64,000 nt of DNA from Primorskyibacter aestuariivivens (GTDB lineage Bacteria; Pseudomonadota; Alphaproteobacteria; Rhodobacterales; Rhodobacteraceae). The position numbers were made by a program, and so were the translations under genes. Below are positions 1 to 64,000 of this stretch, one piece after another. The stretch covers positions 124,001 to 188,000 of the forward strand of contig NZ_JAQIOZ010000007.1 in NCBI RefSeq assembly GCF_028023675.1. Direction: 5' to 3'. Positions within the stretch are counted from its first letter, which is position 1. The number at the start of each line of letters is the position of its first letter. The notes under the pieces are model-generated. The model was not told where the DNA came from. It searched no databases and worked only from the letters and a program-made list of their open reading frames with translations.

Positions 1-1622
1 GGGCGATCCGCGCCATGGGGCTCAAGGATGCGGCCAAGGCGCTGATGGAAGAAGCCGGGGTGCCGGTGGTGCCGGGCTATCACGGCGACAATCAGGATCC
101 CGCGTTTCTGGCCGGGCAGGCGGAAGAGATCGGCTATCCGGTGCTGATCAAGGCGGTGGCAGGCGGTGGCGGCAAGGGGATGCGGCTGGTGGAAGCGCCG
201 GGCGAGTTTGACCGCGCGCTGGCTTCGGCCCGGGCAGAGGCGCGCACGGCGTTCGGCAATGAGGCGGTGCTGATCGAGAAATTCGTCTCCAAGCCGCGTC
301 ATATTGAATTGCAGGTCTTTGGCGATGGGACCCGCGCGGTGCATCTGTTCGAACGGGACTGTTCGCTGCAGCGCCGTCATCAGAAGGTGATCGAAGAGGC
401 ACCCGCGCCGGGTATGACCGAGGAGATGCGCGCGGCCATGGGCGCGGCAGCGGTGCGCGCGGCGGAGGCCATTGGGTACAAAGGGGCCGGGACGGTCGAG
501 TTCATCGTGGATGGATCGGACGGGCTGCGCCCCGACGGGTTCTGGTTCATGGAGATGAACACGCGGTTGCAGGTGGAGCATCCGGTGACCGAGATGATCA
601 CCGGCGTGGACCTTGTGGAATGGCAATTGCGCGTGGCGGCGGGGGAAAGCCTGCCTGCGCGGCAGGAGGATCTGTCGATCAACGGTCATGCCTTTGAGGC
701 GCGGCTCTATGCCGAGGACGTGCCGGCCGGGTTCCTGCCTGCCACCGGGCGGCTGACCCATCTGGCCTTCCCGGAGGGCGCGCGGGCCGATACAGGTGTG
801 CGCTCCGGTGATGAGATCACGCCATGGTATGACCCGATGATCGCCAAGCTGATCTGTCACGGGCCGACGCGGGAGATCGCGCTCAAGCGGCTGGCGCAGG
901 GGCTGGCGCGCACGCAGGTGGCGGGATCGGTCACCAACCTGGCCTTTCTGGGGGCGCTCTGCGCGCATGAGGGATTTGCGCGCGGCGACGTGGATACCGG
1001 GCTGATCGGGCGTGAGATCGACGCATTAGCCGCGCCGCTTGAGGGCAATCCGCTGGCGCTGGCGCAGGCGGCGCTGGTCGAGGCGGGGCTGTGGGAGGCG
1101 GATGACTGGGCCACCGGCTTCAGCCTGTGGCAGCCGCTCACGCGGACGCTGGTTCTGGAAGAGGCCGGTGAAGAGCGGGTGCTTTATCTTCGGGTGCGCG
1201 GGTCCGGGGATGTGTTGATCGAAAGCGGTGATCTGGTGGTCGAGGCCCTGCGCGGCCCTGGCGGCTGGACGCTGGATGGCGAGCCCGCCGCGCGTTTTGC
1301 GGTGGCGGGGGATGTGGTTACCATCTTTGCCGATCACGGTCGCGCCTACCGCGTGATCCGGGCGCTGGACCGGGCGGCGGCGGGGGGCAGCGATGCCTCG
1401 GTCATCGAAGCGCCGATGCCGGGGCTGGTGCAGGCGGTCGAGGTCAGCGCCGGGGCGCGCGTGTCCGCCGGTGACCGGCTGGCCGTGCTGGAAGCGATGA
1501 AGATGGAGCATTCCCTCACCGCGCCGCGCGACGGGGTGGTGGCAGAAGTTCTGGTTGAGGCCGGTGCACAGGTCGAGGCAGGGGCGGCGCTGATCCGGCT
1601 GGAAGAGGAGGAGGCGGCATGA
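1..1622 (+). CDS. liuD: Methylcrotonyl-CoA carboxylase subunit alpha (biotin-carrying), 5' end outside window
   Basis: ATP-dependent biotin carboxylase plus biotin carrier subunit that carboxylates 3-methylcrotonyl-CoA in leucine degradation. The frame is open to the left edge, so the N-terminal part (about 100 residues in the family) is missing only because the window starts here. Counting from the Met codon at 15: ATP-grasp glycine loop GGGGKGMRLV at about 50-59, catalytic motif EMNTRLQVEHP at about 180-190, and biotinyl domain with EAMKMEH near the C-terminus (biotin Lys codon at 1500-1502). Acetyl- or propionyl-CoA carboxylase alpha look similar; the HMG-CoA lyase and enoyl-CoA hydratase genes downstream decide for MCC. 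The stop overlaps the GST start by 4 nt. Confidence 0.9.
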   Translation, partial: AIRAMGLKDAAKALMEEAGVPVVPGYHGDNQDPAFLAGQAEEIGYPVLIKAVAGGGGKGMRLVEAPGEFDRALASARAEARTAFGNEAVLIEKFVSKPRHIELQVFGDGTRAVHLFERDCSLQRRHQKVIEEAPAPGMTEEMRAAMGAAAVRAAEAIGYKGAGTVEFIVDGSDGLRPDGFWFMEMNTRLQVEHPVTEMITGVDLVEWQLRVAAGESLPARQEDLSINGHAFEARLYAEDVPAGFLPATGRLTHLAFPEGARADTGVRSGDEITPWYDPMIAKLICHGPTREIALKRLAQGLARTQVAGSVTNLAFLGALCAHEGFARGDVDTGLIGREIDALAAPLEGNPLALAQAALVEAGLWEADDWATGFSLWQPLTRTLVLEEAGEERVLYLRVRGSGDVLIESGDLVVEALRGPGGWTLDGEPAARFAVAGDVVTIFADHGRAYRVIRALDRAAAGGSDASVIEAPMPGLVQAVEVSAGARVSAGDRLAVLEAMKMEHSLTAPRDGVVAEVLVEAGAQVEAGAALIRLEEEEAA

Positions 1623-2302
1623 TCCGTTTGCATCACGTGCCTTTGGGGCGGTCCTTCCGGGTCATGTGGCTCCTGGAAGAGCTGGGGCTGGACTATGAGG
1701 TCGCCTATTATTCGATCCGGGACGGCTCCATGCGCACACCGGAGTTCTATGCGCTGTCTCCTGCGGGGCGGGTGCCGGCGCTGGAATACCATGGTGAGAC
1801 ATGGTTCGAGAGCGGCGCGATCCTGCAGTTGTTGTGCGAGCATCACCCCGAGGCCGGGTTGCAGCCCGCGCCGGGGGATGCGGACCGCGCGCTGTATCTG
1901 GAGATGATGCATTATTCCGAGACCGTGGGCTCGCTGGTCGAGAACCTGAACCTCAACCATGTGTTCCTGCACAATCCGGCGGATGCCTCGCCCGTGGTGA
2001 TCAAGCTATTGACCGCGCGGCTCCGGGCGGCGCTGGCGGCGATAGACCGGCGCATGGGGTCTGACATGCTGTTGCCGTCGGGGTTTTCGGCGGCGGATAT
2101 CATGTTCTCCTACGGGTTCGAACTGGCGCGCTACTATGTCGAGATGGAGCAGTTTCCCAAGCTCTGGGCTTATTGGGACAGGTTCAAGGCGCGCGAGGCG
2201 TACCAGCGGGCCAAGGCGCGGGACGGGGAGCAGGACCTTTATGACCGTGATTTTTATCCCGTGCCGGAAGTCAAACGCGATCCATCGGAATGGAAGGGGT
2301 GA
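1619..2302 (+). CDS. Glutathione S-transferase family protein
   Basis: 227-residue cytosolic GST. The N-terminal thioredoxin-like domain starts HHVPLGRSFRVMWLLEELGL, with a Ser in the usual catalytic position. It carries the glutathione-binding ESGAILQLL motif at about residues 62-70. An all-helical C-terminal domain follows. ATGA overlap with liuD implies translational coupling. It lies inside a leucine-catabolic operon, so detoxification of reactive unsaturated acyl intermediates is a reasonable guess, but the substrate cannot be read from the sequence. Confidence 0.85.
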   Translation: MIRLHHVPLGRSFRVMWLLEELGLDYEVAYYSIRDGSMRTPEFYALSPAGRVPALEYHGETWFESGAILQLLCEHHPEAGLQPAPGDADRALYLEMMHYSETVGSLVENLNLNHVFLHNPADASPVVIKLLTARLRAALAAIDRRMGSDMLLPSGFSAADIMFSYGFELARYYVEMEQFPKLWAYWDRFKAREAYQRAKARDGEQDLYDRDFYPVPEVKRDPSEWKG

Positions 2303-2383
2303 GCCACGTCCCGGAAGCGCTCCGGGGGAGCGGTTCAGCGGAGAAGAGGCGGAGCCCCGCCATGGCGGACAGGAGTGACAGGC

Positions 2384-3238
2384 ATGAGCGACAGTGTTGA
2401 AATTTTCGAAGTCGGCCCGCGCGACGGCTTGCAGAACGAAAAACGCCAGATCCCCACGGCAGACAAGATCGCGCTGGTCGATTGCCTGAGCCGCGCCGGG
2501 TTTCGCCGCATCGAATGCGCGTCTTTCGTCAGCCCCAAATGGGTGCCGCAGATGGCCGACAGCTCCGAGGTGCTGGCGGGCATCACCCGCGCGCCGGGCG
2601 TCTCCTATGCCGCGCTCACACCGAACATGCGCGGGCTTGAGCGGGCGATTGCCGCGCGCGCCGACGAGGTGGCGATCTTTGGCTCGGCCTCGGAAGGGTT
2701 TTCCAAGGCCAATATCAACGCCACGATCGCCGAGTCTTTGGAGCGGTTTGCGCCGGTGATGACGGCGGCCAGGGCGGCGGGCCTGCCGGTGCGGGGCTAT
2801 GTCTCCTGCGTGGTGGAATGCCCCTATGACGGGCCGGTAGACCCGGGCGAGGTGGCGCGGGTGGCCAAGGCGCTCCATAACATGGGCTGCTACGAGATAT
2901 CGCTGGGCGACACGATCGGGCGCGGCACGCCCGAGGCGGTGGCACTGATGCTGGAGGCTGTGACATCGGTGGTTCCGGCGGCGCAGCTGGCCGGGCATTT
3001 CCACGACACGGGCGGGCGCGCGCTGGAGAATATCGCCGTGTCGCTGGAGGCGGGCCTGCGGGTGTTTGATGCCGCCGTGGGGGGGCTTGGCGGCTGCCCC
3101 TATGCGCCAGGGGCCGCGGGCAATGTGGCGACCGAGGCGGTGGCAGAGCGGCTGGCCGAGCTGGGATATGACACGGGCCTTGACGCAGAGGTGATTGCAC
3201 AGGCGGCGGAGATGGCGCGGACCATGCGGGCCGGGTGA
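2384..3238 (+). CDS. liuE: Hydroxymethylglutaryl-CoA lyase
   Basis: Cleaves 3-hydroxy-3-methylglutaryl-CoA to acetyl-CoA and acetoacetate, the last step of leucine breakdown. About 284 residues, normal for bacterial HMG-CoA lyase. Visible motifs: VGPRDGLQNE near the N-terminus, SFVSPKWVPQMAD, AGHFHDTGG, and the glycine-rich signature GGLGGCPYAPGAAGN with the catalytic Cys. The ATG at 2384 is chosen because AGGAG (2371-2375) lies 8 nt upstream. A GTG at 2375 in the same frame sits inside that ribosome-binding site and is unlikely. The 81-nt gap after the GST gene contains no other gene. Confidence 0.93.
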   Translation: MSDSVEIFEVGPRDGLQNEKRQIPTADKIALVDCLSRAGFRRIECASFVSPKWVPQMADSSEVLAGITRAPGVSYAALTPNMRGLERAIAARADEVAIFGSASEGFSKANINATIAESLERFAPVMTAARAAGLPVRGYVSCVVECPYDGPVDPGEVARVAKALHNMGCYEISLGDTIGRGTPEAVALMLEAVTSVVPAAQLAGHFHDTGGRALENIAVSLEAGLRVFDAAVGGLGGCPYAPGAAGNVATEAVAERLAELGYDTGLDAEVIAQAAEMARTMRAG

Positions 3239-3282
3239 CAAAAATCTTCGAAGATTTTTGCAAATTCCTTGCAAGGAATTTG
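3239..3282. repeat. Two adjacent perfect 22-nt palindromes
   Basis: The space between liuE and liuC holds two back-to-back perfect palindromes. The first is 3239-3260, centred on TTCGAA with A/T-rich arms; the second is 3261-3282, centred on TTGCAA. As RNA each could form a hairpin. There is no following T-run, so a plain terminator is unlikely. Such paired palindromes look like a dispersed genomic repeat; mRNA-end protection or attenuation inside the operon are alternative roles. Confidence 0.75.
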
Positions 3283-3308
3283 GCGCGGGTTGAAAGGGAA
3301 GGGACCAG

Positions 3309-4088
3309 ATGTTCGAGACCGTGAAAGTTGAAACCGATGCGCGCGGCGTCGCGACGCTGTGGCTGGCGCGCCCCGACAAGCACAATGCCATGTCGGCGCA
3401 GATGCTCGAAGAGCTGGCCGCAGCCGCTGAATCGCTGGCTGCGGACGAGAGCGTGCGCGCGGTTGTTCTGGCCGCTGAAGGCAAGAGTTTCTGCGCGGGC
3501 GGTGATCTGGGCTGGATGCGGGCGCAGTTCGAGATGGACAGCGCCACGCGTCGCCGCGAAAGCGCCAAGCTGGCGGCGATGCTCTCGGCACTCGATACGC
3601 TGCCCAAACCGCTGATTGGGCGTGTGCAGGGCAATGCCTTTGGCGGCGGTCTGGGGCTGATGTCGGTCTGTGACGTGGTTATCGCGACAGAGGGCGCACG
3701 CTTTGGGTTCACCGAGACCCGTCTGGGGCTGATCCCGGCCAATATCGGGCCTTTCGTGCTGCGCCGCATGGGACCGGCGCTGGCGCGGAGGGTCTTCATG
3801 TCGGCCCGGCTCTTTGACACCGAAGAGGCGCTGCGGCTCAATCTCGTGGCGCGCATGGTTGCCCCCGATGGCCTGGATGCGGCCGTCGAGGCCGAGATCG
3901 AACCCTACCTTTCCTGTGCGCCCGGCGCAGTGGGCGAGGCCAAGGCGCTGATCCGGCAGCTCGGCGGCGGGGTCAGCCAGGCTGAGATGGACCTTGCCAT
4001 CGACGCGTTGGCCGCGCGGTGGGAGAGCGCCGAGGCGCAGGAGGGCATCGCGGCGTTTTTCGACAAGCGCAAACCGGGCTGGGCGTGA
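3309..4088 (+). CDS. liuC: Enoyl-CoA hydratase family, probable methylglutaconyl-CoA hydratase
   Basis: 259-residue crotonase-fold enzyme expected to hydrate 3-methylglutaconyl-CoA to HMG-CoA. Oxyanion-hole segments are clear: SFCAGGDLGWM at about 59-69 and NAFGGGLGLMSVCDVVIATE at about 109-128, followed by FGFTETRLGLIPANIGPFV. Context fits: it completes the set between MCC and HMG-CoA lyase. A general enoyl-CoA hydratase role cannot be excluded from sequence. Purine-rich GGGAAGGGA precedes the ATG. Its TGA stop overlaps the GTG of the next gene. Confidence 0.88.
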   Translation: MFETVKVETDARGVATLWLARPDKHNAMSAQMLEELAAAAESLAADESVRAVVLAAEGKSFCAGGDLGWMRAQFEMDSATRRRESAKLAAMLSALDTLPKPLIGRVQGNAFGGGLGLMSVCDVVIATEGARFGFTETRLGLIPANIGPFVLRRMGPALARRVFMSARLFDTEEALRLNLVARMVAPDGLDAAVEAEIEPYLSCAPGAVGEAKALIRQLGGGVSQAEMDLAIDALAARWESAEAQEGIAAFFDKRKPGWA

Positions 4089-4456
4089 GCGTCCAGTTTG
4101 CCCATCTCTACGCGCTGTTGTGCCTCGGGGTGATCTTTTTCCAGATCGCGCTGATCGCCGGTGCGCCATGGGGCGCGGCGACGCAGGGCGGGGCGCATCA
4201 GGGAGCCGTGCCGCCCAAGGGGCGGCTGATGGCGGGGCTGTCCATTCCCATCGTTGGGTTCATGGGGCTGTCGGTGCTTTCGGCGGCGGGGTTGCCGGGG
4301 CTGGACTGGCCGCGCTGGACCGGATGGGTGGCGCTGGGCGTGCAGGCCATGACCATGGCCCTGAACTGGATCACCCCGTCCCGGATCGAGCGGCAGATCT
4401 GGGGGCCTGTCACCACGATCATGATGGCGCTGGCAGGTTACGTGATCCTGATCTGA
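4085..4456 (+). CDS. Small integral membrane protein, unknown function
   Basis: Start chosen at GTG 4085, which overlaps the liuC stop (GTGA). The open frame reaches further upstream, but only inside liuC. The 123-residue product has four hydrophobic stretches (about residues 4-22, 47-64, 75-92, 104-122), so it should be an inner-membrane protein. No motif is recognised. It is the last gene before a 268-nt intergenic space and probably belongs to the liu transcript. Confidence 0.7.
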   Translation: MSVQFAHLYALLCLGVIFFQIALIAGAPWGAATQGGAHQGAVPPKGRLMAGLSIPIVGFMGLSVLSAAGLPGLDWPRWTGWVALGVQAMTMALNWITPSRIERQIWGPVTTIMMALAGYVILI

Positions 4457-4724
4457 GAAAAACCGTCGGAAAAGATGCGCGGAAAATGTCCAATTTGACT
4501 GTTCGCCCCGCGAGTGGGTGAGTCGCCGATGCCTTGCATCACAATATGTCGCAAGCGCAGAATGTGTTTCCGCAAAGTGCTTATTTTATTGGTTTTCACG
4601 GATCAATTCACATCCGTGAATGTGTCGCGCCTCGGTTGACCCTCTGCGGGTGCAGGGCTAAACCCACGCGTAGCGAGCCACATCTTTGCGCGCCCCGTGA
4701 TGCGCGCCGAAAGGAGCCTGCCCC
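4457..4724. promoter_or_regulatory. Intergenic region upstream of nuoA, probable nuo promoter
   Basis: At 268 nt this is the longest gene-free space in the window, and it is much more A/T-rich in the middle than its flanks. It should carry the promoter of the whole nuo operon. Weak sigma-70-like pairs are TTGCAT (4534-4539) with CAGAAT (4558-4563), and TTGACC (4636-4641) with TAAACC (4659-4664). Neither is strong. A perfect 9-bp inverted repeat lies between them (separate entry). No tRNA or small gene is seen. Confidence 0.5.
4595..4620. promoter_or_regulatory. Inverted repeat, candidate operator upstream of nuo operon
   Basis: Perfect 9-bp arms TTCACGGAT (4595-4603) and ATCCGTGAA (4612-4620) with an 8-nt spacer, next to an A/T-rich stretch. 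The geometry fits a dimeric regulator site and could also be a 5'-UTR hairpin if transcription starts upstream. No known consensus is recognised. Confidence 0.45.
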
Positions 4725-5090
4725 GTGGAAGAGATGCTCAGGGAATACCTTCCCATCCTCGTTTTCCTGGCCGTAGCCATCGGACTTGGAATTGTTCTCA
4801 TCCTTGCCGCTGTCGTTCTGGCGGTCCGCAATCCGGACCCGGAAAAAGTGTCGGCCTATGAATGCGGCTTCAACGCCTTTGACGACGCAAGGATGAAGTT
4901 TGACGTGCGGTTCTACCTCGTGTCGATCCTGTTCATCATTTTTGACCTCGAAATCGCCTTCCTCTTCCCTTGGGCCGTTGGTTTTCAGGACATCAGCATG
5001 GTGGGCTTCTGGTCGATGATGGTGTTCCTTGCCGTGCTGACCATCGGCTTTGCCTATGAATGGAAGAAAGGGGCGCTCGAATGGGAGTGA
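4725..5090 (+). CDS. nuoA: NADH-quinone oxidoreductase subunit A
   Basis: Membrane-arm subunit of complex I, 121 residues, three hydrophobic helices. The conserved [20 protein letters not shown] segment at about 44-63 carries the loop Cys at the quinone site, followed by [15 protein letters not shown] start with a strong AAAGGAG 8 nt upstream. First gene of the nuo operon. Its 3' end overlaps the start of nuoB by 10 nt. Confidence 0.95.
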
Positions 5091-5614
5091 GCACCACAGC
5101 AAACACCGCAGGCGTGGACAAGGAAGTGGCCACCCAGGCGCTCAATGCCGAGTTGCAAGACAAGGGCTTTCTGCTGACCTCGACCGAGGACATCATCAAC
5201 TGGGCGCGCACCGGGTCGCTGCACTGGATGACATTCGGTCTGGCCTGCTGCGCGGTGGAGATGATGCACACCTCCATGCCGCGCTATGACGCTGAACGCT
5301 TTGGTATCGCACCGCGCGCCTCTCCGCGCCAGTCGGACGTGATGATCGTGGCGGGGACACTCACCAACAAGATGGCCCCGGCGCTGCGCAAGGTCTACGA
5401 CCAGATGCCCGAGCCGCGCTATGTGATCTCCATGGGCTCCTGTGCCAATGGCGGCGGCTATTATCACTACAGCTATTCCGTTGTGCGCGGCTGTGACCGG
5501 ATCGTTCCGGTGGACATCTACGTGCCCGGCTGCCCGCCCACGGCAGAGGCGCTGCTTTACGGGCTTATGCAGTTGCAACGCAAGATCCGCCGCACCGGCA
5601 CGATTGTAAGGTAA
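5081..5614 (+). CDS. nuoB: NADH-quinone oxidoreductase subunit B
   Basis: Peripheral-arm subunit that binds cluster N2, the last iron-sulfur cluster before quinone. Cys ligands are visible in [18 protein letters not shown] and [12 protein letters not shown]. The frame is open from 5060, but ATG 5081 (product MGVSTTANT...) has GAAAGGGG upstream and gives 177 residues, the usual length for alphaproteobacterial NuoB. Overlaps nuoA and lies 10 nt before nuoC. Confidence 0.95.
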
Positions 5615-5624
5615 GGGGGCGATC

Positions 5625-6236
5625 ATGACCGCTGCACTGAAAGAGCTTGGCGCCCATATCGAGATGAAGCGCCCCGATTGCGTCCTTGGCTGGTCTGTGG
5701 ACCAGGGTGAATTGAACGTGGACGTGGCGCCGTCGAACCTCACCGGGCTGGTGGAGTTCCTGCGCTCTGACCCGACCTGCCAGTTCTCCTCGCTCGTGGA
5801 TATCACCGGCGTGGACTACCCCGAGCGGGCCAAACGCTTTGACGTGGTCTATCACTTCCTGTCGATGTACCAGAACCACCGCATCCGCCTGCGGGTGAGC
5901 GTTCGCGAGGAAGACATGGTGCCCTCGATCACCGATATTCACCCCTCGGCCAACTGGTTCGAGCGTGAAGTGTTCGACATGTTCGGCATCCTGTTCTCCG
6001 GCCACCCGGATCTGCGCCGCATCCTCACCGACTATGGGTTTCGCGGCCATCCGCTGCGCAAGGATTTCCCGACCACCGGCTATACCGAGATGCGCTATGA
6101 CGAGGCGCTCAAGCGCGTGGTCTATGAGCCGGTCAGCCTGACCCAGGAATACCGGCAGTTCGATTTCATGTCGCCATGGGAAGGGGCCGAATACATCATC
6201 CCCGGGGACGAGAAAGCGGAAGAGGGGACGAAGTGA
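5625..6236 (+). CDS. nuoC: NADH-quinone oxidoreductase subunit C
   Basis: 30-kDa-type peripheral subunit of complex I, 203 residues, separate from NuoD (not fused as in enterobacteria). The family signature is present: [20 protein letters not shown], then [16 protein letters not shown]. Start preceded by AAGGGGGCGATC. Its stop overlaps the next start by one base (TGATG). Confidence 0.95.
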
Positions 6237-6409
6237 TGGAAATGCTTGTCTGGCTTGTCTTTACCGTGCTGACGGTCATCCCGATGCTGAAACTGCTGCC
6301 GCATTTCGGGATCGAGAAATACTGGGCCGCCGCCTGCATCATCCCCATCGGGACGCTGGCTCTGCTGTGGTTCATGGCGATGAAGCTTCAGGAGCTTGAA
6401 AAACGATGA
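6236..6409 (+). CDS. Small membrane protein embedded between nuoC and nuoD (first of a pair)
   Basis: 57 residues, start at ATG 6236 overlapping the nuoC stop. Two hydrophobic helices flank a short loop containing LLPHFGIEKYW. The second half resembles the next gene product: both have LLPxxGI followed by a hydrophobic helix ending in LLW, two variable residues, A and then K. Translational coupling on both sides says it is expressed with complex I. It is not one of the 14 core subunits. An assembly or accessory role is only an inference. Confidence 0.8.
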   Translation: MEMLVWLVFTVLTVIPMLKLLPHFGIEKYWAAACIIPIGTLALLWFMAMKLQELEKR

Positions 6410-6609
6410 TGGGCGGATACGGATTTGGCGGTGGCGGCCTGCTCTGGCTGCTGATCATGGGGGCGCTGGTTGTGGTGCCGTTCTGGCGGTTGCTGCCGCG
6501 CTACGGCATTCCCAACTGGGTGGCGATCTTTGCCATCTTCCCGCTGTTTGCGCTGATCCTGCTTTGGGTGATCGCCTTCAAGGACAAGATTGACGGAGGC
6601 ACCGCGTAA
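6406..6609 (+). CDS. Small membrane protein embedded between nuoC and nuoD (second of a pair)
   Basis: 67 residues, ATGA overlap with the previous gene and one-base overlap with nuoD. It has a Gly-rich N-terminus (GGYGFGGGG), then two hydrophobic helices around [13 protein letters not shown]. The end is [10 protein letters not shown]. The shared LLPxxGI core suggests tandem duplication with its neighbour. No known enzyme motif. Confidence 0.8.
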
Positions 6610-7829
6610 TGGACGGTTCCAAAGGTTTCGAAGACGCCCTGACCGGCGAACAGAAGATCCGCAATTTCAACATCAACTTCGGCCCGCAACACCCGGCGGC
6701 GCACGGGGTGCTGCGGCTGGTGCTGGAGCTGGATGGCGAGATTGTGGAGCGCTGCGATCCGCATATCGGGCTGCTGCACCGGGGTACGGAAAAGCTCATG
6801 GAGAGCCGGACCTACCTGCAGAACCTGCCCTATTTCGACCGGCTCGATTATGTGGCCCCGATGAACCAGGAACATGCCTGGTGTCTGGCGATTGAAAAGC
6901 TGACCGGGGTCGAGGTGCCGCGCCGTGCCTCGCTGATCCGGGTGCTTTACTCCGAGATCGGGCGTATCCTGAACCACCTCTTGAACATTACCACGCAAGC
7001 CATGGACGTGGGCGCGCTGACGCCGCCGCTCTGGGGGTTTGAAGAGCGTGAAAAGCTCATGGTGTTCTATGAGCGTGCTTGCGGGGCGCGGCTGCACGCG
7101 GCCTATTTCCGCCCCGGCGGCGTGCATCAGGACCTGCCGCAGGATCTTCTCGAAGATATCGACGCATGGGCCGATGATTTCCCGCGCGTGATCGCGGATA
7201 TCGACGGTCTGCTGACGGAAAACCGCATCTTCAAGCAGCGCAACGCCGATATCGGCGTGATCTCTGAAGAAGACATTCAGAATTGGGGCTTTTCCGGCGT
7301 CATGGTGCGCGGCTCCGGCCTCGCCTGGGACCTGCGCCGCGCGCAGCCCTATGAATGCTATGATGAATTCGACTTCCAGATCCCGGTGGGCAAGAACGGC
7401 GATTGCTATGACCGTTACCTCGTCCGCATGGAGGAAATGCGCCAGTCGCTGAAGATCATCAAACAGGCGATCGAAAAGCTGAACGCCCCCGAGGGCAAGG
7501 GTGACGTGCTGGCCCGGGGCAAGATCACCCCGCCGAAACGCGGCGAGATGAAACGCTCGATGGAAGCGCTGATCCACCACTTCAAGCTCTATACCGAAGG
7601 ATTCCACGTGCCTGCGGGCGAGGTTTACGCCGCAGTTGAAGCGCCCAAGGGCGAGTTCGGTGTCTATCTGGTGGCGGACGGCACAAACAAACCCTACCGC
7701 GCCAAGCTGCGCGCGCCGGGCTTCCTGCATCTGCAGGCGATGGACTATGTCGCGAGCGGCCATCAGCTGGCCGATGTGGCGGCGATCATCGGCACCATGG
7801 ATGTCGTGTTCGGGGAGATTGACCGCTGA
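6609..7829 (+). CDS. nuoD: NADH-quinone oxidoreductase subunit D
   Basis: 49-kDa-type subunit, 406 residues, forming the quinone pocket with NuoB. Starts with an acidic leader, then [18 protein letters not shown] (quinone-site His) and [19 protein letters not shown]-terminus ends FGEIDR, as in the family. Full length with no break. TAATG overlap with the upstream small gene, and its TGATG overlaps the next lipoprotein gene. Confidence 0.96.
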
Positions 7830-8113
7830 TGAAGACGCGTTTCGCCCTTGCCGCCCTGATCCTGCCGCTGGCGGGCTGTCTGGATATTCCACCCGAAGGC
7901 ACCAATGCCGAGATGATCGCCAATTACGACGCTGCCGTGGCTTCGCTGGGCTGCACGCTGTCCAGCGATGCCGATTACGGCGCGGTCGAGTTTCAGGCCG
8001 GGATCACCCGCGAACAGGCTGTGTCGATCAGCGAATACAAGCTGGCCCGGGAAGAGGCGGTCAGGCTTGAGAATGGCGGTATTCGCCTGACCTCGGGGAG
8101 CTGCGCCGCGTGA
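7829..8113 (+). CDS. Small predicted lipoprotein, between nuoD and nuoE
   Basis: 94 residues with an N-terminal signal peptide and a lipobox LAGC (Cys at residue 17), so probably membrane-anchored on the periplasmic side. The mature part has two further Cys (TLGC-like position about 42 and SGSCAA at the end) that could pair. Start overlaps the nuoD stop. No family recognised. It is one of three predicted lipoproteins inside this operon. Confidence 0.75.
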   Translation: MKTRFALAALILPLAGCLDIPPEGTNAEMIANYDAAVASLGCTLSSDADYGAVEFQAGITREQAVSISEYKLAREEAVRLENGGIRLTSGSCAA

Positions 8114-8727
8114 GTGCCAACCCCGCAGAATGGCTGATGGCCTGGGCCACGCTGGCGAGCCTCGCGTTCCTCGGCGTGCAGAGCTATTTTATCCGGGAGT
8201 CTCTGGACGACCCGTTTGAAGCCAATCTGCAGGAACGCCAGATCGAGGTCTGTTCCCGCGTGATCAAGGAATACGGTGCCTATCAGGCCCGCGTGTCCAC
8301 CGTGGAAAGCACCCATTCCATTCTGGCCCGTGTCCGCGACGGTGAGGTGCGTGTCGCCTCGGCCGAGATGCCCGCACCGAACGTGCCGGGGGCCTCGACC
8401 TCGGCGCTGCTGCCGCAGGACGCGGTGAAAACCTTCCTGGCACAACCCGAAACACTGGCCACGCTCAGCGGCCAATCCAGCGGCCCGGACCCACGCGAGG
8501 GCCTGTTGGCTGCGCTGACCGAGCTCGCCGTTTATGCCGATACCGAGACCGCGTCGAAAATCGACGCGGTGTCCCTCAACATGCCCACGCTTCCGGAGCT
8601 TGGCGCCTTTGCCCAGTTCCTCGACCAGCAGCCCAAGGCCCAGCTGAGCCGGTTCGAGAAGGAGTTCGCTCCGCTCGCCGATCTTTGCCGGGACACGATG
8701 CTGGGGAAAAAGAAAGGTCTTCTCTGA
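8110..8727 (+). CDS. Membrane-anchored protein of unknown function, between nuoD and nuoE
   Basis: 205 residues, GTG start overlapping the previous stop (GTGA). One N-terminal hydrophobic segment ([20 protein letters not shown], residues 8-27) followed by a long, mostly helical soluble part with no recognised motif. Probably a bitopic membrane protein co-translated with complex I. The next gene begins one base after its stop. Confidence 0.72.
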
Positions 8728-8728
8728 T

Positions 8729-9913
8729 ATGCTTCGCCGTCTGCATCCCGAACAGCCTGACAGCTTTGCCTTTACCGCCGCGAACCAGACCTGGGCCGAG
8801 GCGCAGGTCACCAAGTATCCCGAGGGGCGGCAGGCGTCTGCGATCATCCCGCTTTTGTGGCGTGCGCAGGAGCAAGAGGGCTGGCTGACCCGCCCGGCAA
8901 TCGAACATGTGGCCGACATGCTGGGCATGGCCTATATCCGCGCGCTGGAAGTGGCGTCGTTCTACTTCATGTTCCAGCTGCAACCGGTTGGGTCCGTGGC
9001 GCATATCCAGATCTGCGGCACCACGTCCTGCATGATCTGCGGGGCCGAGGACCTGATCGGAGTGTGCCGCGAGAAAATCGCCGACAAGCCGCATGCGCTG
9101 TCCGCCGATGGCAAATTCTCGTGGGAAGAGGTGGAATGCCTCGGGGCCTGTGCCAACGCGCCCATGGCGCAGATCGGCAAGGATTATTACGAGGACCTGA
9201 CCGCCGAGCGTCTGGCTGAGATCCTTGACGAATTGGCCTCTGGCACGGTTCCCGTACCTGGCCCGCAAAATGGCCGCTACACCTCCGAGCCGAAATCGGG
9301 TCTTACCAGCCTCAAGGACCACGAAAAAGGCCGCCACCAATACAACGCATCGGTGCAGCTTGCGACCGATATTGGCGACACGGTCAAACGCATCGACGGC
9401 ACCGAGGTCGAGATGCGCGCGCCCTGGCAATCCGGTCCTGCCCATGGCGGTGCCGTGGCCAGCGTGGCAGGGGCCGCCGCCCCCGCGCAACCGCGCCCGG
9501 CGGCGAACGCGCCCGCAGATGCCACCGGCATCGACACGCGTGAGGCGCAGGAGGTCAAGAAAGGCCGTCCGGTTTCTGACAGCGCGCCGGCCAAGGCCGA
9601 AGCGGCCGCCGACGCGCCGTCCGAGGGCACCCGCCCCGAGGCGCTGGATGGACCGCGAGACGGCAAACCCGATGATCTCAAGCTGATCAAGGGGATCGGT
9701 CCGAAGCTGGAAAAACTTTGTAATTCCATGGGCTTTTATCATTTCGACCAGATTGCGAACTGGACGGCCGAAGAAATCGCATGGGTCGATCAGAACCTCG
9801 AAGGGTTCAAAGGGCGCGTCAGCCGCGACAACTGGGTCGCTCAGGCAGACACCCTCTCCAAAGGTGGCGAGACGGAATTCGCCTCCCGTGTTAAAAAAGG
9901 TGATGTGTATTAA
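8729..9913 (+). CDS. nuoE: NADH-quinone oxidoreductase subunit E with C-terminal helix-hairpin-helix extension
   Basis: The first about 200 residues are a normal 24-kDa NuoE: thioredoxin-like fold with [2Fe-2S] ligands in CGTTSC and [10 protein letters not shown]. The protein is 394 residues, far longer than the typical 160-240. After an Ala/Pro-rich linker (about 230-305) comes a helix-hairpin-helix-like domain with [14 protein letters not shown] and FDQIANW. The last 80 residues match the C-terminus of the next gene product at 56 of 80 positions when aligned by eye. Such tails are annotated as flap-endonuclease-like H3TH; a DNA role in complex I is not established. Confidence 0.93.
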
Positions 9914-9943
9914 TGGTTAAAGGGACCAAACGGGAGGGAAACG

Positions 9944-10804
9944 ATGGATAACGTGTCTCAGGGATGCACGATGAAATGCTGGATCGCAGCGGCGATTCTT
10001 GGACTTGTGGTGTTCCTGTTCGGGCTGGCCGGCAAGGGGGTTCTTGCCGCGGTCATACTGGGCGTCATTACAACGGCGCTGCTTGGTTTCCTCTTCACAT
10101 GGATGTTCTGCACGGTCGTGCCGCGGACCGGTGCGCGCAAAACGGACGGCGATGCGGTCGAAAGCGCCGCGCATGCCGCCGGCGCCGCTACAGGTGCCGC
10201 AGCCGCAGCGACAGTCGGTGCGGCACAAAGCGCCGCTGCGAAAACAGCCGAAGTTGCCGAGGCTGCCAAGGACAAGGCTGCATCCGCAGTGGACAGTGCC
10301 GCTGAGACCGTGAAAGAGGCCGCGTCCGACGCGGCGGATGCGGGCGGTGATGCTGCTGAGGACGCAAAGGATGCGGCTGAGGATGTGGCCGAAGCTGCAG
10401 AGGACACCGCCAGCGAAGCCGCTGACGCGGCAAGCGATGCCGCTGGTGCAGCCAAGGCCGCCGCACCGGTCGGGGAAGACTATGACGCCGATGGCGTGGT
10501 CGAGGGCAACGATGAAGGGTCCAAACCCGAAACGCTGTCGGCGGCTCGCGATAGTGGGGCGGATAACCTCAAGGAAATCAAAGGCGTCGGTCCCAAGCTG
10601 GAGCAGATGCTGAACGAGATGGGGTTCTTCCATTTCGACCAGATCGCCAATTGGACCGCCGACGAAGTGGCCTGGGTCAATGCGAACCTCAAAAGGTTCA
10701 AGGGCCGGGTCAGCCGCGACAACTGGGTCGAACAGGCCAAAATTCTCGCCTCGGGCGGGGACACCGAATTCTCCAAACGCGTCGAAGACGGCGACGTGTA
10801 CTGA
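9944..10804 (+). CDS. Membrane-anchored protein with Ala-rich stalk and NuoE-like helix-hairpin-helix tail
   Basis: 286 residues. Two N-terminal hydrophobic helices (about 13-33 and 34-57), then a very Ala/Asp/Glu-rich helical stretch (about 68-170) that should form a long amphipathic or coiled helix. The C-terminal domain has LKEIKGVGPKLEQM and [18 protein letters not shown], nearly identical to the end of NuoE just upstream. GGGAGGG precedes the ATG. An inner-membrane anchor with a cytoplasmic head is the likely topology. Function unknown. Confidence 0.82.
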   Translation: MDNVSQGCTMKCWIAAAILGLVVFLFGLAGKGVLAAVILGVITTALLGFLFTWMFCTVVPRTGARKTDGDAVESAAHAAGAATGAAAAATVGAAQSAAAKTAEVAEAAKDKAASAVDSAAETVKEAASDAADAGGDAAEDAKDAAEDVAEAAEDTASEAADAASDAAGAAKAAAPVGEDYDADGVVEGNDEGSKPETLSAARDSGADNLKEIKGVGPKLEQMLNEMGFFHFDQIANWTADEVAWVNANLKRFKGRVSRDNWVEQAKILASGGDTEFSKRVEDGDVY

Positions 10805-10820
10805 CGGGGTGTGACACACG

Positions 10821-11039
10821 ATGGGGCGTGAGACGGAACAGCAGATTGCACGGCAGGGGCGCATGACCGCGCTGGTGATTGCCGGAACCATGCTGATCTG
10901 GCTCGCGGCCCAGTTCATCGGGCCAAGGCTCGGTCTGCCGGGGCGCTATGCGATCCTGATCGACCTTCTGGCTCTGGCGGCGTTCATCTGGGCGTTCGTC
11001 AATATCTATCAGATCTGGCGCAAGCGCCAGGACAACTAA
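10821..11039 (+). CDS. DUF5337-like small membrane protein
   Basis: 72 residues with two hydrophobic helices (about 16-33 and 43-62) and a basic, short C-terminus (YQIWRKRQDN). It resembles the DUF5337 family, small proteins found next to nuoF in Rhodobacterales; that assignment is from memory of the family and not a search. It starts 16 nt after the preceding stop, and its stop overlaps the nuoF ribosome-binding site. Confidence 0.75.
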   Translation: MGRETEQQIARQGRMTALVIAGTMLIWLAAQFIGPRLGLPGRYAILIDLLALAAFIWAFVNIYQIWRKRQDN

Positions 11040-11054
11040 GGGGTGGCATCGCAC

Positions 11055-12353
11055 ATGCTGCAGGATCAGGACCGCATCTTTACCAACATCTACGGGATGC
11101 ATGACCGCTCTTTGAAGGGCGCGCAGGCGCGTGGCCACTGGGATGGCACCGCCGGCATCATCGAAAAGGGTCGCGACTGGATCATCGACGAGATGAAAGC
11201 GTCGGGTCTGCGCGGCCGGGGCGGCGCGGGTTTCCCCACCGGTCTGAAATGGTCCTTCATGCCCAAGGAAAGCGATGGGCGTCCGGCCTATCTCGTGATC
11301 AACGCGGATGAATCCGAGCCCGGTACCTGCAAGGACCGTGAAATCATGCGCCATGACCCGCATACGCTGGTCGAGGGCGCGCTGATCGCCTCTTTCGCGA
11401 TGCAGGCCCATGCCTGTTACATCTATATTCGCGGCGAATATATCCGCGAACGCGAAGCGCTTCAGAACGCCATTGACGAAGCCTATGACGCGGGGCTTAT
11501 CGGCAAGAACGCGGCGGGCTCCGGCTGGGATTTCGATCTCTACCTGACCCACGGGGCAGGGGCCTATATCTGCGGCGAGGAAACCGCGCTTATCGAAAGC
11601 CTTGAGGGCAAGAAAGGCATGCCGCGCATGAAGCCGCCGTTTCCGGCGGGGGCGGGGCTTTATGGCTGCCCGACCACGGTGAACAACGTGGAATCCATTG
11701 CCGTGGTGCCGACCATCCTGCGCCGGGGGGCCACATGGTTTGCGGGGTTTGGCCGCCAGAACAACGCAGGCACCAAGCTCTTTGCGGTGTCGGGTCATGT
11801 GAACAATCCCTGTGTCGTTGAAGAGGCGATGTCGATCAGTTTCGAGGAACTGATCGAAAAGCATTGCGGCGGCATTCGCGGCGGCTGGGACAATCTTCTG
11901 GCAGTGATCCCGGGCGGCTCGTCGGTGCCCTGCGTGCGCGGCGAAAAGATGAAAGACGCGATCATGGATTTCGACTACCTGCGCGGGGAGCTTGGCTCGG
12001 GCCTTGGCACGGCGGCGGTGATCGTGATGGACAAGCAGACCGAAATCATCAAGGCGATCTGGCGGCTGTCGAAATTCTACAAGCATGAAAGCTGTGGTCA
12101 GTGCACGCCCTGTCGCGAAGGCACCGGCTGGATGATGCGGGTCATGGACCGTCTTGTGCGCGGCGAGGCCGAGGTCGAAGAGATCGACATGCTCTTTGAC
12201 GTGACCAAACAGGTCGAGGGCCACACGATCTGTGCGCTTGGCGATGCGGCAGCCTGGCCGATCCAGGGTTTGATCCGCAACTTCCGCGAAGAGATCGAGG
12301 ACCGGATCAAGGCGCAGAAAACGGGCCGTATGGGCGCGATGGCGGCGGAGTGA
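11055..12353 (+). CDS. nuoF: NADH-quinone oxidoreductase subunit F
   Basis: NADH-binding, FMN-containing subunit. Motifs: [15 protein letters not shown] (NADH/FMN loop), [17 protein letters not shown], and the [4Fe-4S] ligands [14 protein letters not shown] plus [16 protein letters not shown] 11055 (MLQDQDRIF...) gives 432 residues, matching the family. A GTG at 11043 in frame would add four residues, but it lies in the AAGGGG ribosome-binding site. No truncation seen. Confidence 0.95.
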
Positions 12354-12358
12354 GGCGG

Positions 12359-12691
12359 ATGAAACCCCTGATCCTGACATGTGCTGCGCTGGGCCTTCTG
12401 GCCGCCCCGCTTGCGGCGGCGAGCTACAAGAATTCGACCTATCAGGCGGAAACGCAAAGCCGCGCGGTCAGCTTGCAGCCCCGTGATGGCACAGGCCCCG
12501 CGCGTCAGGCGCGGCAGGTCTATGTCACGGTGACGCGGCTGGACGGGGCGGGGATGAGCAACGTGGACGTGTCCGCCGCGGGTGGTTTCGCGCGTCAGGT
12601 GGGCTGCCCCGGCGGTCAGGCGCTGAGCACCATCGCCTCGGGCCGTGCGGCGGGTTCGGCCGATTTTGAAATCCTGTGTATCGGGGGCTGA
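12359..12691 (+). CDS. Small secreted protein between nuoF and nuoG
   Basis: About 110 residues with a clean N-terminal signal peptide ending near LAAASYK. The mature part has two Cys (VGCPGG and ILCIGG) that could form a disulfide in the periplasm. ATG 12359 is preferred: GGAG at 12347-12350 is 8 nt upstream. GTG 12350, overlapping the nuoF stop, is the alternative. No family recognised. Confidence 0.7.
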   Translation: MKPLILTCAALGLLAAPLAAASYKNSTYQAETQSRAVSLQPRDGTGPARQARQVYVTVTRLDGAGMSNVDVSAAGGFARQVGCPGGQALSTIASGRAAGSADFEILCIGG

Positions 12692-13026
12692 TGAGAATGC
12701 GTGCGACGATAGTGATCCTGCTGGCCACCATGGCGCTGACCGCCTGTGGCAAGACCTACACCGACAAGCGCATCCGTTTTGACGGTGAGATTTTCCGCGG
12801 CTCGGCCAAGGCGGTGGACAAGAAGGACCGCCGCGCCTTTGTCGCAACGGCAGGTCCGGTCTCCAAAAGCCTTGAAGGCGCGCGCGAAGCGGTGCGCTAC
12901 GAGGGCACGAAATACTGCATCAAGTGGTTCGGCATTTCCGACATCAACTGGGAGATCGACCCCCAGGCCGAAACCCTGCCGATCGACAAGGACAAGATCG
13001 TCCTGAACGGGACCTGCGCGGAGTGA
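12691..13026 (+). CDS. Small predicted lipoprotein upstream of nuoG
   Basis: 111 residues. The start ATG overlaps the previous stop (TGATG). Signal peptide with lipobox LTAC (Cys about residue 19). The mature part is basic then acidic, with two more Cys (YCIKWF and NGTCAE) that may pair. No enzymatic motif. The second predicted lipoprotein in the operon. Confidence 0.72.
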
Positions 13027-13126
13027 TCCGGGCCATTGCCATATCCCCCCGGGTCCCCGGGACGCGAGACAAGACGTTTGCGAAAGACCGCCATTCGGGC
13101 GCCTTTCGAGAAGAGAAGTGAGAGCC

Positions 13127-15148
13127 ATGACGGACCTACGCAAGATCATCATCGACGACACCGAGGTTGAGGTGGACGGGGCCATGACCCTTATCCAGGC
13201 CTGCGAACAGGCCGGGATCGAGGTGCCGCGCTTCTGCTACCATGAGCGGTTGTCGATTGCGGGCAACTGCCGGATGTGCCTTGTCGAGGTGGTGGGCGGC
13301 CCGCCCAAGCCTGCAGCCTCCTGCGCGATGCAGGTGCGTGACCTGCGCCCCGGTCCCGAAGGCCAGCCGCCGGTGGTGAAAACCAACTCGCCCATGGTCA
13401 AGAAGGCCCGCGAAGGGGTGATGGAGTTCCTGCTCATCAACCACCCGCTGGATTGCCCGATCTGCGATCAGGGCGGCGAATGTGATCTTCAGGATCAGGC
13501 CGTGGCCTATGGCGTGGATTTCTCGCGCTTCCGCGAAGCCAAGCGTGCGGTGGACGATCTCGACCTTGGGCCGCTGGTCGAAACCCATATGACCCGATGC
13601 ATCTCCTGCACCCGCTGCGTGCGCTTCACCACCGAGGTCGCGGGCATCACCCAGATGGGCCAGACCGGTCGTGGCGAGGATGCCGAGATCACCGCCTATC
13701 TGGGTGAGACGCTCGACAGCAACATGCAGGGCAATATCATTGATCTCTGCCCCGTTGGCGCTCTGGTCTCCAAGCCTTACGCCTTTACCGCGCGTCCTTG
13801 GGAGCTGACCAAGACGGAAAGCATCGACGTGATGGATGCGCTGGGGTCGAACATCCGCGTCGACACCAAGGGCCGCGAAGTCATGCGCTTCCTGCCGCGC
13901 AACCATGACGGCGTGAACGAGGAATGGATTTCCGACAAGACGCGTTTCGTCTGGGACGGGCTGCGCCGTCAGCGTCTGGACCGGCCTTATGTGCGCGAAA
14001 ACGGCAAGCTGCGCCCCGCAAGCTGGGGCGAGGCGCTGTCGAAAGCCGCCGAAGCCATCAAGGGCGCGTCGAAAGTGGCCGGTCTTGTGGGTGATCTCGC
14101 CCCGGTCGAGGCGGCGTTTGCTCTGAAAGGGCTGATCGAAGGGCAGGGCGGCAACGTTGAGTGCCGCACGGATAAGGCGAAACTGCCTGCAGGCAATCGC
14201 TCGGGCTATGTGGGCACGGCGGCGATTGAGGATATTGACCACGCCAAGTTCATCCAGCTGATCGGCACCAACCCGCGCGAAGAAGCGCCAGTGCTGAACG
14301 CGCGCATCCGCAAGGCCTGGGCCAATGGTGCGAAAATCGGACTGGTCGGCGAGGCGGTGGACCTGACCTATGACTACGCGCATGTGGGCACGGACCGCGC
14401 CGCGCTGGAAGGGCTGCTGGACCTCGATTATACCGAGGTGCTCGAAGCGCCGTCCGTCGTGATCGTCGGGCAGGGCGCTTTGACCGAGGCCGACGGCGCC
14501 GCCGTTCTGGCTGCAGCGATGAAACTGGCCCAAGACACCGAGTCCAAGCTGATGGTGCTGCACACCGCTGCCGGACGCGTCGGTGCGATGGACGCAGGCT
14601 GCACCACCGTGGGCGGGCTGGACGCCGCCATCGACGGTGCGGATGTGATCTATAACCTTGGCGCGGACGAGATCGAGATCGGCGAAGGCGCCTTTGTGAT
14701 TTATCAGGGTAGCCATGGCGACCGGGGCGCGCACCGCGCTGACGTGATCCTGCCGGGTGCCGCCTATACCGAGGAGCAGGGGCTGTTCGTGAACACCGAA
14801 GGCCGTCCGCAACTGGCGCTGCGCGCGGGCTTTGCGCCGGGCGAGGCCAAGGAAAACTGGGCCATCCTGCGGGCGCTGTCCGGCGAGCTGGGCGCAACGC
14901 TGCCTTACGACACGCTGGCACAACTGCGTCAGGCGCTGGTCAAAGAGGTGCCGCATCTGGCGCAGATCGACGAAGTGCCGGAAAACGACTGGCAGGCGGA
15001 AGCGCCCGGCAAGCTGGGCGATGCGACTTTCCGCAACGCGGTCAAGGACTTCTGGCTGACCAACCCGATTGCACGCGCCAGCCAGCTCATGGCGGAGCTG
15101 AGCGCCAATGCGAAATCACGCCGGGAGGCAAAGATTGCGGCGGAATGA
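13127..15148 (+). CDS. nuoG: NADH-quinone oxidoreductase subunit G
   Basis: 75-kDa-type iron-sulfur subunit, 673 residues. N-terminal [2Fe-2S] ligands in [16 protein letters not shown] and SCAMQV, the HxxxC-type [4Fe-4S] region [17 protein letters not shown], then [10 protein letters not shown] and DLCPVGAL. The C-terminal molybdopterin-oxidoreductase-like domain is complete. ATG 13127 is preferred over GTG 13118 by family length. It is the largest peripheral subunit and its stop overlaps the next start (ATGA). Confidence 0.95.
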
Positions 15149-15558
15149 GCGGGCATATGCGCATAAGGCCCCGGGCGATGGTTTTGCCCGTGATGGCGTT
15201 TGCTCTGGTGGGGTGTGAGATGACGGATGCGTCGCCCGATACCCCGTTCGCGCCCGCCTATCGCGGGATCGAGACCCGTCTGCTCGAAGGCGATCTGGTC
15301 AATTTCCACGTGGAAATGACCGGCGCGAGCGATGCGGGCGATGTCGAGGATTACGCGGAATGCGCCGCGGCGCAGTACACGCTGATCCGCGGATACGGAT
15401 TTGCGCGTCATGTGCGCACAAGCACCGACGAAGAGGGTGGCCTTTGGCGAGGAGATGCGGTTTACACCATCTCGCCGTCGCTGCCCGATGGATTGAAGAC
15501 GATTGACGCCGAGGTGGTGGTGGCAAGCTGCCGCGAGCGCGGCATACCGACTGTGTGA
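15145..15558 (+). CDS. Predicted lipoprotein between nuoG and nuoH
   Basis: 137 residues. A basic N-terminus (GHMRIRPRA), hydrophobic core and lipobox LVGC (Cys about residue 24) indicate a lipoprotein. The mature protein has two more Cys (AECAAAQ and ASCRERG). ATGA overlap with nuoG; an in-frame ATG at 15157 is an alternative start. No recognised domain. The third lipoprotein of the operon. Confidence 0.75.
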
Positions 15559-15564
15559 GGCAAG

Positions 15565-16602
15565 ATGGCTGACTTCTTTACAACCCCGCTTGGAATTGGC
15601 GTTCTGATCCTTGCACAATGTCTGGCTGTGCTGGGCTTCGTGATGATCTCGCTGCTCTTCCTTGTCTATGGCGACCGCAAGATCTGGGCCGCCGTGCAGA
15701 TGCGCCGTGGCCCGAACGTGGTGGGGGCCTTTGGCCTGCTGCAATCGGTGGCGGATGCGCTGAAATACGTGGTCAAGGAAGTGGTGGTGCCCGCAGGTGC
15801 GGACAAGCCGGTGTTCTTCCTCGCCCCGATGATGTCTTTCGTACTGGCGGTGATCGCCTGGGCGGTGATCCCGTTCAACGAAGGCTGGGTGCTGTCGGAT
15901 ATCAACGTGGCCATTCTCTATGTCTTCGCCATGTCCTCTTTGGAGGTTTACGGCGTGATCATGGGCGGCTGGGCGTCCAACTCGAAATACCCGTTCCTCG
16001 GCTCGCTGCGTTCTGCGGCACAGATGATTTCCTATGAGGTCTCCATCGGCCTGATCATCATCGGTGTGATCATCTCGACCGGGTCGATGAATTTCGGCAA
16101 TATCGTTGCCGCGCAGGATGGCTCTTTTGGTTTCTTCTCGTGGTACTGGCTGCCGCATTTCCCGATGGTGTTCCTGTTCTTCATCTCCTGCCTGGCGGAA
16201 ACCAACCGCCCGCCCTTTGACCTTCCGGAAGCGGAATCGGAACTGGTGGCGGGCTATCAGGTGGAATATTCGTCCACGCCCTTCCTGCTCTTCATGGCCG
16301 GCGAATATATCGCCATCTTCCTGATGTGCGCGCTGACCTCGCTCTTGTTCTTCGGCGGCTGGCTGTCGCCGATCCCGGGCCTGCCCGATGGCGTGCTGTG
16401 GATGATCGCGAAAATGGCGTTCTTCTTCTTCATCTTCGCGATGGTCAAGGCGATCACGCCGCGCTACCGCTACGACCAACTGATGCGTCTGGGCTGGAAA
16501 GTCTTCCTGCCGTTCTCGCTCTTCTGGGTGGTCTTCGTGGCATTCGCGGCCAAGTTCGAATGGTTCTGGGGTGCCTACGCACGCTGGGGCATGGGGGGCT
16601 GA
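15565..16602 (+). CDS. nuoH: NADH-quinone oxidoreductase subunit H
   Basis: 345-residue membrane subunit that links the peripheral and membrane arms and lines the quinone channel. About eight hydrophobic helices. Conserved charged loop: [17 protein letters not shown] at about 217-233. Also [18 protein letters not shown] near the N-terminus. Full length. ATG 15565 with AGGCAAG upstream. Confidence 0.96.
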
Positions 16603-16603
16603 T

Positions 16604-16834
16604 ATGTCTGATCTGAAAGACGCAATCCTCAACGCGAAATACATCGACATGGTGTCGCTGGCCGATTTCGTCGTGACCGATTGCGGTTTGCCGGACATGG
16701 ACGACGACGGCGGCCCGCTGCCGCAACAAAACGAGGTCGCCGCCGCGATCTTTCGCTGGGCCGCGATGAACGCGGGCGAAGAGGGCACCGCATCCGACGC
16801 GGCGCAGGCAGATGACGGGCCAGAGACCGAATAA
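16604..16834 (+). CDS. Small acidic protein between nuoH and nuoI
   Basis: 76 residues starting at ATG 16604 one base after the nuoH stop; the frame is open upstream inside nuoH, but that part is a shadow. Strongly acidic, no hydrophobic helix, so soluble. Contains [12 protein letters not shown] and an acidic tail. No family recognised. Its position before the ferredoxin-like NuoI suggests a complex-I-linked role only by context. Confidence 0.65.
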
Positions 16835-16847
16835 GAGGGGAAGTAAC

Positions 16848-17342
16848 ATGGCAAATATCGACTATGGACGCGCTGCGAAATACTTCCTGCTTCAGGACTT
16901 TTTCGTGGGTTTCAAACTGGGGCTGAAATATTTCTTTGCCCCCAAGGCGACGCTCAACTACCCGCATGAAAAGGGGCCATTGTCGCCCCGTTTCCGCGGT
17001 GAACACGCGCTGCGCCGCTATCCCAATGGCGAAGAGCGCTGCATCGCCTGCAAGCTGTGCGAGGCGATCTGCCCCGCACAGGCCATCACCATCGATGCCG
17101 AACCGCGCGAAGACGGTTCGCGCCGCACCACGCGCTATGACATCGACATGACCAAATGCATCTATTGCGGCTTCTGTCAGGAGGCCTGCCCGGTGGATGC
17201 GATTGTCGAGGGGCCGAATTTCGAATTCGCCACCGAGACCCGCGAAGAGCTTTTCTATGACAAGGCCAAGCTGTTGGAGAACGGCGACCGCTGGGAAGCC
17301 GAAATCGCGGCCAATCTTGAGATGGATGCACCCTACAGATGA
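16848..17342 (+). CDS. nuoI: NADH-quinone oxidoreductase subunit I
   Basis: 164-residue ferredoxin-like subunit carrying clusters N6a and N6b. Two CxxCxxCxxxCP motifs are intact: [16 protein letters not shown] and [16 protein letters not shown]. The N-terminal amphipathic helix ([20 protein letters not shown]) docks to the membrane. ATG 16848 preceded by AGAGGGGAAG. Stop overlaps the next start (ATGA). Confidence 0.96.
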
Positions 17343-17746
17343 CCGACAGCAAAACCCCTTTCGAGCTCATGATGAGCCAGGCGCAGGAAATGGCCAAGGC
17401 CTTCAACCCGGCGCTGGAGACCTTTTCACCCAAGGGGTTCGAAGGACTGTGGCCGACCATGCCCAAGGAGATGATGGAAATGGCCTTTGGCCGTGGCATC
17501 TCCAAGGACGGGCTGGACGCCAAGACCCGACTGCTCCTGACCATTGCCGGGCTGACCATGCAGGGGGCGCAGGCCGACACCCCCTTTCGGATGACGGTGC
17601 GCCACGCCATGGAGGCGGGTGCCACCAAGGATGAAATCGCCGAGACCATCGCGCAGATGTCGATGTTCGCCGGCCTTCCCGCCATGACGCGGGCCATGGA
17701 ACTGGCCCGTGACGTGATGGACGACAAAGAGGATGACGCAACATGA
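17339..17746 (+). CDS. Carboxymuconolactone decarboxylase (CMD/AhpD-like) family protein
   Basis: 135 residues, all-helical. The block [19 protein letters not shown], followed by [20 protein letters not shown], is typical of the CMD fold. It has no Cys at all, so it cannot have the CxxC disulfide-reductase activity of AhpD. Overlaps nuoI (ATGA) and nuoJ (ATGA), so it is translationally coupled within complex I genes. Catalytic role unknown. Confidence 0.8.
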
Positions 17747-18345
17747 CCGTCTTCGCCTTTTACCTGTTTGCGCTCTGCACCATCGCGGGCGGGCTGTTCA
17801 CCGTGATCAGCCGCAACCCGGTGCATTCGGTGCTCTGGCTGATCCTGGCCTTCCTGTCTTCGGCGGGGTTGTTCGTGCTGTTGGGGGCCGAGTTCGTGGC
17901 GATGCTGCTGATCATCGTCTATGTGGGCGCGGTTGCGGTGCTCTTCCTCTTCGTGGTGATGATGCTGGATGTGGATTTCGCCGAGTTGAAAGCCGAGATG
18001 GCGAAATACATGCCGCTCGCGCTGCTCATCGGGGTGATCCTGCTGATGCAATTCGCCATTGCCGTGGGTGAGTGGCAGAGCGCCGACGCGGCTATGAGCC
18101 TGCGTGCGCAGGTGGCCCCCGATGACGTGCACAACACCCATGCGCTGGGGGTGATCATCTATGACCAGTATTTCCTGCTCTTCCAGCTTGCCGGTCTGAT
18201 CCTGCTGGTGGCGATGATCGGGGCCATCGTGCTGACCCTGCGCCATCGCACCGACATCAAACGTCAGGACGTGGTCGCCCAGATGATGCGCGATCCGGCC
18301 AAGGCGATGGAGTTGAAAGACGTGAAACCGGGGCAGGGGCTCTGA
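17743..18345 (+). CDS. nuoJ: NADH-quinone oxidoreductase subunit J
   Basis: 200-residue membrane subunit with five hydrophobic helices. Conserved: [20 protein letters not shown] and [20 protein letters not shown], the pi-bulge helix region. A C-terminal cytoplasmic tail of about 30 residues follows. Start overlaps the upstream CMD gene. A 90-nt spacer with a 16-nt perfect palindrome (18367-18382) follows. Confidence 0.95.
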
Positions 18346-18435
18346 GCCTTCCCCGAAGCCAACCCACGGGGCCATGGCCCCGAAGACGAATGAAGTAACA
18401 GGAGCGTTGCGACACTGACAGCAAGGGACGAGGCA

Positions 18436-18612
18436 ATGAAACGGCTTTCGAATATCGTGTTTGCGCTGGTGATCATCGGCGGGTTCACCTGGATCGCATT
18501 GAATTTCGACAGCCATGCCTGGAACCGGTTGAGGTCGACAGAATGGGGCGGCGTTGCAGGCGTGGTGGTTGACGGGGCGGGACGCGCGTTGTGCAAGGCC
18601 TGGGGCTGCTGA
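18436..18612 (+). CDS. Short membrane protein between nuoJ and nuoK (58 residues)
   Basis: ATG 18436 to TGA 18612, 58 codons plus stop. Basic N-terminus (MKRLSNIVF), one hydrophobic helix at about 7-22, and a short Trp/Gly-rich tail with two Cys (LCKAWGC at the very end). Ribosome-binding site GGACGAGG is fair. Position between core genes and a normal codon pattern support it, but no homologue was searched. It is too short for common ORF cutoffs, so it may be missed in annotations. Confidence 0.55.
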   Translation: MKRLSNIVFALVIIGGFTWIALNFDSHAWNRLRSTEWGGVAGVVVDGAGRALCKAWGC

Positions 18613-18712
18613 GCCGACAGAATGACATGGCCGGACAGGCCAAGGAAATTGGGGTCTCCGGGACCTCGGGAACATAAAGACCAATACGGGCCACGGCCCG
18701 GAGGGACGACAG

Positions 18713-19018
18713 ATGATAGGACTTGAACACTACCTGACCGTGGCGGCGACGCTTTTCGTCATCGGCATTTTCGGGCTCTTCCTGAACCGCAAGAACGTGA
18801 TCATCCTGCTGATGAGCATCGAATTGATGCTGCTGGCGGTGAATATCAACCTTGTCGCCTTCTCGTCTTATCTCGGCGATCTGGTGGGGCAGGTGTTCAC
18901 GCTCTTTGTTCTCACGGTTGCGGCGGCAGAGGCGGCCATTGGTCTGGCCATCCTCGTCTGTTTCTTCCGCAACCGCGGCACCATCGCCGTGGAAGACATC
19001 AACGTGATGAAAGGCTGA
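18713..19018 (+). CDS. nuoK: NADH-quinone oxidoreductase subunit K
   Basis: 101-residue, three-helix membrane subunit. Proton-path glutamates in [19 protein letters not shown] and in [15 protein letters not shown] are both present. GGAGGGA 8 nt upstream of the ATG is a strong ribosome-binding site. A 14-nt hairpin (18687-18700) sits just before it. nuoL follows 4 nt after the stop. Confidence 0.95.
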
Positions 19019-19022
19019 TCAG

Positions 19023-21095
19023 ATGGAAAGCATCATTCTCTTTGCCCCTCTGGTCGGCGCGCTGATCGGCGGCTTCGGCTGGAAGCTGATCGGTGAACGC
19101 GGGGCCATGTGGGTCACCACCGGGCTGCTGTTCCTGGCCTGTGCGTTCTCGTGGATCGTGTTCCTGACCCACGGGCCGGAAACCCAGCATATCCAGATCC
19201 TGCGCTGGATCGAAAGCGGCTCGCTCTCGACCGACTGGTCGATCCGGTTGGACCGGCTGACCTCGATCATGCTGATCGTGATCACGACCGTTTCGGCGCT
19301 CGTGCACCTTTACAGCTTCGGCTACATGGCGCATGACGAGAACTTCCGCGAAGGCGAAAGCTACAAGCCGCGTTTCTTTGCCTACCTGTCCTTCTTCACC
19401 TTTGCCATGCTGATGCTGGTGACGTCCGACAACCTCGTCCAGATGTTCTTTGGCTGGGAAGGCGTGGGCGTTGCCTCGTACCTGCTGATCGGGTTCTACT
19501 ACCGCAAACCCTCGGCCAATGCCGCCGCGATCAAGGCGTTTGTGGTCAACCGGGTTGGTGACTTCGGCTTTGCGCTGGGTATCTTTGCGCTGTTCTTCCT
19601 GACCGACTCGATCCGCTTTGACGACGTGTTCGCAGCCGCGCCGGACCTGGCCGAGACGCAGCTCACCTTCCTTTGGACCGAGTGGAACGCGGCCAATCTG
19701 ATCGCCTTCCTGCTGTTTGTGGGCGCGATGGGCAAATCGGCGCAGCTGATCCTGCACACATGGCTGCCCGACGCGATGGAAGGTCCGACGCCGGTGTCGG
19801 CGCTGATCCACGCGGCCACCATGGTGACGGCGGGTGTCTTCCTTGTCTGCCGCATGTCGCCGCTGATGGAGTTTGCACCCGAGGCGATGATGTTCGTCAC
19901 TTTCCTTGGGGCTACCACGGCATTCTTTGCCGCCACGGTCGGTCTGGTGCAAAACGACATCAAGCGCGTGATTGCGTATTCCACCTGTTCGCAGCTGGGT
20001 TACATGTTCGTGGCCGCTGGCGTCGGCGTCTACTCGGTCGCCATGTTCCACCTGTTCACGCACGCCTTCTTCAAGGCGATGCTCTTCCTTGGCGCGGGCT
20101 CGGTGATCCACGGCATGCACCACGAACAGGATATGCGGAACTATGGCGGTCTGCGCCACAAGATGCCCAAGACCTTCTGGGCGATGATGATCGGCACTTT
20201 GGCCATTACCGGGGTGGGTATCCCGCTCACCGGCTGGATCGGCTTTGCCGGGTTCGTCTCCAAGGACGCGGTGATTGAGAGCGCCTACGCGGGCACGGCG
20301 GGCGGCTATGCCTTCTGGATGCTGCTGATCGCCGCTCTTTTCACCTCGTTCTACTCGTGGCGCCTGATGTTCCTGACCTTCTATGGCAAGCCGCGCGGTG
20401 ACAAACACACCCACGAGCATGCCCATGAAAGCCCGAATGTCATGCTGATCCCGCTGGGGGTTCTGGCGGTCGGCGCGGTCTTTGCCGGTGCCATCTGGTA
20501 CGGCAGCTTCTTTGGCAAGACCAATGAGGTGGTGAAGTTCTTCGGCGGCAAATATGGCGAGCCGACACAGGAACTGGTCGAGGCCGTGGCCGAGCGCAGC
20601 CCCAAGGCGTCGGAGCTGCATTACGTGATGGAGAGCAAGCCGGGTGAGGCCGCGATCTATATCGCGCCCGAAAACACCGTGCTGCACGAGGCGCATTACG
20701 TGCCCACATGGGTCAAGCTGTCGCCGTTCATCGCGATGCTGATCGGTCTGGCCACGGCCTATTGGTTCTACATCGTGAACCCGGCGCTGCCCAAGCGTCT
20801 GGCCGAGCAACAACGCCCGCTCTACCTGTTCCTGCTGAACAAATGGTACTTTGACGAGGTCTATGATTTCGTCTTTGTCCAGCCGTCCAAGGCGCTGGGC
20901 CGCTTCCTGTGGAAGCGCGGCGATGAGGGCACGATTGACGGCACCATCAATGGCGTGTCGATGGGGGTCATTCCCTTCTTCACCCGGCTCGCAGGGCGCT
21001 TCCAGTCCGGTTACATCTTTACCTATGCATTCGCCATGGTGATCGGGATCGCGATCCTGATCACATGGATGACGCTCAGCGGAGGAGCGCACTAA
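19023..21095 (+). CDS. nuoL: NADH-quinone oxidoreductase subunit L
   Basis: 690-residue antiporter-like subunit at the distal end of the membrane arm. Typical features: [20 protein letters not shown] (key Glu), then [20 protein letters not shown] and [22 protein letters not shown] long C-terminal amphipathic helix and a final membrane helix follow. Length normal for alphaproteobacteria. TAATG overlap with nuoM. Confidence 0.96.
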
Positions 21096-22636
21096 TGGAA
21101 AATCTCCTCTCCATTGTCACTTTCATCCCGGCCCTGGGCGCGCTGATCCTTGGCGTTTTCCTGCGCGGCGACGATGAGGCGGCCAACCGCAACGCCAAAT
21201 GGCTGGCGCTGATCGCGACAAGCGCGACCTTCCTGATCTCGCTCTTCATCCTGGCGCAGTTTGATCCGCAGAACACCGGCTTCCAGTTCGTGGAAGAGGG
21301 CGAGTGGCTTTTGGGCCTGCAATACAAGATGGGCGTGGATGGGATTTCGGTCCTCTTCGTGATGCTCACAACCTTCATGATGCCGCTGGTGATCGCCGCA
21401 AGCTGGAACGTGGAGACCCGGGTCAAGGAATACATGATCGCCTTCCTGCTCCTGGAAACGCTCATGCTGGGCGTGTTCATGGCGCTGGACCTGGTGCTGT
21501 TCTACCTGTTCTTTGAGGCGGGCCTCATTCCGATGTTCCTGATCATCGGCATCTGGGGCGGGGCGAACCGCATCTATGCAAGCTTCAAGTTCTTCCTCTA
21601 CACCTTCCTCGGTTCGGTGCTGATGCTGGTGGCGATGGTGGCAATGTTTGCCGACGCGGGCACCACCGATATCCCGACGCTGATGAAGCATAGCTTCGGC
21701 TCAGAAAGCTTCTCGCTGCTTGGCATCCAGATCGTGGGTGGCATGCAGACTCTGATGTTCATCGCCTTCTTCGCATCCTTTGCTGTGAAAATGCCGATGT
21801 GGCCGGTCCATACCTGGCTGCCTGACGCGCACGTGCAGGCACCGACGGCGGGCTCGGTCGTGCTGGCCGCGATCCTGCTGAAAATGGGTGGCTACGGTTT
21901 TCTGCGCTTCTCCCTGCCGATGTTCCCGGTGGGGTCCGAGGTGATGACGCCGCTGGTGCTGTGGATGTCTGCCATTGCAATTGTCTACACCTCGCTTGTG
22001 GCGCTGGTGCAGGAAGACATGAAGAAGCTGATCGCTTATTCGTCCGTCGCCCACATGGGCTACGTGACCATGGGCATCTTTGCCGCCAACCAGCAGGGCA
22101 TTGATGGCGCGATCTTTCAGATGCTGTCGCACGGCTTTATCTCGGGCGCGCTCTTTCTCTGCGTCGGCGTGATCTATGACCGGATGCACACGCGCGAGAT
22201 CGACGCCTATGGCGGTCTGGTCAACCGGATGCCCGCCTATGCGCTGATCTTCATGCTGTTTACCATGGCCAATGTCGGCCTGCCGGGCACGTCGGGCTTT
22301 ATCGGGGAATTCCTGACGCTGATGGGGATTTTCCAGGTCAACACATGGGTCGCGGCAATTGCCACATCGGGTGTGATCCTGTCGGCGGCCTATGCGCTCT
22401 GGCTCTATCGCCGGGTGGTGATGGGCGATCTGATCAAGGAAAGCCTCAAGACGATCACCGACATGACCGGCCGCGAACGCGCGATCTTTGCGCCGCTGGT
22501 GGTGATGACCATCCTTCTGGGTGTCTACCCTGCGCTGATCCTCGATGTGATCGGCCCTTCGGTCGAAGCGCTCATTTCCAACTATGAAACGGCCCTGGCC
22601 GCATCCGAAGATGCGCTCCAGGTCGCCTCGCACTAA
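21095..22636 (+). CDS. nuoM: NADH-quinone oxidoreductase subunit M
   Basis: 513-residue antiporter-like proton-pumping subunit. Contains [20 protein letters not shown] (functional Glu), [20 protein letters not shown] and [14 protein letters not shown]. Start at ATG 21095, overlapping the nuoL stop; the frame is open 30 nt further upstream but only within nuoL. GGAGGAG precedes it. Complete. Confidence 0.96.
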
Positions 22637-22651
22637 GGGAGCCGGAGCATC

Positions 22652-24094
22652 ATGATCCAGGCTGATCTGAACATTATCCTCCCCGAGATCCTGATCTCGG
22701 TCTTTGCGATGGCGGCGCTTCTGGTGGCCGTCTACACCTCCAAGGACAAGTTGGCCCCGATGCTCACATGGGTGACGGCGGCGGTGTTCCTTGTGGTGGG
22801 GTTCTGGATCGGGACCTCGGGCAGCGGAACCAATGTCGCCTTTGGCGGCATGTTCATCGACGACGGGTTCTCGCGTTTTGCCAAGGTGGTGATCCTGATC
22901 TCTGCGGCTTGCGTGCTGGTGATGAGCCAGGGCTACATGGCCGCGCGGGGTATCCTGAAGTTCGAATACCCCTTGCTGATCGCACTGGCGGTTGTCGGCA
23001 TGATGATGATGGTGTCGGCAGGGGACCTCATGTCGCTTTACATGGGGCTGGAGCTGCAATCGCTGGCGCTCTACGTGGTGGCCTCGCTGCGACGCGACTC
23101 TGTGAAATCGACCGAGGCGGGGCTGAAATACTTCGTGCTGGGCGCGCTGTCCTCGGGGTTGCTGCTCTACGGCGCGTCGCTCACCTACGGCTTTGCCGGC
23201 ACGACGCTGTTCTCCGGCATCATCCAGACCGCGACCGAGGGCGAGGTCTCCATCGGGCTGCTCTTTGGTCTGGTCTTCCTTGTCTCCGGCATGGCGTTCA
23301 AGGTCTCGGCCGTGCCGTTCCACATGTGGACGCCGGACGTCTACGAAGGCTCGCCCACGCCGGTCACCGCCTTCTTTGCCACCGCGCCGAAAGTGGCGGC
23401 GATGGGCCTGTTCGCCCGCGTGCTGCATGACGCGTTCGGCGGCATCACCGGCGACTGGCAGCAGATCCTGGCCTTCTTGTCGGTGCTGTCCATGTTCCTT
23501 GGTGCCATTGCCGCAATCGGTCAGCGCAACATCAAACGGCTGATGGCGTTTTCGTCCATTGCTCATATGGGCTATGCGCTGATGGGTCTGGCGGCTGGCA
23601 CGGCCTTTGGCGTGCAGGCGATGCTGATCTACATGGCGATCTACGTGACCATGAACGTGGGCACCTTTGCCTTCATCATGTCGATGGAACGCGATGGCCA
23701 GCCGGTCACGGATATTCGCAGCCTGAACATGCTGTCCAAGCGCGAACCGGGCAAGGCGCTGGCGATGCTGATCCTTCTGTTCTCGCTGGCCGGTGTGCCG
23801 CCGCTGGTGGGTTTCTTCGGCAAGCTTTACGTGCTGCGCGCGGCTTATGAGGGCGGGCTGGCCTGGCTGGCGGTGGCCGGTGTGGTCGCCTCGGTGATCG
23901 GTGCCTTTTACTACCTGCGGATCGTGTTCTACATGTATTTCGGCGAGGAGCAGGACGAGGCGCTGGACAAGGGCGGATCACCCATCCTCTACGGTTTCCT
24001 CATGGCCTCGGCGGCGATCATGCTGCTGGGCGTGGTCAATCTCTTTGGCATCGAAGGGGTGGCCGAGGCGGCGGCGGCGACGCTTGTCAATTAA
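22652..24094 (+). CDS. nuoN: NADH-quinone oxidoreductase subunit N
   Basis: 480-residue third antiporter-like subunit of the membrane arm. Contains [40 protein letters not shown] and [15 protein letters not shown]. Last core subunit gene of the operon. Start preceded by AAGGGAGCCGG. A large hairpin lies just after its stop. Confidence 0.96.
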
Positions 24095-24115
24095 GTCTGA
24101 ATTCCGGGCAGAAAG

Positions 24116-24150
24116 CGGGCCGCGAGGGGGATCGACCCCCTCGCGGCCCG
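24116..24150 (+). terminator. Strong GC hairpin after nuoN
   Basis: Perfect 15-bp stem (24116-24130 with 24136-24150) and a 5-nt loop, followed by a small 6-bp hairpin (24151-24165). No T-run follows, so it is not a textbook intrinsic terminator. It could act as a partial terminator or an mRNA 3'-end stabiliser that lowers expression of birA-coaX-rnj relative to nuo. Confidence 0.6.
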
Positions 24151-24205
24151 GTGTCGTTCCGACACAGCCAAACGTCCGGGGCGTATTTTGAAAGAGAAGA
24201 AGATT

Positions 24206-24946
24206 ATGCGGTTTGAATGGCCAGACGGCTATGGGCAGCGCATCCTGGCCGAGGTGGACAGCACCAATGCCGAAGCGGCGCGGATCGCTGCGGGGCTGGC
24301 CGGGCCGGAATGGATTCTGGCTCTGAAACAAACCGCGGCGCGCGGACGGCGCGGGCGGCCATGGTCTAACCCCGAAGGCAATTTCGCCGCCACGCTGGTC
24401 CTGCCCCATGCGGGCGATCCGGCACAGGCGGCGCTGCGCTCATTCGTGGCCTCATTGGCGCTTTACGATGCCTTTGTCGCGGTCACCGGGCGGGCGGACA
24501 GTTTCGCGCTGAAATGGCCCAATGATGTGCTGTTGAACGGGGGCAAGGTGGCGGGCATCCTTCTGGAAAGCCTCACGCCTACGCAGATTGCTATCGGCAT
24601 CGGCATCAACCTGGCGCAGGCCCCGGATGCGTCGCAGGTGGAACCCGGCGCGGTGCGGCCCGTCTCTCTGCTCTCTGAAACCGGCGCGTCGGTCACCCCG
24701 GAAGAGTTCCTCACCCCGCTCGCGGCGGCTTTTGCCCGGCATGAGGCGCAATTCACCACCTATGGCTTTGGTCCGATCCGCGAGGCGTGGCTCGCCCGCG
24801 CGGCCAGGCTGGGCGAGGTGATCACCGCCCGCACCGCCACCTCGGAAACCGTTGGGACATTCCGCGATGTGGACGGGCAGGGCAATCTTGTTCTAGAGAC
24901 GGCAAAATCCCGCGTGGCGATCCCCGCGGCCGACGTGTTTTTCTGA
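24206..24946 (+). CDS. birA: Biotin--[acetyl-CoA-carboxylase] ligase, monofunctional
   Basis: Attaches biotin to carrier Lys residues, for example that of the carboxylase at the left edge. 246 residues starting MRFEWPDGYG. The conserved QTAARGRRGRPWSNPEGNF biotinyl-AMP loop and KWPNDVLLNGGKVAGILLES are present. No N-terminal HTH, so it is the non-regulatory type. ATG 24206 is preferred to TTG 24188 because GAAAGAGAAG lies just upstream. Confidence 0.9.
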   Translation: MRFEWPDGYGQRILAEVDSTNAEAARIAAGLAGPEWILALKQTAARGRRGRPWSNPEGNFAATLVLPHAGDPAQAALRSFVASLALYDAFVAVTGRADSFALKWPNDVLLNGGKVAGILLESLTPTQIAIGIGINLAQAPDASQVEPGAVRPVSLLSETGASVTPEEFLTPLAAAFARHEAQFTTYGFGPIREAWLARAARLGEVITARTATSETVGTFRDVDGQGNLVLETAKSRVAIPAADVFF

Positions 24947-24959
24947 AAGGGGCGGTGCC

Positions 24960-25733
24960 ATGCTTCTCTGTATCGACTGCGGCAATACCAATACGGTGTT
25001 TTCCATCTGGGACGGCGAGAGCTGGCTGTGCAACCTGCGCACCTCGACCCATCACGCGCGCACGGCGGATGCCTATTTCACGTGGTTCTCGACGCTGATC
25101 AATCACTACGGAATCAAGCTGAACATCACCGATGTGATCATATCCTCGACCGTGCCGCGCGTGGTGTGGAACCTGCGGGTGTTTTCCGACCGGTTCTTTG
25201 GCGTGCGGCCCATGGTGGTGGGCAAACCGGAATGCAGCTTGCCCATCGCGCCGCGCGTCGATGCGGGCACCGCTGTCGGTCCCGACCGGCTGGTCAACAC
25301 CGCAGGCGCCTTTGACCGCCATGGCGGGGACCTGATCGTGGTGGATTTCGGCACGGCGACCACCTTTGACGTGGTGGCCGAGGATGGGGCCTATGTGGGC
25401 GGCGTGATCGCACCGGGCGCGAACCTGAGCCTTGAGGCGCTGCATATGGGCGCGGCGGCGCTGCCGCATGTGGACATCACCCAGCCTGACAAGGTGATCG
25501 GCACCAACACCGTGGGCTGTATCCAGTCCGGCGTGTTCTGGGGCTATGTGGGGCTGGTGCATGGCATCTGTGACCGCATCCGCGCGGAATATGACCGCCC
25601 CATGCGTATCATTGGCACAGGCGGATTGGCCCCCTTGTTCGCACAGGGTGAGATGCTATTTGACGTGATCGAAGACGATCTGACGATGCATGGGCTGAAA
25701 GTGATCCATGCCTATAACAAGGAATTGGCATGA
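24960..25733 (+). CDS. coaX: Type III pantothenate kinase
   Basis: First step of coenzyme A synthesis. 257 residues with the ASKHA-type start CIDCGNTNTVFSIWDGE and VDAGTAVGPDRLVNTAGAF, then DFGTATTFDVV with the phosphate and monovalent cation sites. AAAGGGG upstream of the ATG. Between birA and RNase J, the usual alphaproteobacterial arrangement. Stop overlaps rnj (ATGA). Confidence 0.93.
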   Translation: MLLCIDCGNTNTVFSIWDGESWLCNLRTSTHHARTADAYFTWFSTLINHYGIKLNITDVIISSTVPRVVWNLRVFSDRFFGVRPMVVGKPECSLPIAPRVDAGTAVGPDRLVNTAGAFDRHGGDLIVVDFGTATTFDVVAEDGAYVGGVIAPGANLSLEALHMGAAALPHVDITQPDKVIGTNTVGCIQSGVFWGYVGLVHGICDRIRAEYDRPMRIIGTGGLAPLFAQGEMLFDVIEDDLTMHGLKVIHAYNKELA

Positions 25734-27400
25734 GCAGTAAGCGCATGATCTACCTGCCCCTCGGCGGGGCGGGCGAAATTGGCATGAATGCCTATGTCTA
25801 TGGCTATGGCGCACCGGATCAGGAACGCCTGATCCTTGTCGATCTGGGGGTGACATTCCCGGATATGGACGGCACGCCGGGGGTGGACCTGATCTTTCCC
25901 GACATGTCCTGGCTGATCGAACGGCGCGACCGGCTGGATGCGATTTTCATCACCCATGCGCATGAGGATCATGTGGGCGCGATCGCGCATTTCTGGGAAC
26001 GGCTCGGTGCGCCGGTCTATGCGCGGGCGTTCACGGCCAATATCGCACGGCGCAAGATGGACGAGCATGGCCATTCCGAGAAATCGGTCAAGACCGTCTC
26101 GGCCTGGCCCGAAACCGTCCAAGCCGGGCCGTTCACCGTGGGCTTCCTGCCGATCTCGCATTCCATTCCCGAAAGCTCGGCTCTGGTCATCGACGGGCCG
26201 GAGGGCCGGGTGATCCATACCGGCGACTTCAAACTGGATGAGACGCCGGTGGTGGGCGAGCCGTTTGATCCCGAGCTCTGGGCCGAGGTGGCCAAGCCCA
26301 GCGTCAAGGCGCTGGTCTGTGACAGCACCAATGTATTTTCCCGCCATCCCGGCCGGTCCGAGGCCAGCGTTGGCCCCGAGATCGAAACGCTGGTGGCAAG
26401 CGCGCCCGGCATGGTCTGTGCCACGACATTTGCGTCGAATGTTGCCCGTGTGAAGACATTGGCCGAGGCCGGGCAAAGGGCCGGGCGCTCTATCGTGCTT
26501 CTTGGCCGCGCCATGCGTCGGATGATCGAGGCGGCGATCGAAACCGGCGTGCTGGCAGATTTTCCCAAGGTGGTCAGCCCCGAAGACGCACGCGCCATCC
26601 CGCGCGAGAACCTGATGCTGCTGGTCACCGGATCGCAGGGCGAACGCCGTGCCGCCAGCGCACAGCTGGCGCGGGGCAAATATAACGGGCTGGAGCTGAA
26701 AGAGGGCGACATGTTCCTGTTCAGCTCCAAGACCATTCCCGGCAATGAACGCGGCGTGATCCGCATCATCAACCAATTGTCCGAAAAGGGCGTGGATGTG
26801 GTGGATGAAAGCGCGGGCGGACATTACCACGTGTCGGGCCATGCCAACCGCCCCGATCTTGAGGCGATGCAGGATCTGGTCAAGCCGCAGATGGTGATCC
26901 CGATGCATGGCGAACACCGCCATCTGCGCGAACATGTGAAGCTGACCCAGAGCAAGGGCCGCGCAGCGGCGCTGGCGGTCAATGGCACCATGCTGAACCT
27001 GTCGGGCAACCGCCCCGAGGTGGTCGAATATATCGAGACCGGGCGCACCTATCTGGATGGCTCGGTGCAGGTGGGGGCGCTGGACGGGATTATCCGCGAC
27101 CGGATTCGCATGGCGCTGAATGGCCATATCACGGTGACGGTGATTCTGGACGAGGATGACGAACCGCTGGGCGCGCCGTGGTGCGATCTTATGGGCCTGC
27201 CCGAGACGGGGCGCAGCCACGCGCCACTGGTCGATGTGCTTGAAGAAGACCTTGGCCAGTTTCTGGGTCGCGCGTCCGAGAAAACCCTGGGTGATGACGA
27301 CAAGCTGGAGACCGACCTGAAGCGCATCGCGCGCAATTCGGCCCAGACCGAGATCGGCAAGAAACCCGAGGTGACGGTGGTGATCAGCCGTCTAAGTTGA
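25730..27400 (+). CDS. rnj: Ribonuclease J
   Basis: 556-residue metallo-beta-lactamase/beta-CASP ribonuclease involved in RNA maturation and turnover. Zn-site motif THAHEDHVGAI at about 73-83, then PISHSIPESSAL and HTGDFKLDETP. The beta-CASP part has CDSTNVFS and GSQGERRAAS. HVSGHANRPD and MHGEHRHL follow. Full length with its C-terminal domain. ATGA overlap with coaX. Confidence 0.94.
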   Translation: MSSKRMIYLPLGGAGEIGMNAYVYGYGAPDQERLILVDLGVTFPDMDGTPGVDLIFPDMSWLIERRDRLDAIFITHAHEDHVGAIAHFWERLGAPVYARAFTANIARRKMDEHGHSEKSVKTVSAWPETVQAGPFTVGFLPISHSIPESSALVIDGPEGRVIHTGDFKLDETPVVGEPFDPELWAEVAKPSVKALVCDSTNVFSRHPGRSEASVGPEIETLVASAPGMVCATTFASNVARVKTLAEAGQRAGRSIVLLGRAMRRMIEAAIETGVLADFPKVVSPEDARAIPRENLMLLVTGSQGERRAASAQLARGKYNGLELKEGDMFLFSSKTIPGNERGVIRIINQLSEKGVDVVDESAGGHYHVSGHANRPDLEAMQDLVKPQMVIPMHGEHRHLREHVKLTQSKGRAAALAVNGTMLNLSGNRPEVVEYIETGRTYLDGSVQVGALDGIIRDRIRMALNGHITVTVILDEDDEPLGAPWCDLMGLPETGRSHAPLVDVLEEDLGQFLGRASEKTLGDDDKLETDLKRIARNSAQTEIGKKPEVTVVISRLS

Positions 27401-27510
27401 ATCTGATCCAGGAAATTCCTGATTCCCGGATGCATCTTTTTCTGTGATCCCTATGTTAAGGGGGAGTGGCCCTGCGCCACATGACCCATAACACAGGGAG
27501 ACAGACCAAG

Positions 27511-27936
27511 ATGATCCAGAAATCCGGTTCCGCGATTTGGAAAGGCACGCTGAAAGAGGGCAACGGGGTGGTTTCGACCCAGTCCGGCGTGCTTGATGAT
27601 GAGGCCTATACCTTTGCCAAGCGCTTCGGGGACGAAGCGGGCACCAATCCCGAGGAATTGATCGGCGCGGCACATGCCGGCTGCTATTCCATGGCTCTGT
27701 CCGGGGTTCTGGGCAATTATGACCTGAAGGCAGAGACGATCTCGACCAAGGCGAACGTGTCACTGGAAAAGGTGGAGGGTGGATTTGCCGTTACCAAGGT
27801 GCATCTGGATGTATCGGCGGCAATTCCGGGCGCGGATGAAGAAACCTTTTTAAAGGCTGCCAATGACGCCAAGGAAGGCTGCCCGATTTCCAAGCTGTTG
27901 AATGCCGAGATCACGCTGGATGCCAAGCTGACCTGA
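27511..27936 (+). CDS. OsmC family peroxiredoxin-like protein
   Basis: 141 residues. The two redox Cys of the OsmC/Ohr family are present: AAHAGCYSMALSG and EGCPISKLLNAE. OsmC proteins reduce organic hydroperoxides. ATG 27511 is chosen because ACAGGGAGAC lies upstream; the open frame starts further 5' without support. Single gene with its own terminator. Confidence 0.9.
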   Translation: MIQKSGSAIWKGTLKEGNGVVSTQSGVLDDEAYTFAKRFGDEAGTNPEELIGAAHAGCYSMALSGVLGNYDLKAETISTKANVSLEKVEGGFAVTKVHLDVSAAIPGADEETFLKAANDAKEGCPISKLLNAEITLDAKLT

Positions 27937-27974
27937 GCAAGGCGGCATTCGACCCTTCAGATTGTGACCAAAAC

Positions 27975-28002
27975 GACCTGTACCAGAGCGCTGGTACAGG
28001 TC
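27975..28002 (+). terminator. Hairpin terminator after the OsmC gene
   Basis: Perfect 12-bp stem (27975-27986 with 27991-28002), 4-nt loop AGCG, preceded by AAAA and followed by a T-containing GCTTGCTTTCC. It lies 39 nt after the stop codon. Likely a (possibly bidirectional) intrinsic terminator. Confidence 0.7.
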
Positions 28003-28105
28003 GCTTGCTTTCCGGGGCCTGAAAACGACGCGACCCCTGTCGCGGTGAAACCGGACCGTCTTGCTCTCACGTGCTTGCATAGACGTGACGCAAGGAGGCC
28101 CCGAC

Positions 28106-28942
28106 ATGACCGCTGATGATTATCTGAACCTTGACGATTACCCGATCAACCTACCGGGACCCGAGCTGGAGGCGGTCATTGCCCGCACCCGGGCCGCTCT
28201 CGAGGCCGATGGCTGCGCGGTACTCAAGGGGTTTCTGACAGCCGAGGGCGTGGCCGCCATGGTGGCCGAAGCGGATGACGTCGCCGATCAGGGGCATCGC
28301 TCCTTCAACCGGACCAATGCCTATTTCACCGCCGACGACCCAAGCCTGCCGCAAGACCATCCAAGGCGGCAATTCTTTGATCGTTCCAACGCTTTCATCC
28401 CCGCCGACAATTTTGCCAAGACCGGCCCGCTTCGTCAGGTACATGATTTTCCGGGTTTTGACGGCTTCATCAAGGCCTGCCTGAACGAAGAGCGTTTCTT
28501 TCGCTATGCCGATCCGCTTGCGGACGTGATCGTGAACATGGCGGAAGAGGGCGAAGGCTTTCCCTGGCACTTCGACACCAACAATTTCACCGTTACGCTG
28601 GCCCTGCAAAATGCCGAAGAGGGCGGAGCGTTCGAATATGCGCCGGGGATTCGGGCGCGCACCGAGAATTACGACGAAGTGGCTCGGGTCCTGGCCGGGA
28701 CGTCGGACCGGGTGACGCGGCTCGATCTGGAGCCCGGAGACCTGCAACTGTTTCGGGGGCGCTATTCGTTGCACCGGGTTGCGCCGCTCAAAGGCGCGCG
28801 CCGGCGCTACGTCGCGATTTTTTCATATGTGGAAGAGCCGGACATGGTTGGCGCGCCGGAGCGCACCAAACAGCTCTATGGCCGCGTGCTGCCGATTCAC
28901 TATGAGCGCGCAGGTCTCAGGGCGGATGCCCTGATCGACTGA
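28106..28942 (+). CDS. Fe(II)/2-oxoglutarate-dependent oxygenase, HalD/BesD-like hydroxylase
   Basis: 278 residues, ATG 28106 with AAGGAGG 8 nt upstream. Iron ligands visible: HFD in FPWHFDTNNFTVTLALQN (His-x-Asp) and the distal His in YSLHRVAPLKGARRRYVAIF, whose Arg should bind 2-oxoglutarate. It resembles the family that includes BesD-type amino-acid halogenases. Halogenases replace the Asp with Gly, so this one should hydroxylate. Substrate unknown; a free amino acid or similar small molecule is possible. Confidence 0.75.
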   Translation: MTADDYLNLDDYPINLPGPELEAVIARTRAALEADGCAVLKGFLTAEGVAAMVAEADDVADQGHRSFNRTNAYFTADDPSLPQDHPRRQFFDRSNAFIPADNFAKTGPLRQVHDFPGFDGFIKACLNEERFFRYADPLADVIVNMAEEGEGFPWHFDTNNFTVTLALQNAEEGGAFEYAPGIRARTENYDEVARVLAGTSDRVTRLDLEPGDLQLFRGRYSLHRVAPLKGARRRYVAIFSYVEEPDMVGAPERTKQLYGRVLPIHYERAGLRADALID

Positions 28943-28955
28943 AGGCGCCGCCCGG

Positions 28956-30368
28956 TTACCCGGCGCGGCGCTCGTCGAAACTCAGCGCGATAAAGCTGGG
29001 CAGGTGATCGCCCATGCCGACAACCTTGTTGTCATTATCGGCACGGCGTCCGCCACGGTTCGACCGGCTGCGCGACGAAGTCGAGGATTTCTCCTGTTTC
29101 GGTGTCTCCTCGGAGCGCGGCTTGGACGAAGTGCGCTTTTCTTCCCGGGGCTCGGCTTTGGGTGCGTCTACCGTTTCGGTTTCGGATTTCCGTGGCGATG
29201 ATTTCGGCTTTTCCGCCGATTTGATCGGGTTCTCGATCCGCGGAATTTCCTTCTGGATCAGCTTTTCGATCGCATCGAAATTTTTCTCGTCCCGCGGTCC
29301 GCAGATCATAACGGCCTTGCCCTGGCGTCCGGCGCGGCCGGTACGACCGATGCGGTGCACGTAATCCTCGGAATGGGACGGCACGTCAAAATTGAACACA
29401 TGGCTCACCGCAGGCACGTCGAGACCGCGTGCGGCCACGTCCGAGGCTACGAGAATCTTCAATTCACCATTGCGGAACGCGTCCAGTGTCTTTGTACGCT
29501 GGGACTGGTCCAGATCACCATGAATCGGCGCGGCATCCAGCCCGTATTTCTTGAGCGATTTCGCGCAGATATCCACATCGGTCTTGCGGTTGCAGAACAC
29601 GATGGCGTTGGTGCATTTCTCGCCTTCCGCCTCGATCAGCGCGCGCAGGACCTTGCGTTTCTCGCTGGCTTCGCGGTCACGCCGCGAGGCTTTGAACATC
29701 ACCACGCCCTGTTCGATGGTCTCGGATGCGGTGGCCTGACGCGCAACCTCGATCCGCTCAGGCGCGGAGAGGAAAGTGTTGGTGATGCGCTCGATCTCGG
29801 GTGCCATGGTCGCCGAGAAGAACAGCGTCTGGCGGGTGAACGGCGTGAGCGAGAAGATACGCTCGATATCCGGGATGAACCCCATGTCGAGCATGCGGTC
29901 AGCCTCGTCCACCACCATGACCTGAACCCCGGTCAACAGCAGCTTGCCGCGTTCGAAATGGTCCAGAAGGCGTCCGGGCGTTGCGATCAGGACATCCACG
30001 CCCTTGTCGATCAGCGCGTCCTGTTCCTTGAAGCTGACGCCGCCGATCAGCAGCGCCTTGGTCAGCTTCACATGTTTGGCATAGGTGTCGAAGTTTTCCG
30101 CCACCTGCGCGGCCAACTCCCGTGTCGGGCACAGAACCAGCGACCGGGGCATGCGCGCGCGGGCACGGCCACGGGCCAGCATGTGAATCATCGGCAGCGT
30201 GAAGCCAGCGGTCTTGCCGGTGCCGGTCTGGGCGATGCCCAGCACATCCTTGCCCTGCAAAGCGGCTGGAATAGCGCCCGCCTGAATGGGGGTGGGGGTC
30301 TCATAGCCCGCTTCTTCGATGGCTTTGAGAACTTTGGGATTGAGGTCCAGGTCAGAAAATTTCGTCAT
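28956..30368 (-). CDS. rhlE: DEAD-box RNA helicase, RhlE-like
   Basis: 470 residues. Helicase motifs: Q-motif YETPTPIQAGAIP, Walker A AQTGTGKT, PTRELAAQV, TPGRLLDHF, VDEADRMLD, SAT and HRIGRTGRAG. The C-terminal about 80 residues are a Lys/Arg/Ser/Glu-rich, low-complexity tail ending near GGRRADNDNKVVGMGDH. Likely ribosome assembly or mRNA turnover. Convergent with the dioxygenase gene, with only 13 nt between stops. Confidence 0.92.
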   Translation of the reverse strand: MTKFSDLDLNPKVLKAIEEAGYETPTPIQAGAIPAALQGKDVLGIAQTGTGKTAGFTLPMIHMLARGRARARMPRSLVLCPTRELAAQVAENFDTYAKHVKLTKALLIGGVSFKEQDALIDKGVDVLIATPGRLLDHFERGKLLLTGVQVMVVDEADRMLDMGFIPDIERIFSLTPFTRQTLFFSATMAPEIERITNTFLSAPERIEVARQATASETIEQGVVMFKASRRDREASEKRKVLRALIEAEGEKCTNAIVFCNRKTDVDICAKSLKKYGLDAAPIHGDLDQSQRTKTLDAFRNGELKILVASDVAARGLDVPAVSHVFNFDVPSHSEDYVHRIGRTGRAGRQGKAVMICGPRDEKNFDAIEKLIQKEIPRIENPIKSAEKPKSSPRKSETETVDAPKAEPREEKRTSSKPRSEETPKQEKSSTSSRSRSNRGGRRADNDNKVVGMGDHLPSFIALSFDERRAG

Positions 30369-30462
30369 GTGTATCCGGGTTTTACGGACACGTCCGGCCC
30401 GTACATCAGAATGGGGCGGCCCGTCTGGCCCCGCATTTTCGCAGTTTCATCCCCTGCGCGCG

Positions 30463-30491
30463 TACTTAGAGCAACTGGCCGCTTTGGTCAA
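30463..30491 (-). promoter_or_regulatory. Weak candidate promoter for the helicase gene
   Basis: On the minus strand TTGACC (30491-30486) is followed after 17 nt by TAAGTA (30468-30463), about 95 nt before the helicase start codon. The -35 is good, the -10 poor. The rest of the 198-nt space 30369-30566 holds nothing else recognised. Confidence 0.25.
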
Positions 30492-30566
30492 TCTTGCGGC
30501 GCTGCAGCGTGCTTTCCGGTGCTGTAACCCCGGGACTGTCGCATTTATGTGACTCTGCCCGGTGCC

Positions 30567-31511
30567 TCAACCGCCCGGAAAATGCCGCGCGCGGCAGGCG
30601 GTCAGCGCAAGATCGTGTTGGCGCAAGAGCCCTTCTGCCTCAAGCCGGGCGCGCAGCTCTGGCGTGGCCACGCAGACCTCCTCATAAAAGGCGCGTAGGC
30701 CTGCTTCGCCATCTGCCTTTTCGATCACGTGAAACAGCTCATGCAGGGACAGACCGCCCGCGTCGCGATTGACATGCGCCTTCAATTCGGCGCGGTAGGA
30801 CCCCATGGACATCCGGTAGCGATAGGTCCGCATCCAGTCCTCCCAGCTCTGCGCGTGCATGTGGCAAAGCTCGGTGGTGTTCAGTGCGACTTCACCGGGG
30901 TTCTGCTGGCCGTTCACGGTGATATTGTGAATTTTCATCCGAAGCCCGTCGATGCCGGTGCGGTAAAACAGCTTGCCCGCCACATGGCTCAGGAACCCGC
31001 CGCTGAGATAGCGGCCATAGGTGGGAAAACAGGCTTCTGCTGCGCGTCTTCGGTCCGGGGCGGGAAGGTGGAAGGCCTTGAAATATTGCGGTCTTTCCGG
31101 ATCGCCGGGGGCAGGGGCCAGCGCCTCGATAGGGCGCACCCGGGCGCAGAGGCAGTTGTCGGGCAAATCGGATAGCTGGTCTGCAATAGGACGTGCGGGC
31201 CAGAGAAATTCATCCACGTCGATATGGGCCAGCCAGTCCAGCTCGACCCGGCGGTTATAGGCATGGCGGGCATTGATGAATTGACGGCTCTGGTGTTTCT
31301 CTGGCCGCCCGTTGCGCTTGGCCCACCATGCGTCATCACAGGCCACGACCTTGATCTTTGGATGGGCGCGCAGCCGGTCGAACACCGCCCTCTCCGGCGC
31401 GTCGAGATACAGGTAGAGCCGGTGCGCCCCCAGATCGAGATGCCAGGCCGCGAAATTCAGGATCTCTCCTTCGCTGGCCTTGATCGTCGAGACAATGCCC
31501 CAGCGGGTCAT
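30567..31511 (-). CDS. Glycosyltransferase family 2-like protein (second of tandem pair)
   Basis: 314 residues. Begins TRWGIVSTIKASEGEILNF and has the acidic metal/nucleotide-sugar motif HIDVDEFLWP at about 95-104, as in GT2/GT92-like enzymes. Related along its length to the C-terminal half of the adjacent upstream gene: both have GIVSTI or GVVSTI, DWLAHxDxDEF, YGxYLxGGFxSH and HxHAxS. ATGA overlap with that gene. Probably modifies a surface glycan; the acceptor is unknown. Confidence 0.8.
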   Translation of the reverse strand: MTRWGIVSTIKASEGEILNFAAWHLDLGAHRLYLYLDAPERAVFDRLRAHPKIKVVACDDAWWAKRNGRPEKHQSRQFINARHAYNRRVELDWLAHIDVDEFLWPARPIADQLSDLPDNCLCARVRPIEALAPAPGDPERPQYFKAFHLPAPDRRRAAEACFPTYGRYLSGGFLSHVAGKLFYRTGIDGLRMKIHNITVNGQQNPGEVALNTTELCHMHAQSWEDWMRTYRYRMSMGSYRAELKAHVNRDAGGLSLHELFHVIEKADGEAGLRAFYEEVCVATPELRARLEAEGLLRQHDLALTACRARHFPGG

Positions 31512-33295
31512 GCAGCGCCCGCCTTGGGTGTGCGGCTGCCAAAGATTGCCGCCACCTGTGCATCAAGCTCCAGCGGATGGGTGAACAGCATGTCATGCGC
31601 CGCCAGCCGGTCGCGCAACGCGGGGCTGTCGGTGCACACCTCGTCAAAGAAATGGCGCAGGCCTGTTTCACCTTCGGTCTCCAAGACGAAATCGAGCACA
31701 TCGCCCAGCCGCATCGCGTCATCCTCGCCCGGTTTGCGGTATGAGCCGCGCTCAAGCCGGAACTCCATCCGCGCGCGGAACGCCTCATAGCTGCGGGCAT
31801 GCAGATGGGCCAGCTTCATACGCGGCATGCTGGCCTCGTTCTCGATGCTCGCGCCGTCTTTCTTGAGCCCGTGAATGCCAAAGCGCACCCCGTCCAGCCC
31901 GGTGCGGGCAAAGACCTTGCCGCTGGTGTGGCTGATGAAGCCGCCGGTGAGATAGCCGCCATAATTGGGGTAAATGGTGTCGAGCACGCGGCGTTTCTGC
32001 CCGGCCTGCCTGTGGCTGATCTTGAAATGGGTTGGACTCGCGGAGCCATCGGCCAAAGCCTCCACGGGCCGCATCCGGGCCTGCGCCGCGTGATCGGGCG
32101 CAAAGCGCAGCGCGCGGGCGATGGGGATCGGACAGATCAGAAACTCGTCCGCATCCACATGGGCAAGCCAATCGAGGTCAGACGCGCGATAGCTCTGCGT
32201 CGCGTTGTAGGCCTGGCGCAGCTGGTGCGCCTCGGGGCGGTCTTTGCCGGTGCTGGCCCAATAATCCGCGTCGCAGGTTGTCAGATGCACACGCGGCTCA
32301 GCCCCGAAAAACGCCAGCGCTTCGGGGCAGGGGCGGTCGAGGTAAATGTCGATCCGCGCCGCGCCCAGTGTCAGGTAATGCGCGGCGAACCGGGCGATGT
32401 CCGTTAGGGGGGCGTCAATCGTGCTGACCACGCCCCAGCGCGGCGGGGTGCGGGACGGCGTGTCGGGAACCGGGACAATGAGTTTGGCCGGGGCAGGCTC
32501 GGGCGTGTCGCGCTCTGCCGCTTTCATTGTGTCGCGCCGTTCCTTGCGTTTGCGCATGATGCGCAAGCGGCGGAACACGGTGCGCGGGTCGTGAATGAGC
32601 AGGTCCAGCAGGTGATGCGCCAAGGGTTTCAGCACCTTGTCCCGCTCCGCCTCCTGCCACAGGCGGCCCAGCATGTTCACATCGAGCCCCCCGGCTGGGA
32701 TGTGGAACGGGTCCATCTCCATGGGCAGCGGGCCGTGATCCTTGCCCTTGAGCGGAAAGGGCCGGTCGGCAGGCATGCCGCAATACCGCCGCTCGGTCTC
32801 GTAAAGCTTGATCGTGCCAAAAAGCACATTCATCGCCTGTCCCACGCTGCGCTGGGTTTCGGTCAGCCCGTGATCGCCAAAGGTGGTGATGGCCGAGACA
32901 AGCCAGCGCGCGTCCAGATGGCTGAGCAGGTGATCGGCCTCTTCCGCCCAGAGCCGCGCGAAGAGCGCCGCGCAATGGGCGGGCTGCTTGCGTTTGCGCA
33001 GATGCGCGATAAGCAGCCCGTGCAGCGCGGTCAGTTCCGTATTGCCCACCAGTTCCGCGCGTATTTCCAAATGCTTGCGCTGGTTTGTTGAACGCAGGGG
33101 GGCGGCACGCAGGGGGTCGTCCCCGGGGGCGGGAACAAGGCTGGTCTTCAGCGGGTCAAGATCCACATCAAGCGGCGGCAATGCCTCGCCTCGTGCCAGC
33201 GTGAGCGGATCGCGCCGCGCCTCCATCTGGGTCAGCACCGCCTTGATGCCGCCGTCATAGGTGGGTTTGCGTGGGGGCTGTTCAGGATCGCTCAT
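31508..33295 (-). CDS. Large glycosyltransferase family 2-like protein with helical N-terminal domain
   Basis: 595 residues. The N-terminal about 280 are mostly helical with no recognised motif. The rest is a GT2-like domain (GVVSTIDAPLTDIARFAAHY, HVDADEFLICP at about 386-396, YGGYLTGGFISH) paralogous to the following gene. No signal peptide or membrane helix, so cytoplasmic. Two paralogous transferases in one operon suggest sequential additions to one glycan. Confidence 0.78.
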   Translation of the reverse strand: MSDPEQPPRKPTYDGGIKAVLTQMEARRDPLTLARGEALPPLDVDLDPLKTSLVPAPGDDPLRAAPLRSTNQRKHLEIRAELVGNTELTALHGLLIAHLRKRKQPAHCAALFARLWAEEADHLLSHLDARWLVSAITTFGDHGLTETQRSVGQAMNVLFGTIKLYETERRYCGMPADRPFPLKGKDHGPLPMEMDPFHIPAGGLDVNMLGRLWQEAERDKVLKPLAHHLLDLLIHDPRTVFRRLRIMRKRKERRDTMKAAERDTPEPAPAKLIVPVPDTPSRTPPRWGVVSTIDAPLTDIARFAAHYLTLGAARIDIYLDRPCPEALAFFGAEPRVHLTTCDADYWASTGKDRPEAHQLRQAYNATQSYRASDLDWLAHVDADEFLICPIPIARALRFAPDHAAQARMRPVEALADGSASPTHFKISHRQAGQKRRVLDTIYPNYGGYLTGGFISHTSGKVFARTGLDGVRFGIHGLKKDGASIENEASMPRMKLAHLHARSYEAFRARMEFRLERGSYRKPGEDDAMRLGDVLDFVLETEGETGLRHFFDEVCTDSPALRDRLAAHDMLFTHPLELDAQVAAIFGSRTPKAGAA

Positions 33296-33340
33296 GGGGT
33301 CAAGGTGCCGCTTTTTGGCGTTTATGGCAATTGCCCCTGC

Positions 33341-33775
33341 TTACTCCACGAGAATGGCGTCTTTGAGGCGAAACAACTGCAATGTTTCGGGACTTTCGTT
33401 AAATTCCAGTTGCCCGCGCAGGGTGATTTTTTCGAATTCTGCCAGATCAGGCATGGGGCGTTTCGAGGTGACTTCAAGCACCGGACCATAGCCGCCCGAG
33501 CCGCAGAACGGGCAATCGGCCGGATCCTCGACCAGCAGGAATTCGGTGATTTCACCCTGCGCCAGAACGGGCACGAAAAAGCCCGTGATTTCAAAGTCTT
33601 TCGCGGCGGCCTTCAAGGGTTCGGGGATGGTCTTTTCGACCCGCCAATTGTCGCCCTCGATGATCTCTTTGAATTCTGCCGTGTTCAGCAATTGCCATGC
33701 GTCTTCGCGGCCCTCGGCCCAGAGGGCGGATGCAGCAAGCAGGAGAGTGGACAGGATCAGGGACGCAAATCGCAT
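33341..33775 (-). CDS. Exported protein with CxxC motif, unknown function
   Basis: About 144 residues with an N-terminal signal peptide (MRFASLILSTLLLAASALWA). The mature part contains DPADCPFCGSGGYGPVLEV, a CxxC that may bind metal or heme, or act in redox. ATG 33775 has TGAGG 5 nt upstream; GTG 33781 would add two residues. Resembles small periplasmic proteins linked to metal handling, but I do not recognise the family with certainty. Confidence 0.7.
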   Translation of the reverse strand: MRFASLILSTLLLAASALWAEGREDAWQLLNTAEFKEIIEGDNWRVEKTIPEPLKAAAKDFEITGFFVPVLAQGEITEFLLVEDPADCPFCGSGGYGPVLEVTSKRPMPDLAEFEKITLRGQLEFNESPETLQLFRLKDAILVE

Positions 33776-33912
33776 GGGCACCTCATTGATTTCGCCACAC
33801 TATAGGTGAGGCGCCGTACCCCTGCAAAACCGGTTTTGACCAATCGGCGGAAAAGCACTTTGAGGTCGCATGTCCGTGGAGCGAAACTGGTCCCAGCTTT
33901 TCGCGACCTGCG

Positions 33913-35520
33913 TCAGACCAGCATTTCCTTGGTCGCCGACAAAGTCACATCTGGGTAATCCCGCTCGATCCGGTCAATGTCCCATTGCAGCCGGGTGAGA
34001 TAGACCACGTCGCCGTCATTGTCATGGGCGATATGCTGTTTGTTGGCGTTGATGAACTTGTCCAACGCCAGTTTCTCGCCTTTGGCCCAGCGGGCGGAGG
34101 TGAACTGCGACGGCTCAAACCGCACCGGAAGCCCGTATTCCAGCTCGATCCGGCTCGCCAGCACTTCGAATTGCAGCGCGCCCACGACGCCCACGATAAA
34201 GCCCGAGCCGAACATCGGCTTGAACACCTTGGCCGCACCTTCCTCGGCGAATTGCATCAGCGCCTTTTCCAGATGCTTGGCCTTCATCGGATCGCCCGCC
34301 CGGCAGGTCTGAAGCAGCTCCGGCGCGAAAGAGGGGATACCCGAGACGCGCAATGCCTCGCCTTCGGTCAGGGTGTCGCCGATGCGCAACTGCCCGTGGT
34401 TCGGGATGCCGATGATATCGCCGGCCCAGGCCTCTTCGGCCAGTTCCCGGTCCGAGGCAAGGAACAGAACCGGGTTCGACACCGCCATCGGTTTCTTTGT
34501 CCGCACATGGGTCAGCTTCATGCCGCGTTTGAAATGGCCCGACGCCATGCGCACAAATGCCACCCGGTCGCGGTGCTTGGGATCCATGTTCGCCTGAACC
34601 TTGAAAACAAAGCCGGAAACCTTTGTTTCTTCTGGGCAAATCTCGCGCGGGGTGGCGCGTTGCGGCTGCGGTTCGGGCCCGTAACTTCCAATCCCGTCCA
34701 TCAATTCCTTGACCCCGAACGAGTTAATCGCAGAGCCGAACCAGATCGGCGTCATATGCCCTTCGAGCACCGCCTGCGGATCCAGCGCGGGAAGGAGTTC
34801 GCGCGCCATCTCGATCTCTTCGAGGAACGGCTCCAACAGATGCGCAGGCACATGTTCGGCCAGTTTCGGATCGTCCAGCCCTTTGATCTCCACGCTTTCG
34901 GCCACCTTGTTGCGGTCGGCGCGGTCCATCAGTTCGAGCCGGTCGCGCAGGATGTCATAACAGCCGATGAAATCGCGCCCTACGCCAATGGGCCAGCTTG
35001 CGGGCGTCACGTCGATGGCGAGGTTTTCCTGAATCTCGTCGATGATCTCGAACGTATCGCGGCTTTCGCGGTCCATCTTGTTACAGAAGGTCAGGATCGG
35101 CAGGTCGCGCAGACGGCAGACCTCGAACAGTTTCTGCGTCTGGCTTTCCACGCCTTTCGCGCCGTCGATCACCATCACTGCCGCGTCCACCGCTGTCAGC
35201 GTGCGATAGGTGTCTTCGGAGAAGTCCGAGTGACCGGGGGTATCGACAAGATTGAAGCGGAATGTCTTGAAATCAAAAGACATGGCCGAGGCCGAGACCG
35301 AAATGCCCCGGTCCTGTTCCATCTTCATGAAGTCCGAGCGCGTGCGCCGGGCCTCGCCCTTGGCGCGCACCTGTCCGGCCATCTGGATCGCGCCGCCATA
35401 GAGCAGGAATTTCTCGGTCAGCGTCGTCTTGCCCGCATCCGGGTGCGAGATGATGGCAAAGGTGCGCCGCCGGGCAATCTCGGCGGGCAGATCGGGGCGG
35501 TTTGGAGCGGCGTCTAGCAT
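33913..35520 (-). CDS. prfC: Peptide chain release factor 3
   Basis: Translational GTPase that recycles RF1 and RF2. About 535 residues. G-motifs: AIISHPDAGKTTLTEK, DTPGHSDFSEDTYR, FCNKMDRESRD. The switch-I region has EQDRGISVSASAMSF. Start set at 35520 (MLDAAPNRPDLPAEI); the frame is open 36 nt upstream without support. RF3 is variably distributed in alphaproteobacteria. Full length. Confidence 0.93.
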   Translation of the reverse strand: MLDAAPNRPDLPAEIARRRTFAIISHPDAGKTTLTEKFLLYGGAIQMAGQVRAKGEARRTRSDFMKMEQDRGISVSASAMSFDFKTFRFNLVDTPGHSDFSEDTYRTLTAVDAAVMVIDGAKGVESQTQKLFEVCRLRDLPILTFCNKMDRESRDTFEIIDEIQENLAIDVTPASWPIGVGRDFIGCYDILRDRLELMDRADRNKVAESVEIKGLDDPKLAEHVPAHLLEPFLEEIEMARELLPALDPQAVLEGHMTPIWFGSAINSFGVKELMDGIGSYGPEPQPQRATPREICPEETKVSGFVFKVQANMDPKHRDRVAFVRMASGHFKRGMKLTHVRTKKPMAVSNPVLFLASDRELAEEAWAGDIIGIPNHGQLRIGDTLTEGEALRVSGIPSFAPELLQTCRAGDPMKAKHLEKALMQFAEEGAAKVFKPMFGSGFIVGVVGALQFEVLASRIELEYGLPVRFEPSQFTSARWAKGEKLALDKFINANKQHIAHDNDGDVVYLTRLQWDIDRIERDYPDVTLSATKEMLV

Positions 35521-35590
35521 GGCCGCGCGTATAGGCGCGGGGCCGGGCTTTGGCAAGCGTGCTGCGGCGGCCCGGCCGTCACAAAACGGC

Positions 35591-36430
35591 CTATTTGGTC
35601 GGGCGTCTGACCACGAGGACGTCGCAGGGCGGGCTGCGCATCAATTCGCTGGCGACACTGCCCAGAATTGCACGATGGGAGCCCACGCGCCCATGCGCGC
35701 CCACAATGATCAGATGCGCATCTTCGCGCCGCGCCACTTCGGCCAGAACGGTGGCCGCACTGCCTTCGACAATCTCGGTCGGTTCCAGCGCGTCAGGCAG
35801 GTAATTGCCTGCCCGCCAGGCCGCGTCGTCCTGTTTCGGCTCCAGGCTGAAGCTTTGCAGCAATTCATCCGCGCTGCTGGTCTGGGCCAGCATGCCCTTA
35901 TAGGGCACAAGCAGCGCGTGCACCGGCACGATCCGCGCGCTAGGGGCAATATGTGCGGCCATATGGGCGCCCGCCGTGCCATTGGGCGAGAAATCAGCGC
36001 CAAGAATGACCGTCTCATACATGCGTTCATCGCGGTCAGCCGCCACAAGCACCGGCACATGCGCCAGCCGCGTGATGCGCTGCGCCGTGGTTTCGCGCAG
36101 AAGGTCCAGAAAGCCGCGTTCGCGATGGGTGCCAAGCACCAGAAGATCGGGGTCCTCCTTGCTGACCTCGGCCAGAATGTCGCCGGTCGGGTCGCCGGGG
36201 AGCACGCGCAGCTCCCATGTCACACCGTCGCCAAGCGTCTCGCAAAAGCGCGTCAGCGTGGCTTTTGCGTCCGAGACGAGATCCTGCACAATGGTCAGCG
36301 GGAGGGCGTCGTCAATAACGCTCAACACGATCAGCCGGGCCCCATGCGCCCGGGCCAGTGCAAAGCCGCGCCGGAGCGCCACATCGCCGCGATGGGACAT
36401 GTCAGTCGTGGCAAGGATGGTGTTGAGCAT
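35591..36430 (-). CDS. Universal stress protein with two UspA domains
   Basis: 279 residues made of two UspA-like halves (about 1-135 and 137-278). The C-terminal half has the ATP-binding pattern GAHGRVGSHRAILGSVASE. The N-terminal half keeps GTHRERG but lacks the full loop. CGGAGG lies upstream of the ATG. Transcribed alone. Likely a stress-adaptation protein; no partner is encoded next to it. Confidence 0.88.
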   Translation of the reverse strand: MLNTILATTDMSHRGDVALRRGFALARAHGARLIVLSVIDDALPLTIVQDLVSDAKATLTRFCETLGDGVTWELRVLPGDPTGDILAEVSKEDPDLLVLGTHRERGFLDLLRETTAQRITRLAHVPVLVAADRDERMYETVILGADFSPNGTAGAHMAAHIAPSARIVPVHALLVPYKGMLAQTSSADELLQSFSLEPKQDDAAWRAGNYLPDALEPTEIVEGSAATVLAEVARREDAHLIIVGAHGRVGSHRAILGSVASELMRSPPCDVLVVRRPTK

Positions 36431-36550
36431 GATCTGGCCTCCGGTATCTGAGCAAACCAGTCAGATATGGGGGGCCAAAACTTCGGTTCAAGCGGTGTCG
36501 GCTGCGCAAGGATGCCGCAGACCACGTTTTTTCATGTCTGGCGAAACCAT

Positions 36551-37555
36551 TTACCGGCTGGAGGCGCGTTTGAGCAGTTCCACCGCATCCGGGCGGCGGG
36601 CCATCGCCTCGCTCAGTTCGAAATCGGCGCGCAACCGGTTGGAATGGGTCGGCAGCGCCGTGGCGAGCCGTTTGTCCAGCTCCTGTGGCAGGGCGGCACG
36701 CGTGCGGCTGTCGACCAGCAGCGTTTCGGCGGCGATGCCCTCGGCATAGATGATCTGATGTTCGTCGAACAGCAGTTGGAAATAATCCACATAACCGCCC
36801 TCGGCCCGGCGGACGGTGTCGCCATTTACCAGATGGCGCGCCTTGACCATCAGTTCGGAGCGGCCTGCACCGAATTGATCGCGGCGCTGATAGATGAACA
36901 GCCGGTGGTCGGGGCTGACGAGCAGGTCAGAGCTGTTGTTCAGCGTCCCGGCGGCAATGCGGATCGGGGCGAAATCCCCAGCGGCGCGTTCGGTGGTCTG
37001 GCCGATCCAGCGCACCGGCTGCGGGCCATCGTCGCGGGTCAGGACCTTGTCGCCCTCGCGCAGCTCCTCGACCGGCTTCTGTGCGCCGGTGGCCAGCGTG
37101 ATCATGGTCCCGCGCGTAAAGGAGACACAGGCCACCTGGGCGAATTTGCGCTCTGATTTTTCGGTGTCGATGCCTATGATCCGGTAATCGGTCTTGGGCG
37201 ACATGTGCCCAAGCGGCAGGCCATAGATATTGGCGACAAGCCCGAGATCGTCCACCTCCACCAGCACGACAACATCGACCGTTGCCCCGTCATTGCCCAT
37301 GAAGCTGATACAGCAATCCAGAACAAGCTCGGCCCCTGCATGGCCCAGTGGCGAGGTTTCGCAGATGCGCATCGTGCGCGGGCTGATCTGGCGGACGACA
37401 ATGGCGCTGCGCTGTGCCGTATCATTCAGGTGGTACACGTCATCGCATTGCAGATCGTCCGCAATGCCAAGGAAATCCCCGAGATTTGCCCCGTCCACCA
37501 CGCTCAGGGCATCCATCTCGAAAACACTGAGGGATTGGGCAACGGTGCGCGACAT
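36551..37555 (-). CDS. Hint-domain (hedgehog/intein-like) protein
   Basis: About 334 residues. The Hint domain runs from about 145 to 290: VSFTRGTMITLATGAQKPVE, LREGDKVLTRDDG, VSPDHRLFIY and HIIYAEGIAAETLLVDS-like segments, with the expected His in SPDHRL. The nucleophilic Cys is in ACVSF, just before TRGTMI. No known attached toxin or calcium-binding module; the first 140 residues are not recognised. Such proteins are common in Rhodobacteraceae. Start at 37555; 36 nt of open frame upstream is unsupported. Confidence 0.8.
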   Translation of the reverse strand: MSRTVAQSLSVFEMDALSVVDGANLGDFLGIADDLQCDDVYHLNDTAQRSAIVVRQISPRTMRICETSPLGHAGAELVLDCCISFMGNDGATVDVVVLVEVDDLGLVANIYGLPLGHMSPKTDYRIIGIDTEKSERKFAQVACVSFTRGTMITLATGAQKPVEELREGDKVLTRDDGPQPVRWIGQTTERAAGDFAPIRIAAGTLNNSSDLLVSPDHRLFIYQRRDQFGAGRSELMVKARHLVNGDTVRRAEGGYVDYFQLLFDEHQIIYAEGIAAETLLVDSRTRAALPQELDKRLATALPTHSNRLRADFELSEAMARRPDAVELLKRASSR

Positions 37556-37731
37556 GATCAATAAACTCCGAAACCAAACCTGCCGCCCCATGTGGGCGGC
37601 GTATGACAGACAGTTTCAACTCTCATCCATGAATGTGGCACCACTTGGAACAGGGCACGGCCATTTACAGGCATTGCCATTTGGCCAAGGCTAGGCCGAT
37701 ATAGGTGCAAAGGCAAACAGGGAGAGAGCTT

Positions 37732-38511
37732 ATGGATCTGGGGATCAAGGGAAAACGCGCCATTGTCTGCGCGGCGTCCAAGGGGCTGGGCCGCGGCTGT
37801 GCCATGGCGCTGGCTGAAGCGGGGGTCGATCTGGTGATCAATGCGCGCGGGGCCGAGGCGCTGGAAGCCACGGCCGCCGAGATTCGCGCCGCCCATGATG
37901 TCGAGGTGACGGCGGTCGCGGCCGATATCACCACGGACGAGGGGCGCGCCAGGGTGCTGGAGGCCGCGGGCGACGTGGATATTCTGGTCAATAACGCGGG
38001 CGGCCCGCCGCCGGGCATGTGGACCGATTGGGACCGCGAAGACTTCATCGCCGCGCTGGATGCCAACATGCTGGCGCCGATCGCCATGATCAAGGCGCTG
38101 GTCCCGGCTATGATGGAGCGCGGCTGGGGCAGGGTGGTCAATATCACTTCGGTCTCGGTGAAATCGCCGATCCCGGTTCTGGGCCTGTCCAATTCGGCGC
38201 GCGCGGGGCTCACGGGCTATGTGGCGGGCACCTCGCGGCAGGTTGCGGGCAACGGTGTCGTGATCAACAACCTGCTGCCGGGTATTCATGCCACGGATCG
38301 CGCGGAGTCGCTCGACAAAGGCGCGGCGGAGCAACAGGGCATCACCGTGGACGAGGCCAAGGCGCAGCGCTGTACGACAATCCCCGCAGGCCGCTACGGC
38401 ACGCCCGAGGAGTTCGGAGCCACCTGTGCCTTCATGTGCTCGCAATATGCGGGGTTCATGATCGGGCAAAACGTGCTGCTGGATGGTGGGGCCGTGAACA
38501 CCACCATGTAA
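37732..38511 (+). CDS. SDR-fold protein lacking the usual catalytic Tyr and Lys
   Basis: 259 residues, ATG 37732 with GGGAGAG upstream. Rossmann nucleotide site degenerate: CAASKGLGRGCAMALAEAG in place of TGxxxGxG. The catalytic Ser is kept (NITSVSVKSP), but the YxxxK position reads SNSAR. The rest, such as VNNAGGPPPGMW and LLPGIHATDR, is normal for the FabG-like subgroup that lost the tetrad. It may be a non-catalytic or altered reductase. Divergent from the Hint gene. Confidence 0.85.
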   Translation: MDLGIKGKRAIVCAASKGLGRGCAMALAEAGVDLVINARGAEALEATAAEIRAAHDVEVTAVAADITTDEGRARVLEAAGDVDILVNNAGGPPPGMWTDWDREDFIAALDANMLAPIAMIKALVPAMMERGWGRVVNITSVSVKSPIPVLGLSNSARAGLTGYVAGTSRQVAGNGVVINNLLPGIHATDRAESLDKGAAEQQGITVDEAKAQRCTTIPAGRYGTPEEFGATCAFMCSQYAGFMIGQNVLLDGGAVNTTM

Positions 38512-38515
38512 TCCC

Positions 38516-39133
38516 ATGATTGACCTCTGGCTTTTCGCGCCCGCCTGTCTGGCGCTGAACCTGACATTCGGGCCTTCGAACCTGCTCGCGCTGACCCATG
38601 GGGCGCAGCGCGGGGTGGGTTTTGCCTGTGCCGCGGCGCTGGGCCGAATGGCCAGCTTTGCGCCGATGATTGCATTGTCAGGGTTGGGGCTGGGCGTGCT
38701 GCTGTCGGCCTCGGCGGCGGCGTTCACCCTGGCGAAACTGGCGGGGGCGGGCTACCTGATCTGGCTGGGCTGGAAGCTCTGGCGCGCGCCTGCGCCAGAG
38801 GTCGAGATGGTTTCAGGCACCGGGCGGCGCGGGCTGATCCCCGCAACGCGGCGCGAGGCGTTGGTCGCACTGGGCAATCCCAAGGCGATCCTGATCTTTG
38901 CCGCCTTCTTCCCGCAATTCGTGGACCCCAATGCCTATTGGACCAGCTACGCCATCGTGGGCGGTGTCTTCCTGCTGTTGGAGATGGTCGCTGTTGCGGC
39001 CTATGCGCTGGCCGGGCAGGTGGCCGCACGACGCGCGACACAGCATCTGGGCAAGCTGCACAAGCTGTCAGGCGCAACGATGATGATATTCGGACTGGCG
39101 CTGGCGCTTGCCCGCAAGCCCGGTGCCGCGTGA
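38516..39133 (+). CDS. LysE/RhtB family amino-acid exporter
   Basis: 205 residues, about six hydrophobic helices. Family pattern FGPSNLLALTHGAQRGVGF near the N-terminus, then GAGYLIWLGWKLWRAP and NPKAILIFAAFFPQFVDP. Exports amino acids or analogues. Starts 4 nt after the SDR stop, so it is probably co-transcribed with it. Its stop overlaps the next gene by one base. Confidence 0.88.
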   Translation: MIDLWLFAPACLALNLTFGPSNLLALTHGAQRGVGFACAAALGRMASFAPMIALSGLGLGVLLSASAAAFTLAKLAGAGYLIWLGWKLWRAPAPEVEMVSGTGRRGLIPATRREALVALGNPKAILIFAAFFPQFVDPNAYWTSYAIVGGVFLLLEMVAVAAYALAGQVAARRATQHLGKLHKLSGATMMIFGLALALARKPGAA

Positions 39134-40284
39134 TGGCGCGGGGGCCGGATGGCAAGGGCGGCGGGGCTGGTTTTTCGCTGGCAGATCAGCTGTTTAACGC
39201 CGAGACCCTGGGCCAGCTTGCCGGTGAGTTCGCCGCAGGCGTGCCGGGGTTCGACGCAGAACGCTACCTGGCGGAAGTCCTGCCCAAACTGCCCGATCTG
39301 GAACTGATGGCGCGGATGGAGGCGATGGCTGATGGGCTGGAAGCGCAACTTGCCCCGGATTTCCCCACCATGGCCGAGCAGGTGCAGGCCGCCATGCCCG
39401 CGCCGCTCGACCCGACGCGCCGCGATGATGATTTTGGTCAGTTCATCCATGCCATGCCGGGGATACTGGCGGTGCGGCATGGGCTGGAGGCACATAGAGA
39501 CCGGGCGCTGGACCTGCTCTATGAAGCCACGCAGCGCTTTTCCATGGAGTTCTATATCCGCCCTTTCCTCAATCACTGGCCCCGCGAAACGCTGGACCGG
39601 CTGTCGCATTGGGCGGGGGACGACAATTACCACGTTCGGCGTCTGGTCAGCGAAGGCACGCGGCCAAAACTGCCCTGGGCCAAGGCGATCACACTCGACC
39701 CGCTTGTGCCGCTGACGCTGCTGGACCGGCTGCATGCGGATGAGACCCGCTTTGTCACAAGATCGGTCTCCAACCATCTGAACGATATATCTAAAATCGC
39801 TCCGGATGCGGTGTTGGAGCGGTTGGAGACCTGGCAGCGGCACGGGCGGCAGGGGGCGAAAGAAATGAAGTGGATGACCCGGCACGCGCTGCGCAGTTTG
39901 ATCAAACAGGGCCATCCCGGCGCGCTTGCGGCGCTGGGATACCGGGGTGACGCGCCGGTGAACGTGACCTTGACCCTCGCCGAGCCCGAGATCGCGCGCG
40001 GCGACCCGCTCCGGTTCGATCTGCAGCTCACAGCGGGGGAGCGCGTGCCGGTGCTGGTGGATTACATCCTGTGGTTCCGCAAAGCTGACGGCGCGCTGAA
40101 ACCCAAGGTGTTCAAGCTGAAACAGACCGAGGTCACGCCCCGCGCGCCCGTGACGCTGTCCAAGACCCACAAGCTGAAATGGGACGCCACGACATTCCGG
40201 CTCTATCCCGGTCTGCAACGGCTGGGGGTGCAGGTGAATGGCCGGGTGATCGTGGAGGCGGAGTTCACGCTGCTGGATGGTTAG
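39133..40284 (+). CDS. DNA alkylation repair protein, AlkD-like HEAT repeats
   Basis: 383 residues starting at ATG 39133 (TGATG overlap with the LysE gene). A HEAT-like helical array is visible at about 120-275, with YHVRRLVSEGTRPKLPWAKA and FVTRSVSNHLNDISKIAPD. These resemble the AlkD/YhaZ glycosylase-like family. A C-terminal beta-rich domain (about 280-383) may be an extra module. Start of the frame further upstream is inside the exporter gene. Confidence 0.8.
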   Translation: MARGPDGKGGGAGFSLADQLFNAETLGQLAGEFAAGVPGFDAERYLAEVLPKLPDLELMARMEAMADGLEAQLAPDFPTMAEQVQAAMPAPLDPTRRDDDFGQFIHAMPGILAVRHGLEAHRDRALDLLYEATQRFSMEFYIRPFLNHWPRETLDRLSHWAGDDNYHVRRLVSEGTRPKLPWAKAITLDPLVPLTLLDRLHADETRFVTRSVSNHLNDISKIAPDAVLERLETWQRHGRQGAKEMKWMTRHALRSLIKQGHPGALAALGYRGDAPVNVTLTLAEPEIARGDPLRFDLQLTAGERVPVLVDYILWFRKADGALKPKVFKLKQTEVTPRAPVTLSKTHKLKWDATTFRLYPGLQRLGVQVNGRVIVEAEFTLLDG

Positions 40285-40370
40285 GCGCCACGGCTTGCGC
40301 CCCTCCGGCGGGCTTGCTATCTGCGGGGAAGTCCGATTGTTTTGATCGGAAAACCAGGAAGAGGCAGGCC

Positions 40371-41462
40371 TTGCAGCCCGAGAAAATCCCGCCACGTCTG
40401 GAAATCCGCAATCTTGTCCGCGACTTTGAGGGTCGCCGGGTGGTGGACGACGTGTCCCTGCAGATCCAGCCGGGGCAGGTGACCTGTCTTCTCGGCCCGT
40501 CGGGCTGTGGCAAATCCACGACGCTGCGCATGATCGCAGGCGTGGACATGCAGGACGCGGGCGAGATCTATGTCGATGGGGAGCTGATCTGCGACACGGT
40601 ATTCCGTGTCCCGCCCGAGCGGCGCTCCATCGGGCTGATGTTTCAGGACTTCGCGCTCTTTCCCCATCTCAGCGTCGGCAAGAACGTGGCGTTTGGTCTG
40701 GACGGCAAGGGGCCGGAGGTTCAGGACCGGGTGCGGGAGATGCTGGGCCGCGTGGGGCTGGCCAACTATATCGATGCCTATCCGCATGAGCTGTCGGGCG
40801 GCGAACAACAGCGTGTGGCGCTGGCCCGTGCGCTGGCACCGCAGCCCAAGATCATGCTGATGGATGAACCCTTCTCGGGCCTCGACAACCGGTTGCGCGA
40901 CGGTATCCGTGACGAAACGCTTGAGCTACTCAAACAGGAAGACACCGCCGTCCTTCTGGTCACGCATGAGCCGGAAGAAGCGATGCGCATGGCCGATGAG
41001 ATCGCGCTGATGCGCGACGGCAAGATCGTGCAGCAGGGCGCGCCCTATAACATCTACCGCGCGCCGATGGATAAGGCGGCGGTCGCTTTCTTCAGCGATA
41101 TCAACGTGATCGAGAGCGAAGTGAATGGCGCGCTGGCGGTGACCCCCTTTGGCCAGTTCCTTGCGCCGGGCTATCCGGATGGCTCAAGGGTCGAGATCGT
41201 GTTCCGGCCCCAGCATATGGGGATCGATTTTGACCGGGGTGGCCTGGGTCCGGCCCCGACACCGGAACGCGGGCGCGCGGCGCGCGGGGTGGTGGAACGC
41301 GCACGCTTCATGGGGTCGGAGAGCCTTGTGGAATTTCGCATGGATCATGACGGATCACGGCTCAGGGCCACGGTGCCGAATGTCTTCCTGCCCAAACAGG
41401 GCACGCCGCTCTGGCTGACCATCCGGCGCGACCGCTGTTTTGTCTTTCCCAGGCAGGACTAG
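40371..41462 (+). CDS. ABC transporter ATPase, Fe(III)/spermidine-putrescine type, TTG start
   Basis: 363 residues. Walker A GPSGCGKSTT, signature LSGGEQQRVALARAL, Walker B IMLMDEPFSGLD and H-loop THEPEEAM are all intact. A C-terminal TOBE-like domain follows from about 240. There is no in-frame ATG before Walker A; TTG 40371 has AGGAAGAGG 6 nt upstream and is the only good start. No permease or binding protein gene is next to it, so the substrate is unknown. Confidence 0.85.
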   Translation: MQPEKIPPRLEIRNLVRDFEGRRVVDDVSLQIQPGQVTCLLGPSGCGKSTTLRMIAGVDMQDAGEIYVDGELICDTVFRVPPERRSIGLMFQDFALFPHLSVGKNVAFGLDGKGPEVQDRVREMLGRVGLANYIDAYPHELSGGEQQRVALARALAPQPKIMLMDEPFSGLDNRLRDGIRDETLELLKQEDTAVLLVTHEPEEAMRMADEIALMRDGKIVQQGAPYNIYRAPMDKAAVAFFSDINVIESEVNGALAVTPFGQFLAPGYPDGSRVEIVFRPQHMGIDFDRGGLGPAPTPERGRAARGVVERARFMGSESLVEFRMDHDGSRLRATVPNVFLPKQGTPLWLTIRRDRCFVFPRQD

Positions 41463-41480
41463 GTGCCGGGTCGTGGGTCG

Positions 41481-41494
41481 TTGATCCGCGTCAA
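41481..41494. promoter_or_regulatory. FNR/Crp-type box upstream of the SpoIIAA-like gene
   Basis: TTGATCCGCGTCAA fits the FNR-type pattern TTGAT-N4-(A/G)TCAA. Its centre is about 68 nt before the start codon of the following gene, a usual distance for an activator site. This suggests oxygen-dependent regulation by an FnrL-like protein encoded elsewhere. Confidence 0.5.
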
Positions 41495-41555
41495 GTCGTG
41501 CAAGGCCATTCGGTGGTAGACTGGGCGGGCAGTGAACCTGAAAGGGGGCCACGCC

Positions 41556-42296
41556 ATGATCGATATCGACATTCGCGACCGCGAGAACATTGCCATCATC
41601 ACGCCAAAGGGGCGGCTGACCGCCGCATCCATCGCGGAGCTGGCAGAGCGGATCAACAGCTATATCAATGAAACCGACCGGGTGCCGAACCTTGTCATTC
41701 ACGCGCGTGACCTGCCGTTCTGGCAGGATTTTGATGCCCTGCGTGCGCATCTGAATTTCGTGAAGAACCACGAAAGCATCGTGCGCAAGGTCGCGTTGGT
41801 CAGCGACAGCAAACTGCTTTGGGTGGCGCGGGTGCTGGTGGATCAGTTCGTCGGGGCCAAGGTGCGGCGCTTTAACGAAGATGCCATCGACGACGCCATC
41901 GGCTGGGCGCAGATGGAAGAGGACAACCCGGGCACCATCACCGAGATCGATGGATTTCCGGCGGATGTGATCGCCATCGAATTGAACGGTTTGATCACCT
42001 CGCAGGATTATACCGACATGCTGGTGCCGCTGGTCGCGGAACGGGCCAAAGCGCATGACAAGCTCAAGCTGCTCTGCGTGATGGGGCCTTATTTCGATGG
42101 CTATTCCGCTGGGGCCATGTGGGATGACATGCGGTTTGGATTCGGCCACCTGACCACGTTTTCGCGCATCGCGCTTGTGACCGATCACGACTGGATCCGC
42201 ACCGGGGCGAAATTCTTTGGGGTGATGATGCCCAGCGAAGTCGTGGTCTTCGATATGGCGGAACTGGAGGATGCGAAAGCGTGGATCAGGGCGTAG
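41556..42296 (+). CDS. Protein with two tandem SpoIIAA-like (STAS-fold) domains
   Basis: 246 residues, ATG 41556 with AAAGGGGG upstream. Two copies of a SpoIIAA-like domain (about 1-120 and 127-246) share the same layout: an initial beta-strand pair (DIDIRDRENIAIITPKGRLT; VIAIELNGLITSQDY) and a hydrophobic VAL or IALV core with a D at its end (VALVSD, IALVTD). STAS domains of this type are lipid- or nucleotide-binding and linked to stress. Possible FNR box upstream. Convergent with the next gene, ends overlapping by 11 nt. Confidence 0.8.
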   Translation: MIDIDIRDRENIAIITPKGRLTAASIAELAERINSYINETDRVPNLVIHARDLPFWQDFDALRAHLNFVKNHESIVRKVALVSDSKLLWVARVLVDQFVGAKVRRFNEDAIDDAIGWAQMEEDNPGTITEIDGFPADVIAIELNGLITSQDYTDMLVPLVAERAKAHDKLKLLCVMGPYFDGYSAGAMWDDMRFGFGHLTTFSRIALVTDHDWIRTGAKFFGVMMPSEVVVFDMAELEDAKAWIRA

Positions 42297-42960
42297 CAGG
42301 CCCGTCAACGCTTTGGCGATAATCCTGCAGCCGTTTGCCCGGCTCATCCACGAACAGCCCCGCAACCGGGCTCAGCGTGTCGATCTGGTCGATGCGGAAG
42401 CTGGCAAAGGCATCCGTCGTCTCGCTCCACCCGACACAGGCCCAGATGCGGCCCCAATAGCGCAGCTCCAGCGGCCGCAGCAGGTGCTGGGTCCCGTCGG
42501 TCATGGCGATGCGCAGCTTTTGTCGGGCGCGCACGGCGGCGCGAAAGGCGGGCATATGGCGAAAGCCGCGCGCGGCCTCCTCGAACGGGTAGGCGGCAAA
42601 GCCGAACTGTGCGGGGGCGGCGCGGTCCTCGGGTAGAAGCGCGTCGATCTTGGACGACAGCGCCCGGGCGGCCCCGGCCAACTCGGCCTCGCCGGTCTGG
42701 CCTACCACCGCAAGACCCAGATGCAGCGCCTCAAGCTCGGCCTCGGTCAGGTTGATGGGGGGCAGGGTGATCGCCTCCAGCGCGGCATAGCCCAGCCCGC
42801 GTTCCCCGATCACCGGCACGCCACTGTCGATCAACGTGTCCATGTCGCGGTAGATCGTGCGCACCGAGACGCCAAGATCGCGCGCGAGGTCCTCGGCCCG
42901 GTGGCGCGCACCGTCCTTGAGACGCTCCATCAGCCGGTACAGCCGGTCGGCCCGTTTCAT
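42286..42960 (-). CDS. WYL-domain HTH transcriptional regulator (YafY-like)
   Basis: 224 residues. N-terminal HTH in GARHRAEDLARDLGVSVRTI at about 17-36. The C-terminal WYL-type ligand-sensing region is at about 140-205, with RYWGRIWACVGWSETTDAF and FRIDQI. Regulates an unknown target and, by the palindrome spanning its promoter, itself. The divergent tatABC genes are a possible second target. Confidence 0.88.
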   Translation of the reverse strand: MKRADRLYRLMERLKDGARHRAEDLARDLGVSVRTIYRDMDTLIDSGVPVIGERGLGYAALEAITLPPINLTEAELEALHLGLAVVGQTGEAELAGAARALSSKIDALLPEDRAAPAQFGFAAYPFEEAARGFRHMPAFRAAVRARQKLRIAMTDGTQHLLRPLELRYWGRIWACVGWSETTDAFASFRIDQIDTLSPVAGLFVDEPGKRLQDYRQSVDGPATP

Positions 42961-42989
42961 GCGATTCGCGCTCCGATTCGAGGGTAAAC

Positions 42990-43023
42990 TGACATTATTT
43001 TGTCACCTGACAGAATAATGTCA
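42990..43023. promoter_or_regulatory. 34-bp palindromic operator in the WYL regulator/tatA intergenic region
   Basis: Two 16-bp arms (42990-43005, 43008-43023) with a 2-nt centre and one mismatch. Each arm begins TGACA and ends TGTCA, giving four half-sites. On the minus strand TTGACA (43024-43019) followed by a -10-like A/T run (about 43001-42996) lies over the palindrome, so a bound regulator would block the promoter. Confidence 0.65.
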
Positions 43024-43169
43024 AAAAGCTCTCGATTTTCCCGTTCAAATTGACCCGGGCGGGCGGTTTTGGCGCTTTCACGAGCCCGCGGAAAGCAATA
43101 TGACGGGGGCAATTCAAGGGGCACGACCCATGCGCGGGCCCCGGACTATTCCAACCGGAGACTGAAGAC

Positions 43170-43394
43170 ATGCTGAACAATATCGGACTTCCCGGCCTTC
43201 TCCTGATCGCCGTTGTCGTGCTGGTGCTTTTCGGGCGCGGCAAGATTTCCTCGCTCATGGGCGAAGTGGGCAAGGGCATTACCGCCTTCAAGAAAGGTGT
43301 GAAAGACGGCACCGAAGAGCTGGAAAACCAGGCGGCGGAAGAGGCCAAGGACGTGACGCCCGAGGAAGACGCCAAAGACAAGGACAAGGTGTAA
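43170..43394 (+). CDS. tatA: Sec-independent protein translocase subunit TatA
   Basis: 74 residues. One N-terminal membrane helix ([16 protein letters not shown]), the FGRGK hinge, an amphipathic helix ([14 protein letters not shown]) and an acidic tail. Standard TatA architecture, exporting folded proteins with tatB and tatC. About 210 nt from the divergent regulator. Confidence 0.93.
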
Positions 43395-43400
43395 GCGCCG

Positions 43401-43880
43401 ATGTTCGATCTGGGCTGGACCGAGTTGCTGGTCATCGGGATCGTGGCGCTGATCGTCGTCGGTCCCAAGGACTTGCCCGTATTGTTCCGCAAGGTCGGGC
43501 AGTTCGTGGGCAAGGCCAAGGGCATGGCGCGCGAATTCAGCCGGGCGATGAACGAGGCCGCCGATGAAAGCGGCGTGCATGACGTGGCCAAGACTTTCAA
43601 GACCGCGACCAACCCGATTGGCTCGGCCATGGACGGGGTCAAGGACGCGGCGCGCAAGGTGACGGACCCGCTGGAAGGGATCGACCCCTACAGCGAGACC
43701 GGTAAACTGGCCGCCGAGCGTGCCGAAAAGGCCAAGAAGATTCAGGAGGCCACCGCCCGCGCCGCGGCCCAACGCAAAAAGCGCGAGGCCGAAGAGGCGC
43801 TCAAGGCGGCAGAAGCCGAGCTTGAGGCCTATACGCCCAAGGACGCGCCTGCGTCCAAAGACACGAAAGACGACGCATGA
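43401..43880 (+). CDS. tatB: Sec-independent protein translocase subunit TatB
   Basis: 159 residues. N-terminal helix [20 protein letters not shown], then the [20 protein letters not shown] amphipathic segment. A long charged, Ala/Glu/Lys-rich coiled tail (about 100-159) follows. Starts 6 nt after the tatA stop. TatB binds signal peptides with TatC. Confidence 0.92.
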
Positions 43881-44809
43881 GCGCCACCGACGACGAGATC
43901 GAGGATTCCTCTGCCCCGCTGATCGAGCATCTGGCGGAGCTGCGCAACCGGCTGATCCGCTGCGTGGTCTATTTCCTCATCGGCATGGTGATCTGTTTCA
44001 CCGTGGCGACGCCGATCTTCAATTTCCTGACCGCGCCGCTGTGTCAGGTGTTGGGCGAACGCGGGCAGGATTGCGACCTGATCTTCATCTCGCCTCAGGA
44101 AGGCTTCTTCGTCGCGATCAAGGTCTCGCTTCTGGGCGGCTTCATCCTTGCTTTTCCGTTTATTGCCAACCAGATGTGGCGCTTTGTTGCGCCCGGTCTC
44201 TACAAGTCGGAAAAGGGTGCGTTCCTGCCCTTCCTGATTGCCTCGCCTTTCATGTTCTTCCTTGGTGCGGCGTTCGCGTTCTACGTCGTCACGCCGCTGG
44301 CTTATGACTTCTTCCTAGGCTTCCAGCAATTTGGCACCGAGGGCGAGGCCGTGGTGGGCGAAGAGGTCGAACAGGGCCTGTCCGTGGTCTTTCAGGGTTC
44401 TGCGCAGGAATACCTGAATCTCACCATCAAGTTCATCGTGGCCTTTGGTCTGTGCTTCCAGCTTCCCGTTCTGCTCACGTTGATGGGCAAGGCCGGGCTG
44501 GTGAGCGCCAAGGGGTTGGGCGAGGTGCGCAAATACGCGGTGGTGGGCATTCTGGTGCTGGCCGCGCTTGTGACGCCGCCGGATGTGATCACCCAGATCA
44601 TCCTCTTTGTCGTGGTCTACGGTCTGTATGAGGTGTCGATCTTCCTTGTCGGGCGGGTCGAGAAGAAGCGCGAAGAAGAGCTCAAGGAACAGGGCCTGTG
44701 GTTCGAGGATGAACCGGACACAGACAACGACCCGATGATGGACGAATTCGACGAGGATGAGGCCGATATTGCCGACGCTGAAGATGGCGGTAAGGCGGAC
44801 AAGTCCTGA
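43877..44809 (+). CDS. tatC: Sec-independent protein translocase subunit TatC
   Basis: 310 residues, six membrane helices. N-terminal ...[20 protein letters not shown] is the TatC signature, followed by [20 protein letters not shown] and the helix-rich core. An acidic cytoplasmic tail (about 275-310, rich in Asp/Glu) is longer than in E. coli. ATGA overlap with tatB; TGATG overlap with the ATPase gene. Confidence 0.93.
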
Positions 44810-45660
44810 TGGGCAAGAAGACCCTGAAACGGATTGCTGCGGCGCTGGAGCGAATGGCCCCGGCGCCGCAGGAAGCCCCCGATTTCGACGCTGCCGACGC
44901 CTTTGTCTGGCATGTGGAACCTGACCGTCTTGAACCTGTGCCTCAGGTCAGTCGTGTGGGCATCGAGCTTTTGGTCGGCGTGGACCGGTCGCGCGACACG
45001 CTTCTCGCCAACACGCTGCAATTCGCACGCGGTCTGCCCGCCAATAACGCGCTTCTCTGGGGTGCGCGGGGGATGGGGAAATCCTCGCTGGTCAAGGCTG
45101 TCCATGCCGATGTGATCCGGCAAGGCGCGCCGCTCAAGATCGTGGAGTTGCAGCGCGAAGACCTGCCCTCGGTGGGCCGCTTGCTGAACCTGCTCAGGGG
45201 CCGCGCGGAACGGTTTCTGCTGTTCTGTGACGATCTCAGCTTCAGCCATGACGACCAGCATTACAAATCGCTCAAGGCGGTGTTGGACGGTGGCATCGAG
45301 GGGCGGCCCGACAACGTGGTGTTCTATGCCACCTCCAACCGCCGCCACCTGATGCCCCGTGACATGATCGAGAATGAGCGCTCAAGCGCCATCAACCCGG
45401 CCGAAGCGGTCGAGGAAAAGGTCTCGCTGTCGGACCGGTTCGGGCTGTGGCTTGGCTTCCATCCCTGCTCGCAGGATGACTACCTGTCGATGATCCGCGG
45501 CTATTGCGATGCCTATGGGGTCGAGATTGATGACGAGACCCTGCGCGCCGAGGCCATCGAATGGCAGGCGACGCGTGGCTCGCGATCCGGTCGGGTGGCG
45601 TGGCAGTTCTTTACCGACCTTGCCGGGCGCAAGGGCGTGACGCTGGGGCTGTCCGGCTGA
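44809..45660 (+). CDS. DUF815-type AAA ATPase
   Basis: 283 residues. Walker A GARGMGKSSLVK at about 84-95, Walker B-like FLLFCDDLSF at about 139-148, sensor-like FYATSNRRHLMPR. Matches DUF815 proteins from memory of the family. It overlaps tatC by one base, so is co-translated with the Tat genes; a role in protein quality control is only inferred. Confidence 0.85.
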   Translation: MGKKTLKRIAAALERMAPAPQEAPDFDAADAFVWHVEPDRLEPVPQVSRVGIELLVGVDRSRDTLLANTLQFARGLPANNALLWGARGMGKSSLVKAVHADVIRQGAPLKIVELQREDLPSVGRLLNLLRGRAERFLLFCDDLSFSHDDQHYKSLKAVLDGGIEGRPDNVVFYATSNRRHLMPRDMIENERSSAINPAEAVEEKVSLSDRFGLWLGFHPCSQDDYLSMIRGYCDAYGVEIDDETLRAEAIEWQATRGSRSGRVAWQFFTDLAGRKGVTLGLSG

Positions 45661-45679
45661 CCGCGTTGAGGATGGTCAC

Positions 45680-46165
45680 ATGACACGGACAATCCGCGAT
45701 CTCGATGCGATAACCGACCTCGACCTTGTTCGTGCCTTCTATGCGGAAGCGCCGGATTACTGGCTTCTGGCCGAAGGGCAGGCACCGGATGAAAGCAAGA
45801 TCAGGGGATTCTTCACCGATGGCCCGCCCGGCTGTGACCCGGCGGCATCCCATCGTCTTGGGCTGTTTCTGGACGGTCGGCTGTCGGGTTTGGCGGAGTT
45901 GTCCTTCGGGTTCCCTGAACCGGGGGACGCCTATCTTGGCCTGATGATCCTTGGCCCCTGGGCGCAGGGCGCGGGGCATGGCCGGGCGTTTCTGGCCCAT
46001 GCCGAGGGGCTGGCCCGGGCGCGCGGCGCGGCTGCGCTGTATCTGGCGGTGTTCGAGGCCAATTCAGGCGGGCGCGCTTTTTGGGAGCGCGAGGGATTTG
46101 CGGCCACCGGGGTCAGCGGCCGCAATGAGCATCATGTCCTGCACCGGCTGGTCAAACACCTGTAG
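45680..46165 (+). CDS. GNAT family N-acetyltransferase
   Basis: 161 residues. The acetyl-CoA-binding motif region is LGPWAQGAGHGRAFLAHAEG at about 93-112, followed by LYLAVFEANSGGRAFWEREG, the typical motif B. GAGGATGG precedes the ATG. It ends 24 nt before the convergent E2 gene. Acceptor unknown. Confidence 0.85.
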   Translation: MTRTIRDLDAITDLDLVRAFYAEAPDYWLLAEGQAPDESKIRGFFTDGPPGCDPAASHRLGLFLDGRLSGLAELSFGFPEPGDAYLGLMILGPWAQGAGHGRAFLAHAEGLARARGAAALYLAVFEANSGGRAFWEREGFAATGVSGRNEHHVLHRLVKHL

Positions 46166-46189
46166 AGTGCCGGGCAGGGGGCGTGCGGA

Positions 46190-47083
46190 TCAGACCATGA
46201 TGCGCCGGGGATCGGCGATCAGACCGGCCAGATAGGTCACGAAACGCGCCGCATCCGCGCCATTGATCACCCGGTGATCATAGCTCAGATCCAGCGGCAC
46301 CATCGGCACCGGGCGCGGTGTGTCGCCGTCCCACACGGTCACGGTCTCGGTTCGGGTGATACCCAGGATGGCCACCTCGGGCGGGTTGACGATGGGTGTG
46401 AACCCGATACCGCCGATGCCGCCAAGGTTCGAGATCGACATGGACGCGCCGCCCATCTCGTCCGGGCCGACCTTGCGGTTCTGTGCGCGCGAGGCAAGGT
46501 CGGTGATTTCCGCCGCGATCTGCCACAGGCCCTTTTTGTCCACGTCACGGACCACCGGCACCATAAGCCCATGCGCGGTGTCCACGGCGATGCCGATATG
46601 CACATAATCCTTAAGGATCAATGTCTTGCCATCGGGCGAGAGCGAGGCGTTGAAGCGTGGGAACTCGCGCAGCGCCCGCGCCAGCGCCTTGGCCTGAAAC
46701 GCCAGCGCGGTGAGTTTCACAGCGCGCGCCTGTGCTTCGGACTTCAATGATTTGCGCAGCGCCTCGATGGCGCTCACATCGGCGCGGTCATGATGTGTGA
46801 CCTGCGGGATCAGCGTATTGGCCGCCGCGAGGTTGGCCGAGGCCACCTGTGCAAAGCGGCTCATCGGCTCCTCAGATACCGGGCCATACTGGCTGTGATC
46901 CACATCCCAATAGGAGGTGTCACCTGCCGGGCCGGAGGCGGCAGCGGCAGCGGGCTTTGCGCCCGCCTCCAGATCTTCGCGCCCGATGGTGGTCCGGCCC
47001 AGCGATTTGGCCAGCGCGTCGATGTCGATCCCTTTCTGCAGCGCCAGCGCGCGCACGGACGGGGCGGCTTTGACCTCACTCAT
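46190..47083 (-). CDS. 2-oxo acid dehydrogenase E2 catalytic core without lipoyl domain
   Basis: About 297 residues. A short PSBD-like segment (VRALALQKGIDIDALAKSL) is followed by the acyltransferase core. Conserved core pieces: HIGIAVDTAHGLMVPVVRDV, ISNLGGIGG and the active-site SYDHRVINGADAARF (His plus Asn, as in several PDH E2 enzymes). No biotinyl/lipoyl domain is present. Lipoyl arms are instead on the protein at 48529-49857. ATG 47083 is preferred; ATG 47095, overlapping the ALDH stop, is possible. Last gene of the leftward arm. Confidence 0.9.
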   Translation of the reverse strand: MSEVKAAPSVRALALQKGIDIDALAKSLGRTTIGREDLEAGAKPAAAAASGPAGDTSYWDVDHSQYGPVSEEPMSRFAQVASANLAAANTLIPQVTHHDRADVSAIEALRKSLKSEAQARAVKLTALAFQAKALARALREFPRFNASLSPDGKTLILKDYVHIGIAVDTAHGLMVPVVRDVDKKGLWQIAAEITDLASRAQNRKVGPDEMGGASMSISNLGGIGGIGFTPIVNPPEVAILGITRTETVTVWDGDTPRPVPMVPLDLSYDHRVINGADAARFVTYLAGLIADPRRIMV

Positions 47084-47088
47084 CGCGC

Positions 47089-48513
47089 TCACCATGCCGC
47101 CGAGATGTACTGGGTTTCCATGAATTCCAGCATGCCCTCATGCCCGCCTTCACGGCCCAGACCCGACTGTTTCACGCCGCCAAAGGGCGCGGCGGGGTCG
47201 CTGACCAGCCCGCGATTGAGCCCGACCATGCCGTATTCCAGCCGCTCGCAGACCTGCAGCGCGCGTTTGAAGTCACCCGAAAAGACATAGGCGACAAGCC
47301 CATATTCGGTGTCATTGGCGCGGCGGATGACCTCTTCCTGATCCTTGAAAGTCTGGATCGCGGCCACCGGTCCAAAGATCTCGTCGCGCACGCATTCGGC
47401 GTTTTCCGGCACGTTCGACAGCACCGTGGGCGGGTAGTAGAACCCTTTGCCTTCCGGCACCTTGCCACCACATTCGACCGACGCGCCCTTGGCCACCGCG
47501 TCGGCAACAAACTCGGCCACCTTGTCGCGCGTGTCGGCATTGACCAGCGGGCCGACATCGACGGAGGGATCGGTGCCGTCGCCCACCTTGAGCGCGGACA
47601 TCGCGGCGGTGAGACGTTTGGTGAATTCATCGGCGATGTTTTCATGTACATAGATGCGGTTCGCCGCTGTACACGCCTCGCCGAGGTTGCGCATCTTGGC
47701 CAGCATCGTGCCCTCGATGGCAACATCCATATCGGCATCGTCGAACACCACGACAGGCGCGTTGCCGCCCAGTTCCATCGCCGGTTTCAGCACCTGATCG
47801 GCAGCACCCTTAAGCAGCTTCTGGCCCACGCCGGTGGAGCCGGTGAAGCTGACCACGCGCACGCGCGGATCATGCATCAGGTGATCGACCAGCGCGCCGG
47901 TGCGGCGCGAGGGCAGCACGTTGACCAGCCCCGGCGGCACGCCCGCTTCTTCAAGCAGCGGCATCAGCGCCAGCATGGTCAGCGGGGTTTCCGAGGCCGG
48001 TTTGATGATCACCGCGCAGCCTGCGGCCAGCGCGGGCGCAATCTTGCGGGTGCCCATCGCCGCCGGGTAGTTCCACGGCGTCACCAGCACGGCAAGGCCC
48101 GCGGGCTTGTGCTGCACGACAATCCGCGCGCCAGACGCGGGGGCATGGGTGATCAACCCGTCGGCGCGCACGGCTTCTTCCGCGAACCAGCGGAAAAATT
48201 CGGCGGCATAGGTGGCTTCGCCCTTGGCGTCCGCGCCCGCTTTGCCGTTTTCCAGCGTGATCAGGTTGGCAAAGTAATCGAGCCGGGCGGTCATCAGTTC
48301 CCACGCCTTGCGCAGCACTTCCGAGCGTTCGCGCGGTGTGCGCGCGGCCCAGTCGGCCATCGCCGCCTCGGCGGCGTCCAGCGCGGCATCGGCATCAGAA
48401 ATATCGGCAGACGCGACCGAGGCCAGAACCTCTTCGGTGGCCGGATTGATCACGTCAAAGCGTTCCGACGTCTTGCGCCATTCGCCATTGATGTAGAGAT
48501 CGGTGAATTCCAT
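47089..48513 (-). CDS. NAD(P)-dependent aldehyde dehydrogenase, succinate-semialdehyde dehydrogenase-like
   Basis: 474 residues, start 48513 with GGAG 6 nt upstream (ATG 48525 would add four residues). Catalytic Cys in GEACTAANRIYV and Glu in MELGGNAPVVVF, with FTGSTGVGQKLL cofactor loop. Signature is of the GabD/SSADH type, but aldehyde specificity is not predictable. Lies between the two E2-like genes, so it probably oxidises an aldehyde from the same pathway. Confidence 0.92.
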   Translation of the reverse strand: MEFTDLYINGEWRKTSERFDVINPATEEVLASVASADISDADAALDAAEAAMADWAARTPRERSEVLRKAWELMTARLDYFANLITLENGKAGADAKGEATYAAEFFRWFAEEAVRADGLITHAPASGARIVVQHKPAGLAVLVTPWNYPAAMGTRKIAPALAAGCAVIIKPASETPLTMLALMPLLEEAGVPPGLVNVLPSRRTGALVDHLMHDPRVRVVSFTGSTGVGQKLLKGAADQVLKPAMELGGNAPVVVFDDADMDVAIEGTMLAKMRNLGEACTAANRIYVHENIADEFTKRLTAAMSALKVGDGTDPSVDVGPLVNADTRDKVAEFVADAVAKGASVECGGKVPEGKGFYYPPTVLSNVPENAECVRDEIFGPVAAIQTFKDQEEVIRRANDTEYGLVAYVFSGDFKRALQVCERLEYGMVGLNRGLVSDPAAPFGGVKQSGLGREGGHEGMLEFMETQYISAAW

Positions 48514-48528
48514 AATATTCTCCATGGG

Positions 48529-49857
48529 CTAGAGCAGGTGGCGGAGCGGTTGCTCCATGCGGCCCGCGAATTCCGAGATGAGGCCGACGGCCTCGGTGGC
48601 GCTGAGTTGGTGGCCCGCGCATTCCAGCGTGACGCACAGCCCAACATCCCTGCGCGTCAGGGTCAAGACCGGCGCGGTTTCCGCACCAAGGGACACCGTG
48701 CTGACCCGGCTCATGCGCAGGTCGCGCAGGATCAGGTCGGGCGCGCTGTCGTCTTCGGCGTCGGTGATGGCACCGAAAGGCCCGGCAGGGACGTAATAGG
48801 CGTGGCTTTGGCCGAAACGTTCGACCGACACGGTTGCCATTTCCCGCCCAAGGCTGGCTGCGGCAAGTCCCGCAAGCAGCGCATTGGTGTCGCTCAGACC
48901 CGATGTCTCTGCGGCCCAGGCGGCGAAGGCGTCAAAGCCGTCACTCGGCAGGTCCGCCGTCAGGTGGCGCGATGCCTCTGCCGCTCCTGTCGACGCTTGT
49001 GCGGAGGGCAGCGCCTTGAGCACCTCGATATCAGCGACGTGGAACGGCTGCGGATGTCCCGCCTCAACCAGCCGGTTCAGGTCAAGCCCCTGTTCCAGCG
49101 CCAGACGCCGCGCCTTGGGCGAGGCGAGAATGCGGCCATCAGCGCGTGCCGGCGCGGGCGCCTTGGTGGCGGCCGGTTTCGGTGCGGGCTTGGTCTCTGG
49201 CTTTGCGGCAGGGGCGGTTTCGGCCTTGGGCGCGGAGCTTGGGGCGGCTTTGGCCCCGGATTGGCTGCGCTGCACGGGCGCGTCTGGCTTCTCGGTCGAG
49301 ATGATCGCGATGGTGTCGCCCACCGGGGCCTCTTCGCCCGCCTCGGCCAGAAGCGCTGCGACGAACCCGTCATGCCCCGCTTCGACCTCCATGGTGGATT
49401 TGTCGGTTTCCACCTCGAACAGGATGTCGCCAGCCGCCACCGCATCGCCCGGGGCCTTGTGCCATGCGACAAGCAACCCGGTGTCCTGGGCCATACCAAG
49501 CGCGGGCATGATGACTTCCTTGCCATCGGGCAGGGCGGTGTCGTCTGCGCCCGCATCGTCCGCTGCGGCCTCGGTCGAAGCCGCAGGCGCGGCATGCGCG
49601 ATGCTGCCGCTATCCTCGGCACTGTCCGAAATCAGCGCAATGACATTGCCCACCGGAACCTCGGCCCCGGCCTCGGCCTGCACATCGGTGAGGAAGCCAT
49701 CGGCGGGGGCCTCGACCTCCATCGTGGCCTTGTCGGTTTCCACCTCGAAGAGCGCATCGCCCGCCTTGACCGCGTCGCCGGGGCTTTTCAGCCAGCTCAC
49801 GATCAGACCGGTGTCCTGCGCCATCCCGAGGGCGGGCATGATCACCTCATGCGGCAT
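48529..49857 (-). CDS. Double-lipoyl carrier protein with degenerate E2 core
   Basis: 442 residues. Two lipoyl domains, each with ETDKxTMEVEA (lipoyl Lys 43 and 153), an Ala/Pro linker, and a PSBD (about 242-282, ILASPKARRLALEQGLDL). The C-terminal region (about 305-442) looks like the end of an acyltransferase core. It keeps a His (CAGHQLSATEA) but the HxxxN/D position is Ala, and the first half of the core is missing. It should deliver acyl groups but not catalyse transfer. Overlaps E1 beta by 11 nt. Confidence 0.88.
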   Translation of the reverse strand: MPHEVIMPALGMAQDTGLIVSWLKSPGDAVKAGDALFEVETDKATMEVEAPADGFLTDVQAEAGAEVPVGNVIALISDSAEDSGSIAHAAPAASTEAAADDAGADDTALPDGKEVIMPALGMAQDTGLLVAWHKAPGDAVAAGDILFEVETDKSTMEVEAGHDGFVAALLAEAGEEAPVGDTIAIISTEKPDAPVQRSQSGAKAAPSSAPKAETAPAAKPETKPAPKPAATKAPAPARADGRILASPKARRLALEQGLDLNRLVEAGHPQPFHVADIEVLKALPSAQASTGAAEASRHLTADLPSDGFDAFAAWAAETSGLSDTNALLAGLAAASLGREMATVSVERFGQSHAYYVPAGPFGAITDAEDDSAPDLILRDLRMSRVSTVSLGAETAPVLTLTRRDVGLCVTLECAGHQLSATEAVGLISEFAGRMEQPLRHLL

Positions 49858-50842
49858 GGATCATCTCCCCGGACATGAGTTTGCGGGCGTTCTCTGCCAC
49901 CGCTTCGGGCGTGGGCACTGTGATGTCCTCAAGCGCCGGGCTGAAGGGCACCGGCACATCCATCGCGCCCATGCGCAGCACCGGCGCGTCGAGATGGTAA
50001 AAGGCTTTCTCGTTGATGCGGCTGGCAATTTCGCCAGTGATGCCAAAGCTTTGATGGCCTTCGTCCACGACAATCACGCGGCTGGTCTTTTTCGCCGACT
50101 TGAGCAGCGCGGCCTCGTCCAGCGGCACGATGGTGCGCGGGTCGATCACTTCGGCCTCGATGCCTTCCTTGGCGAGGATTTCGGCGGCTTTTTCGCAGAC
50201 CTGCACCATCGACGAGGTGCCGATCAGGGTGATGTCCGCGCCTTCGCGCTTGATATTGGCCTCGCCAAAGGGGATCAGGAACTCCTCTTCGGGCACCGGG
50301 GCCTTGTCGTTATACATCAGCTTGTCTTCGAAGATCACCACCGGGTTGTTGTCGCGGATGGCGGTCTTCATCAGGCCCTTGGCCTCATAGGCCGAGGAGG
50401 GCATCGCAACCTTGAGACCCGGGATATGGGCCACCAGCGCATGCAGCGATTGCGAGTGTTGCGCAGCAGAGCGGCGGGTCGCGCCGAGATTGGTGCGCAG
50501 CACCAGCGGCACGCTGAGCTTGCCGCCGGACATGTAATGCGTCTTGGCGGCCTGGTTGCAGAGCTGATCCATGATCAGGTAGATGAAGTCGCCGAACATC
50601 AGGTCGACCACGGGGCGGGACCCGGTCATGGCGGCGCCGACGGCGATGCCCATGAAACCCGGCTCGGCAATGGGCGTGTCAACCACGCGCTCGGTGCCGA
50701 ATTCCTCGACCAGACCGGAGAGCACCTTGAACGGCGTGCCCGCCTCGGCCACGTCCTCGCCGATGATGAAAACGGTCTCATCCCGGCGCATCTCTTCGGC
50801 GAGCGCTTCGTTCACCGCCTGGGACAGGGTAATATTTCGCAT
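49847..50842 (-). CDS. 2-oxo acid / acetoin dehydrogenase E1 beta subunit
   Basis: 331 residues, transketolase-like pyrimidine domain plus C-terminal transketolase domain. Pattern FIIGEDVAEAGTPFKVLSGL and VVDTPIAEPGFMGIAVGAAM are typical, then VVVDEGHQSFGITGEIASRI. Partner of the E1 alpha gene just upstream (10 nt apart). Uses thiamine diphosphate. Full length. Confidence 0.93.
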   Translation of the reverse strand: MRNITLSQAVNEALAEEMRRDETVFIIGEDVAEAGTPFKVLSGLVEEFGTERVVDTPIAEPGFMGIAVGAAMTGSRPVVDLMFGDFIYLIMDQLCNQAAKTHYMSGGKLSVPLVLRTNLGATRRSAAQHSQSLHALVAHIPGLKVAMPSSAYEAKGLMKTAIRDNNPVVIFEDKLMYNDKAPVPEEEFLIPFGEANIKREGADITLIGTSSMVQVCEKAAEILAKEGIEAEVIDPRTIVPLDEAALLKSAKKTSRVIVVDEGHQSFGITGEIASRINEKAFYHLDAPVLRMGAMDVPVPFSPALEDITVPTPEAVAENARKLMSGEMIHAA

Positions 50843-50853
50843 GATGTGTCTCC

Positions 50854-51861
50854 TCAGGCCGTGTCGCGCAGCAGCGCATGGGGAATGTCGGTAAAGACGT
50901 GCATGTCGACTTCGGATTCGTCCGGATACTTGGCGTTCAGCGCGTATTCGACGGCGTCCGATGCATCCTTCTTGATCTCTTCGTTCATCGCCTCGATCTC
51001 ATCTTCGGAGGCAATACCTTCCTCGACGAGCCAGGAGCGGAAGCGGATGATCGGATCCTTGTTTTCCTTCCAGTCCTTTTCCTCGTCCTTGGAGCGATAA
51101 TATTCGCGGTTGATGTCGCCCACATGGTGGCCGTGGTAGCGATAGGTCATCAGTTCCATGAAGAACGGGCCTTCGCCCTTGCGGGCGCGTTCGACCAGTT
51201 TCTGGGTCAGCGCATTGACGGCAAGCACATCCTGCCCGTCCACCTGATGCGCCTCGATGCCAAAGGCTTCGGCGCGGGCGGTGATGGAGCCGGCGGCGAT
51301 TTCCTCGGTCTTGGTATACTCAGAGTAGCCGTTGTTTTCACAGGCATAGATCACCGGCAGGTTCCACAGCGCGGCCATGTTCATGACCTCGTACATCAGG
51401 CCCTGTGCGGTGGCACCGTCGCCAAAGAAGCAGACGGTCACGTCCTGTTTGCCCAGCAGTTTCGAGGTAAAGGCCGCGCCGGTGGCGATGCCCATGGAGC
51501 CGCCGACGATGGCGTTGGCCCCAAGATTGCCGTTGGACTGGTCGGCGATATGCATCGAGCCGCCCTTGCCCCGGCAATAGCCTTCTTCCTTGCCCAGAAG
51601 TTCGCAGAACATCTCCTTGAACTCCGCGCCTTTGGCGACGCAGTGGCCGTGACCCCGGTGGGTCGAGGTGATCTTGTCATCCTTGGTGAGCGCTTCGCAG
51701 ATGCCCACGGCCACGGCCTCTTCGCCGGAATACATATGGGTCAGCCCCGGCATTTTGGCCGAGAGGTAAAGCTGGTTGGCATTGTCCTCGAAGGTGCGGA
51801 TGCGCACCATCTGGCGGTACATGCGCAGATAATCTTCGGTGTTAGTCTTGGCTTTGGCCAT
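50854..51861 (-). CDS. 2-oxo acid / acetoin dehydrogenase E1 alpha subunit
   Basis: 335 residues, start at ATG 51861 (the open frame continues 33 nt upstream). Thiamine-diphosphate motif GDGATAQGLMYEVMNMAALW ... CENN is complete. THRGHGHCVAKGAE and GKGGSMHIADQSNGNLGANA resemble AcoA-type acetoin dehydrogenase alpha subunits. AAGGGGG lies 9 nt before the start. Two GC hairpins precede it (separate entry). Confidence 0.93.
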   Translation of the reverse strand: MAKAKTNTEDYLRMYRQMVRIRTFEDNANQLYLSAKMPGLTHMYSGEEAVAVGICEALTKDDKITSTHRGHGHCVAKGAEFKEMFCELLGKEEGYCRGKGGSMHIADQSNGNLGANAIVGGSMGIATGAAFTSKLLGKQDVTVCFFGDGATAQGLMYEVMNMAALWNLPVIYACENNGYSEYTKTEEIAAGSITARAEAFGIEAHQVDGQDVLAVNALTQKLVERARKGEGPFFMELMTYRYHGHHVGDINREYYRSKDEEKDWKENKDPIIRFRSWLVEEGIASEDEIEAMNEEIKKDASDAVEYALNAKYPDESEVDMHVFTDIPHALLRDTA

Positions 51862-51885
51862 AGCGGGTTTCCCCCTTGAACGGGC

Positions 51886-51941
51886 GCCGGGCAAAAGCCC
51901 GGCCTACATCATCGGCGGTTGGCCGGGCAGTGCGCCCGGCC
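51886..51941. repeat. Two GC-rich hairpins with the same core, REP-like
   Basis: Between the M24 gene and E1 alpha: GCCGGGC-AAAA-GCCCGGC (51886-51903) and GGCCGGGC-AGTGC-GCCCGGCC (51921-51941). Both stems share GCCGGGC/GCCCGGC. In the mRNA they could attenuate or stabilise. The repeated core suggests a REP-type element. No T-run. Confidence 0.55.
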
Positions 51942-51948
51942 TTCCGTC

Positions 51949-53259
51949 TCAGTAACGGTTTGCGATCGGCAGCTCTTCGGCCGGGAAGAGCGAGATGACC
52001 TCGCAGCCGGTCTCGGTCACCACCACCTCTTCTTCGATCCGTGCGGCTGAATAGCCGTCCGTCGCAGGGCAGTAGGTTTCCAGCGCAAAGACCATGCCGG
52101 TCTTGATCTCCATCGGGTGCTCCATGCTCACCGCGCGGGAGATGATCGGGCGTTCGTGCAGCGCCAGACCCAGCCCGTGGCCGAATTGTAGACCAAAGGC
52201 CTGATCCTCGTTCGCGAAACCAAGCGATTGCGCCGTCGGCCAGACCTCGGCCACCTTGTCGGTGGTCACGCCCGGTTTGATCATCGCGATGGAGGCGTCG
52301 ATCCATTCGCGCGCCTTCACATAGGCGTCGTTCTGCGACGGTGTCGCGCGGCCCACGTTGAAGGTCCGGTAATAACAGGTACGATAGCCCTGATATGACT
52401 GGAGAATGTCAAAGAAAGCCTGATCGCCCGGCCGGATGAGCCGGTCGGTGAAGTTGTGCGGGTGCGGGTTGCAGCGTTCGCCGGAAATGGCGTTGATCGC
52501 TTCCACATCGTCCGAGCCCATCTCGTAGAGCAGCTTGTTCGACATGGCGACGATGTCGTTTTCGCGCACGCCGGGTTTCAGCTCTTCGTAGATCATGTGG
52601 TAGACGCCATCCACCATCGAGGCGGCCTGGGTCAGAAGCTGGATTTCGTCCCAGTTCTTGATCTCGCGCGCCGCCAGCATGATCTGCTGACCGTCGACGA
52701 CGTGAATGCCCTCTTCCTGCAGCGCATGGAACATCGCCGTTTCGGCATAGTCCACACCCACCGGCATATCGGCCATGCCCGCATCCTTGATCAGCTGGGC
52801 GATCATCTTGGCGTATTTTTTCATCAGGCCGAATTCCGGCGGGATGGTGCCGCGCATGCCGACAACACCGGCAAGACAGTGATCGGGCTCAAGCCAGTCG
52901 GAATAGCGCTGGTGATGCACCGCCGCCGAGCCGAAATCCCAGACATAGGGGCTGTCATCGCCGGTGAGCAGGCAGAAACGGCACATCTTGTCCCGTTCCC
53001 ATTCGCCGATCTTGGTCGAGGTCACATAGCGGATGTTGTTCACGTCAAAGAGCAGCAGCGAACCGGCAGGCGAGTTCTGCAGGCTCTGCCGCGTGCGGGC
53101 GAGACGGTAACGGCGCAGGCGGTCATGGTCGACGCGGCGCTCGAAATCGACCGACGAGTGACCCCAGGCTGGGATCTTGTCGCGCCATTCCCAGTTGGTT
53201 TCAAGGTCCTGCGGGGTGAGCAGGTTGGGCATAAGGGCATTGCCGGGACGTTCTGACAT
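51949..53259 (-). CDS. M24 (pita-bread) family protein with altered metal site
   Basis: 436 residues. The C-terminal pita-bread domain (about 205-430) aligns with M24 enzymes such as Xaa-Pro dipeptidase and creatinase. Expected ligands: first Asp D284 (AFFDILQ), His 361 (QFGHGLGL), Glu 394 (FALETYCP), Glu 409 (RIEEEVVV). The second Asp, normally in GYxSDxTRT, is replaced by Cys 295 (GYRTCYYRTF). So a normal dinuclear site is unlikely. It may be a metal-free or altered amidohydrolase, like creatinase. Substrate unknown. Confidence 0.82.
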   Translation of the reverse strand: MSERPGNALMPNLLTPQDLETNWEWRDKIPAWGHSSVDFERRVDHDRLRRYRLARTRQSLQNSPAGSLLLFDVNNIRYVTSTKIGEWERDKMCRFCLLTGDDSPYVWDFGSAAVHHQRYSDWLEPDHCLAGVVGMRGTIPPEFGLMKKYAKMIAQLIKDAGMADMPVGVDYAETAMFHALQEEGIHVVDGQQIMLAAREIKNWDEIQLLTQAASMVDGVYHMIYEELKPGVRENDIVAMSNKLLYEMGSDDVEAINAISGERCNPHPHNFTDRLIRPGDQAFFDILQSYQGYRTCYYRTFNVGRATPSQNDAYVKAREWIDASIAMIKPGVTTDKVAEVWPTAQSLGFANEDQAFGLQFGHGLGLALHERPIISRAVSMEHPMEIKTGMVFALETYCPATDGYSAARIEEEVVVTETGCEVISLFPAEELPIANRY

Positions 53260-53323
53260 TGGAAACTCCTTTCGGGTGCGGCCATGCGCACCCGCATTTT
53301 GCTGAAAAATCTGCGGTTGCGGC

Positions 53324-54133
53324 CTATTTCGTCACCCAGCCACCGTCGATCGAGATCATCTGACCGGTCATGTAGTCGCTGTCATCCGAGGCCAGGAACG
53401 AGGCGGTGCCGACGATATCCTTGGGATAGGAGACGCGCTTGATCACCAGGTTGTTCTCGACGATATCGTCATAGGCCTGACCTTCGCGCTCCTTGAAGCC
53501 AATCTCGATCAGGTCCTTGTCAAGCTGCTCCCAGAGCGGCGTGATCACGACGCCCGGTGCATAGCCGTTCACGGTGATGTTGTGCTCGGCCAGACCCAGC
53601 GCGCCGCATTCGGTGAGCGCGAGACAGCCGTATTTCGAGGTGCAGTAAACCGTCACATCGACCAGCGGCTTGCGCGAGGCAATCGAGCCCACATTGATCA
53701 GCTTGTAGGGATGATCTTCCATCGGACCCTGGGCGATCATCTGGCGGGCCACTTCCTGCATGCCCAGCCACATCGCCTTGGTGTTGACGTTCATGATCAT
53801 GTCCCAGTTGTCTTCATCGATATCCATGAAGAACCGGGGCTTGTTGAGACCGGCGTTGAACAGACCCACATTGATCGAGCCAAACGCCTCGACCGTGGCG
53901 GCGACGGCGGCGGCGTTGTCTTCGCGGCTCGTCACGTCCATTTTGACGGCGATCGCCTTGCCGTTGCCCGCCGCGTTGATGGCGTCAGCGACTTTCTGCG
54001 CCTCGACGCCATCGAGATCGCCAATGCAGACATTGGCACCCTGGGCGGCAAAAGCCTCGGCATTGGCCTGACCCATGCCGCGAGCACCACCGGTGATCAG
54101 AATATTCTTACCTTTCAGGCGATTGGGGTCCAT
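53324..54133 (-). CDS. SDR family NAD(P)-dependent oxidoreductase
   Basis: 269 residues. Cofactor motif TGGARGMGQANAEAF, FNAGLNKPRFF, catalytic NVGSIASRKPL and YCTSKYGCLAL (Ser, Tyr, Lys all present). Related to the SDR on the opposite arm at 57229-58026. Both have NAGxNKPxxFxD and end DSDYMTGQ. A secondary-alcohol/polyol dehydrogenase is likely. Second gene of the leftward arm. Confidence 0.92.
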   Translation of the reverse strand: MDPNRLKGKNILITGGARGMGQANAEAFAAQGANVCIGDLDGVEAQKVADAINAAGNGKAIAVKMDVTSREDNAAAVAATVEAFGSINVGLFNAGLNKPRFFMDIDEDNWDMIMNVNTKAMWLGMQEVARQMIAQGPMEDHPYKLINVGSIASRKPLVDVTVYCTSKYGCLALTECGALGLAEHNITVNGYAPGVVITPLWEQLDKDLIEIGFKEREGQAYDDIVENNLVIKRVSYPKDIVGTASFLASDDSDYMTGQMISIDGGWVTK

Positions 54134-54150
54134 TGTGTCTCCTCCTCAAG

Positions 54151-55980
54151 TCACAGTGTTCTGTTTGGTATTATCAAGGCATCCGCCCGGGACTGGGCGG
54201 CGCGCAAGGCTTCGCGCGGGGTCGTGAAGCCCCGCAGCATGTCGTGAAATTCTTCGCCGCAGATCTGGATCAGCCCGCAGAATTCGGGAACCGGCGGGCG
54301 CGGCCAGAATTGCAGCTCGTCGCGCCAGGACATGGCGTCCACGGCCTCGAAAATCGGCGAGGCGCGGCGCACCTCCGGGTCGGAGCCGACGGAATAACGC
54401 GGATTGGTGCGGCTGCCGTTCTGGACATAGAGTTTCTGCGCCTCGGGTGATGTGAAGACTTTGAGCGCCTCGACCGCCGCAGGCACCCGTTCGGGGGCAA
54501 GGTTGGCGGGAATGCCCATGGCATATCCACCGACCGGGGCCACCTGTTTCGCGCCGGGGCCCGAGGGATGCGGCAGGTATCCGGTCTGGCCATTGGCGGG
54601 CGAATTTTCGTCCAGTTCGAAATAGGGGGCCAGAAGCGTGTAGCCATAGGCCATCGCGATCTTGCCCGCCGCGTAGGGGCGGACCCGCTCATACCATGAC
54701 ATCGACAGGATATCGGGCGGTGAATATTTCAGAAGCTCCAGCAGGAACTCAGCCGCCCTCAGACCCGCTTCGGTATCTATGGTCGCGTGGTAATCGCGAT
54801 CGGCCAGATGATCCGTTTCAAACCCACCGGCGATTTCAGGCAGGTTGACCACGGGCTGGCCGAAATCCGCCATGGTCATCAAAACCGTATGGCCAAGCGC
54901 CGTGCCACGCGCGGCGTTCCATGCAATGCCATAGCGCCCATGGCGCGGGTCATGCAGTGTCTCGGCGGCCTGCAAGAGCGCGTCGGTCGTGGCGGGCGGC
55001 TCCAGCCCGGCCTCGGCAAACATGTCCCGGCGATAGAACAGCAGCTCCGGCGTGGTTTGCGCCGGCACGCCATAGGGACGTCCGCCCCAATGCGTGGCTT
55101 TCCAGCCAGCGGTGTGAAAGTCCGCCGGGTCCAGCCTGGCGAGGTCCATGACCTGATCCAGCGGCATCAGCACATTCTTGTCAGCGAATTCGCCAACCCA
55201 CGGCAAATCCACCGCGATAATATCATATTGGCTGTTGGGGCGTTCGGCGTTGCGCAGCGCTTCTTCGCGCAGCCGGTCGATGGAAAAGGCGCGCTGGCTG
55301 ATCCCGGTGCCGATCACCTGCTCGAACTGGCGCTTTAGATTGTCCATCACCATGAAGGTCGGGTCGCCATGCACCAGCACCCGCAGCCCGCCCGAGACCT
55401 TGAGCGGCTCCGAACGCACGCTCAGCGGCGGAATGGATTTGGCGGCGGAATAGCTGCCGCCAAAGTAATAGTCGCGGCCTTCCTGCGTCCCCGACAGGCC
55501 CGCGAACCGCGTCTGGGCAAGGCGCTGCACGCGGCCCGACAGCTGCATCCACTGCGCCAGGAGCTTGTCGCTGGGATGCATGGAAAAGCTTTTGCCGGTC
55601 TTGGTGCGCGGGCGCTGTTCGATCAATCCCGCCTCGATCATCTCCTTCATCCGGCGATTCGCCGTGGCATAGGGCACACGGCTTGCCCCGATCAGGGAGG
55701 TGGGGGTGATGGTCTTGGCTTCGAAATGCCCCTCGATGAGATGCAGAGCCATGCGCAGATGCGCGTTGGGCGCAACAATATCCAGCGAGGATTCCAGCTC
55801 GTCACTCAAATCTTCCAGAAAGGACAATATCGCCAGCGGCTCGGCATTCGCCTGTGGCGACCCCTTTGCGCTTTGCTTATGTCCTGCCATGGCGTTCATG
55901 AGTGAATGAGACCTTCCGCCAGTATGGCGCGTTATGGATGGTGGGTTCCTGTCCGATCTGGATGAATTGGAATCGTTCAC
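54151..55980 (-). CDS. Regulator with winged helix fused to a solute-binding-protein domain
   Basis: About 609 residues from GTG 55980, which has AAGGAG 5 nt upstream; ATG 55899 is an alternative. No signal peptide, so cytoplasmic. Winged-helix-like domain at about 74-139 (TPTSLIGASRVPYATANRRM, KEMIEAGLIEQRPRTKTGKS). From about 197 to 580 is a family-1-like ABC solute-binding domain, with TTPELLFYRRDMFAEAGLEP and PVGGYAMGIPANLAPERV. First gene of the leftward arm and divergent from the sugar transporter. It looks like a one-component regulator that senses the transported compound. Confidence 0.8.
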   Translation of the reverse strand: MNDSNSSRSDRNPPSITRHTGGRSHSLMNAMAGHKQSAKGSPQANAEPLAILSFLEDLSDELESSLDIVAPNAHLRMALHLIEGHFEAKTITPTSLIGASRVPYATANRRMKEMIEAGLIEQRPRTKTGKSFSMHPSDKLLAQWMQLSGRVQRLAQTRFAGLSGTQEGRDYYFGGSYSAAKSIPPLSVRSEPLKVSGGLRVLVHGDPTFMVMDNLKRQFEQVIGTGISQRAFSIDRLREEALRNAERPNSQYDIIAVDLPWVGEFADKNVLMPLDQVMDLARLDPADFHTAGWKATHWGGRPYGVPAQTTPELLFYRRDMFAEAGLEPPATTDALLQAAETLHDPRHGRYGIAWNAARGTALGHTVLMTMADFGQPVVNLPEIAGGFETDHLADRDYHATIDTEAGLRAAEFLLELLKYSPPDILSMSWYERVRPYAAGKIAMAYGYTLLAPYFELDENSPANGQTGYLPHPSGPGAKQVAPVGGYAMGIPANLAPERVPAAVEALKVFTSPEAQKLYVQNGSRTNPRYSVGSDPEVRRASPIFEAVDAMSWRDELQFWPRPPVPEFCGLIQICGEEFHDMLRGFTTPREALRAAQSRADALIIPNRTL

Positions 55981-56035
55981 ATCGGCTCCTTCCGAAAATG
56001 TCCAAAGTGACAGCCAAAGGGTATGCCCTATGCAT

Positions 56036-56085
56036 CCAAAATGGATATATAAAAGTTCATATCGGATATATTTTGTACATTTTGG
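56036..56085. promoter_or_regulatory. Candidate operator in the divergent promoter region
   Basis: The 223-nt gap between the regulator and the binding-protein gene contains an A/T-rich core. Perfect 8-bp inverted arms CCAAAATG (56036-56043) and CATTTTGG (56078-56085) flank two direct copies of GGATATAT (56043-56050 and 56064-56071). Further CCAAA copies lie to the left. This would place a regulator over both divergent promoters. Confidence 0.5.
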
Positions 56086-56203
56086 GCGGGCGGGAGTCGG
56101 CACTCTACATGCAATCGCCCGGTATATCGGGGGATGAAGCGGCGCCCGGGAGGGGCGTCCGGGAGATCAAGACCAACACGTCATTATCTGGGAGGAAACC
56201 CGA

Positions 56204-57151
56204 ATGAAACTGCGTATGACCCTTGCTGCGACCACCGCCATGTTCCTGGCTGGCGCGGCGACTGCCGAAACCATGACCATCGGCATCACGCAAAACAACG
56301 TCGGTGTGGACAGCTATCAGACCACATACGAAAAAGCCTTTATCGAAGCCGCTGAAGCCAACGAGAATGTCGAAGCGGTTGTTCTGGACGCCGGTGGCGA
56401 CGTTGCCCGTCAGATCGCGCAGATGGAAGACCTCATCCAGCAGGAAGTTGACGCCATCATCATCTGGCCGACCAACGGCGAAGCGGTGATCCCGGCGGTG
56501 CGTAAAGCGCATAATGCGGGCATTCCGGTCATCGTGACCAACTCGAACATTGCCGAAGCGGGCTTTGACTTTGTCGCGTCCTTCTCCGGTCCCGACAACA
56601 TCACCCAGGGCAAGCGCTCGGCCGAAATCATGTGCGACAAGTTCAAGGCCATGGGTATCGAGAACGAAGCCAAGGTTGTGCACATCACCGGCCAGCCCGG
56701 CTACACCACTGCCATCGAGCGTGCCAAAGGCTTTGACGACCGTCTTCCCGAGGTCTGCCCGAACGTAGAGCAGATCGACAAGCAGCCCGGCGACTGGAAC
56801 CGCGAGAAGTCGCAGAAAGTCATGGAAGCCTTCCTCGTCAAGTATGACGACATCGACGGCGTCTATGCCGGTGACGACAACATGGGCGTTGGCGCTCTGA
56901 ACGCCGCCAAGGCCGCGGGCCGCGAAGGCATCATCTTTGTCGGCGCGACCAACTTTGCCGTGGGCTACGAGGCCATGGAGCGTGGCGAATACTGGGGGTC
57001 GATCTACCAGTCGCCCGTGGATGACGCCAAAGCGGCTCTGAAAACCGCCATCGAAACCCTCGAAGGCAAGGAACTGCCCTTCCTGAACTACTTCGACACG
57101 CCGAAGATCACCCAGGACAACATGGGCGACTTCACCAAGCCGGTCTTCTAA
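56204..57151 (+). CDS. Sugar ABC transporter substrate-binding protein (CUT2/ribose-type)
   Basis: 315 residues with a signal peptide cleaved after AGAATA. Type-I periplasmic binding fold: IGITQNNVGVDSYQTTYEKA, QIAQMEDLIQQEVDAIIIWP, then YAGDDNMGVGALNAAKAAG. Matches RbsB-like proteins. GGGAGGAAAC is upstream of the ATG. The high-abundance component: a terminator follows (57167-57197). Substrate not predictable; likely a pentose, hexose, polyol or small glycoside. Confidence 0.93.
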   Translation: MKLRMTLAATTAMFLAGAATAETMTIGITQNNVGVDSYQTTYEKAFIEAAEANENVEAVVLDAGGDVARQIAQMEDLIQQEVDAIIIWPTNGEAVIPAVRKAHNAGIPVIVTNSNIAEAGFDFVASFSGPDNITQGKRSAEIMCDKFKAMGIENEAKVVHITGQPGYTTAIERAKGFDDRLPEVCPNVEQIDKQPGDWNREKSQKVMEAFLVKYDDIDGVYAGDDNMGVGALNAAKAAGREGIIFVGATNFAVGYEAMERGEYWGSIYQSPVDDAKAALKTAIETLEGKELPFLNYFDTPKITQDNMGDFTKPVF

Positions 57152-57166
57152 GACACGCTTGTTACG

Positions 57167-57197
57167 ACGGGCGCGGCATATGCCGCGTCCGTTTTTT
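57167..57197 (+). terminator. Intrinsic terminator/attenuator after the binding-protein gene
   Basis: Stem 57167-57178 with 57181-57192 (12 bp including one G-T pair) followed by six T (57192-57197), 15 nt after the stop. Partial termination here would give more binding protein than permease, as in many ABC operons. Confidence 0.8.
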
Positions 57198-57228
57198 CTT
57201 GATTTGTCAAAAAACTGGGGAGGGCGTC

Positions 57229-58026
57229 ATGTCCCGTGTTGCCGGTCGTTCCTGCATTGTTACGGGCGCTGCCCAGGGTATTGGGCGTGCCATTGGCGAG
57301 GCACTGCTTGATGAAGGTGCCGATGTCTGTTTCGCGGATATCAATGGCGACAAGGTCGCCGAAGTGGCCAAGGCGAATGCCGAACGTGCCGCGCAAGGAG
57401 GTGGCAAAGTCACCCATTTCAAAGTGGATGTAACCGACCGGGCGCAGGTGCGCGCGATGATCGACCACACGGTCGGACAGTTCGGCAAGCTGGATGTGAA
57501 ATTCAACAATGCCGGCGTGAACAAGCCGATGAACTTTCTCGATGTGACCGAAGAAAACTGGCGCTTTATCAATGATGTGAACGGACTGGGCTGTCTCATC
57601 GGGATGCAGGAAGCCGCCCAGCAGTTTATTCGTCAGGGCACATTCGGCAAGATCATCAACACTGCATCGATTGCCAGCCGACAGGGCTTTGACAATGTGG
57701 CACCGTACTGTGCCTCGAAATTCGGGGTTGTCTCGCTGACGCAATCGGGCGCGCGGGATCTGGCCAAACATGATATCACCGTGACAGGCTTTGCGCCGGG
57801 CGTGGTGGCCACAGAGATGTGGGAACAGGTCGATCAGGACCTGATGGCCATCGGCGCAGCCGAACGACCGGGGCAGGCAATGGAAGAGTTTTCCGCCGAG
57901 ATCCTCAAGGGCCGCGTGGCCCGGCCCGAGGACATCACCGGCACGACGACCTTTCTGGCGTCGAAAGACAGCGATTACATGACAGGTCAGATCGTGATGA
58001 TCGACGGCGGCATGACGCTGGTATGA
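57229..58026 (+). CDS. SDR family NAD(P)-dependent oxidoreductase (paralogue on the transport arm)
   Basis: 265 residues, ATG 57229 with GGGGAGGG upstream. TGAAQGIGRAIGEAL cofactor site, NNAGVNKPMNFL, NTASIASRQGF and YCASKFGVVSL: full catalytic set. Clearly related to the SDR at 53324-54133. Probably oxidises the transported compound or its product. Downstream of the terminator, so expressed at a lower level than the binding protein. Confidence 0.92.
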   Translation: MSRVAGRSCIVTGAAQGIGRAIGEALLDEGADVCFADINGDKVAEVAKANAERAAQGGGKVTHFKVDVTDRAQVRAMIDHTVGQFGKLDVKFNNAGVNKPMNFLDVTEENWRFINDVNGLGCLIGMQEAAQQFIRQGTFGKIINTASIASRQGFDNVAPYCASKFGVVSLTQSGARDLAKHDITVTGFAPGVVATEMWEQVDQDLMAIGAAERPGQAMEEFSAEILKGRVARPEDITGTTTFLASKDSDYMTGQIVMIDGGMTLV

Positions 58027-58061
58027 TATGCGCCCGAAGGGGCGAAAGGGGAGGTACATTC

Positions 58062-59036
58062 ATGGCAGGGTTGACCAAGTCACAGATCGGCGGGTTCCTG
58101 GCGCGGCAAGGCATTCTTGTCGCCTTTGCGCTGTTCATCATCGGTTTCACGATCGCAAATCCGCGCTTCATTGATCCCGACAATATCATGGGCGTCGTAC
58201 GCTCATCCGCGATCCTCGGGGTCATGGCGCTTGGCGTGACCTTTGTGGTGATCAGCGGCAATCTCGACCTTTCGGTGGGGTCGATGATGTCCTTTTCGAC
58301 CATCGTGGTCCTTGATCTGCACGACAAGATCGGGCCGACACTGGCCATTCCGACGATGTTTGCCATGACGCTGGCACTGGGGGCCTTCATCGGCTTCCTT
58401 GTGGCGTTCCTGAAGCTGAACTCACTGATCGTCACGCTCGGCATGCTGTCGGCCATTCACGGCCTGACGCTGACCTATTCGGGCGGCAAGAACATGGATA
58501 TCGCCGACAAGGAAGGAACGTGGTTTTCCGTCTTCGGCCAGGGGGACATTGCGGGCATCTCGGTGCCGATCCTGATCTTCCTGCTTCTGGCGCTCGTCCT
58601 TGGCGTCGTGCTGGCCAAGACGCCGTTTGGCCGCAAGGTCTATGCGGTGGGTGGTAATGGCACGGCGGCGACATTCTCGGGCGTGCGTCGCGCGCGGGTG
58701 GTGTTCATGTGCTACATCATCAGTGCCTTCTGCGTGGCCACCGCGGGCCTGCTTCAGGCATCCCGCTCGCTGGGTTCGCAAAACACCGTGGGACAGGGGC
58801 TTGAGCTTGAGGTTCTGGCAGCGGTCATCCTTGGCGGCGCGTCGCTTCTGGGCGGCTCCGGCACCATCTTCAAGACCGTCATCGGGGTTCTGATCCTCGG
58901 TTTCATCACCAATGGCCTGCTGCTGGTCGGGTTGCAGTTCTATGTCCAGTTCGTCGTGACCTGGGTCATCATCATCCTTGCTGTCTGGCTCGATATCGCA
59001 GCCAAGCGCGGCAAGCTTTGGTCGCCGATCGCGTAA
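58062..59036 (+). CDS. Sugar ABC transporter permease (RbsC-like), first
   Basis: 324 residues starting at ATG 58062 (GGGGAGG upstream); the frame is open upstream only inside the SDR. Eight to ten hydrophobic helices. Family blocks: GVTFVVISGNLDLSVGSMMS and GNGTAATFSGVRRARVVF, then GASLLGGSGTIFKTVIGVLI. Pairs with the next permease. Confidence 0.92.
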   Translation: MAGLTKSQIGGFLARQGILVAFALFIIGFTIANPRFIDPDNIMGVVRSSAILGVMALGVTFVVISGNLDLSVGSMMSFSTIVVLDLHDKIGPTLAIPTMFAMTLALGAFIGFLVAFLKLNSLIVTLGMLSAIHGLTLTYSGGKNMDIADKEGTWFSVFGQGDIAGISVPILIFLLLALVLGVVLAKTPFGRKVYAVGGNGTAATFSGVRRARVVFMCYIISAFCVATAGLLQASRSLGSQNTVGQGLELEVLAAVILGGASLLGGSGTIFKTVIGVLILGFITNGLLLVGLQFYVQFVVTWVIIILAVWLDIAAKRGKLWSPIA

Positions 59037-59048
59037 GGGGGAAAGACA

Positions 59049-60050
59049 ATGCAAGCAGGGCAGCTTTCAAAATATCTCAAGGGCGGTGCCATCTGGGGCT
59101 TTATCGTCTTCGAGCTGATCTTCTTCTCGGTCGCGGGTGAATTCCTGTCGGTGAGTGACAAGGCCTTCATGGATGCTGACAACATGCTGTTGTTGTTCAA
59201 GCAATCCGCCCCGATCGGCATCATCGCCATGGGCATGACCATCGTCATGATCAACGGCAATATCGACCTGAGCGTGGGCGCGATCTATGCCATCGCCGCC
59301 ATCGTGCTGCTCGACAGCATGACATGGCCGGCCTTTGAGGGCCTTGGCGACATGGTGATCCCGGTGGCATGGGCTCTGGCGCTGCTGAGCGGTGTGGTGC
59401 TGGGGGCAATCAACGGGCTGATCGTGTGGAAAACCGGTGTCGACGCCTTCATCGTGACGCTGGGGGCCATGCTGGGCTATCGCGGTTTGGTCTTCATGTA
59501 TAATGGCGAGCAACCCACCAGCCACCTGAACTGGACGCTGGTCGATTTCGCCGAGGCGCAGTTCCTTGGCCTGCACACGGCGACATGGTTCCTTCTGGCG
59601 GTCACGCTGGCGATCTGGTTCCTGATGACGCGCACCGTGCATGGGCGCAACGCCTATGCCATCGGCAACAACCGCGAAGCGGCGGTCAATGCCGGTATCC
59701 GGGTCGGGCCGCATATGATGATCAACTTCATGATCATCGGCTTTCTGGCCGCGTTGTCGGCAATTGTCTTCTACTCGGAAAGCGGTTCGGTGAACCCCAA
59801 TGACGGTGAACTGTACGAGCTGTGGGTGATCACGGCGGTTGTGCTGGGCGGCACCAAGCTGACCGGCGGGGCGGGGTCCATCATCTCGACCTTTGGCGGC
59901 GTCGTTGCCATCCAGCTCTTGCGCAAGGGTCTGGCCCATCTGGGTGCGGACACCTCGACCGTGAACCTTGTGATTGGCCTGATCCTGATCGCGGTGCTGT
60001 TCCTTGACCGGCAGCTCAACGTGAAAGGCAAAGAGGAGTTGAAGGTATGA
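59049..60050 (+). CDS. Sugar ABC transporter permease (RbsC-like), second
   Basis: 333 residues, also RbsC-type: GMTIVMINGNIDLSVGAIYA, NNREAAVNAGIRVGPHMMIN and GGTKLTGGAGSIISTFGGVV. Two different permeases point to a heterodimeric channel. GGGGGAAAGAC upstream. Its stop overlaps the ATPase start (ATGA). Confidence 0.92.
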   Translation: MQAGQLSKYLKGGAIWGFIVFELIFFSVAGEFLSVSDKAFMDADNMLLLFKQSAPIGIIAMGMTIVMINGNIDLSVGAIYAIAAIVLLDSMTWPAFEGLGDMVIPVAWALALLSGVVLGAINGLIVWKTGVDAFIVTLGAMLGYRGLVFMYNGEQPTSHLNWTLVDFAEAQFLGLHTATWFLLAVTLAIWFLMTRTVHGRNAYAIGNNREAAVNAGIRVGPHMMINFMIIGFLAALSAIVFYSESGSVNPNDGELYELWVITAVVLGGTKLTGGAGSIISTFGGVVAIQLLRKGLAHLGADTSTVNLVIGLILIAVLFLDRQLNVKGKEELKV

Positions 60051-61558
60051 GTGATCCAACACCCGTTCTGCGCCTGGAAGGCATCGTCAAGACCTTCCCC
60101 GGTGTGCGCGCCCTTGATGGTGTGTCCCTGACAATCCTGCCCGGCGAGGTTCATGCGCTCATGGGCGAAAACGGTGCCGGGAAATCCACCCTGATGAAAG
60201 TACTGGGTGGCATTCACCAGCCCGACGAGGGCCAGATCATCGTCAGCGAAGAGCCGGTCGTCATGTCCGGCCCGCTGGACGCCAAGGCCAAGGGCATCGT
60301 CTTTATCCACCAGGAACTGAGCCTGGCCGATGAGTTGAGCGTCGCGGAAAACATCTATCTGGGTGAGTTGCCGCGCAAACGTTTCGGGCTGGTCGATTGG
60401 GCCGAGCTTGAGGCCAAGACCAACGCGATCCTTGAAAAGCTCAAGGTGGGTTTCAACGCCAAGACGCGGGTCGGCGATCTTTCCATCGCCAATCAGCAGA
60501 TGGTCGAGATCGCTCGCGCACTGACCGTGGACGCCAAGGCGGTGATCTTTGACGAACCGACCGCGTCGCTGACCGATGCGGAAAAAATCGTGCTCTTCGA
60601 AGTGATCGCGGACCTTCAGGCGCAGGGTGTGGGCATCGCCTATATCTCGCACCGGATGGAAGAGATCTTCAAGATCACCGACCGGATCAGCGTTTTGCGC
60701 GATGGCCAGTATCAGGGCACCGTCAACACCGCCGACACCAACGAAGAGGGCGTGACGCAGATGATGATCGGGCGCAAGCTCGACCTGTCGCGCAATGAAT
60801 CCCATCATGAGCTGGGCAATGTGGCACTGGAAGTGCGCGACCTGAGCTGCGGCAAGCTGTTCCAGAATGTCAGCTTCGAAGTGCGTCGCGGCGAAGTCGT
60901 GGGCTTTTACGGGCTGGTTGGCGCGGGAAGGACCGAGATTGCCGAAACGCTGTTCGGGCTGCGCAACCCCACCGGGGGCACGATCCTTCTGGACGGTGAA
61001 GTGGTGTCCATCAATTCGCCCTATGATGCGATTGAAAAGGGCATTTCTCTGGTCCCCGAGGACCGCAAGGGGCAGGGGCTGGTGCTGGGCATGAACTGCC
61101 GGGACAATATGACCCTGCCGCAGGTCGATGACCTCAAGGCCGGGCCTTTCGTGGCAGACGGCGCGGAAATCGCGATCTTCGATCTCTATCGGGATAAGCT
61201 TGATATCCGCACACCGGGCTGGAAACAGCAGGTCGGCAACCTGTCGGGCGGCAACCAGCAAAAGATCGTCATTGGCAAATGGCTGTCGATGCATCCCAAT
61301 GTGCTGATCGTGGACGAACCCACGCGCGGCATCGACGTGGGTTCCAAGGCCGAGATTCACAACCTGCTGCGCGAACTGGCCGCGCAGGGCTATGCGGTGA
61401 TCGTGATCAGCTCGGAAATGCCCGAAGTGCTGCATGTCTCCGACCGCATCGTGGCGATGTATTCGGGCCGGATCACCCGGACCTTTACCTCCGAGGAAGT
61501 GACCGAGGACAACCTGATCCAGGCGATTTCCGGCATCGGCGGCGACAAGGTCGCCTGA
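60047..61558 (+). CDS. Sugar ABC transporter ATPase, two fused ABC domains
   Basis: 503 residues. The first domain has Walker A GENGAGKSTLMK and Walker B VIFDEPTASL. The second has degenerate Walker A GLVGAGRTEIAE, signature LSGGNQQKIVIGKWL and VDEPTRGID, as usual for RbsA/MglA types. Completes the four-gene importer. Stop overlaps the next start. Confidence 0.93.
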   Translation: MSDPTPVLRLEGIVKTFPGVRALDGVSLTILPGEVHALMGENGAGKSTLMKVLGGIHQPDEGQIIVSEEPVVMSGPLDAKAKGIVFIHQELSLADELSVAENIYLGELPRKRFGLVDWAELEAKTNAILEKLKVGFNAKTRVGDLSIANQQMVEIARALTVDAKAVIFDEPTASLTDAEKIVLFEVIADLQAQGVGIAYISHRMEEIFKITDRISVLRDGQYQGTVNTADTNEEGVTQMMIGRKLDLSRNESHHELGNVALEVRDLSCGKLFQNVSFEVRRGEVVGFYGLVGAGRTEIAETLFGLRNPTGGTILLDGEVVSINSPYDAIEKGISLVPEDRKGQGLVLGMNCRDNMTLPQVDDLKAGPFVADGAEIAIFDLYRDKLDIRTPGWKQQVGNLSGGNQQKIVIGKWLSMHPNVLIVDEPTRGIDVGSKAEIHNLLRELAAQGYAVIVISSEMPEVLHVSDRIVAMYSGRITRTFTSEEVTEDNLIQAISGIGGDKVA

Positions 61559-62424
61559 TGCGCGCAGGCTTTGCCGGGCTGGGGCGGATGGGCGCGCATA
61601 TGGCGCGCAACCTGTCACGTGCCGGGTTTGAGCTGACGCTGTGGAACCGGACGCCTGACAAGGCGCGGGCCCTGGCGGATGAGCTGGGCTGCGCGGTGGC
61701 GGAGAGCCCCCGCGCGCTCTCGGACGTGGCGGATGTGGTCGTGACCATGCTGGCCGATGATCCGTCCTCCGAGGCGGTGCATCTGGGTCCTGACGGGCTT
61801 TTCGCAGGTGGCACGCGGACATTCGTGGAAATGGGCACGATGAGCCCCGATCACATCGCCCGTCTGGTGGCAGAAGCGCCCGCCGGGACGCGCGTGATCG
61901 ACGCACCCGTGTCCGGCGCGACACAGGCGGCGGCACAGGCGCAGCTGATGATCATGGCGGGCTGCGATGCGGTCACTGCCGCACCGCTGAAACCGCTCTT
62001 TGACGCCATGGGCAAACAAACCATCTGCCTTGGCGCCAGTGGCGCGGGTGCGGTGATGAAACTTGCAGTCAACTCGCTGATCCATGGCATCAACCAGACC
62101 CTGGCCGAAGCGATGACGCTGGCCGAGGCAGCCGGTATCGCGCCCGAGGCCGCCTTTGACGTGATCGAGGCCTCTGCCGCCTGTGCGCCGATGCTGAAAT
62201 ACCGCCGCCCGCTCTATCTCGACGAGGCGGGGCATGAGGTGACCTTTACCGTGGCGCTGGCGCGCAAGGATATGGAGGTCACCGCCGATCTGGCCCGCAG
62301 GCTGGGCACCGACATGCCGCAGGGGCTGAGCACATTGGACATTCTCAAACAGGCCGAGGCAAAGGGATTTGGTGCCCGCGACATGGCCTCGATCCTGAAT
62401 TACATGCGAGGGGAAAGCTCATGA
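61558..62424 (+). CDS. 3-hydroxyisobutyrate-dehydrogenase-family NAD(P)-dependent oxidoreductase
   Basis: 288 residues starting at ATG 61558 (TGATG overlap); the open frame upstream lies in the ATPase gene. N-terminal GFAGLGRMGAHMARNLSRAG Rossmann motif, then the substrate motif DAPVSGATQAA. The catalytic Lys is in GAVMKLAVNSLIHG. Oxidises or reduces a beta-hydroxyacid-type compound, for example a tartronate semialdehyde relative; exact substrate unknown. Confidence 0.9.
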   Translation: MRAGFAGLGRMGAHMARNLSRAGFELTLWNRTPDKARALADELGCAVAESPRALSDVADVVVTMLADDPSSEAVHLGPDGLFAGGTRTFVEMGTMSPDHIARLVAEAPAGTRVIDAPVSGATQAAAQAQLMIMAGCDAVTAAPLKPLFDAMGKQTICLGASGAGAVMKLAVNSLIHGINQTLAEAMTLAEAAGIAPEAAFDVIEASAACAPMLKYRRPLYLDEAGHEVTFTVALARKDMEVTADLARRLGTDMPQGLSTLDILKQAEAKGFGARDMASILNYMRGESS

Positions 62425-63125
62425 AAGCAGCACTTTTTGTCGGAGGCTGGGAAGGCCACAACCCCACCGCCTTTGCCGATTGGTACAAGGACCTGCTGGA
62501 GGCCAACGGCTTTACGGTCGATGTCTATGACACGCTGGAACCGCTGGAGCGGCCCGAGGAGCTGGCCGATCTCGACCTGATCACACCGATCTGGTCCTCG
62601 GCCCGGTCCGGGCATCGCGAAGAATTTGGCAACATGACCAAGCCGCAGGAAGACGGGCTGCTGAAGCTGATCGGCGAAGGCTGTGGTCTTGCCGGGTGGC
62701 ACGGGCATATGGGTGACGCGTTCCGCGACCGGCCCACGTATCATTTCCTGATCGGCGGGCAATTCGTGGCGCATCCGCCGGGCTGGCCTGACAATCTGCA
62801 ACCGGTCGAGGATTACATCGACTATGACGTCACGATCTGTCAGCCCGATCATCCGCTGGTCGAAGGTATCCGCAGTTTCCGCATCCGGTCCGAGCAATAT
62901 TACATGCTCACCGATCCGTCGAACAACGTGCTGGCCACCACCACCTTTTCCGGTGATCACCTGTGGTGGATCGAAGGCACGGTGATCCCGGTCACATGGA
63001 CACGGCGCTGGGACAAGGGGCGGGTGTTCTATTGCTCCATCGGGCACGAGCTTGACGACTTGAGAGTGCCGCAGGTCACCGAAATGATCCGGCGCGGCGC
63101 GATCTGGGCGGCGGGCGGCATGTAA
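62421..63125 (+). CDS. ThuA-like protein (trehalose-utilization family)
   Basis: 234 residues. GATase-like fold of the ThuA family: FVGGWEGHNPTAFADWY near the N-terminus, GCGLAGWHGHMGDAFRDRPT and PVTWTRRWDKGRVFYCSIGH. ThuA-type proteins occur with oxidation pathways for disaccharides and inositol-like sugars. Overlaps the oxidoreductase by 4 nt and is the last gene of the rightward arm. Confidence 0.85.
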   Translation: MKAALFVGGWEGHNPTAFADWYKDLLEANGFTVDVYDTLEPLERPEELADLDLITPIWSSARSGHREEFGNMTKPQEDGLLKLIGEGCGLAGWHGHMGDAFRDRPTYHFLIGGQFVAHPPGWPDNLQPVEDYIDYDVTICQPDHPLVEGIRSFRIRSEQYYMLTDPSNNVLATTTFSGDHLWWIEGTVIPVTWTRRWDKGRVFYCSIGHELDDLRVPQVTEMIRRGAIWAAGGM

Positions 63126-63158
63126 CCGCCCGACACGGGTCTCGCGGGGGCGTGCGCC

Positions 63159-64000
63159 TTAGCGCAGGTAGGGCATCGGATCGACGCTTTCGAACCCTTC
63201 GCGCACCTCGAAATGCAGGTAGGACGCGTCGCCCGCGCGCAGCTTGGCGATGGTCTGGCCACGGCTCACGGACTGGCCTTTCTTGACTGAGATCGCGTCC
63301 ACATTGGCATAGACCGTCAGCACATTGTCGGGGTGCTTGATCACGATGATCGGCACCTGATCCGCGTCGGCAGTGATGGCGGCCACGGTTCCCGCAGCGG
63401 CGGCCTTGACCGCGGTTCCGGCGCTGGCGGAAATGTCGATCCCGTCATTCCTACCCTTGGAATATTCTCGGATGATCGTGCCGGTCAGGGGCATCTGCAT
63501 CCGTGCCGAGCTGGCCGGTTTGGGCTTTTGCTCCTTGCCCAGATCGGGCGAGGGCGGGGTCGCGACCGGGGTCGCCGCCGGTTGCGGCGTTTCCGTGGGC
63601 AGGGGTTGCGCCGCGCTTGGCGGGGTCGGCGTGGGTGATCCTGCGCCCGGCTCGGAGGTGTTGGCCTCGTCAATGGCGGCGCTCTGGCGCACCGTGGGGA
63701 TCAACAGGTACTGCCCCTCGCGCACGGTAAACTCGCGGTCCAGCCCGTTCCAGTCGGCCAGCGCCCGCACGGAGACGCCATAGAGACGCGCGATGGTATA
63801 GGCCGTCTCGCCACGTTCGACCTTGTGGCGGACCGGTTCCGCGCCGGTCTGTACCGGCGGAAGTTCGCTTGTTTCCACCGGCGTCGCGGCGGCGTTGTCG
63901 ATGGCGGCCCCGGCAATCTCGGTGATGTCCACCTCGCCCTCGGGACGGATCGGCCCACCGGCAGGTTCGGCGACCTTGTAGGGCAGGGCGACAATCTCGC
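63159..64000 (-). CDS. LysM plus degenerate LytM (M23) protein, NlpD-like, 5' end outside window
   Basis: Open to the right edge. A LysM domain (about HKVERGETAYTIARLYGVSV), a Pro/Thr/Ala-rich linker, and a C-terminal M23 fold. The metal-binding His positions are lost: the first motif reads NDGIDISASAGTAV (His to Asn) and the second SYLHFEVREGF (first His to Tyr). Such degenerate LytM factors activate cell-division amidases rather than cut peptidoglycan. Convergent with the ThuA-like gene, 33 nt apart. Confidence 0.85.
   Translation of the reverse strand, partial: EIVALPYKVAEPAGGPIRPEGEVDITEIAGAAIDNAAATPVETSELPPVQTGAEPVRHKVERGETAYTIARLYGVSVRALADWNGLDREFTVREGQYLLIPTVRQSAAIDEANTSEPGAGSPTPTPPSAAQPLPTETPQPAATPVATPPSPDLGKEQKPKPASSARMQMPLTGTIIREYSKGRNDGIDISASAGTAVKAAAAGTVAAITADADQVPIIVIKHPDNVLTVYANVDAISVKKGQSVSRGQTIAKLRAGDASYLHFEVREGFESVDPMPYLR

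Follow-up and report, generated by a model that had tools for sequence, protein, structure and literature searches.

Metallopeptidases of the M24 pita-bread family hold their metals with an Asp-Asp-His-Glu-Glu ligand set, and regulators of the SgrR type consist of a winged helix and a solute-binding domain. The inositol route of Thermotoga maritima makes two oxidations and then opens the diketone, with a ring-opening enzyme that is not known to be an M24 protein and with no known E1/E2 complex. The accessible part of the account of that route gives diketo-inositol and 5-keto-L-gluconate as intermediates and places a pyrophosphate-dependent kinase in the cluster (PMC5931981). For DddP, the part of the source at hand reports Asp295, Asp297, Asp307, His371, Glu406 and Glu421 as invariant metal ligands (PMC4108388).

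Here we set beside these systems a block of 15 genes at positions 46190..63125 of the window (the whole 64,000-nucleotide stretch of DNA analysed). ORF calling with Pfam and NCBIfam scans resolved the block into two divergent operons, with every component named in a preliminary description of the locus where that description had placed it. The left operon (− strand) comprises the regulator, SDR1, an M24-fold protein, E1 alpha, E1 beta, a double-lipoyl protein, an aldehyde dehydrogenase (ALDH) and an E2 catalytic core; that the regulator is itself the first gene of this operon is an addition to the description. The right operon (+ strand) comprises a Peripla_BP_4 binding protein, SDR2, two BPD_transp_2 permeases, a double ABC ATPase, a HIBADH-type enzyme and a ThuA protein.

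46190..47095, − strand: E2 catalytic core, with an E3-binding remnant and a 2-oxoacid_dh acyltransferase domain and no lipoyl domain (PF00198, 256 bits)
47089..48525, − strand: ALDH, succinate-semialdehyde-dehydrogenase-like (PF00171, 543 bits; TIGR01780, 551 bits, below its cutoff of 646)
48529..49857, − strand: lipoyl carrier, with two lipoyl domains (PF00364, two stretches), an E3-binding segment and a C-terminal domain without the catalytic DHR
49847..50842, − strand: E1 beta, Transket_pyr and Transketolase_C (NF006667, 392 bits, above its cutoff of 321)
50854..51894, − strand: E1 alpha (PF00676, 280 bits; TIGR03182, 356 bits, below its cutoff of 394); the listed start is TTG, and an ATG at about 51861 is likelier
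51949..53259, − strand: M24-fold enzyme of a Cys-variant family (PF00557, 127 bits; D284, C295, H361, E394, E409)
53271..53296, − strand: hairpin directly before the M24 ribosome-binding site
53324..54133, − strand: SDR1, a dehydrogenase (PF13561 and PF00106)
54151..55980, − strand: regulator, with a putative N-terminal winged helix and an SBP_bac_1 domain (PF01547, 97.5 bits)
56001..56011: variant of the operator box close to the regulator start, read by eye and departing from the strict pattern
56035..56045: predicted operator box 1, TCCAAAATGGA
56056..56066: predicted operator box 2, 21 bp from box 1
56204..57151, + strand: CUT2 solute-binding protein (PF13407, 183 bits; nearest solved structure 2ioy, then 5hko, 4rs3 and 4rsm)
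57199..58026, + strand: SDR2 (TIGR02415, acetoin reductase, 263 bits, below its cutoff of 304)
58062..59036, + strand: CUT2 permease 1 (PF02653, 128 bits)
59049..60050, + strand: CUT2 permease 2 (PF02653, 132 bits)
60047..61558, + strand: CUT2 ATPase with two ABC domains (PF00005, two stretches; RbsA-like, 556 bits, below the cutoff of 745)
61558..62424, + strand: HIBADH-type beta-hydroxyacid dehydrogenase/reductase (PF03446 and PF14833), optional in relatives
62421..63125, + strand: ThuA-fold protein (PF06283, 141 bits), optional in relatives

As the description had also said, the block showed no member of a kinase, isomerase, sugar dehydratase or aldolase family, either by Pfam scans or among the NCBIfam matches listed. 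Most of 116 distinct loci share the gene set, which is therefore more than a chance cluster. We conclude that the stretch probably represents one regulated gene set for the import and oxidation of a small molecule, probably a sugar-alcohol-like one.

The transporter is a CUT2 importer by its Peripla_BP_4 binding protein, BPD_transp_2 permeases and ATPase with two ABC domains. Among the NCBIfam matches listed, no sugar-specific equivalog scored above its cutoff, the best being RbsB (118 against 337 bits), AraH (193 against 378) and RbsA (556 against 745). No solved binder is more than a distant relative of the binding protein; after 2ioy, the closest are CUT2 binders of Mycobacterium smegmatis, which take polyols as ligands. 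Among the matches listed, the two SDRs come closest to iditol and acetoin dehydrogenase models, and SDR2 of the window matches SDR1 of relatives at 44–52%. The HIBADH-type enzyme was found in 14 of the 28 type A loci (defined below) with 10.9 kb of upstream sequence, as was ThuA.

Both operons diverge from a single control region. The SBP_bac_1 domain of the regulator is clear, its winged helix has a weak MarR_2 match only (15 bits, E 0.028), and the protein has no NCBIfam match; its ORF is open to 56103, and we chose a start near 55980 because the operator lies upstream. The predicted operator at the divergent promoter has the pattern TCCAnnnTGGA, with boxes 21 bp apart. Box pairs at exactly this spacing occurred in 42 of 68 intergenic regions and in none of 200 shuffles. 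The strict pattern is present once in the window's genome, at the block; among four other genomes it lies at the block in G106 and elsewhere in G055 and is absent from two, a distribution that counts against the model favoured below. As read from the sequence, one regulator and its tandem operator lie at the centre of two divergent operons, which encode the CUT2 importer, two SDRs, M24 protein, E1/E2 and ALDH.

Among 295 genomes of the family, 39 carry the binding protein, 46 the M24 protein and 38 both (Fisher p = 9e-39, genomes taken as independent). The sole genome with the binding protein and without M24 (G080) has a contig end 155 bases past its SDR1 match. Judged by gene presence, this shows that the importer and the M24 gene are inherited together. 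The two arms thus do not occur independently, and the preliminary description's single oxidative, kinase-free catabolic unit survives on both co-occurrence, the check which that description had itself proposed, and gene content. We consider it very improbable that the block instead joins two separate functions lying side by side, in which a sugar importer and SDRs would share a promoter region by chance with the operon of a pyruvate-dehydrogenase isozyme. E1/E2 is exchangeable, E1 beta passes a PDH-beta subfamily model, and a few loci (L053, L075) have M24 and E1/E2 with no CUT2/SDR1 set next to them, as this view would have it; however, G201, the genome of L075, encodes the second CUT2 binding protein at another place, importer and M24 occur together almost strictly, one operator region is present, the other E1 alpha of the genome falls in a separate clade, and M24 lies beside E1/E2 genes of several lineages, so that the two-function view is already largely refuted.

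The thiamine-dependent arm proved to be the variable one. Of the 116 distinct M24 loci, 80 carry E1/E2/ALDH (type A), 27 carry an SDR–SDR–FMN-hydroxyacid dehydrogenase module in the same slot (type B) and none carries both. Type B loci keep the importer, SDRs and M24, and the fetched stretch lacks E1/E2 and ALDH, which are present or absent together. E1/E2/ALDH is an exchangeable part of the block, and the thiamine-dependent cleavage that had been put forward as the defining step is not upheld. By sequence, E1/E2 may either split an acyloin into acyl-CoA and an aldehyde or decarboxylate a 2-oxo acid. The constant step is instead SDR1–M24, since two SDRs and an FMN 2-hydroxyacid dehydrogenase can take the place of E1/E2/ALDH; where there is room for it, SDR1 accompanies M24 in 69 of 71 type A loci and in all 24 type B loci. 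In an other-class genome (G794) the core lacks SDR2, HIBADH and ThuA, leaving one dehydrogenase at the locus.

The E2 function is split: the DHR motif is missing from the lipoyl protein and the lipoyl domain from the core. All 72 lipoyl-carrier relatives carry two lipoyl motifs and lack DHR, and the E2 core relatives have a lipoyl motif in 0 of 70 and DHR in 66 of 70. The best scores for E1 alpha come from pyruvate dehydrogenase models and from human PDH; the model scores lie below the PDH equivalog cutoffs in NCBIfam (356 against 394 and 254 against 411 bits), and E1 beta passes the subfamily model NF006667 but not the equivalog NF008854 (394 against 454 bits). The M24-linked E1 alpha proteins fall into three supported lineages, united in 0 of 200 bootstrap trees, with at least two changes on the tree. 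ORF calling and Pfam/NCBIfam scans found no E3 in the window, in agreement with the statement that E3 must come from elsewhere, but this does not extend to all relatives: of the 37 type A loci with 8 kb available, six have lpdA after the block (one as a partial match), as does the Phaeobacter plasmid pP92_e, and an Lpd-like ORF, read by eye, takes that place in L212.

These data make improbable the catabolism of acyloins or diketones in the manner of acetoin, as the preliminary description saw it, in which SDR1 and SDR2 would interconvert diol and acyloin, E1/E2 would yield acyl-CoA and an aldehyde, and ALDH would oxidise the aldehyde; butanediol-like conjugates and AI-2-type furanones would be candidate substrates. 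The acetoin reductase score of SDR2, its closest among the matches listed, and the joint presence or absence of ALDH and E1/E2 fit such a scheme. Against it are the type B loci, the pyruvate dehydrogenase affinity of E1 alpha and the lack of an acetoin-dehydrogenase E1 model among the matches listed (the library may hold none). The acetoin E2 model NF011457 scores 159 bits against a cutoff of 307, and its best stretch spans the first lipoyl segment of the carrier protein.

The M24 protein scores well above the Pfam gathering score (127 against 23 bits) and far under every listed NCBIfam cutoff. It keeps four of the pita-bread metal ligands but not the full metallopeptidase set, as all 17 aligned homologs have Cys where the second Asp would be. 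The block's most conserved enzyme is an unusual peptidase relative, repeatedly found beside PDH-like complexes of different origin. An AlphaFold2 model had a mean pLDDT of 44.5, from a shallow alignment. The SDR1–M24 pair is the constant heart of the block, and the preliminary description had listed M24 without a role. Identity with DddP was rejected (NF043017, 123 bits against a cutoff of 600; Cys as the counterpart of Asp307).

It is accordingly extremely improbable that M24 is a DMSP-lyase-like enzyme acting on an osmolyte, with the remaining genes handling an acrylate-like product: although DddP is both the best NCBIfam match and the nearest solved structure (82 bits), Asp297 also has no counterpart in the HMMER alignment, in a ligand set given as invariant in the portion of the source available (PMC4108388), and no acrylate genes were recognised in the block. 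A nitrogen-containing substrate (an amide, betaine, guanidino compound or heterocycle) is unlikely but carries appreciable weight; M24 would then be an amidohydrolase of the creatinase or ectoine-hydrolase kind, and the SDR, HIBADH-type, ALDH and E1/E2 enzymes would process the carbon skeleton. M24 also scores with prolidase, ectoine hydrolase and creatinase structures, and its relatives lie beside RidA, NAD(P)-dependent oxidoreductase, SDR and lpdA genes in one Paenarthrobacter context, near amidase, RidA and flavin reductase genes in another, and near flavin reductase and LLM monooxygenase genes in Streptomyces; by eye, amidase-like ORFs lie about 0.6 kb after ALDH in L092 and about 8 kb from M24 in L186. 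The importer, however, is of the sugar/polyol class CUT2, no amine-handling gene was recognisable in the window's block by Pfam or among the NCBIfam matches listed, nor did we notice one in the translated small-genome locus L183.

Relatives of the M24 gene are encoded in 355 stretches of a GTDB-based collection and in 28 of 52 genomes of one small-genome family, with the operon fixed in the 13 examined. In all 13 of these loci the block sits inside an iol operon, with iolE on one side and a Gfo/Idh/MocA–iolC–iolB–aldolase run on the other. The Pfam/NCBIfam scans found no iol genes in the window's block, and iolD shows no significant enrichment among block carriers (29 of 46, against 122 of 249 other genomes; p = 0.11), so the block of the window's family need not run through the iol pathway.

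We tentatively favour, at a little under an even chance, a single regulated system for the uptake and non-phosphorylative oxidation of a polyol- or cyclitol-like compound. Co-occurrence of binding protein and M24, the operator boxes, SDR1 near M24 and the coupling of M24 to E1/E2 support a single unit, the gene content is oxidative and kinase-free, and the kinship of the CUT2 binder, the iditol/acetoin dehydrogenase-like SDRs and the iol-operon loci support the substrate class; the distance of the binder from solved ones, the failure of iolD to track the block and the single dehydrogenase in G794 weaken the model, as do the actinobacterial M24 neighbours and the L092 amidase-like ORF, which better fit a nitrogen-containing substrate. 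In the uptake-and-oxidation model, the regulator would sense the substrate inside the cell and control both promoters, and the importer would bring the compound in unphosphorylated. SDR1, with SDR2, would oxidise hydroxyls to a ketone or diketone, which M24, with its putative Cys-liganded metal site, might cleave by C–C hydrolysis beside the carbonyl or by beta-elimination. The resulting 2-oxo acid or dicarbonyl would pass to the dedicated E1/E2, with E3 from elsewhere, to give acyl-CoA, and ALDH would oxidise the aldehyde by-product; in type B relatives, two SDRs and the FMN 2-hydroxyacid dehydrogenase may finish the M24 product. The HIBADH-type enzyme and ThuA would be optional.

More speculatively, and on balance doubtful, the Cys-variant M24 may found a non-peptidase family that opens or dehydrates an oxidised cyclitol or polyol and, with SDR1 and CoA-linked E1/E2, forms a further kinase-free inositol-like route (dehydrogenase, M24 and E1/E2 for IolG, IolE and IolD) with a swappable ending, in roseobacters and small-genome, probably oceanic, bacteria. 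If true, a Cys ligand in a pita-bread site beside several TPP-complex lineages would be new enzymology. The spread of M24 relatives suggests that an unassigned carbon-use route may be common, and the A/B swap, importer swap and SDR1–M24 pair give a short enzyme list for assay, making the substrate question directly testable.

Compared with known systems, the regulator would share with the SgrR type a DNA-binding domain fused to a solute-binding fold and differs in its SBP_bac_1 domain and lack of an NCBIfam match. The complex has the E1 alpha, E1 beta, lipoyl and E2 components of acetoin and pyruvate dehydrogenases but differs in its split E2, its tie to M24 and an E1 lineage apart from the genome's other E1. 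With DddP, M24 peptidases, creatinase and ectoine hydrolase, the M24 protein shares the pita-bread family and four metal ligands, whereas its second Asp is Cys. Dehydrogenation, a further step and a TPP-dependent enzyme are common to the block and the iol pathway, which uses a kinase, an aldolase and IolD where the block has no recognisable kinase or aldolase and an E1/E2 complex as its TPP enzyme. The Thermotoga maritima cluster has a pyrophosphate-dependent kinase whereas none was seen in the block; its two oxidations followed by diketone opening are one possible reading of the chemistry encoded here.

In the 4.29-Mb genome that contains the window (C7:124001-188000), the block at 46190-63125 comprises two divergent operons. 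Judged by its relatives, the genome belongs to the Rhodobacteraceae, the closest named match being Nioella. The left operon, on the minus strand, encodes the regulator, SDR1, M24, E1 alpha, E1 beta, a lipoyl protein, an aldehyde dehydrogenase (ALDH) and the E2 core, with genes that overlap or lie no more than 64 bases apart in the ORF listing. The right operon, on the plus strand, encodes the CUT2 binding protein, SDR2, two permeases, the ATPase, a HIBADH-type enzyme and ThuA, for which no solved-structure relative was found at E ≤ 0.001. Open-reading-frame listing and HMM scans confirmed the 15 genes covered by a preliminary description of the block. Its statement that the block lacks kinases, isomerases, dehydratases and aldolases held at family level, both in Pfam scans and among the NCBIfam matches listed (for dehydratases, those of sugars). 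The flanking genes (a GNAT acetyltransferase and a DUF815 ATPase on the left, a LysM-M23 peptidase on the right) look unrelated. Word searches of the open-access literature, judged by titles and starts of abstracts, returned no description of the cluster. We regard the block as a widespread, uncharacterised catabolic system of known protein families, with one unusual enzyme, M24, at its heart.

The importer and M24 are inherited together. M24 occurs in 46 of the 295 genomes of the window's own family (E ≤ 1e-40) and the CUT2 binding protein in 39 (E ≤ 1e-90); rather than the two arms occurring independently in most genomes, 38 genomes carry both (Fisher p = 9e-39, with genomes treated as independent). 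The sole genome with the binding protein and without M24 (G080) has a contig that stops 155 bases past the SDR1 match, at the expected start of M24. Among the eight M24 genomes without this binding protein, four (G014, G158, G201 and G269) carry a second CUT2 binding protein that is only about 25% like the first, and neither protein was found in the M24 carriers G040, G090, G102 and G133. The second protein was detected in 4 of 32 genomes tested and was found neither in G080 nor in the 23 tested M24 genomes that have the first one. Searches with it gave no solved relative at E ≤ 1e-8 (query from locus L183) and no match in the plasmid collection (query from locus L142). The single oxidative pathway proposed in the preliminary description is well supported.

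M24 is 79–98% identical to that of the window in 44 of the 45 other carriers in the family and 54% identical in G040. Outside the family, identity is 64–85% in 14 genomes (13 of the same class and one of another) and 53–62% in Streptomyces, Rhodococcus and Paenarthrobacter plasmids. Plasmid-borne loci (L162, L163, L166, L167 and L182) comprise the block in Phaeobacter, Tritonibacter and SC52 and the M24 gene in Paenarthrobacter R1, where sulR, predicted to encode a sulfonamide flavin reductase, is close by.

To compare gene content, we took 125 M24 loci, 45 from genomes and 80 from named GTDB contigs, of which 116 were distinct by M24 DNA; the 80 are the best of 355 GTDB stretches matching M24, so the type counts favour close relatives. 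In this set, M24 is followed by E1/E2 at 80 of the 116 loci (type A) and by module B, which consists of two SDRs, one of them KduD-like, and an FMN 2-hydroxyacid dehydrogenase, at 27 (type B); seven loci were too short to type, two (L078 and L081) were of neither type at the thresholds used, and none carried both endings. The preliminary description had made the E1/E2 complex the defining chemistry, a claim left unsupported by the 27 loci that have module B instead.

Table. Gene presence at M24 loci, in the set that includes the best 80 of 355 GTDB stretches. Identity thresholds were fixed after inspection of an earlier comparison of the loci, and loci too short to judge were dropped from each denominator.
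SDR1 and regulator (8.4 kb upstream available): type A, 69/71; type B, 24/24
Binding protein, permeases and ATPase (8.4 kb upstream): type A, 65/71; type B, 24/24
SDR2 (8.4 kb upstream): type A, 56/71; type B, 23/24
HIBADH-type enzyme and ThuA (10.9 kb upstream): type A, 14/28; type B, 1/5 (an underestimate, as most type B loci end at about 10 kb)
E1 alpha, E1 beta and lipoyl protein (5.9 kb downstream): type A, 72/72
ALDH (5.9 kb downstream): type A, 70/72
E2 core (5.9 kb downstream): type A, 64/72

ThuA was found at the edge of a dozen type B loci cut at about 10 kb. In a genome from another class of the phylum (G794, locus L212), ORF translations revealed the importer, regulator, SDR1, M24, E1 alpha, E1 beta, lipoyl protein, ALDH and E2 core, together with an Lpd-like ORF, and no SDR2, HIBADH or ThuA at this locus. 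This locus and the gene counts of both types indicate that the predicted minimal pathway is SDR1, then M24, then either E1/E2 with ALDH or module B. By eye, two further loci (L053 and L075) have M24-E1 modules with HIBADH-type, OsmC-like, LacI and amidohydrolase-like proteins, and L075 additionally has a branched-chain-type ABC transporter.

The E1 tree bears on how M24 came to be paired with the TPP complex. Among its 25 rows, five of which have very long branches and unsure placement, the M24-linked E1 alpha sequences fall into three well-supported groups: the family type with G794 and G636 (96/97), a small-genome family with another bacterial family, f102 (100/99), and Streptomyces with G040 (100/100), the last also taking in a further Streptomyces E1 that is encoded some 9 kb away from its M24. 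The tree was built without L142 (in-frame stop in the stretch taken), the two-piece E1 of G323 and long 2-oxoglutarate-type E1 matches. M24-linked E1 alpha formed a single group in 0 of 200 bootstrap trees, and the well-supported branches require at least two changes. Either the pairing arose repeatedly or E1 was replaced in place; both histories speak for functional coupling of M24 and the TPP complex, and we infer that they work on nearby intermediates. The E2 parts also differ, being split in the family, an ordinary fused E2 in f102 and a lone lipoyl domain at L183 of the small-genome family. In the split form, every one of 72 lipoyl proteins carries a pair of lipoyl motifs and lacks the DHR motif; DHR is present in 66 of 70 split-form E2 cores and a lipoyl motif in none of the 70. 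The lipoyl protein C terminus and the E2 core align co-linearly in hhalign, but weakly, with a probability under 2% and E values of 0.07 in local and 0.012 in global mode, so homology between them is only suspected. In f102 (L186 and L187), ORF translations place a GroEL-like gene next to, and divergent from, the M24-E1-E2 operon.

In the small-genome family (52 genomes, the largest 1.4 Mb), M24 is present in 28 genomes, including 8 of the 10 with at least 90% completeness and at most 5% contamination. By size and gene content this family may be HIMB59/AEGEAN-169-like. The 13 loci examined share one arrangement among inositol (iol) genes: iolE is followed by an SDR, a regulator on the opposite strand, the importer, SDR1, M24, E1 alpha, E1 beta, ALDH and a Gfo/Idh/MocA-like gene, iolG-like by eye; a lipoyl domain between E1 beta and ALDH was checked in L183–L185 only. 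The operon continues with iolC, iolB and an aldolase in 11 of the 13, the remaining two reaching contig ends. At L183, IolE scored 401 bits against a cutoff of 290, whereas IolC and IolB fell below theirs (296 of 300 and 152 of 205); the aldolase had matches only to general class II models and passed none of their cutoffs. In these operons the importer binding protein is 91–100% identical to that of L183 (L184, L185 and L236–L245), with an SDR (69–72%), the regulator (61–91%) and iolC (72–95%) more variable. G323 carries iolD some 125 kb away from M24, and G627 has the gene as well; none over cutoff was found in G550. In the window's own family, a dependence of the block on iol genes was unsupported by the iolD count: iolD occurs in 29 of 46 block carriers versus 122 of 249 other genomes of that family (p = 0.11, genomes treated as independent), so the version in the window's family can run without the iol pathway.

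Palindromic boxes (TCCAnnnTGGA) lie between the regulator and binding protein genes. In 68 such regions (the window and 67 relatives passing length and start filters), 65 contain at least one box and 42 contain a pair at a spacing of exactly 21 bp, the pattern having been derived from the same regions in which it was counted; no region had the exact spacing in 200 single-base shuffles. A search of the window's genome for the strict tandem pattern gave a single match, at 56035-56066. Among four other genomes searched, G106 has one occurrence, at the block, the only match in G055 lies elsewhere than at the block, and G186 and G049 have none, so either the spacing or the boxes vary. The tandem boxes at the block suggest that the regulator probably serves it. 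This protein joins a winged helix, matched weakly by MarR_2, to a clear SBP_bac_1 domain and may be a cytoplasmic sensor.

A hairpin (53271-53296) lies immediately 5′ of the M24 ribosome-binding site. Among the SDR1-M24 gaps of L082–L161, which hold 75 distinct hairpin sequences, 61 of 77 have stems of at least seven pairs (20 shuffles: mean 32, maximum 39), and 42 of these 61 finish within 6 nt of that site. The hairpin may have a role in the processing or stability of the mRNA. In five genomes, contigs start in the first few M24 codons or stop just before or inside M24 (L040/L125, L061, L076, L139, L294 and L295). For four of them, G065, G074, G165 and G080, an additional M24 copy accompanied by the other CUT2 importer was rejected as the cause, because they lack that importer; the hairpin is one candidate.

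Clues to the substrate point two ways. The nearest solved relative of the CUT2 binding protein is 2ioy, a periplasmic sugar-binding protein, followed by the CUT2 binders 5hko, 4rs3 and 4rsm, which we take to be M. smegmatis proteins with C4–C6 polyol ligands. For the SDRs, the nearest models are those of L-iditol dehydrogenase and of acetoin/butanediol dehydrogenases, with every score under its cutoff. The iol setting of the block in the small-genome family is a further clue in this direction, and the iolD count in the window's own family is a clue against it. A polyol or cyclitol substrate is, in our estimation, about an even bet. A nitrogen compound, at which the RidA, amidase or flavin-monooxygenase genes near Actinobacterial M24 relatives hint, along with amidase-like ORFs recognised by eye at L092 and L186, is about half as probable.

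Across an alignment of 17 M24 homologues, D284, H361, E394, E409 and a PHPH stretch are kept, and the second metal-binding aspartate is Cys295 in all 17 (GYRTCYYRT); an AlphaFold model, with a mean pLDDT of 44.5, was discarded. Because the M24 gene stands between a dehydrogenase gene and the genes of a 2-oxo-acid-type complex in the family, G794 and the small-genome loci, we favour a reaction in which M24 would act on the product of the SDR, either hydrolysing a C-C bond or causing a beta-elimination. RdDddP coordinates two metals through Asp295, Asp297, Asp307, His371, Glu406 and Glu421, which are reported to be invariant in DddPs (PMC4108388). In the HMMER alignment, Asp307 of RdDddP pairs with Cys295 of M24 and Asp297 has no partner, and on that account of the metal site M24 was rejected as a DddP.
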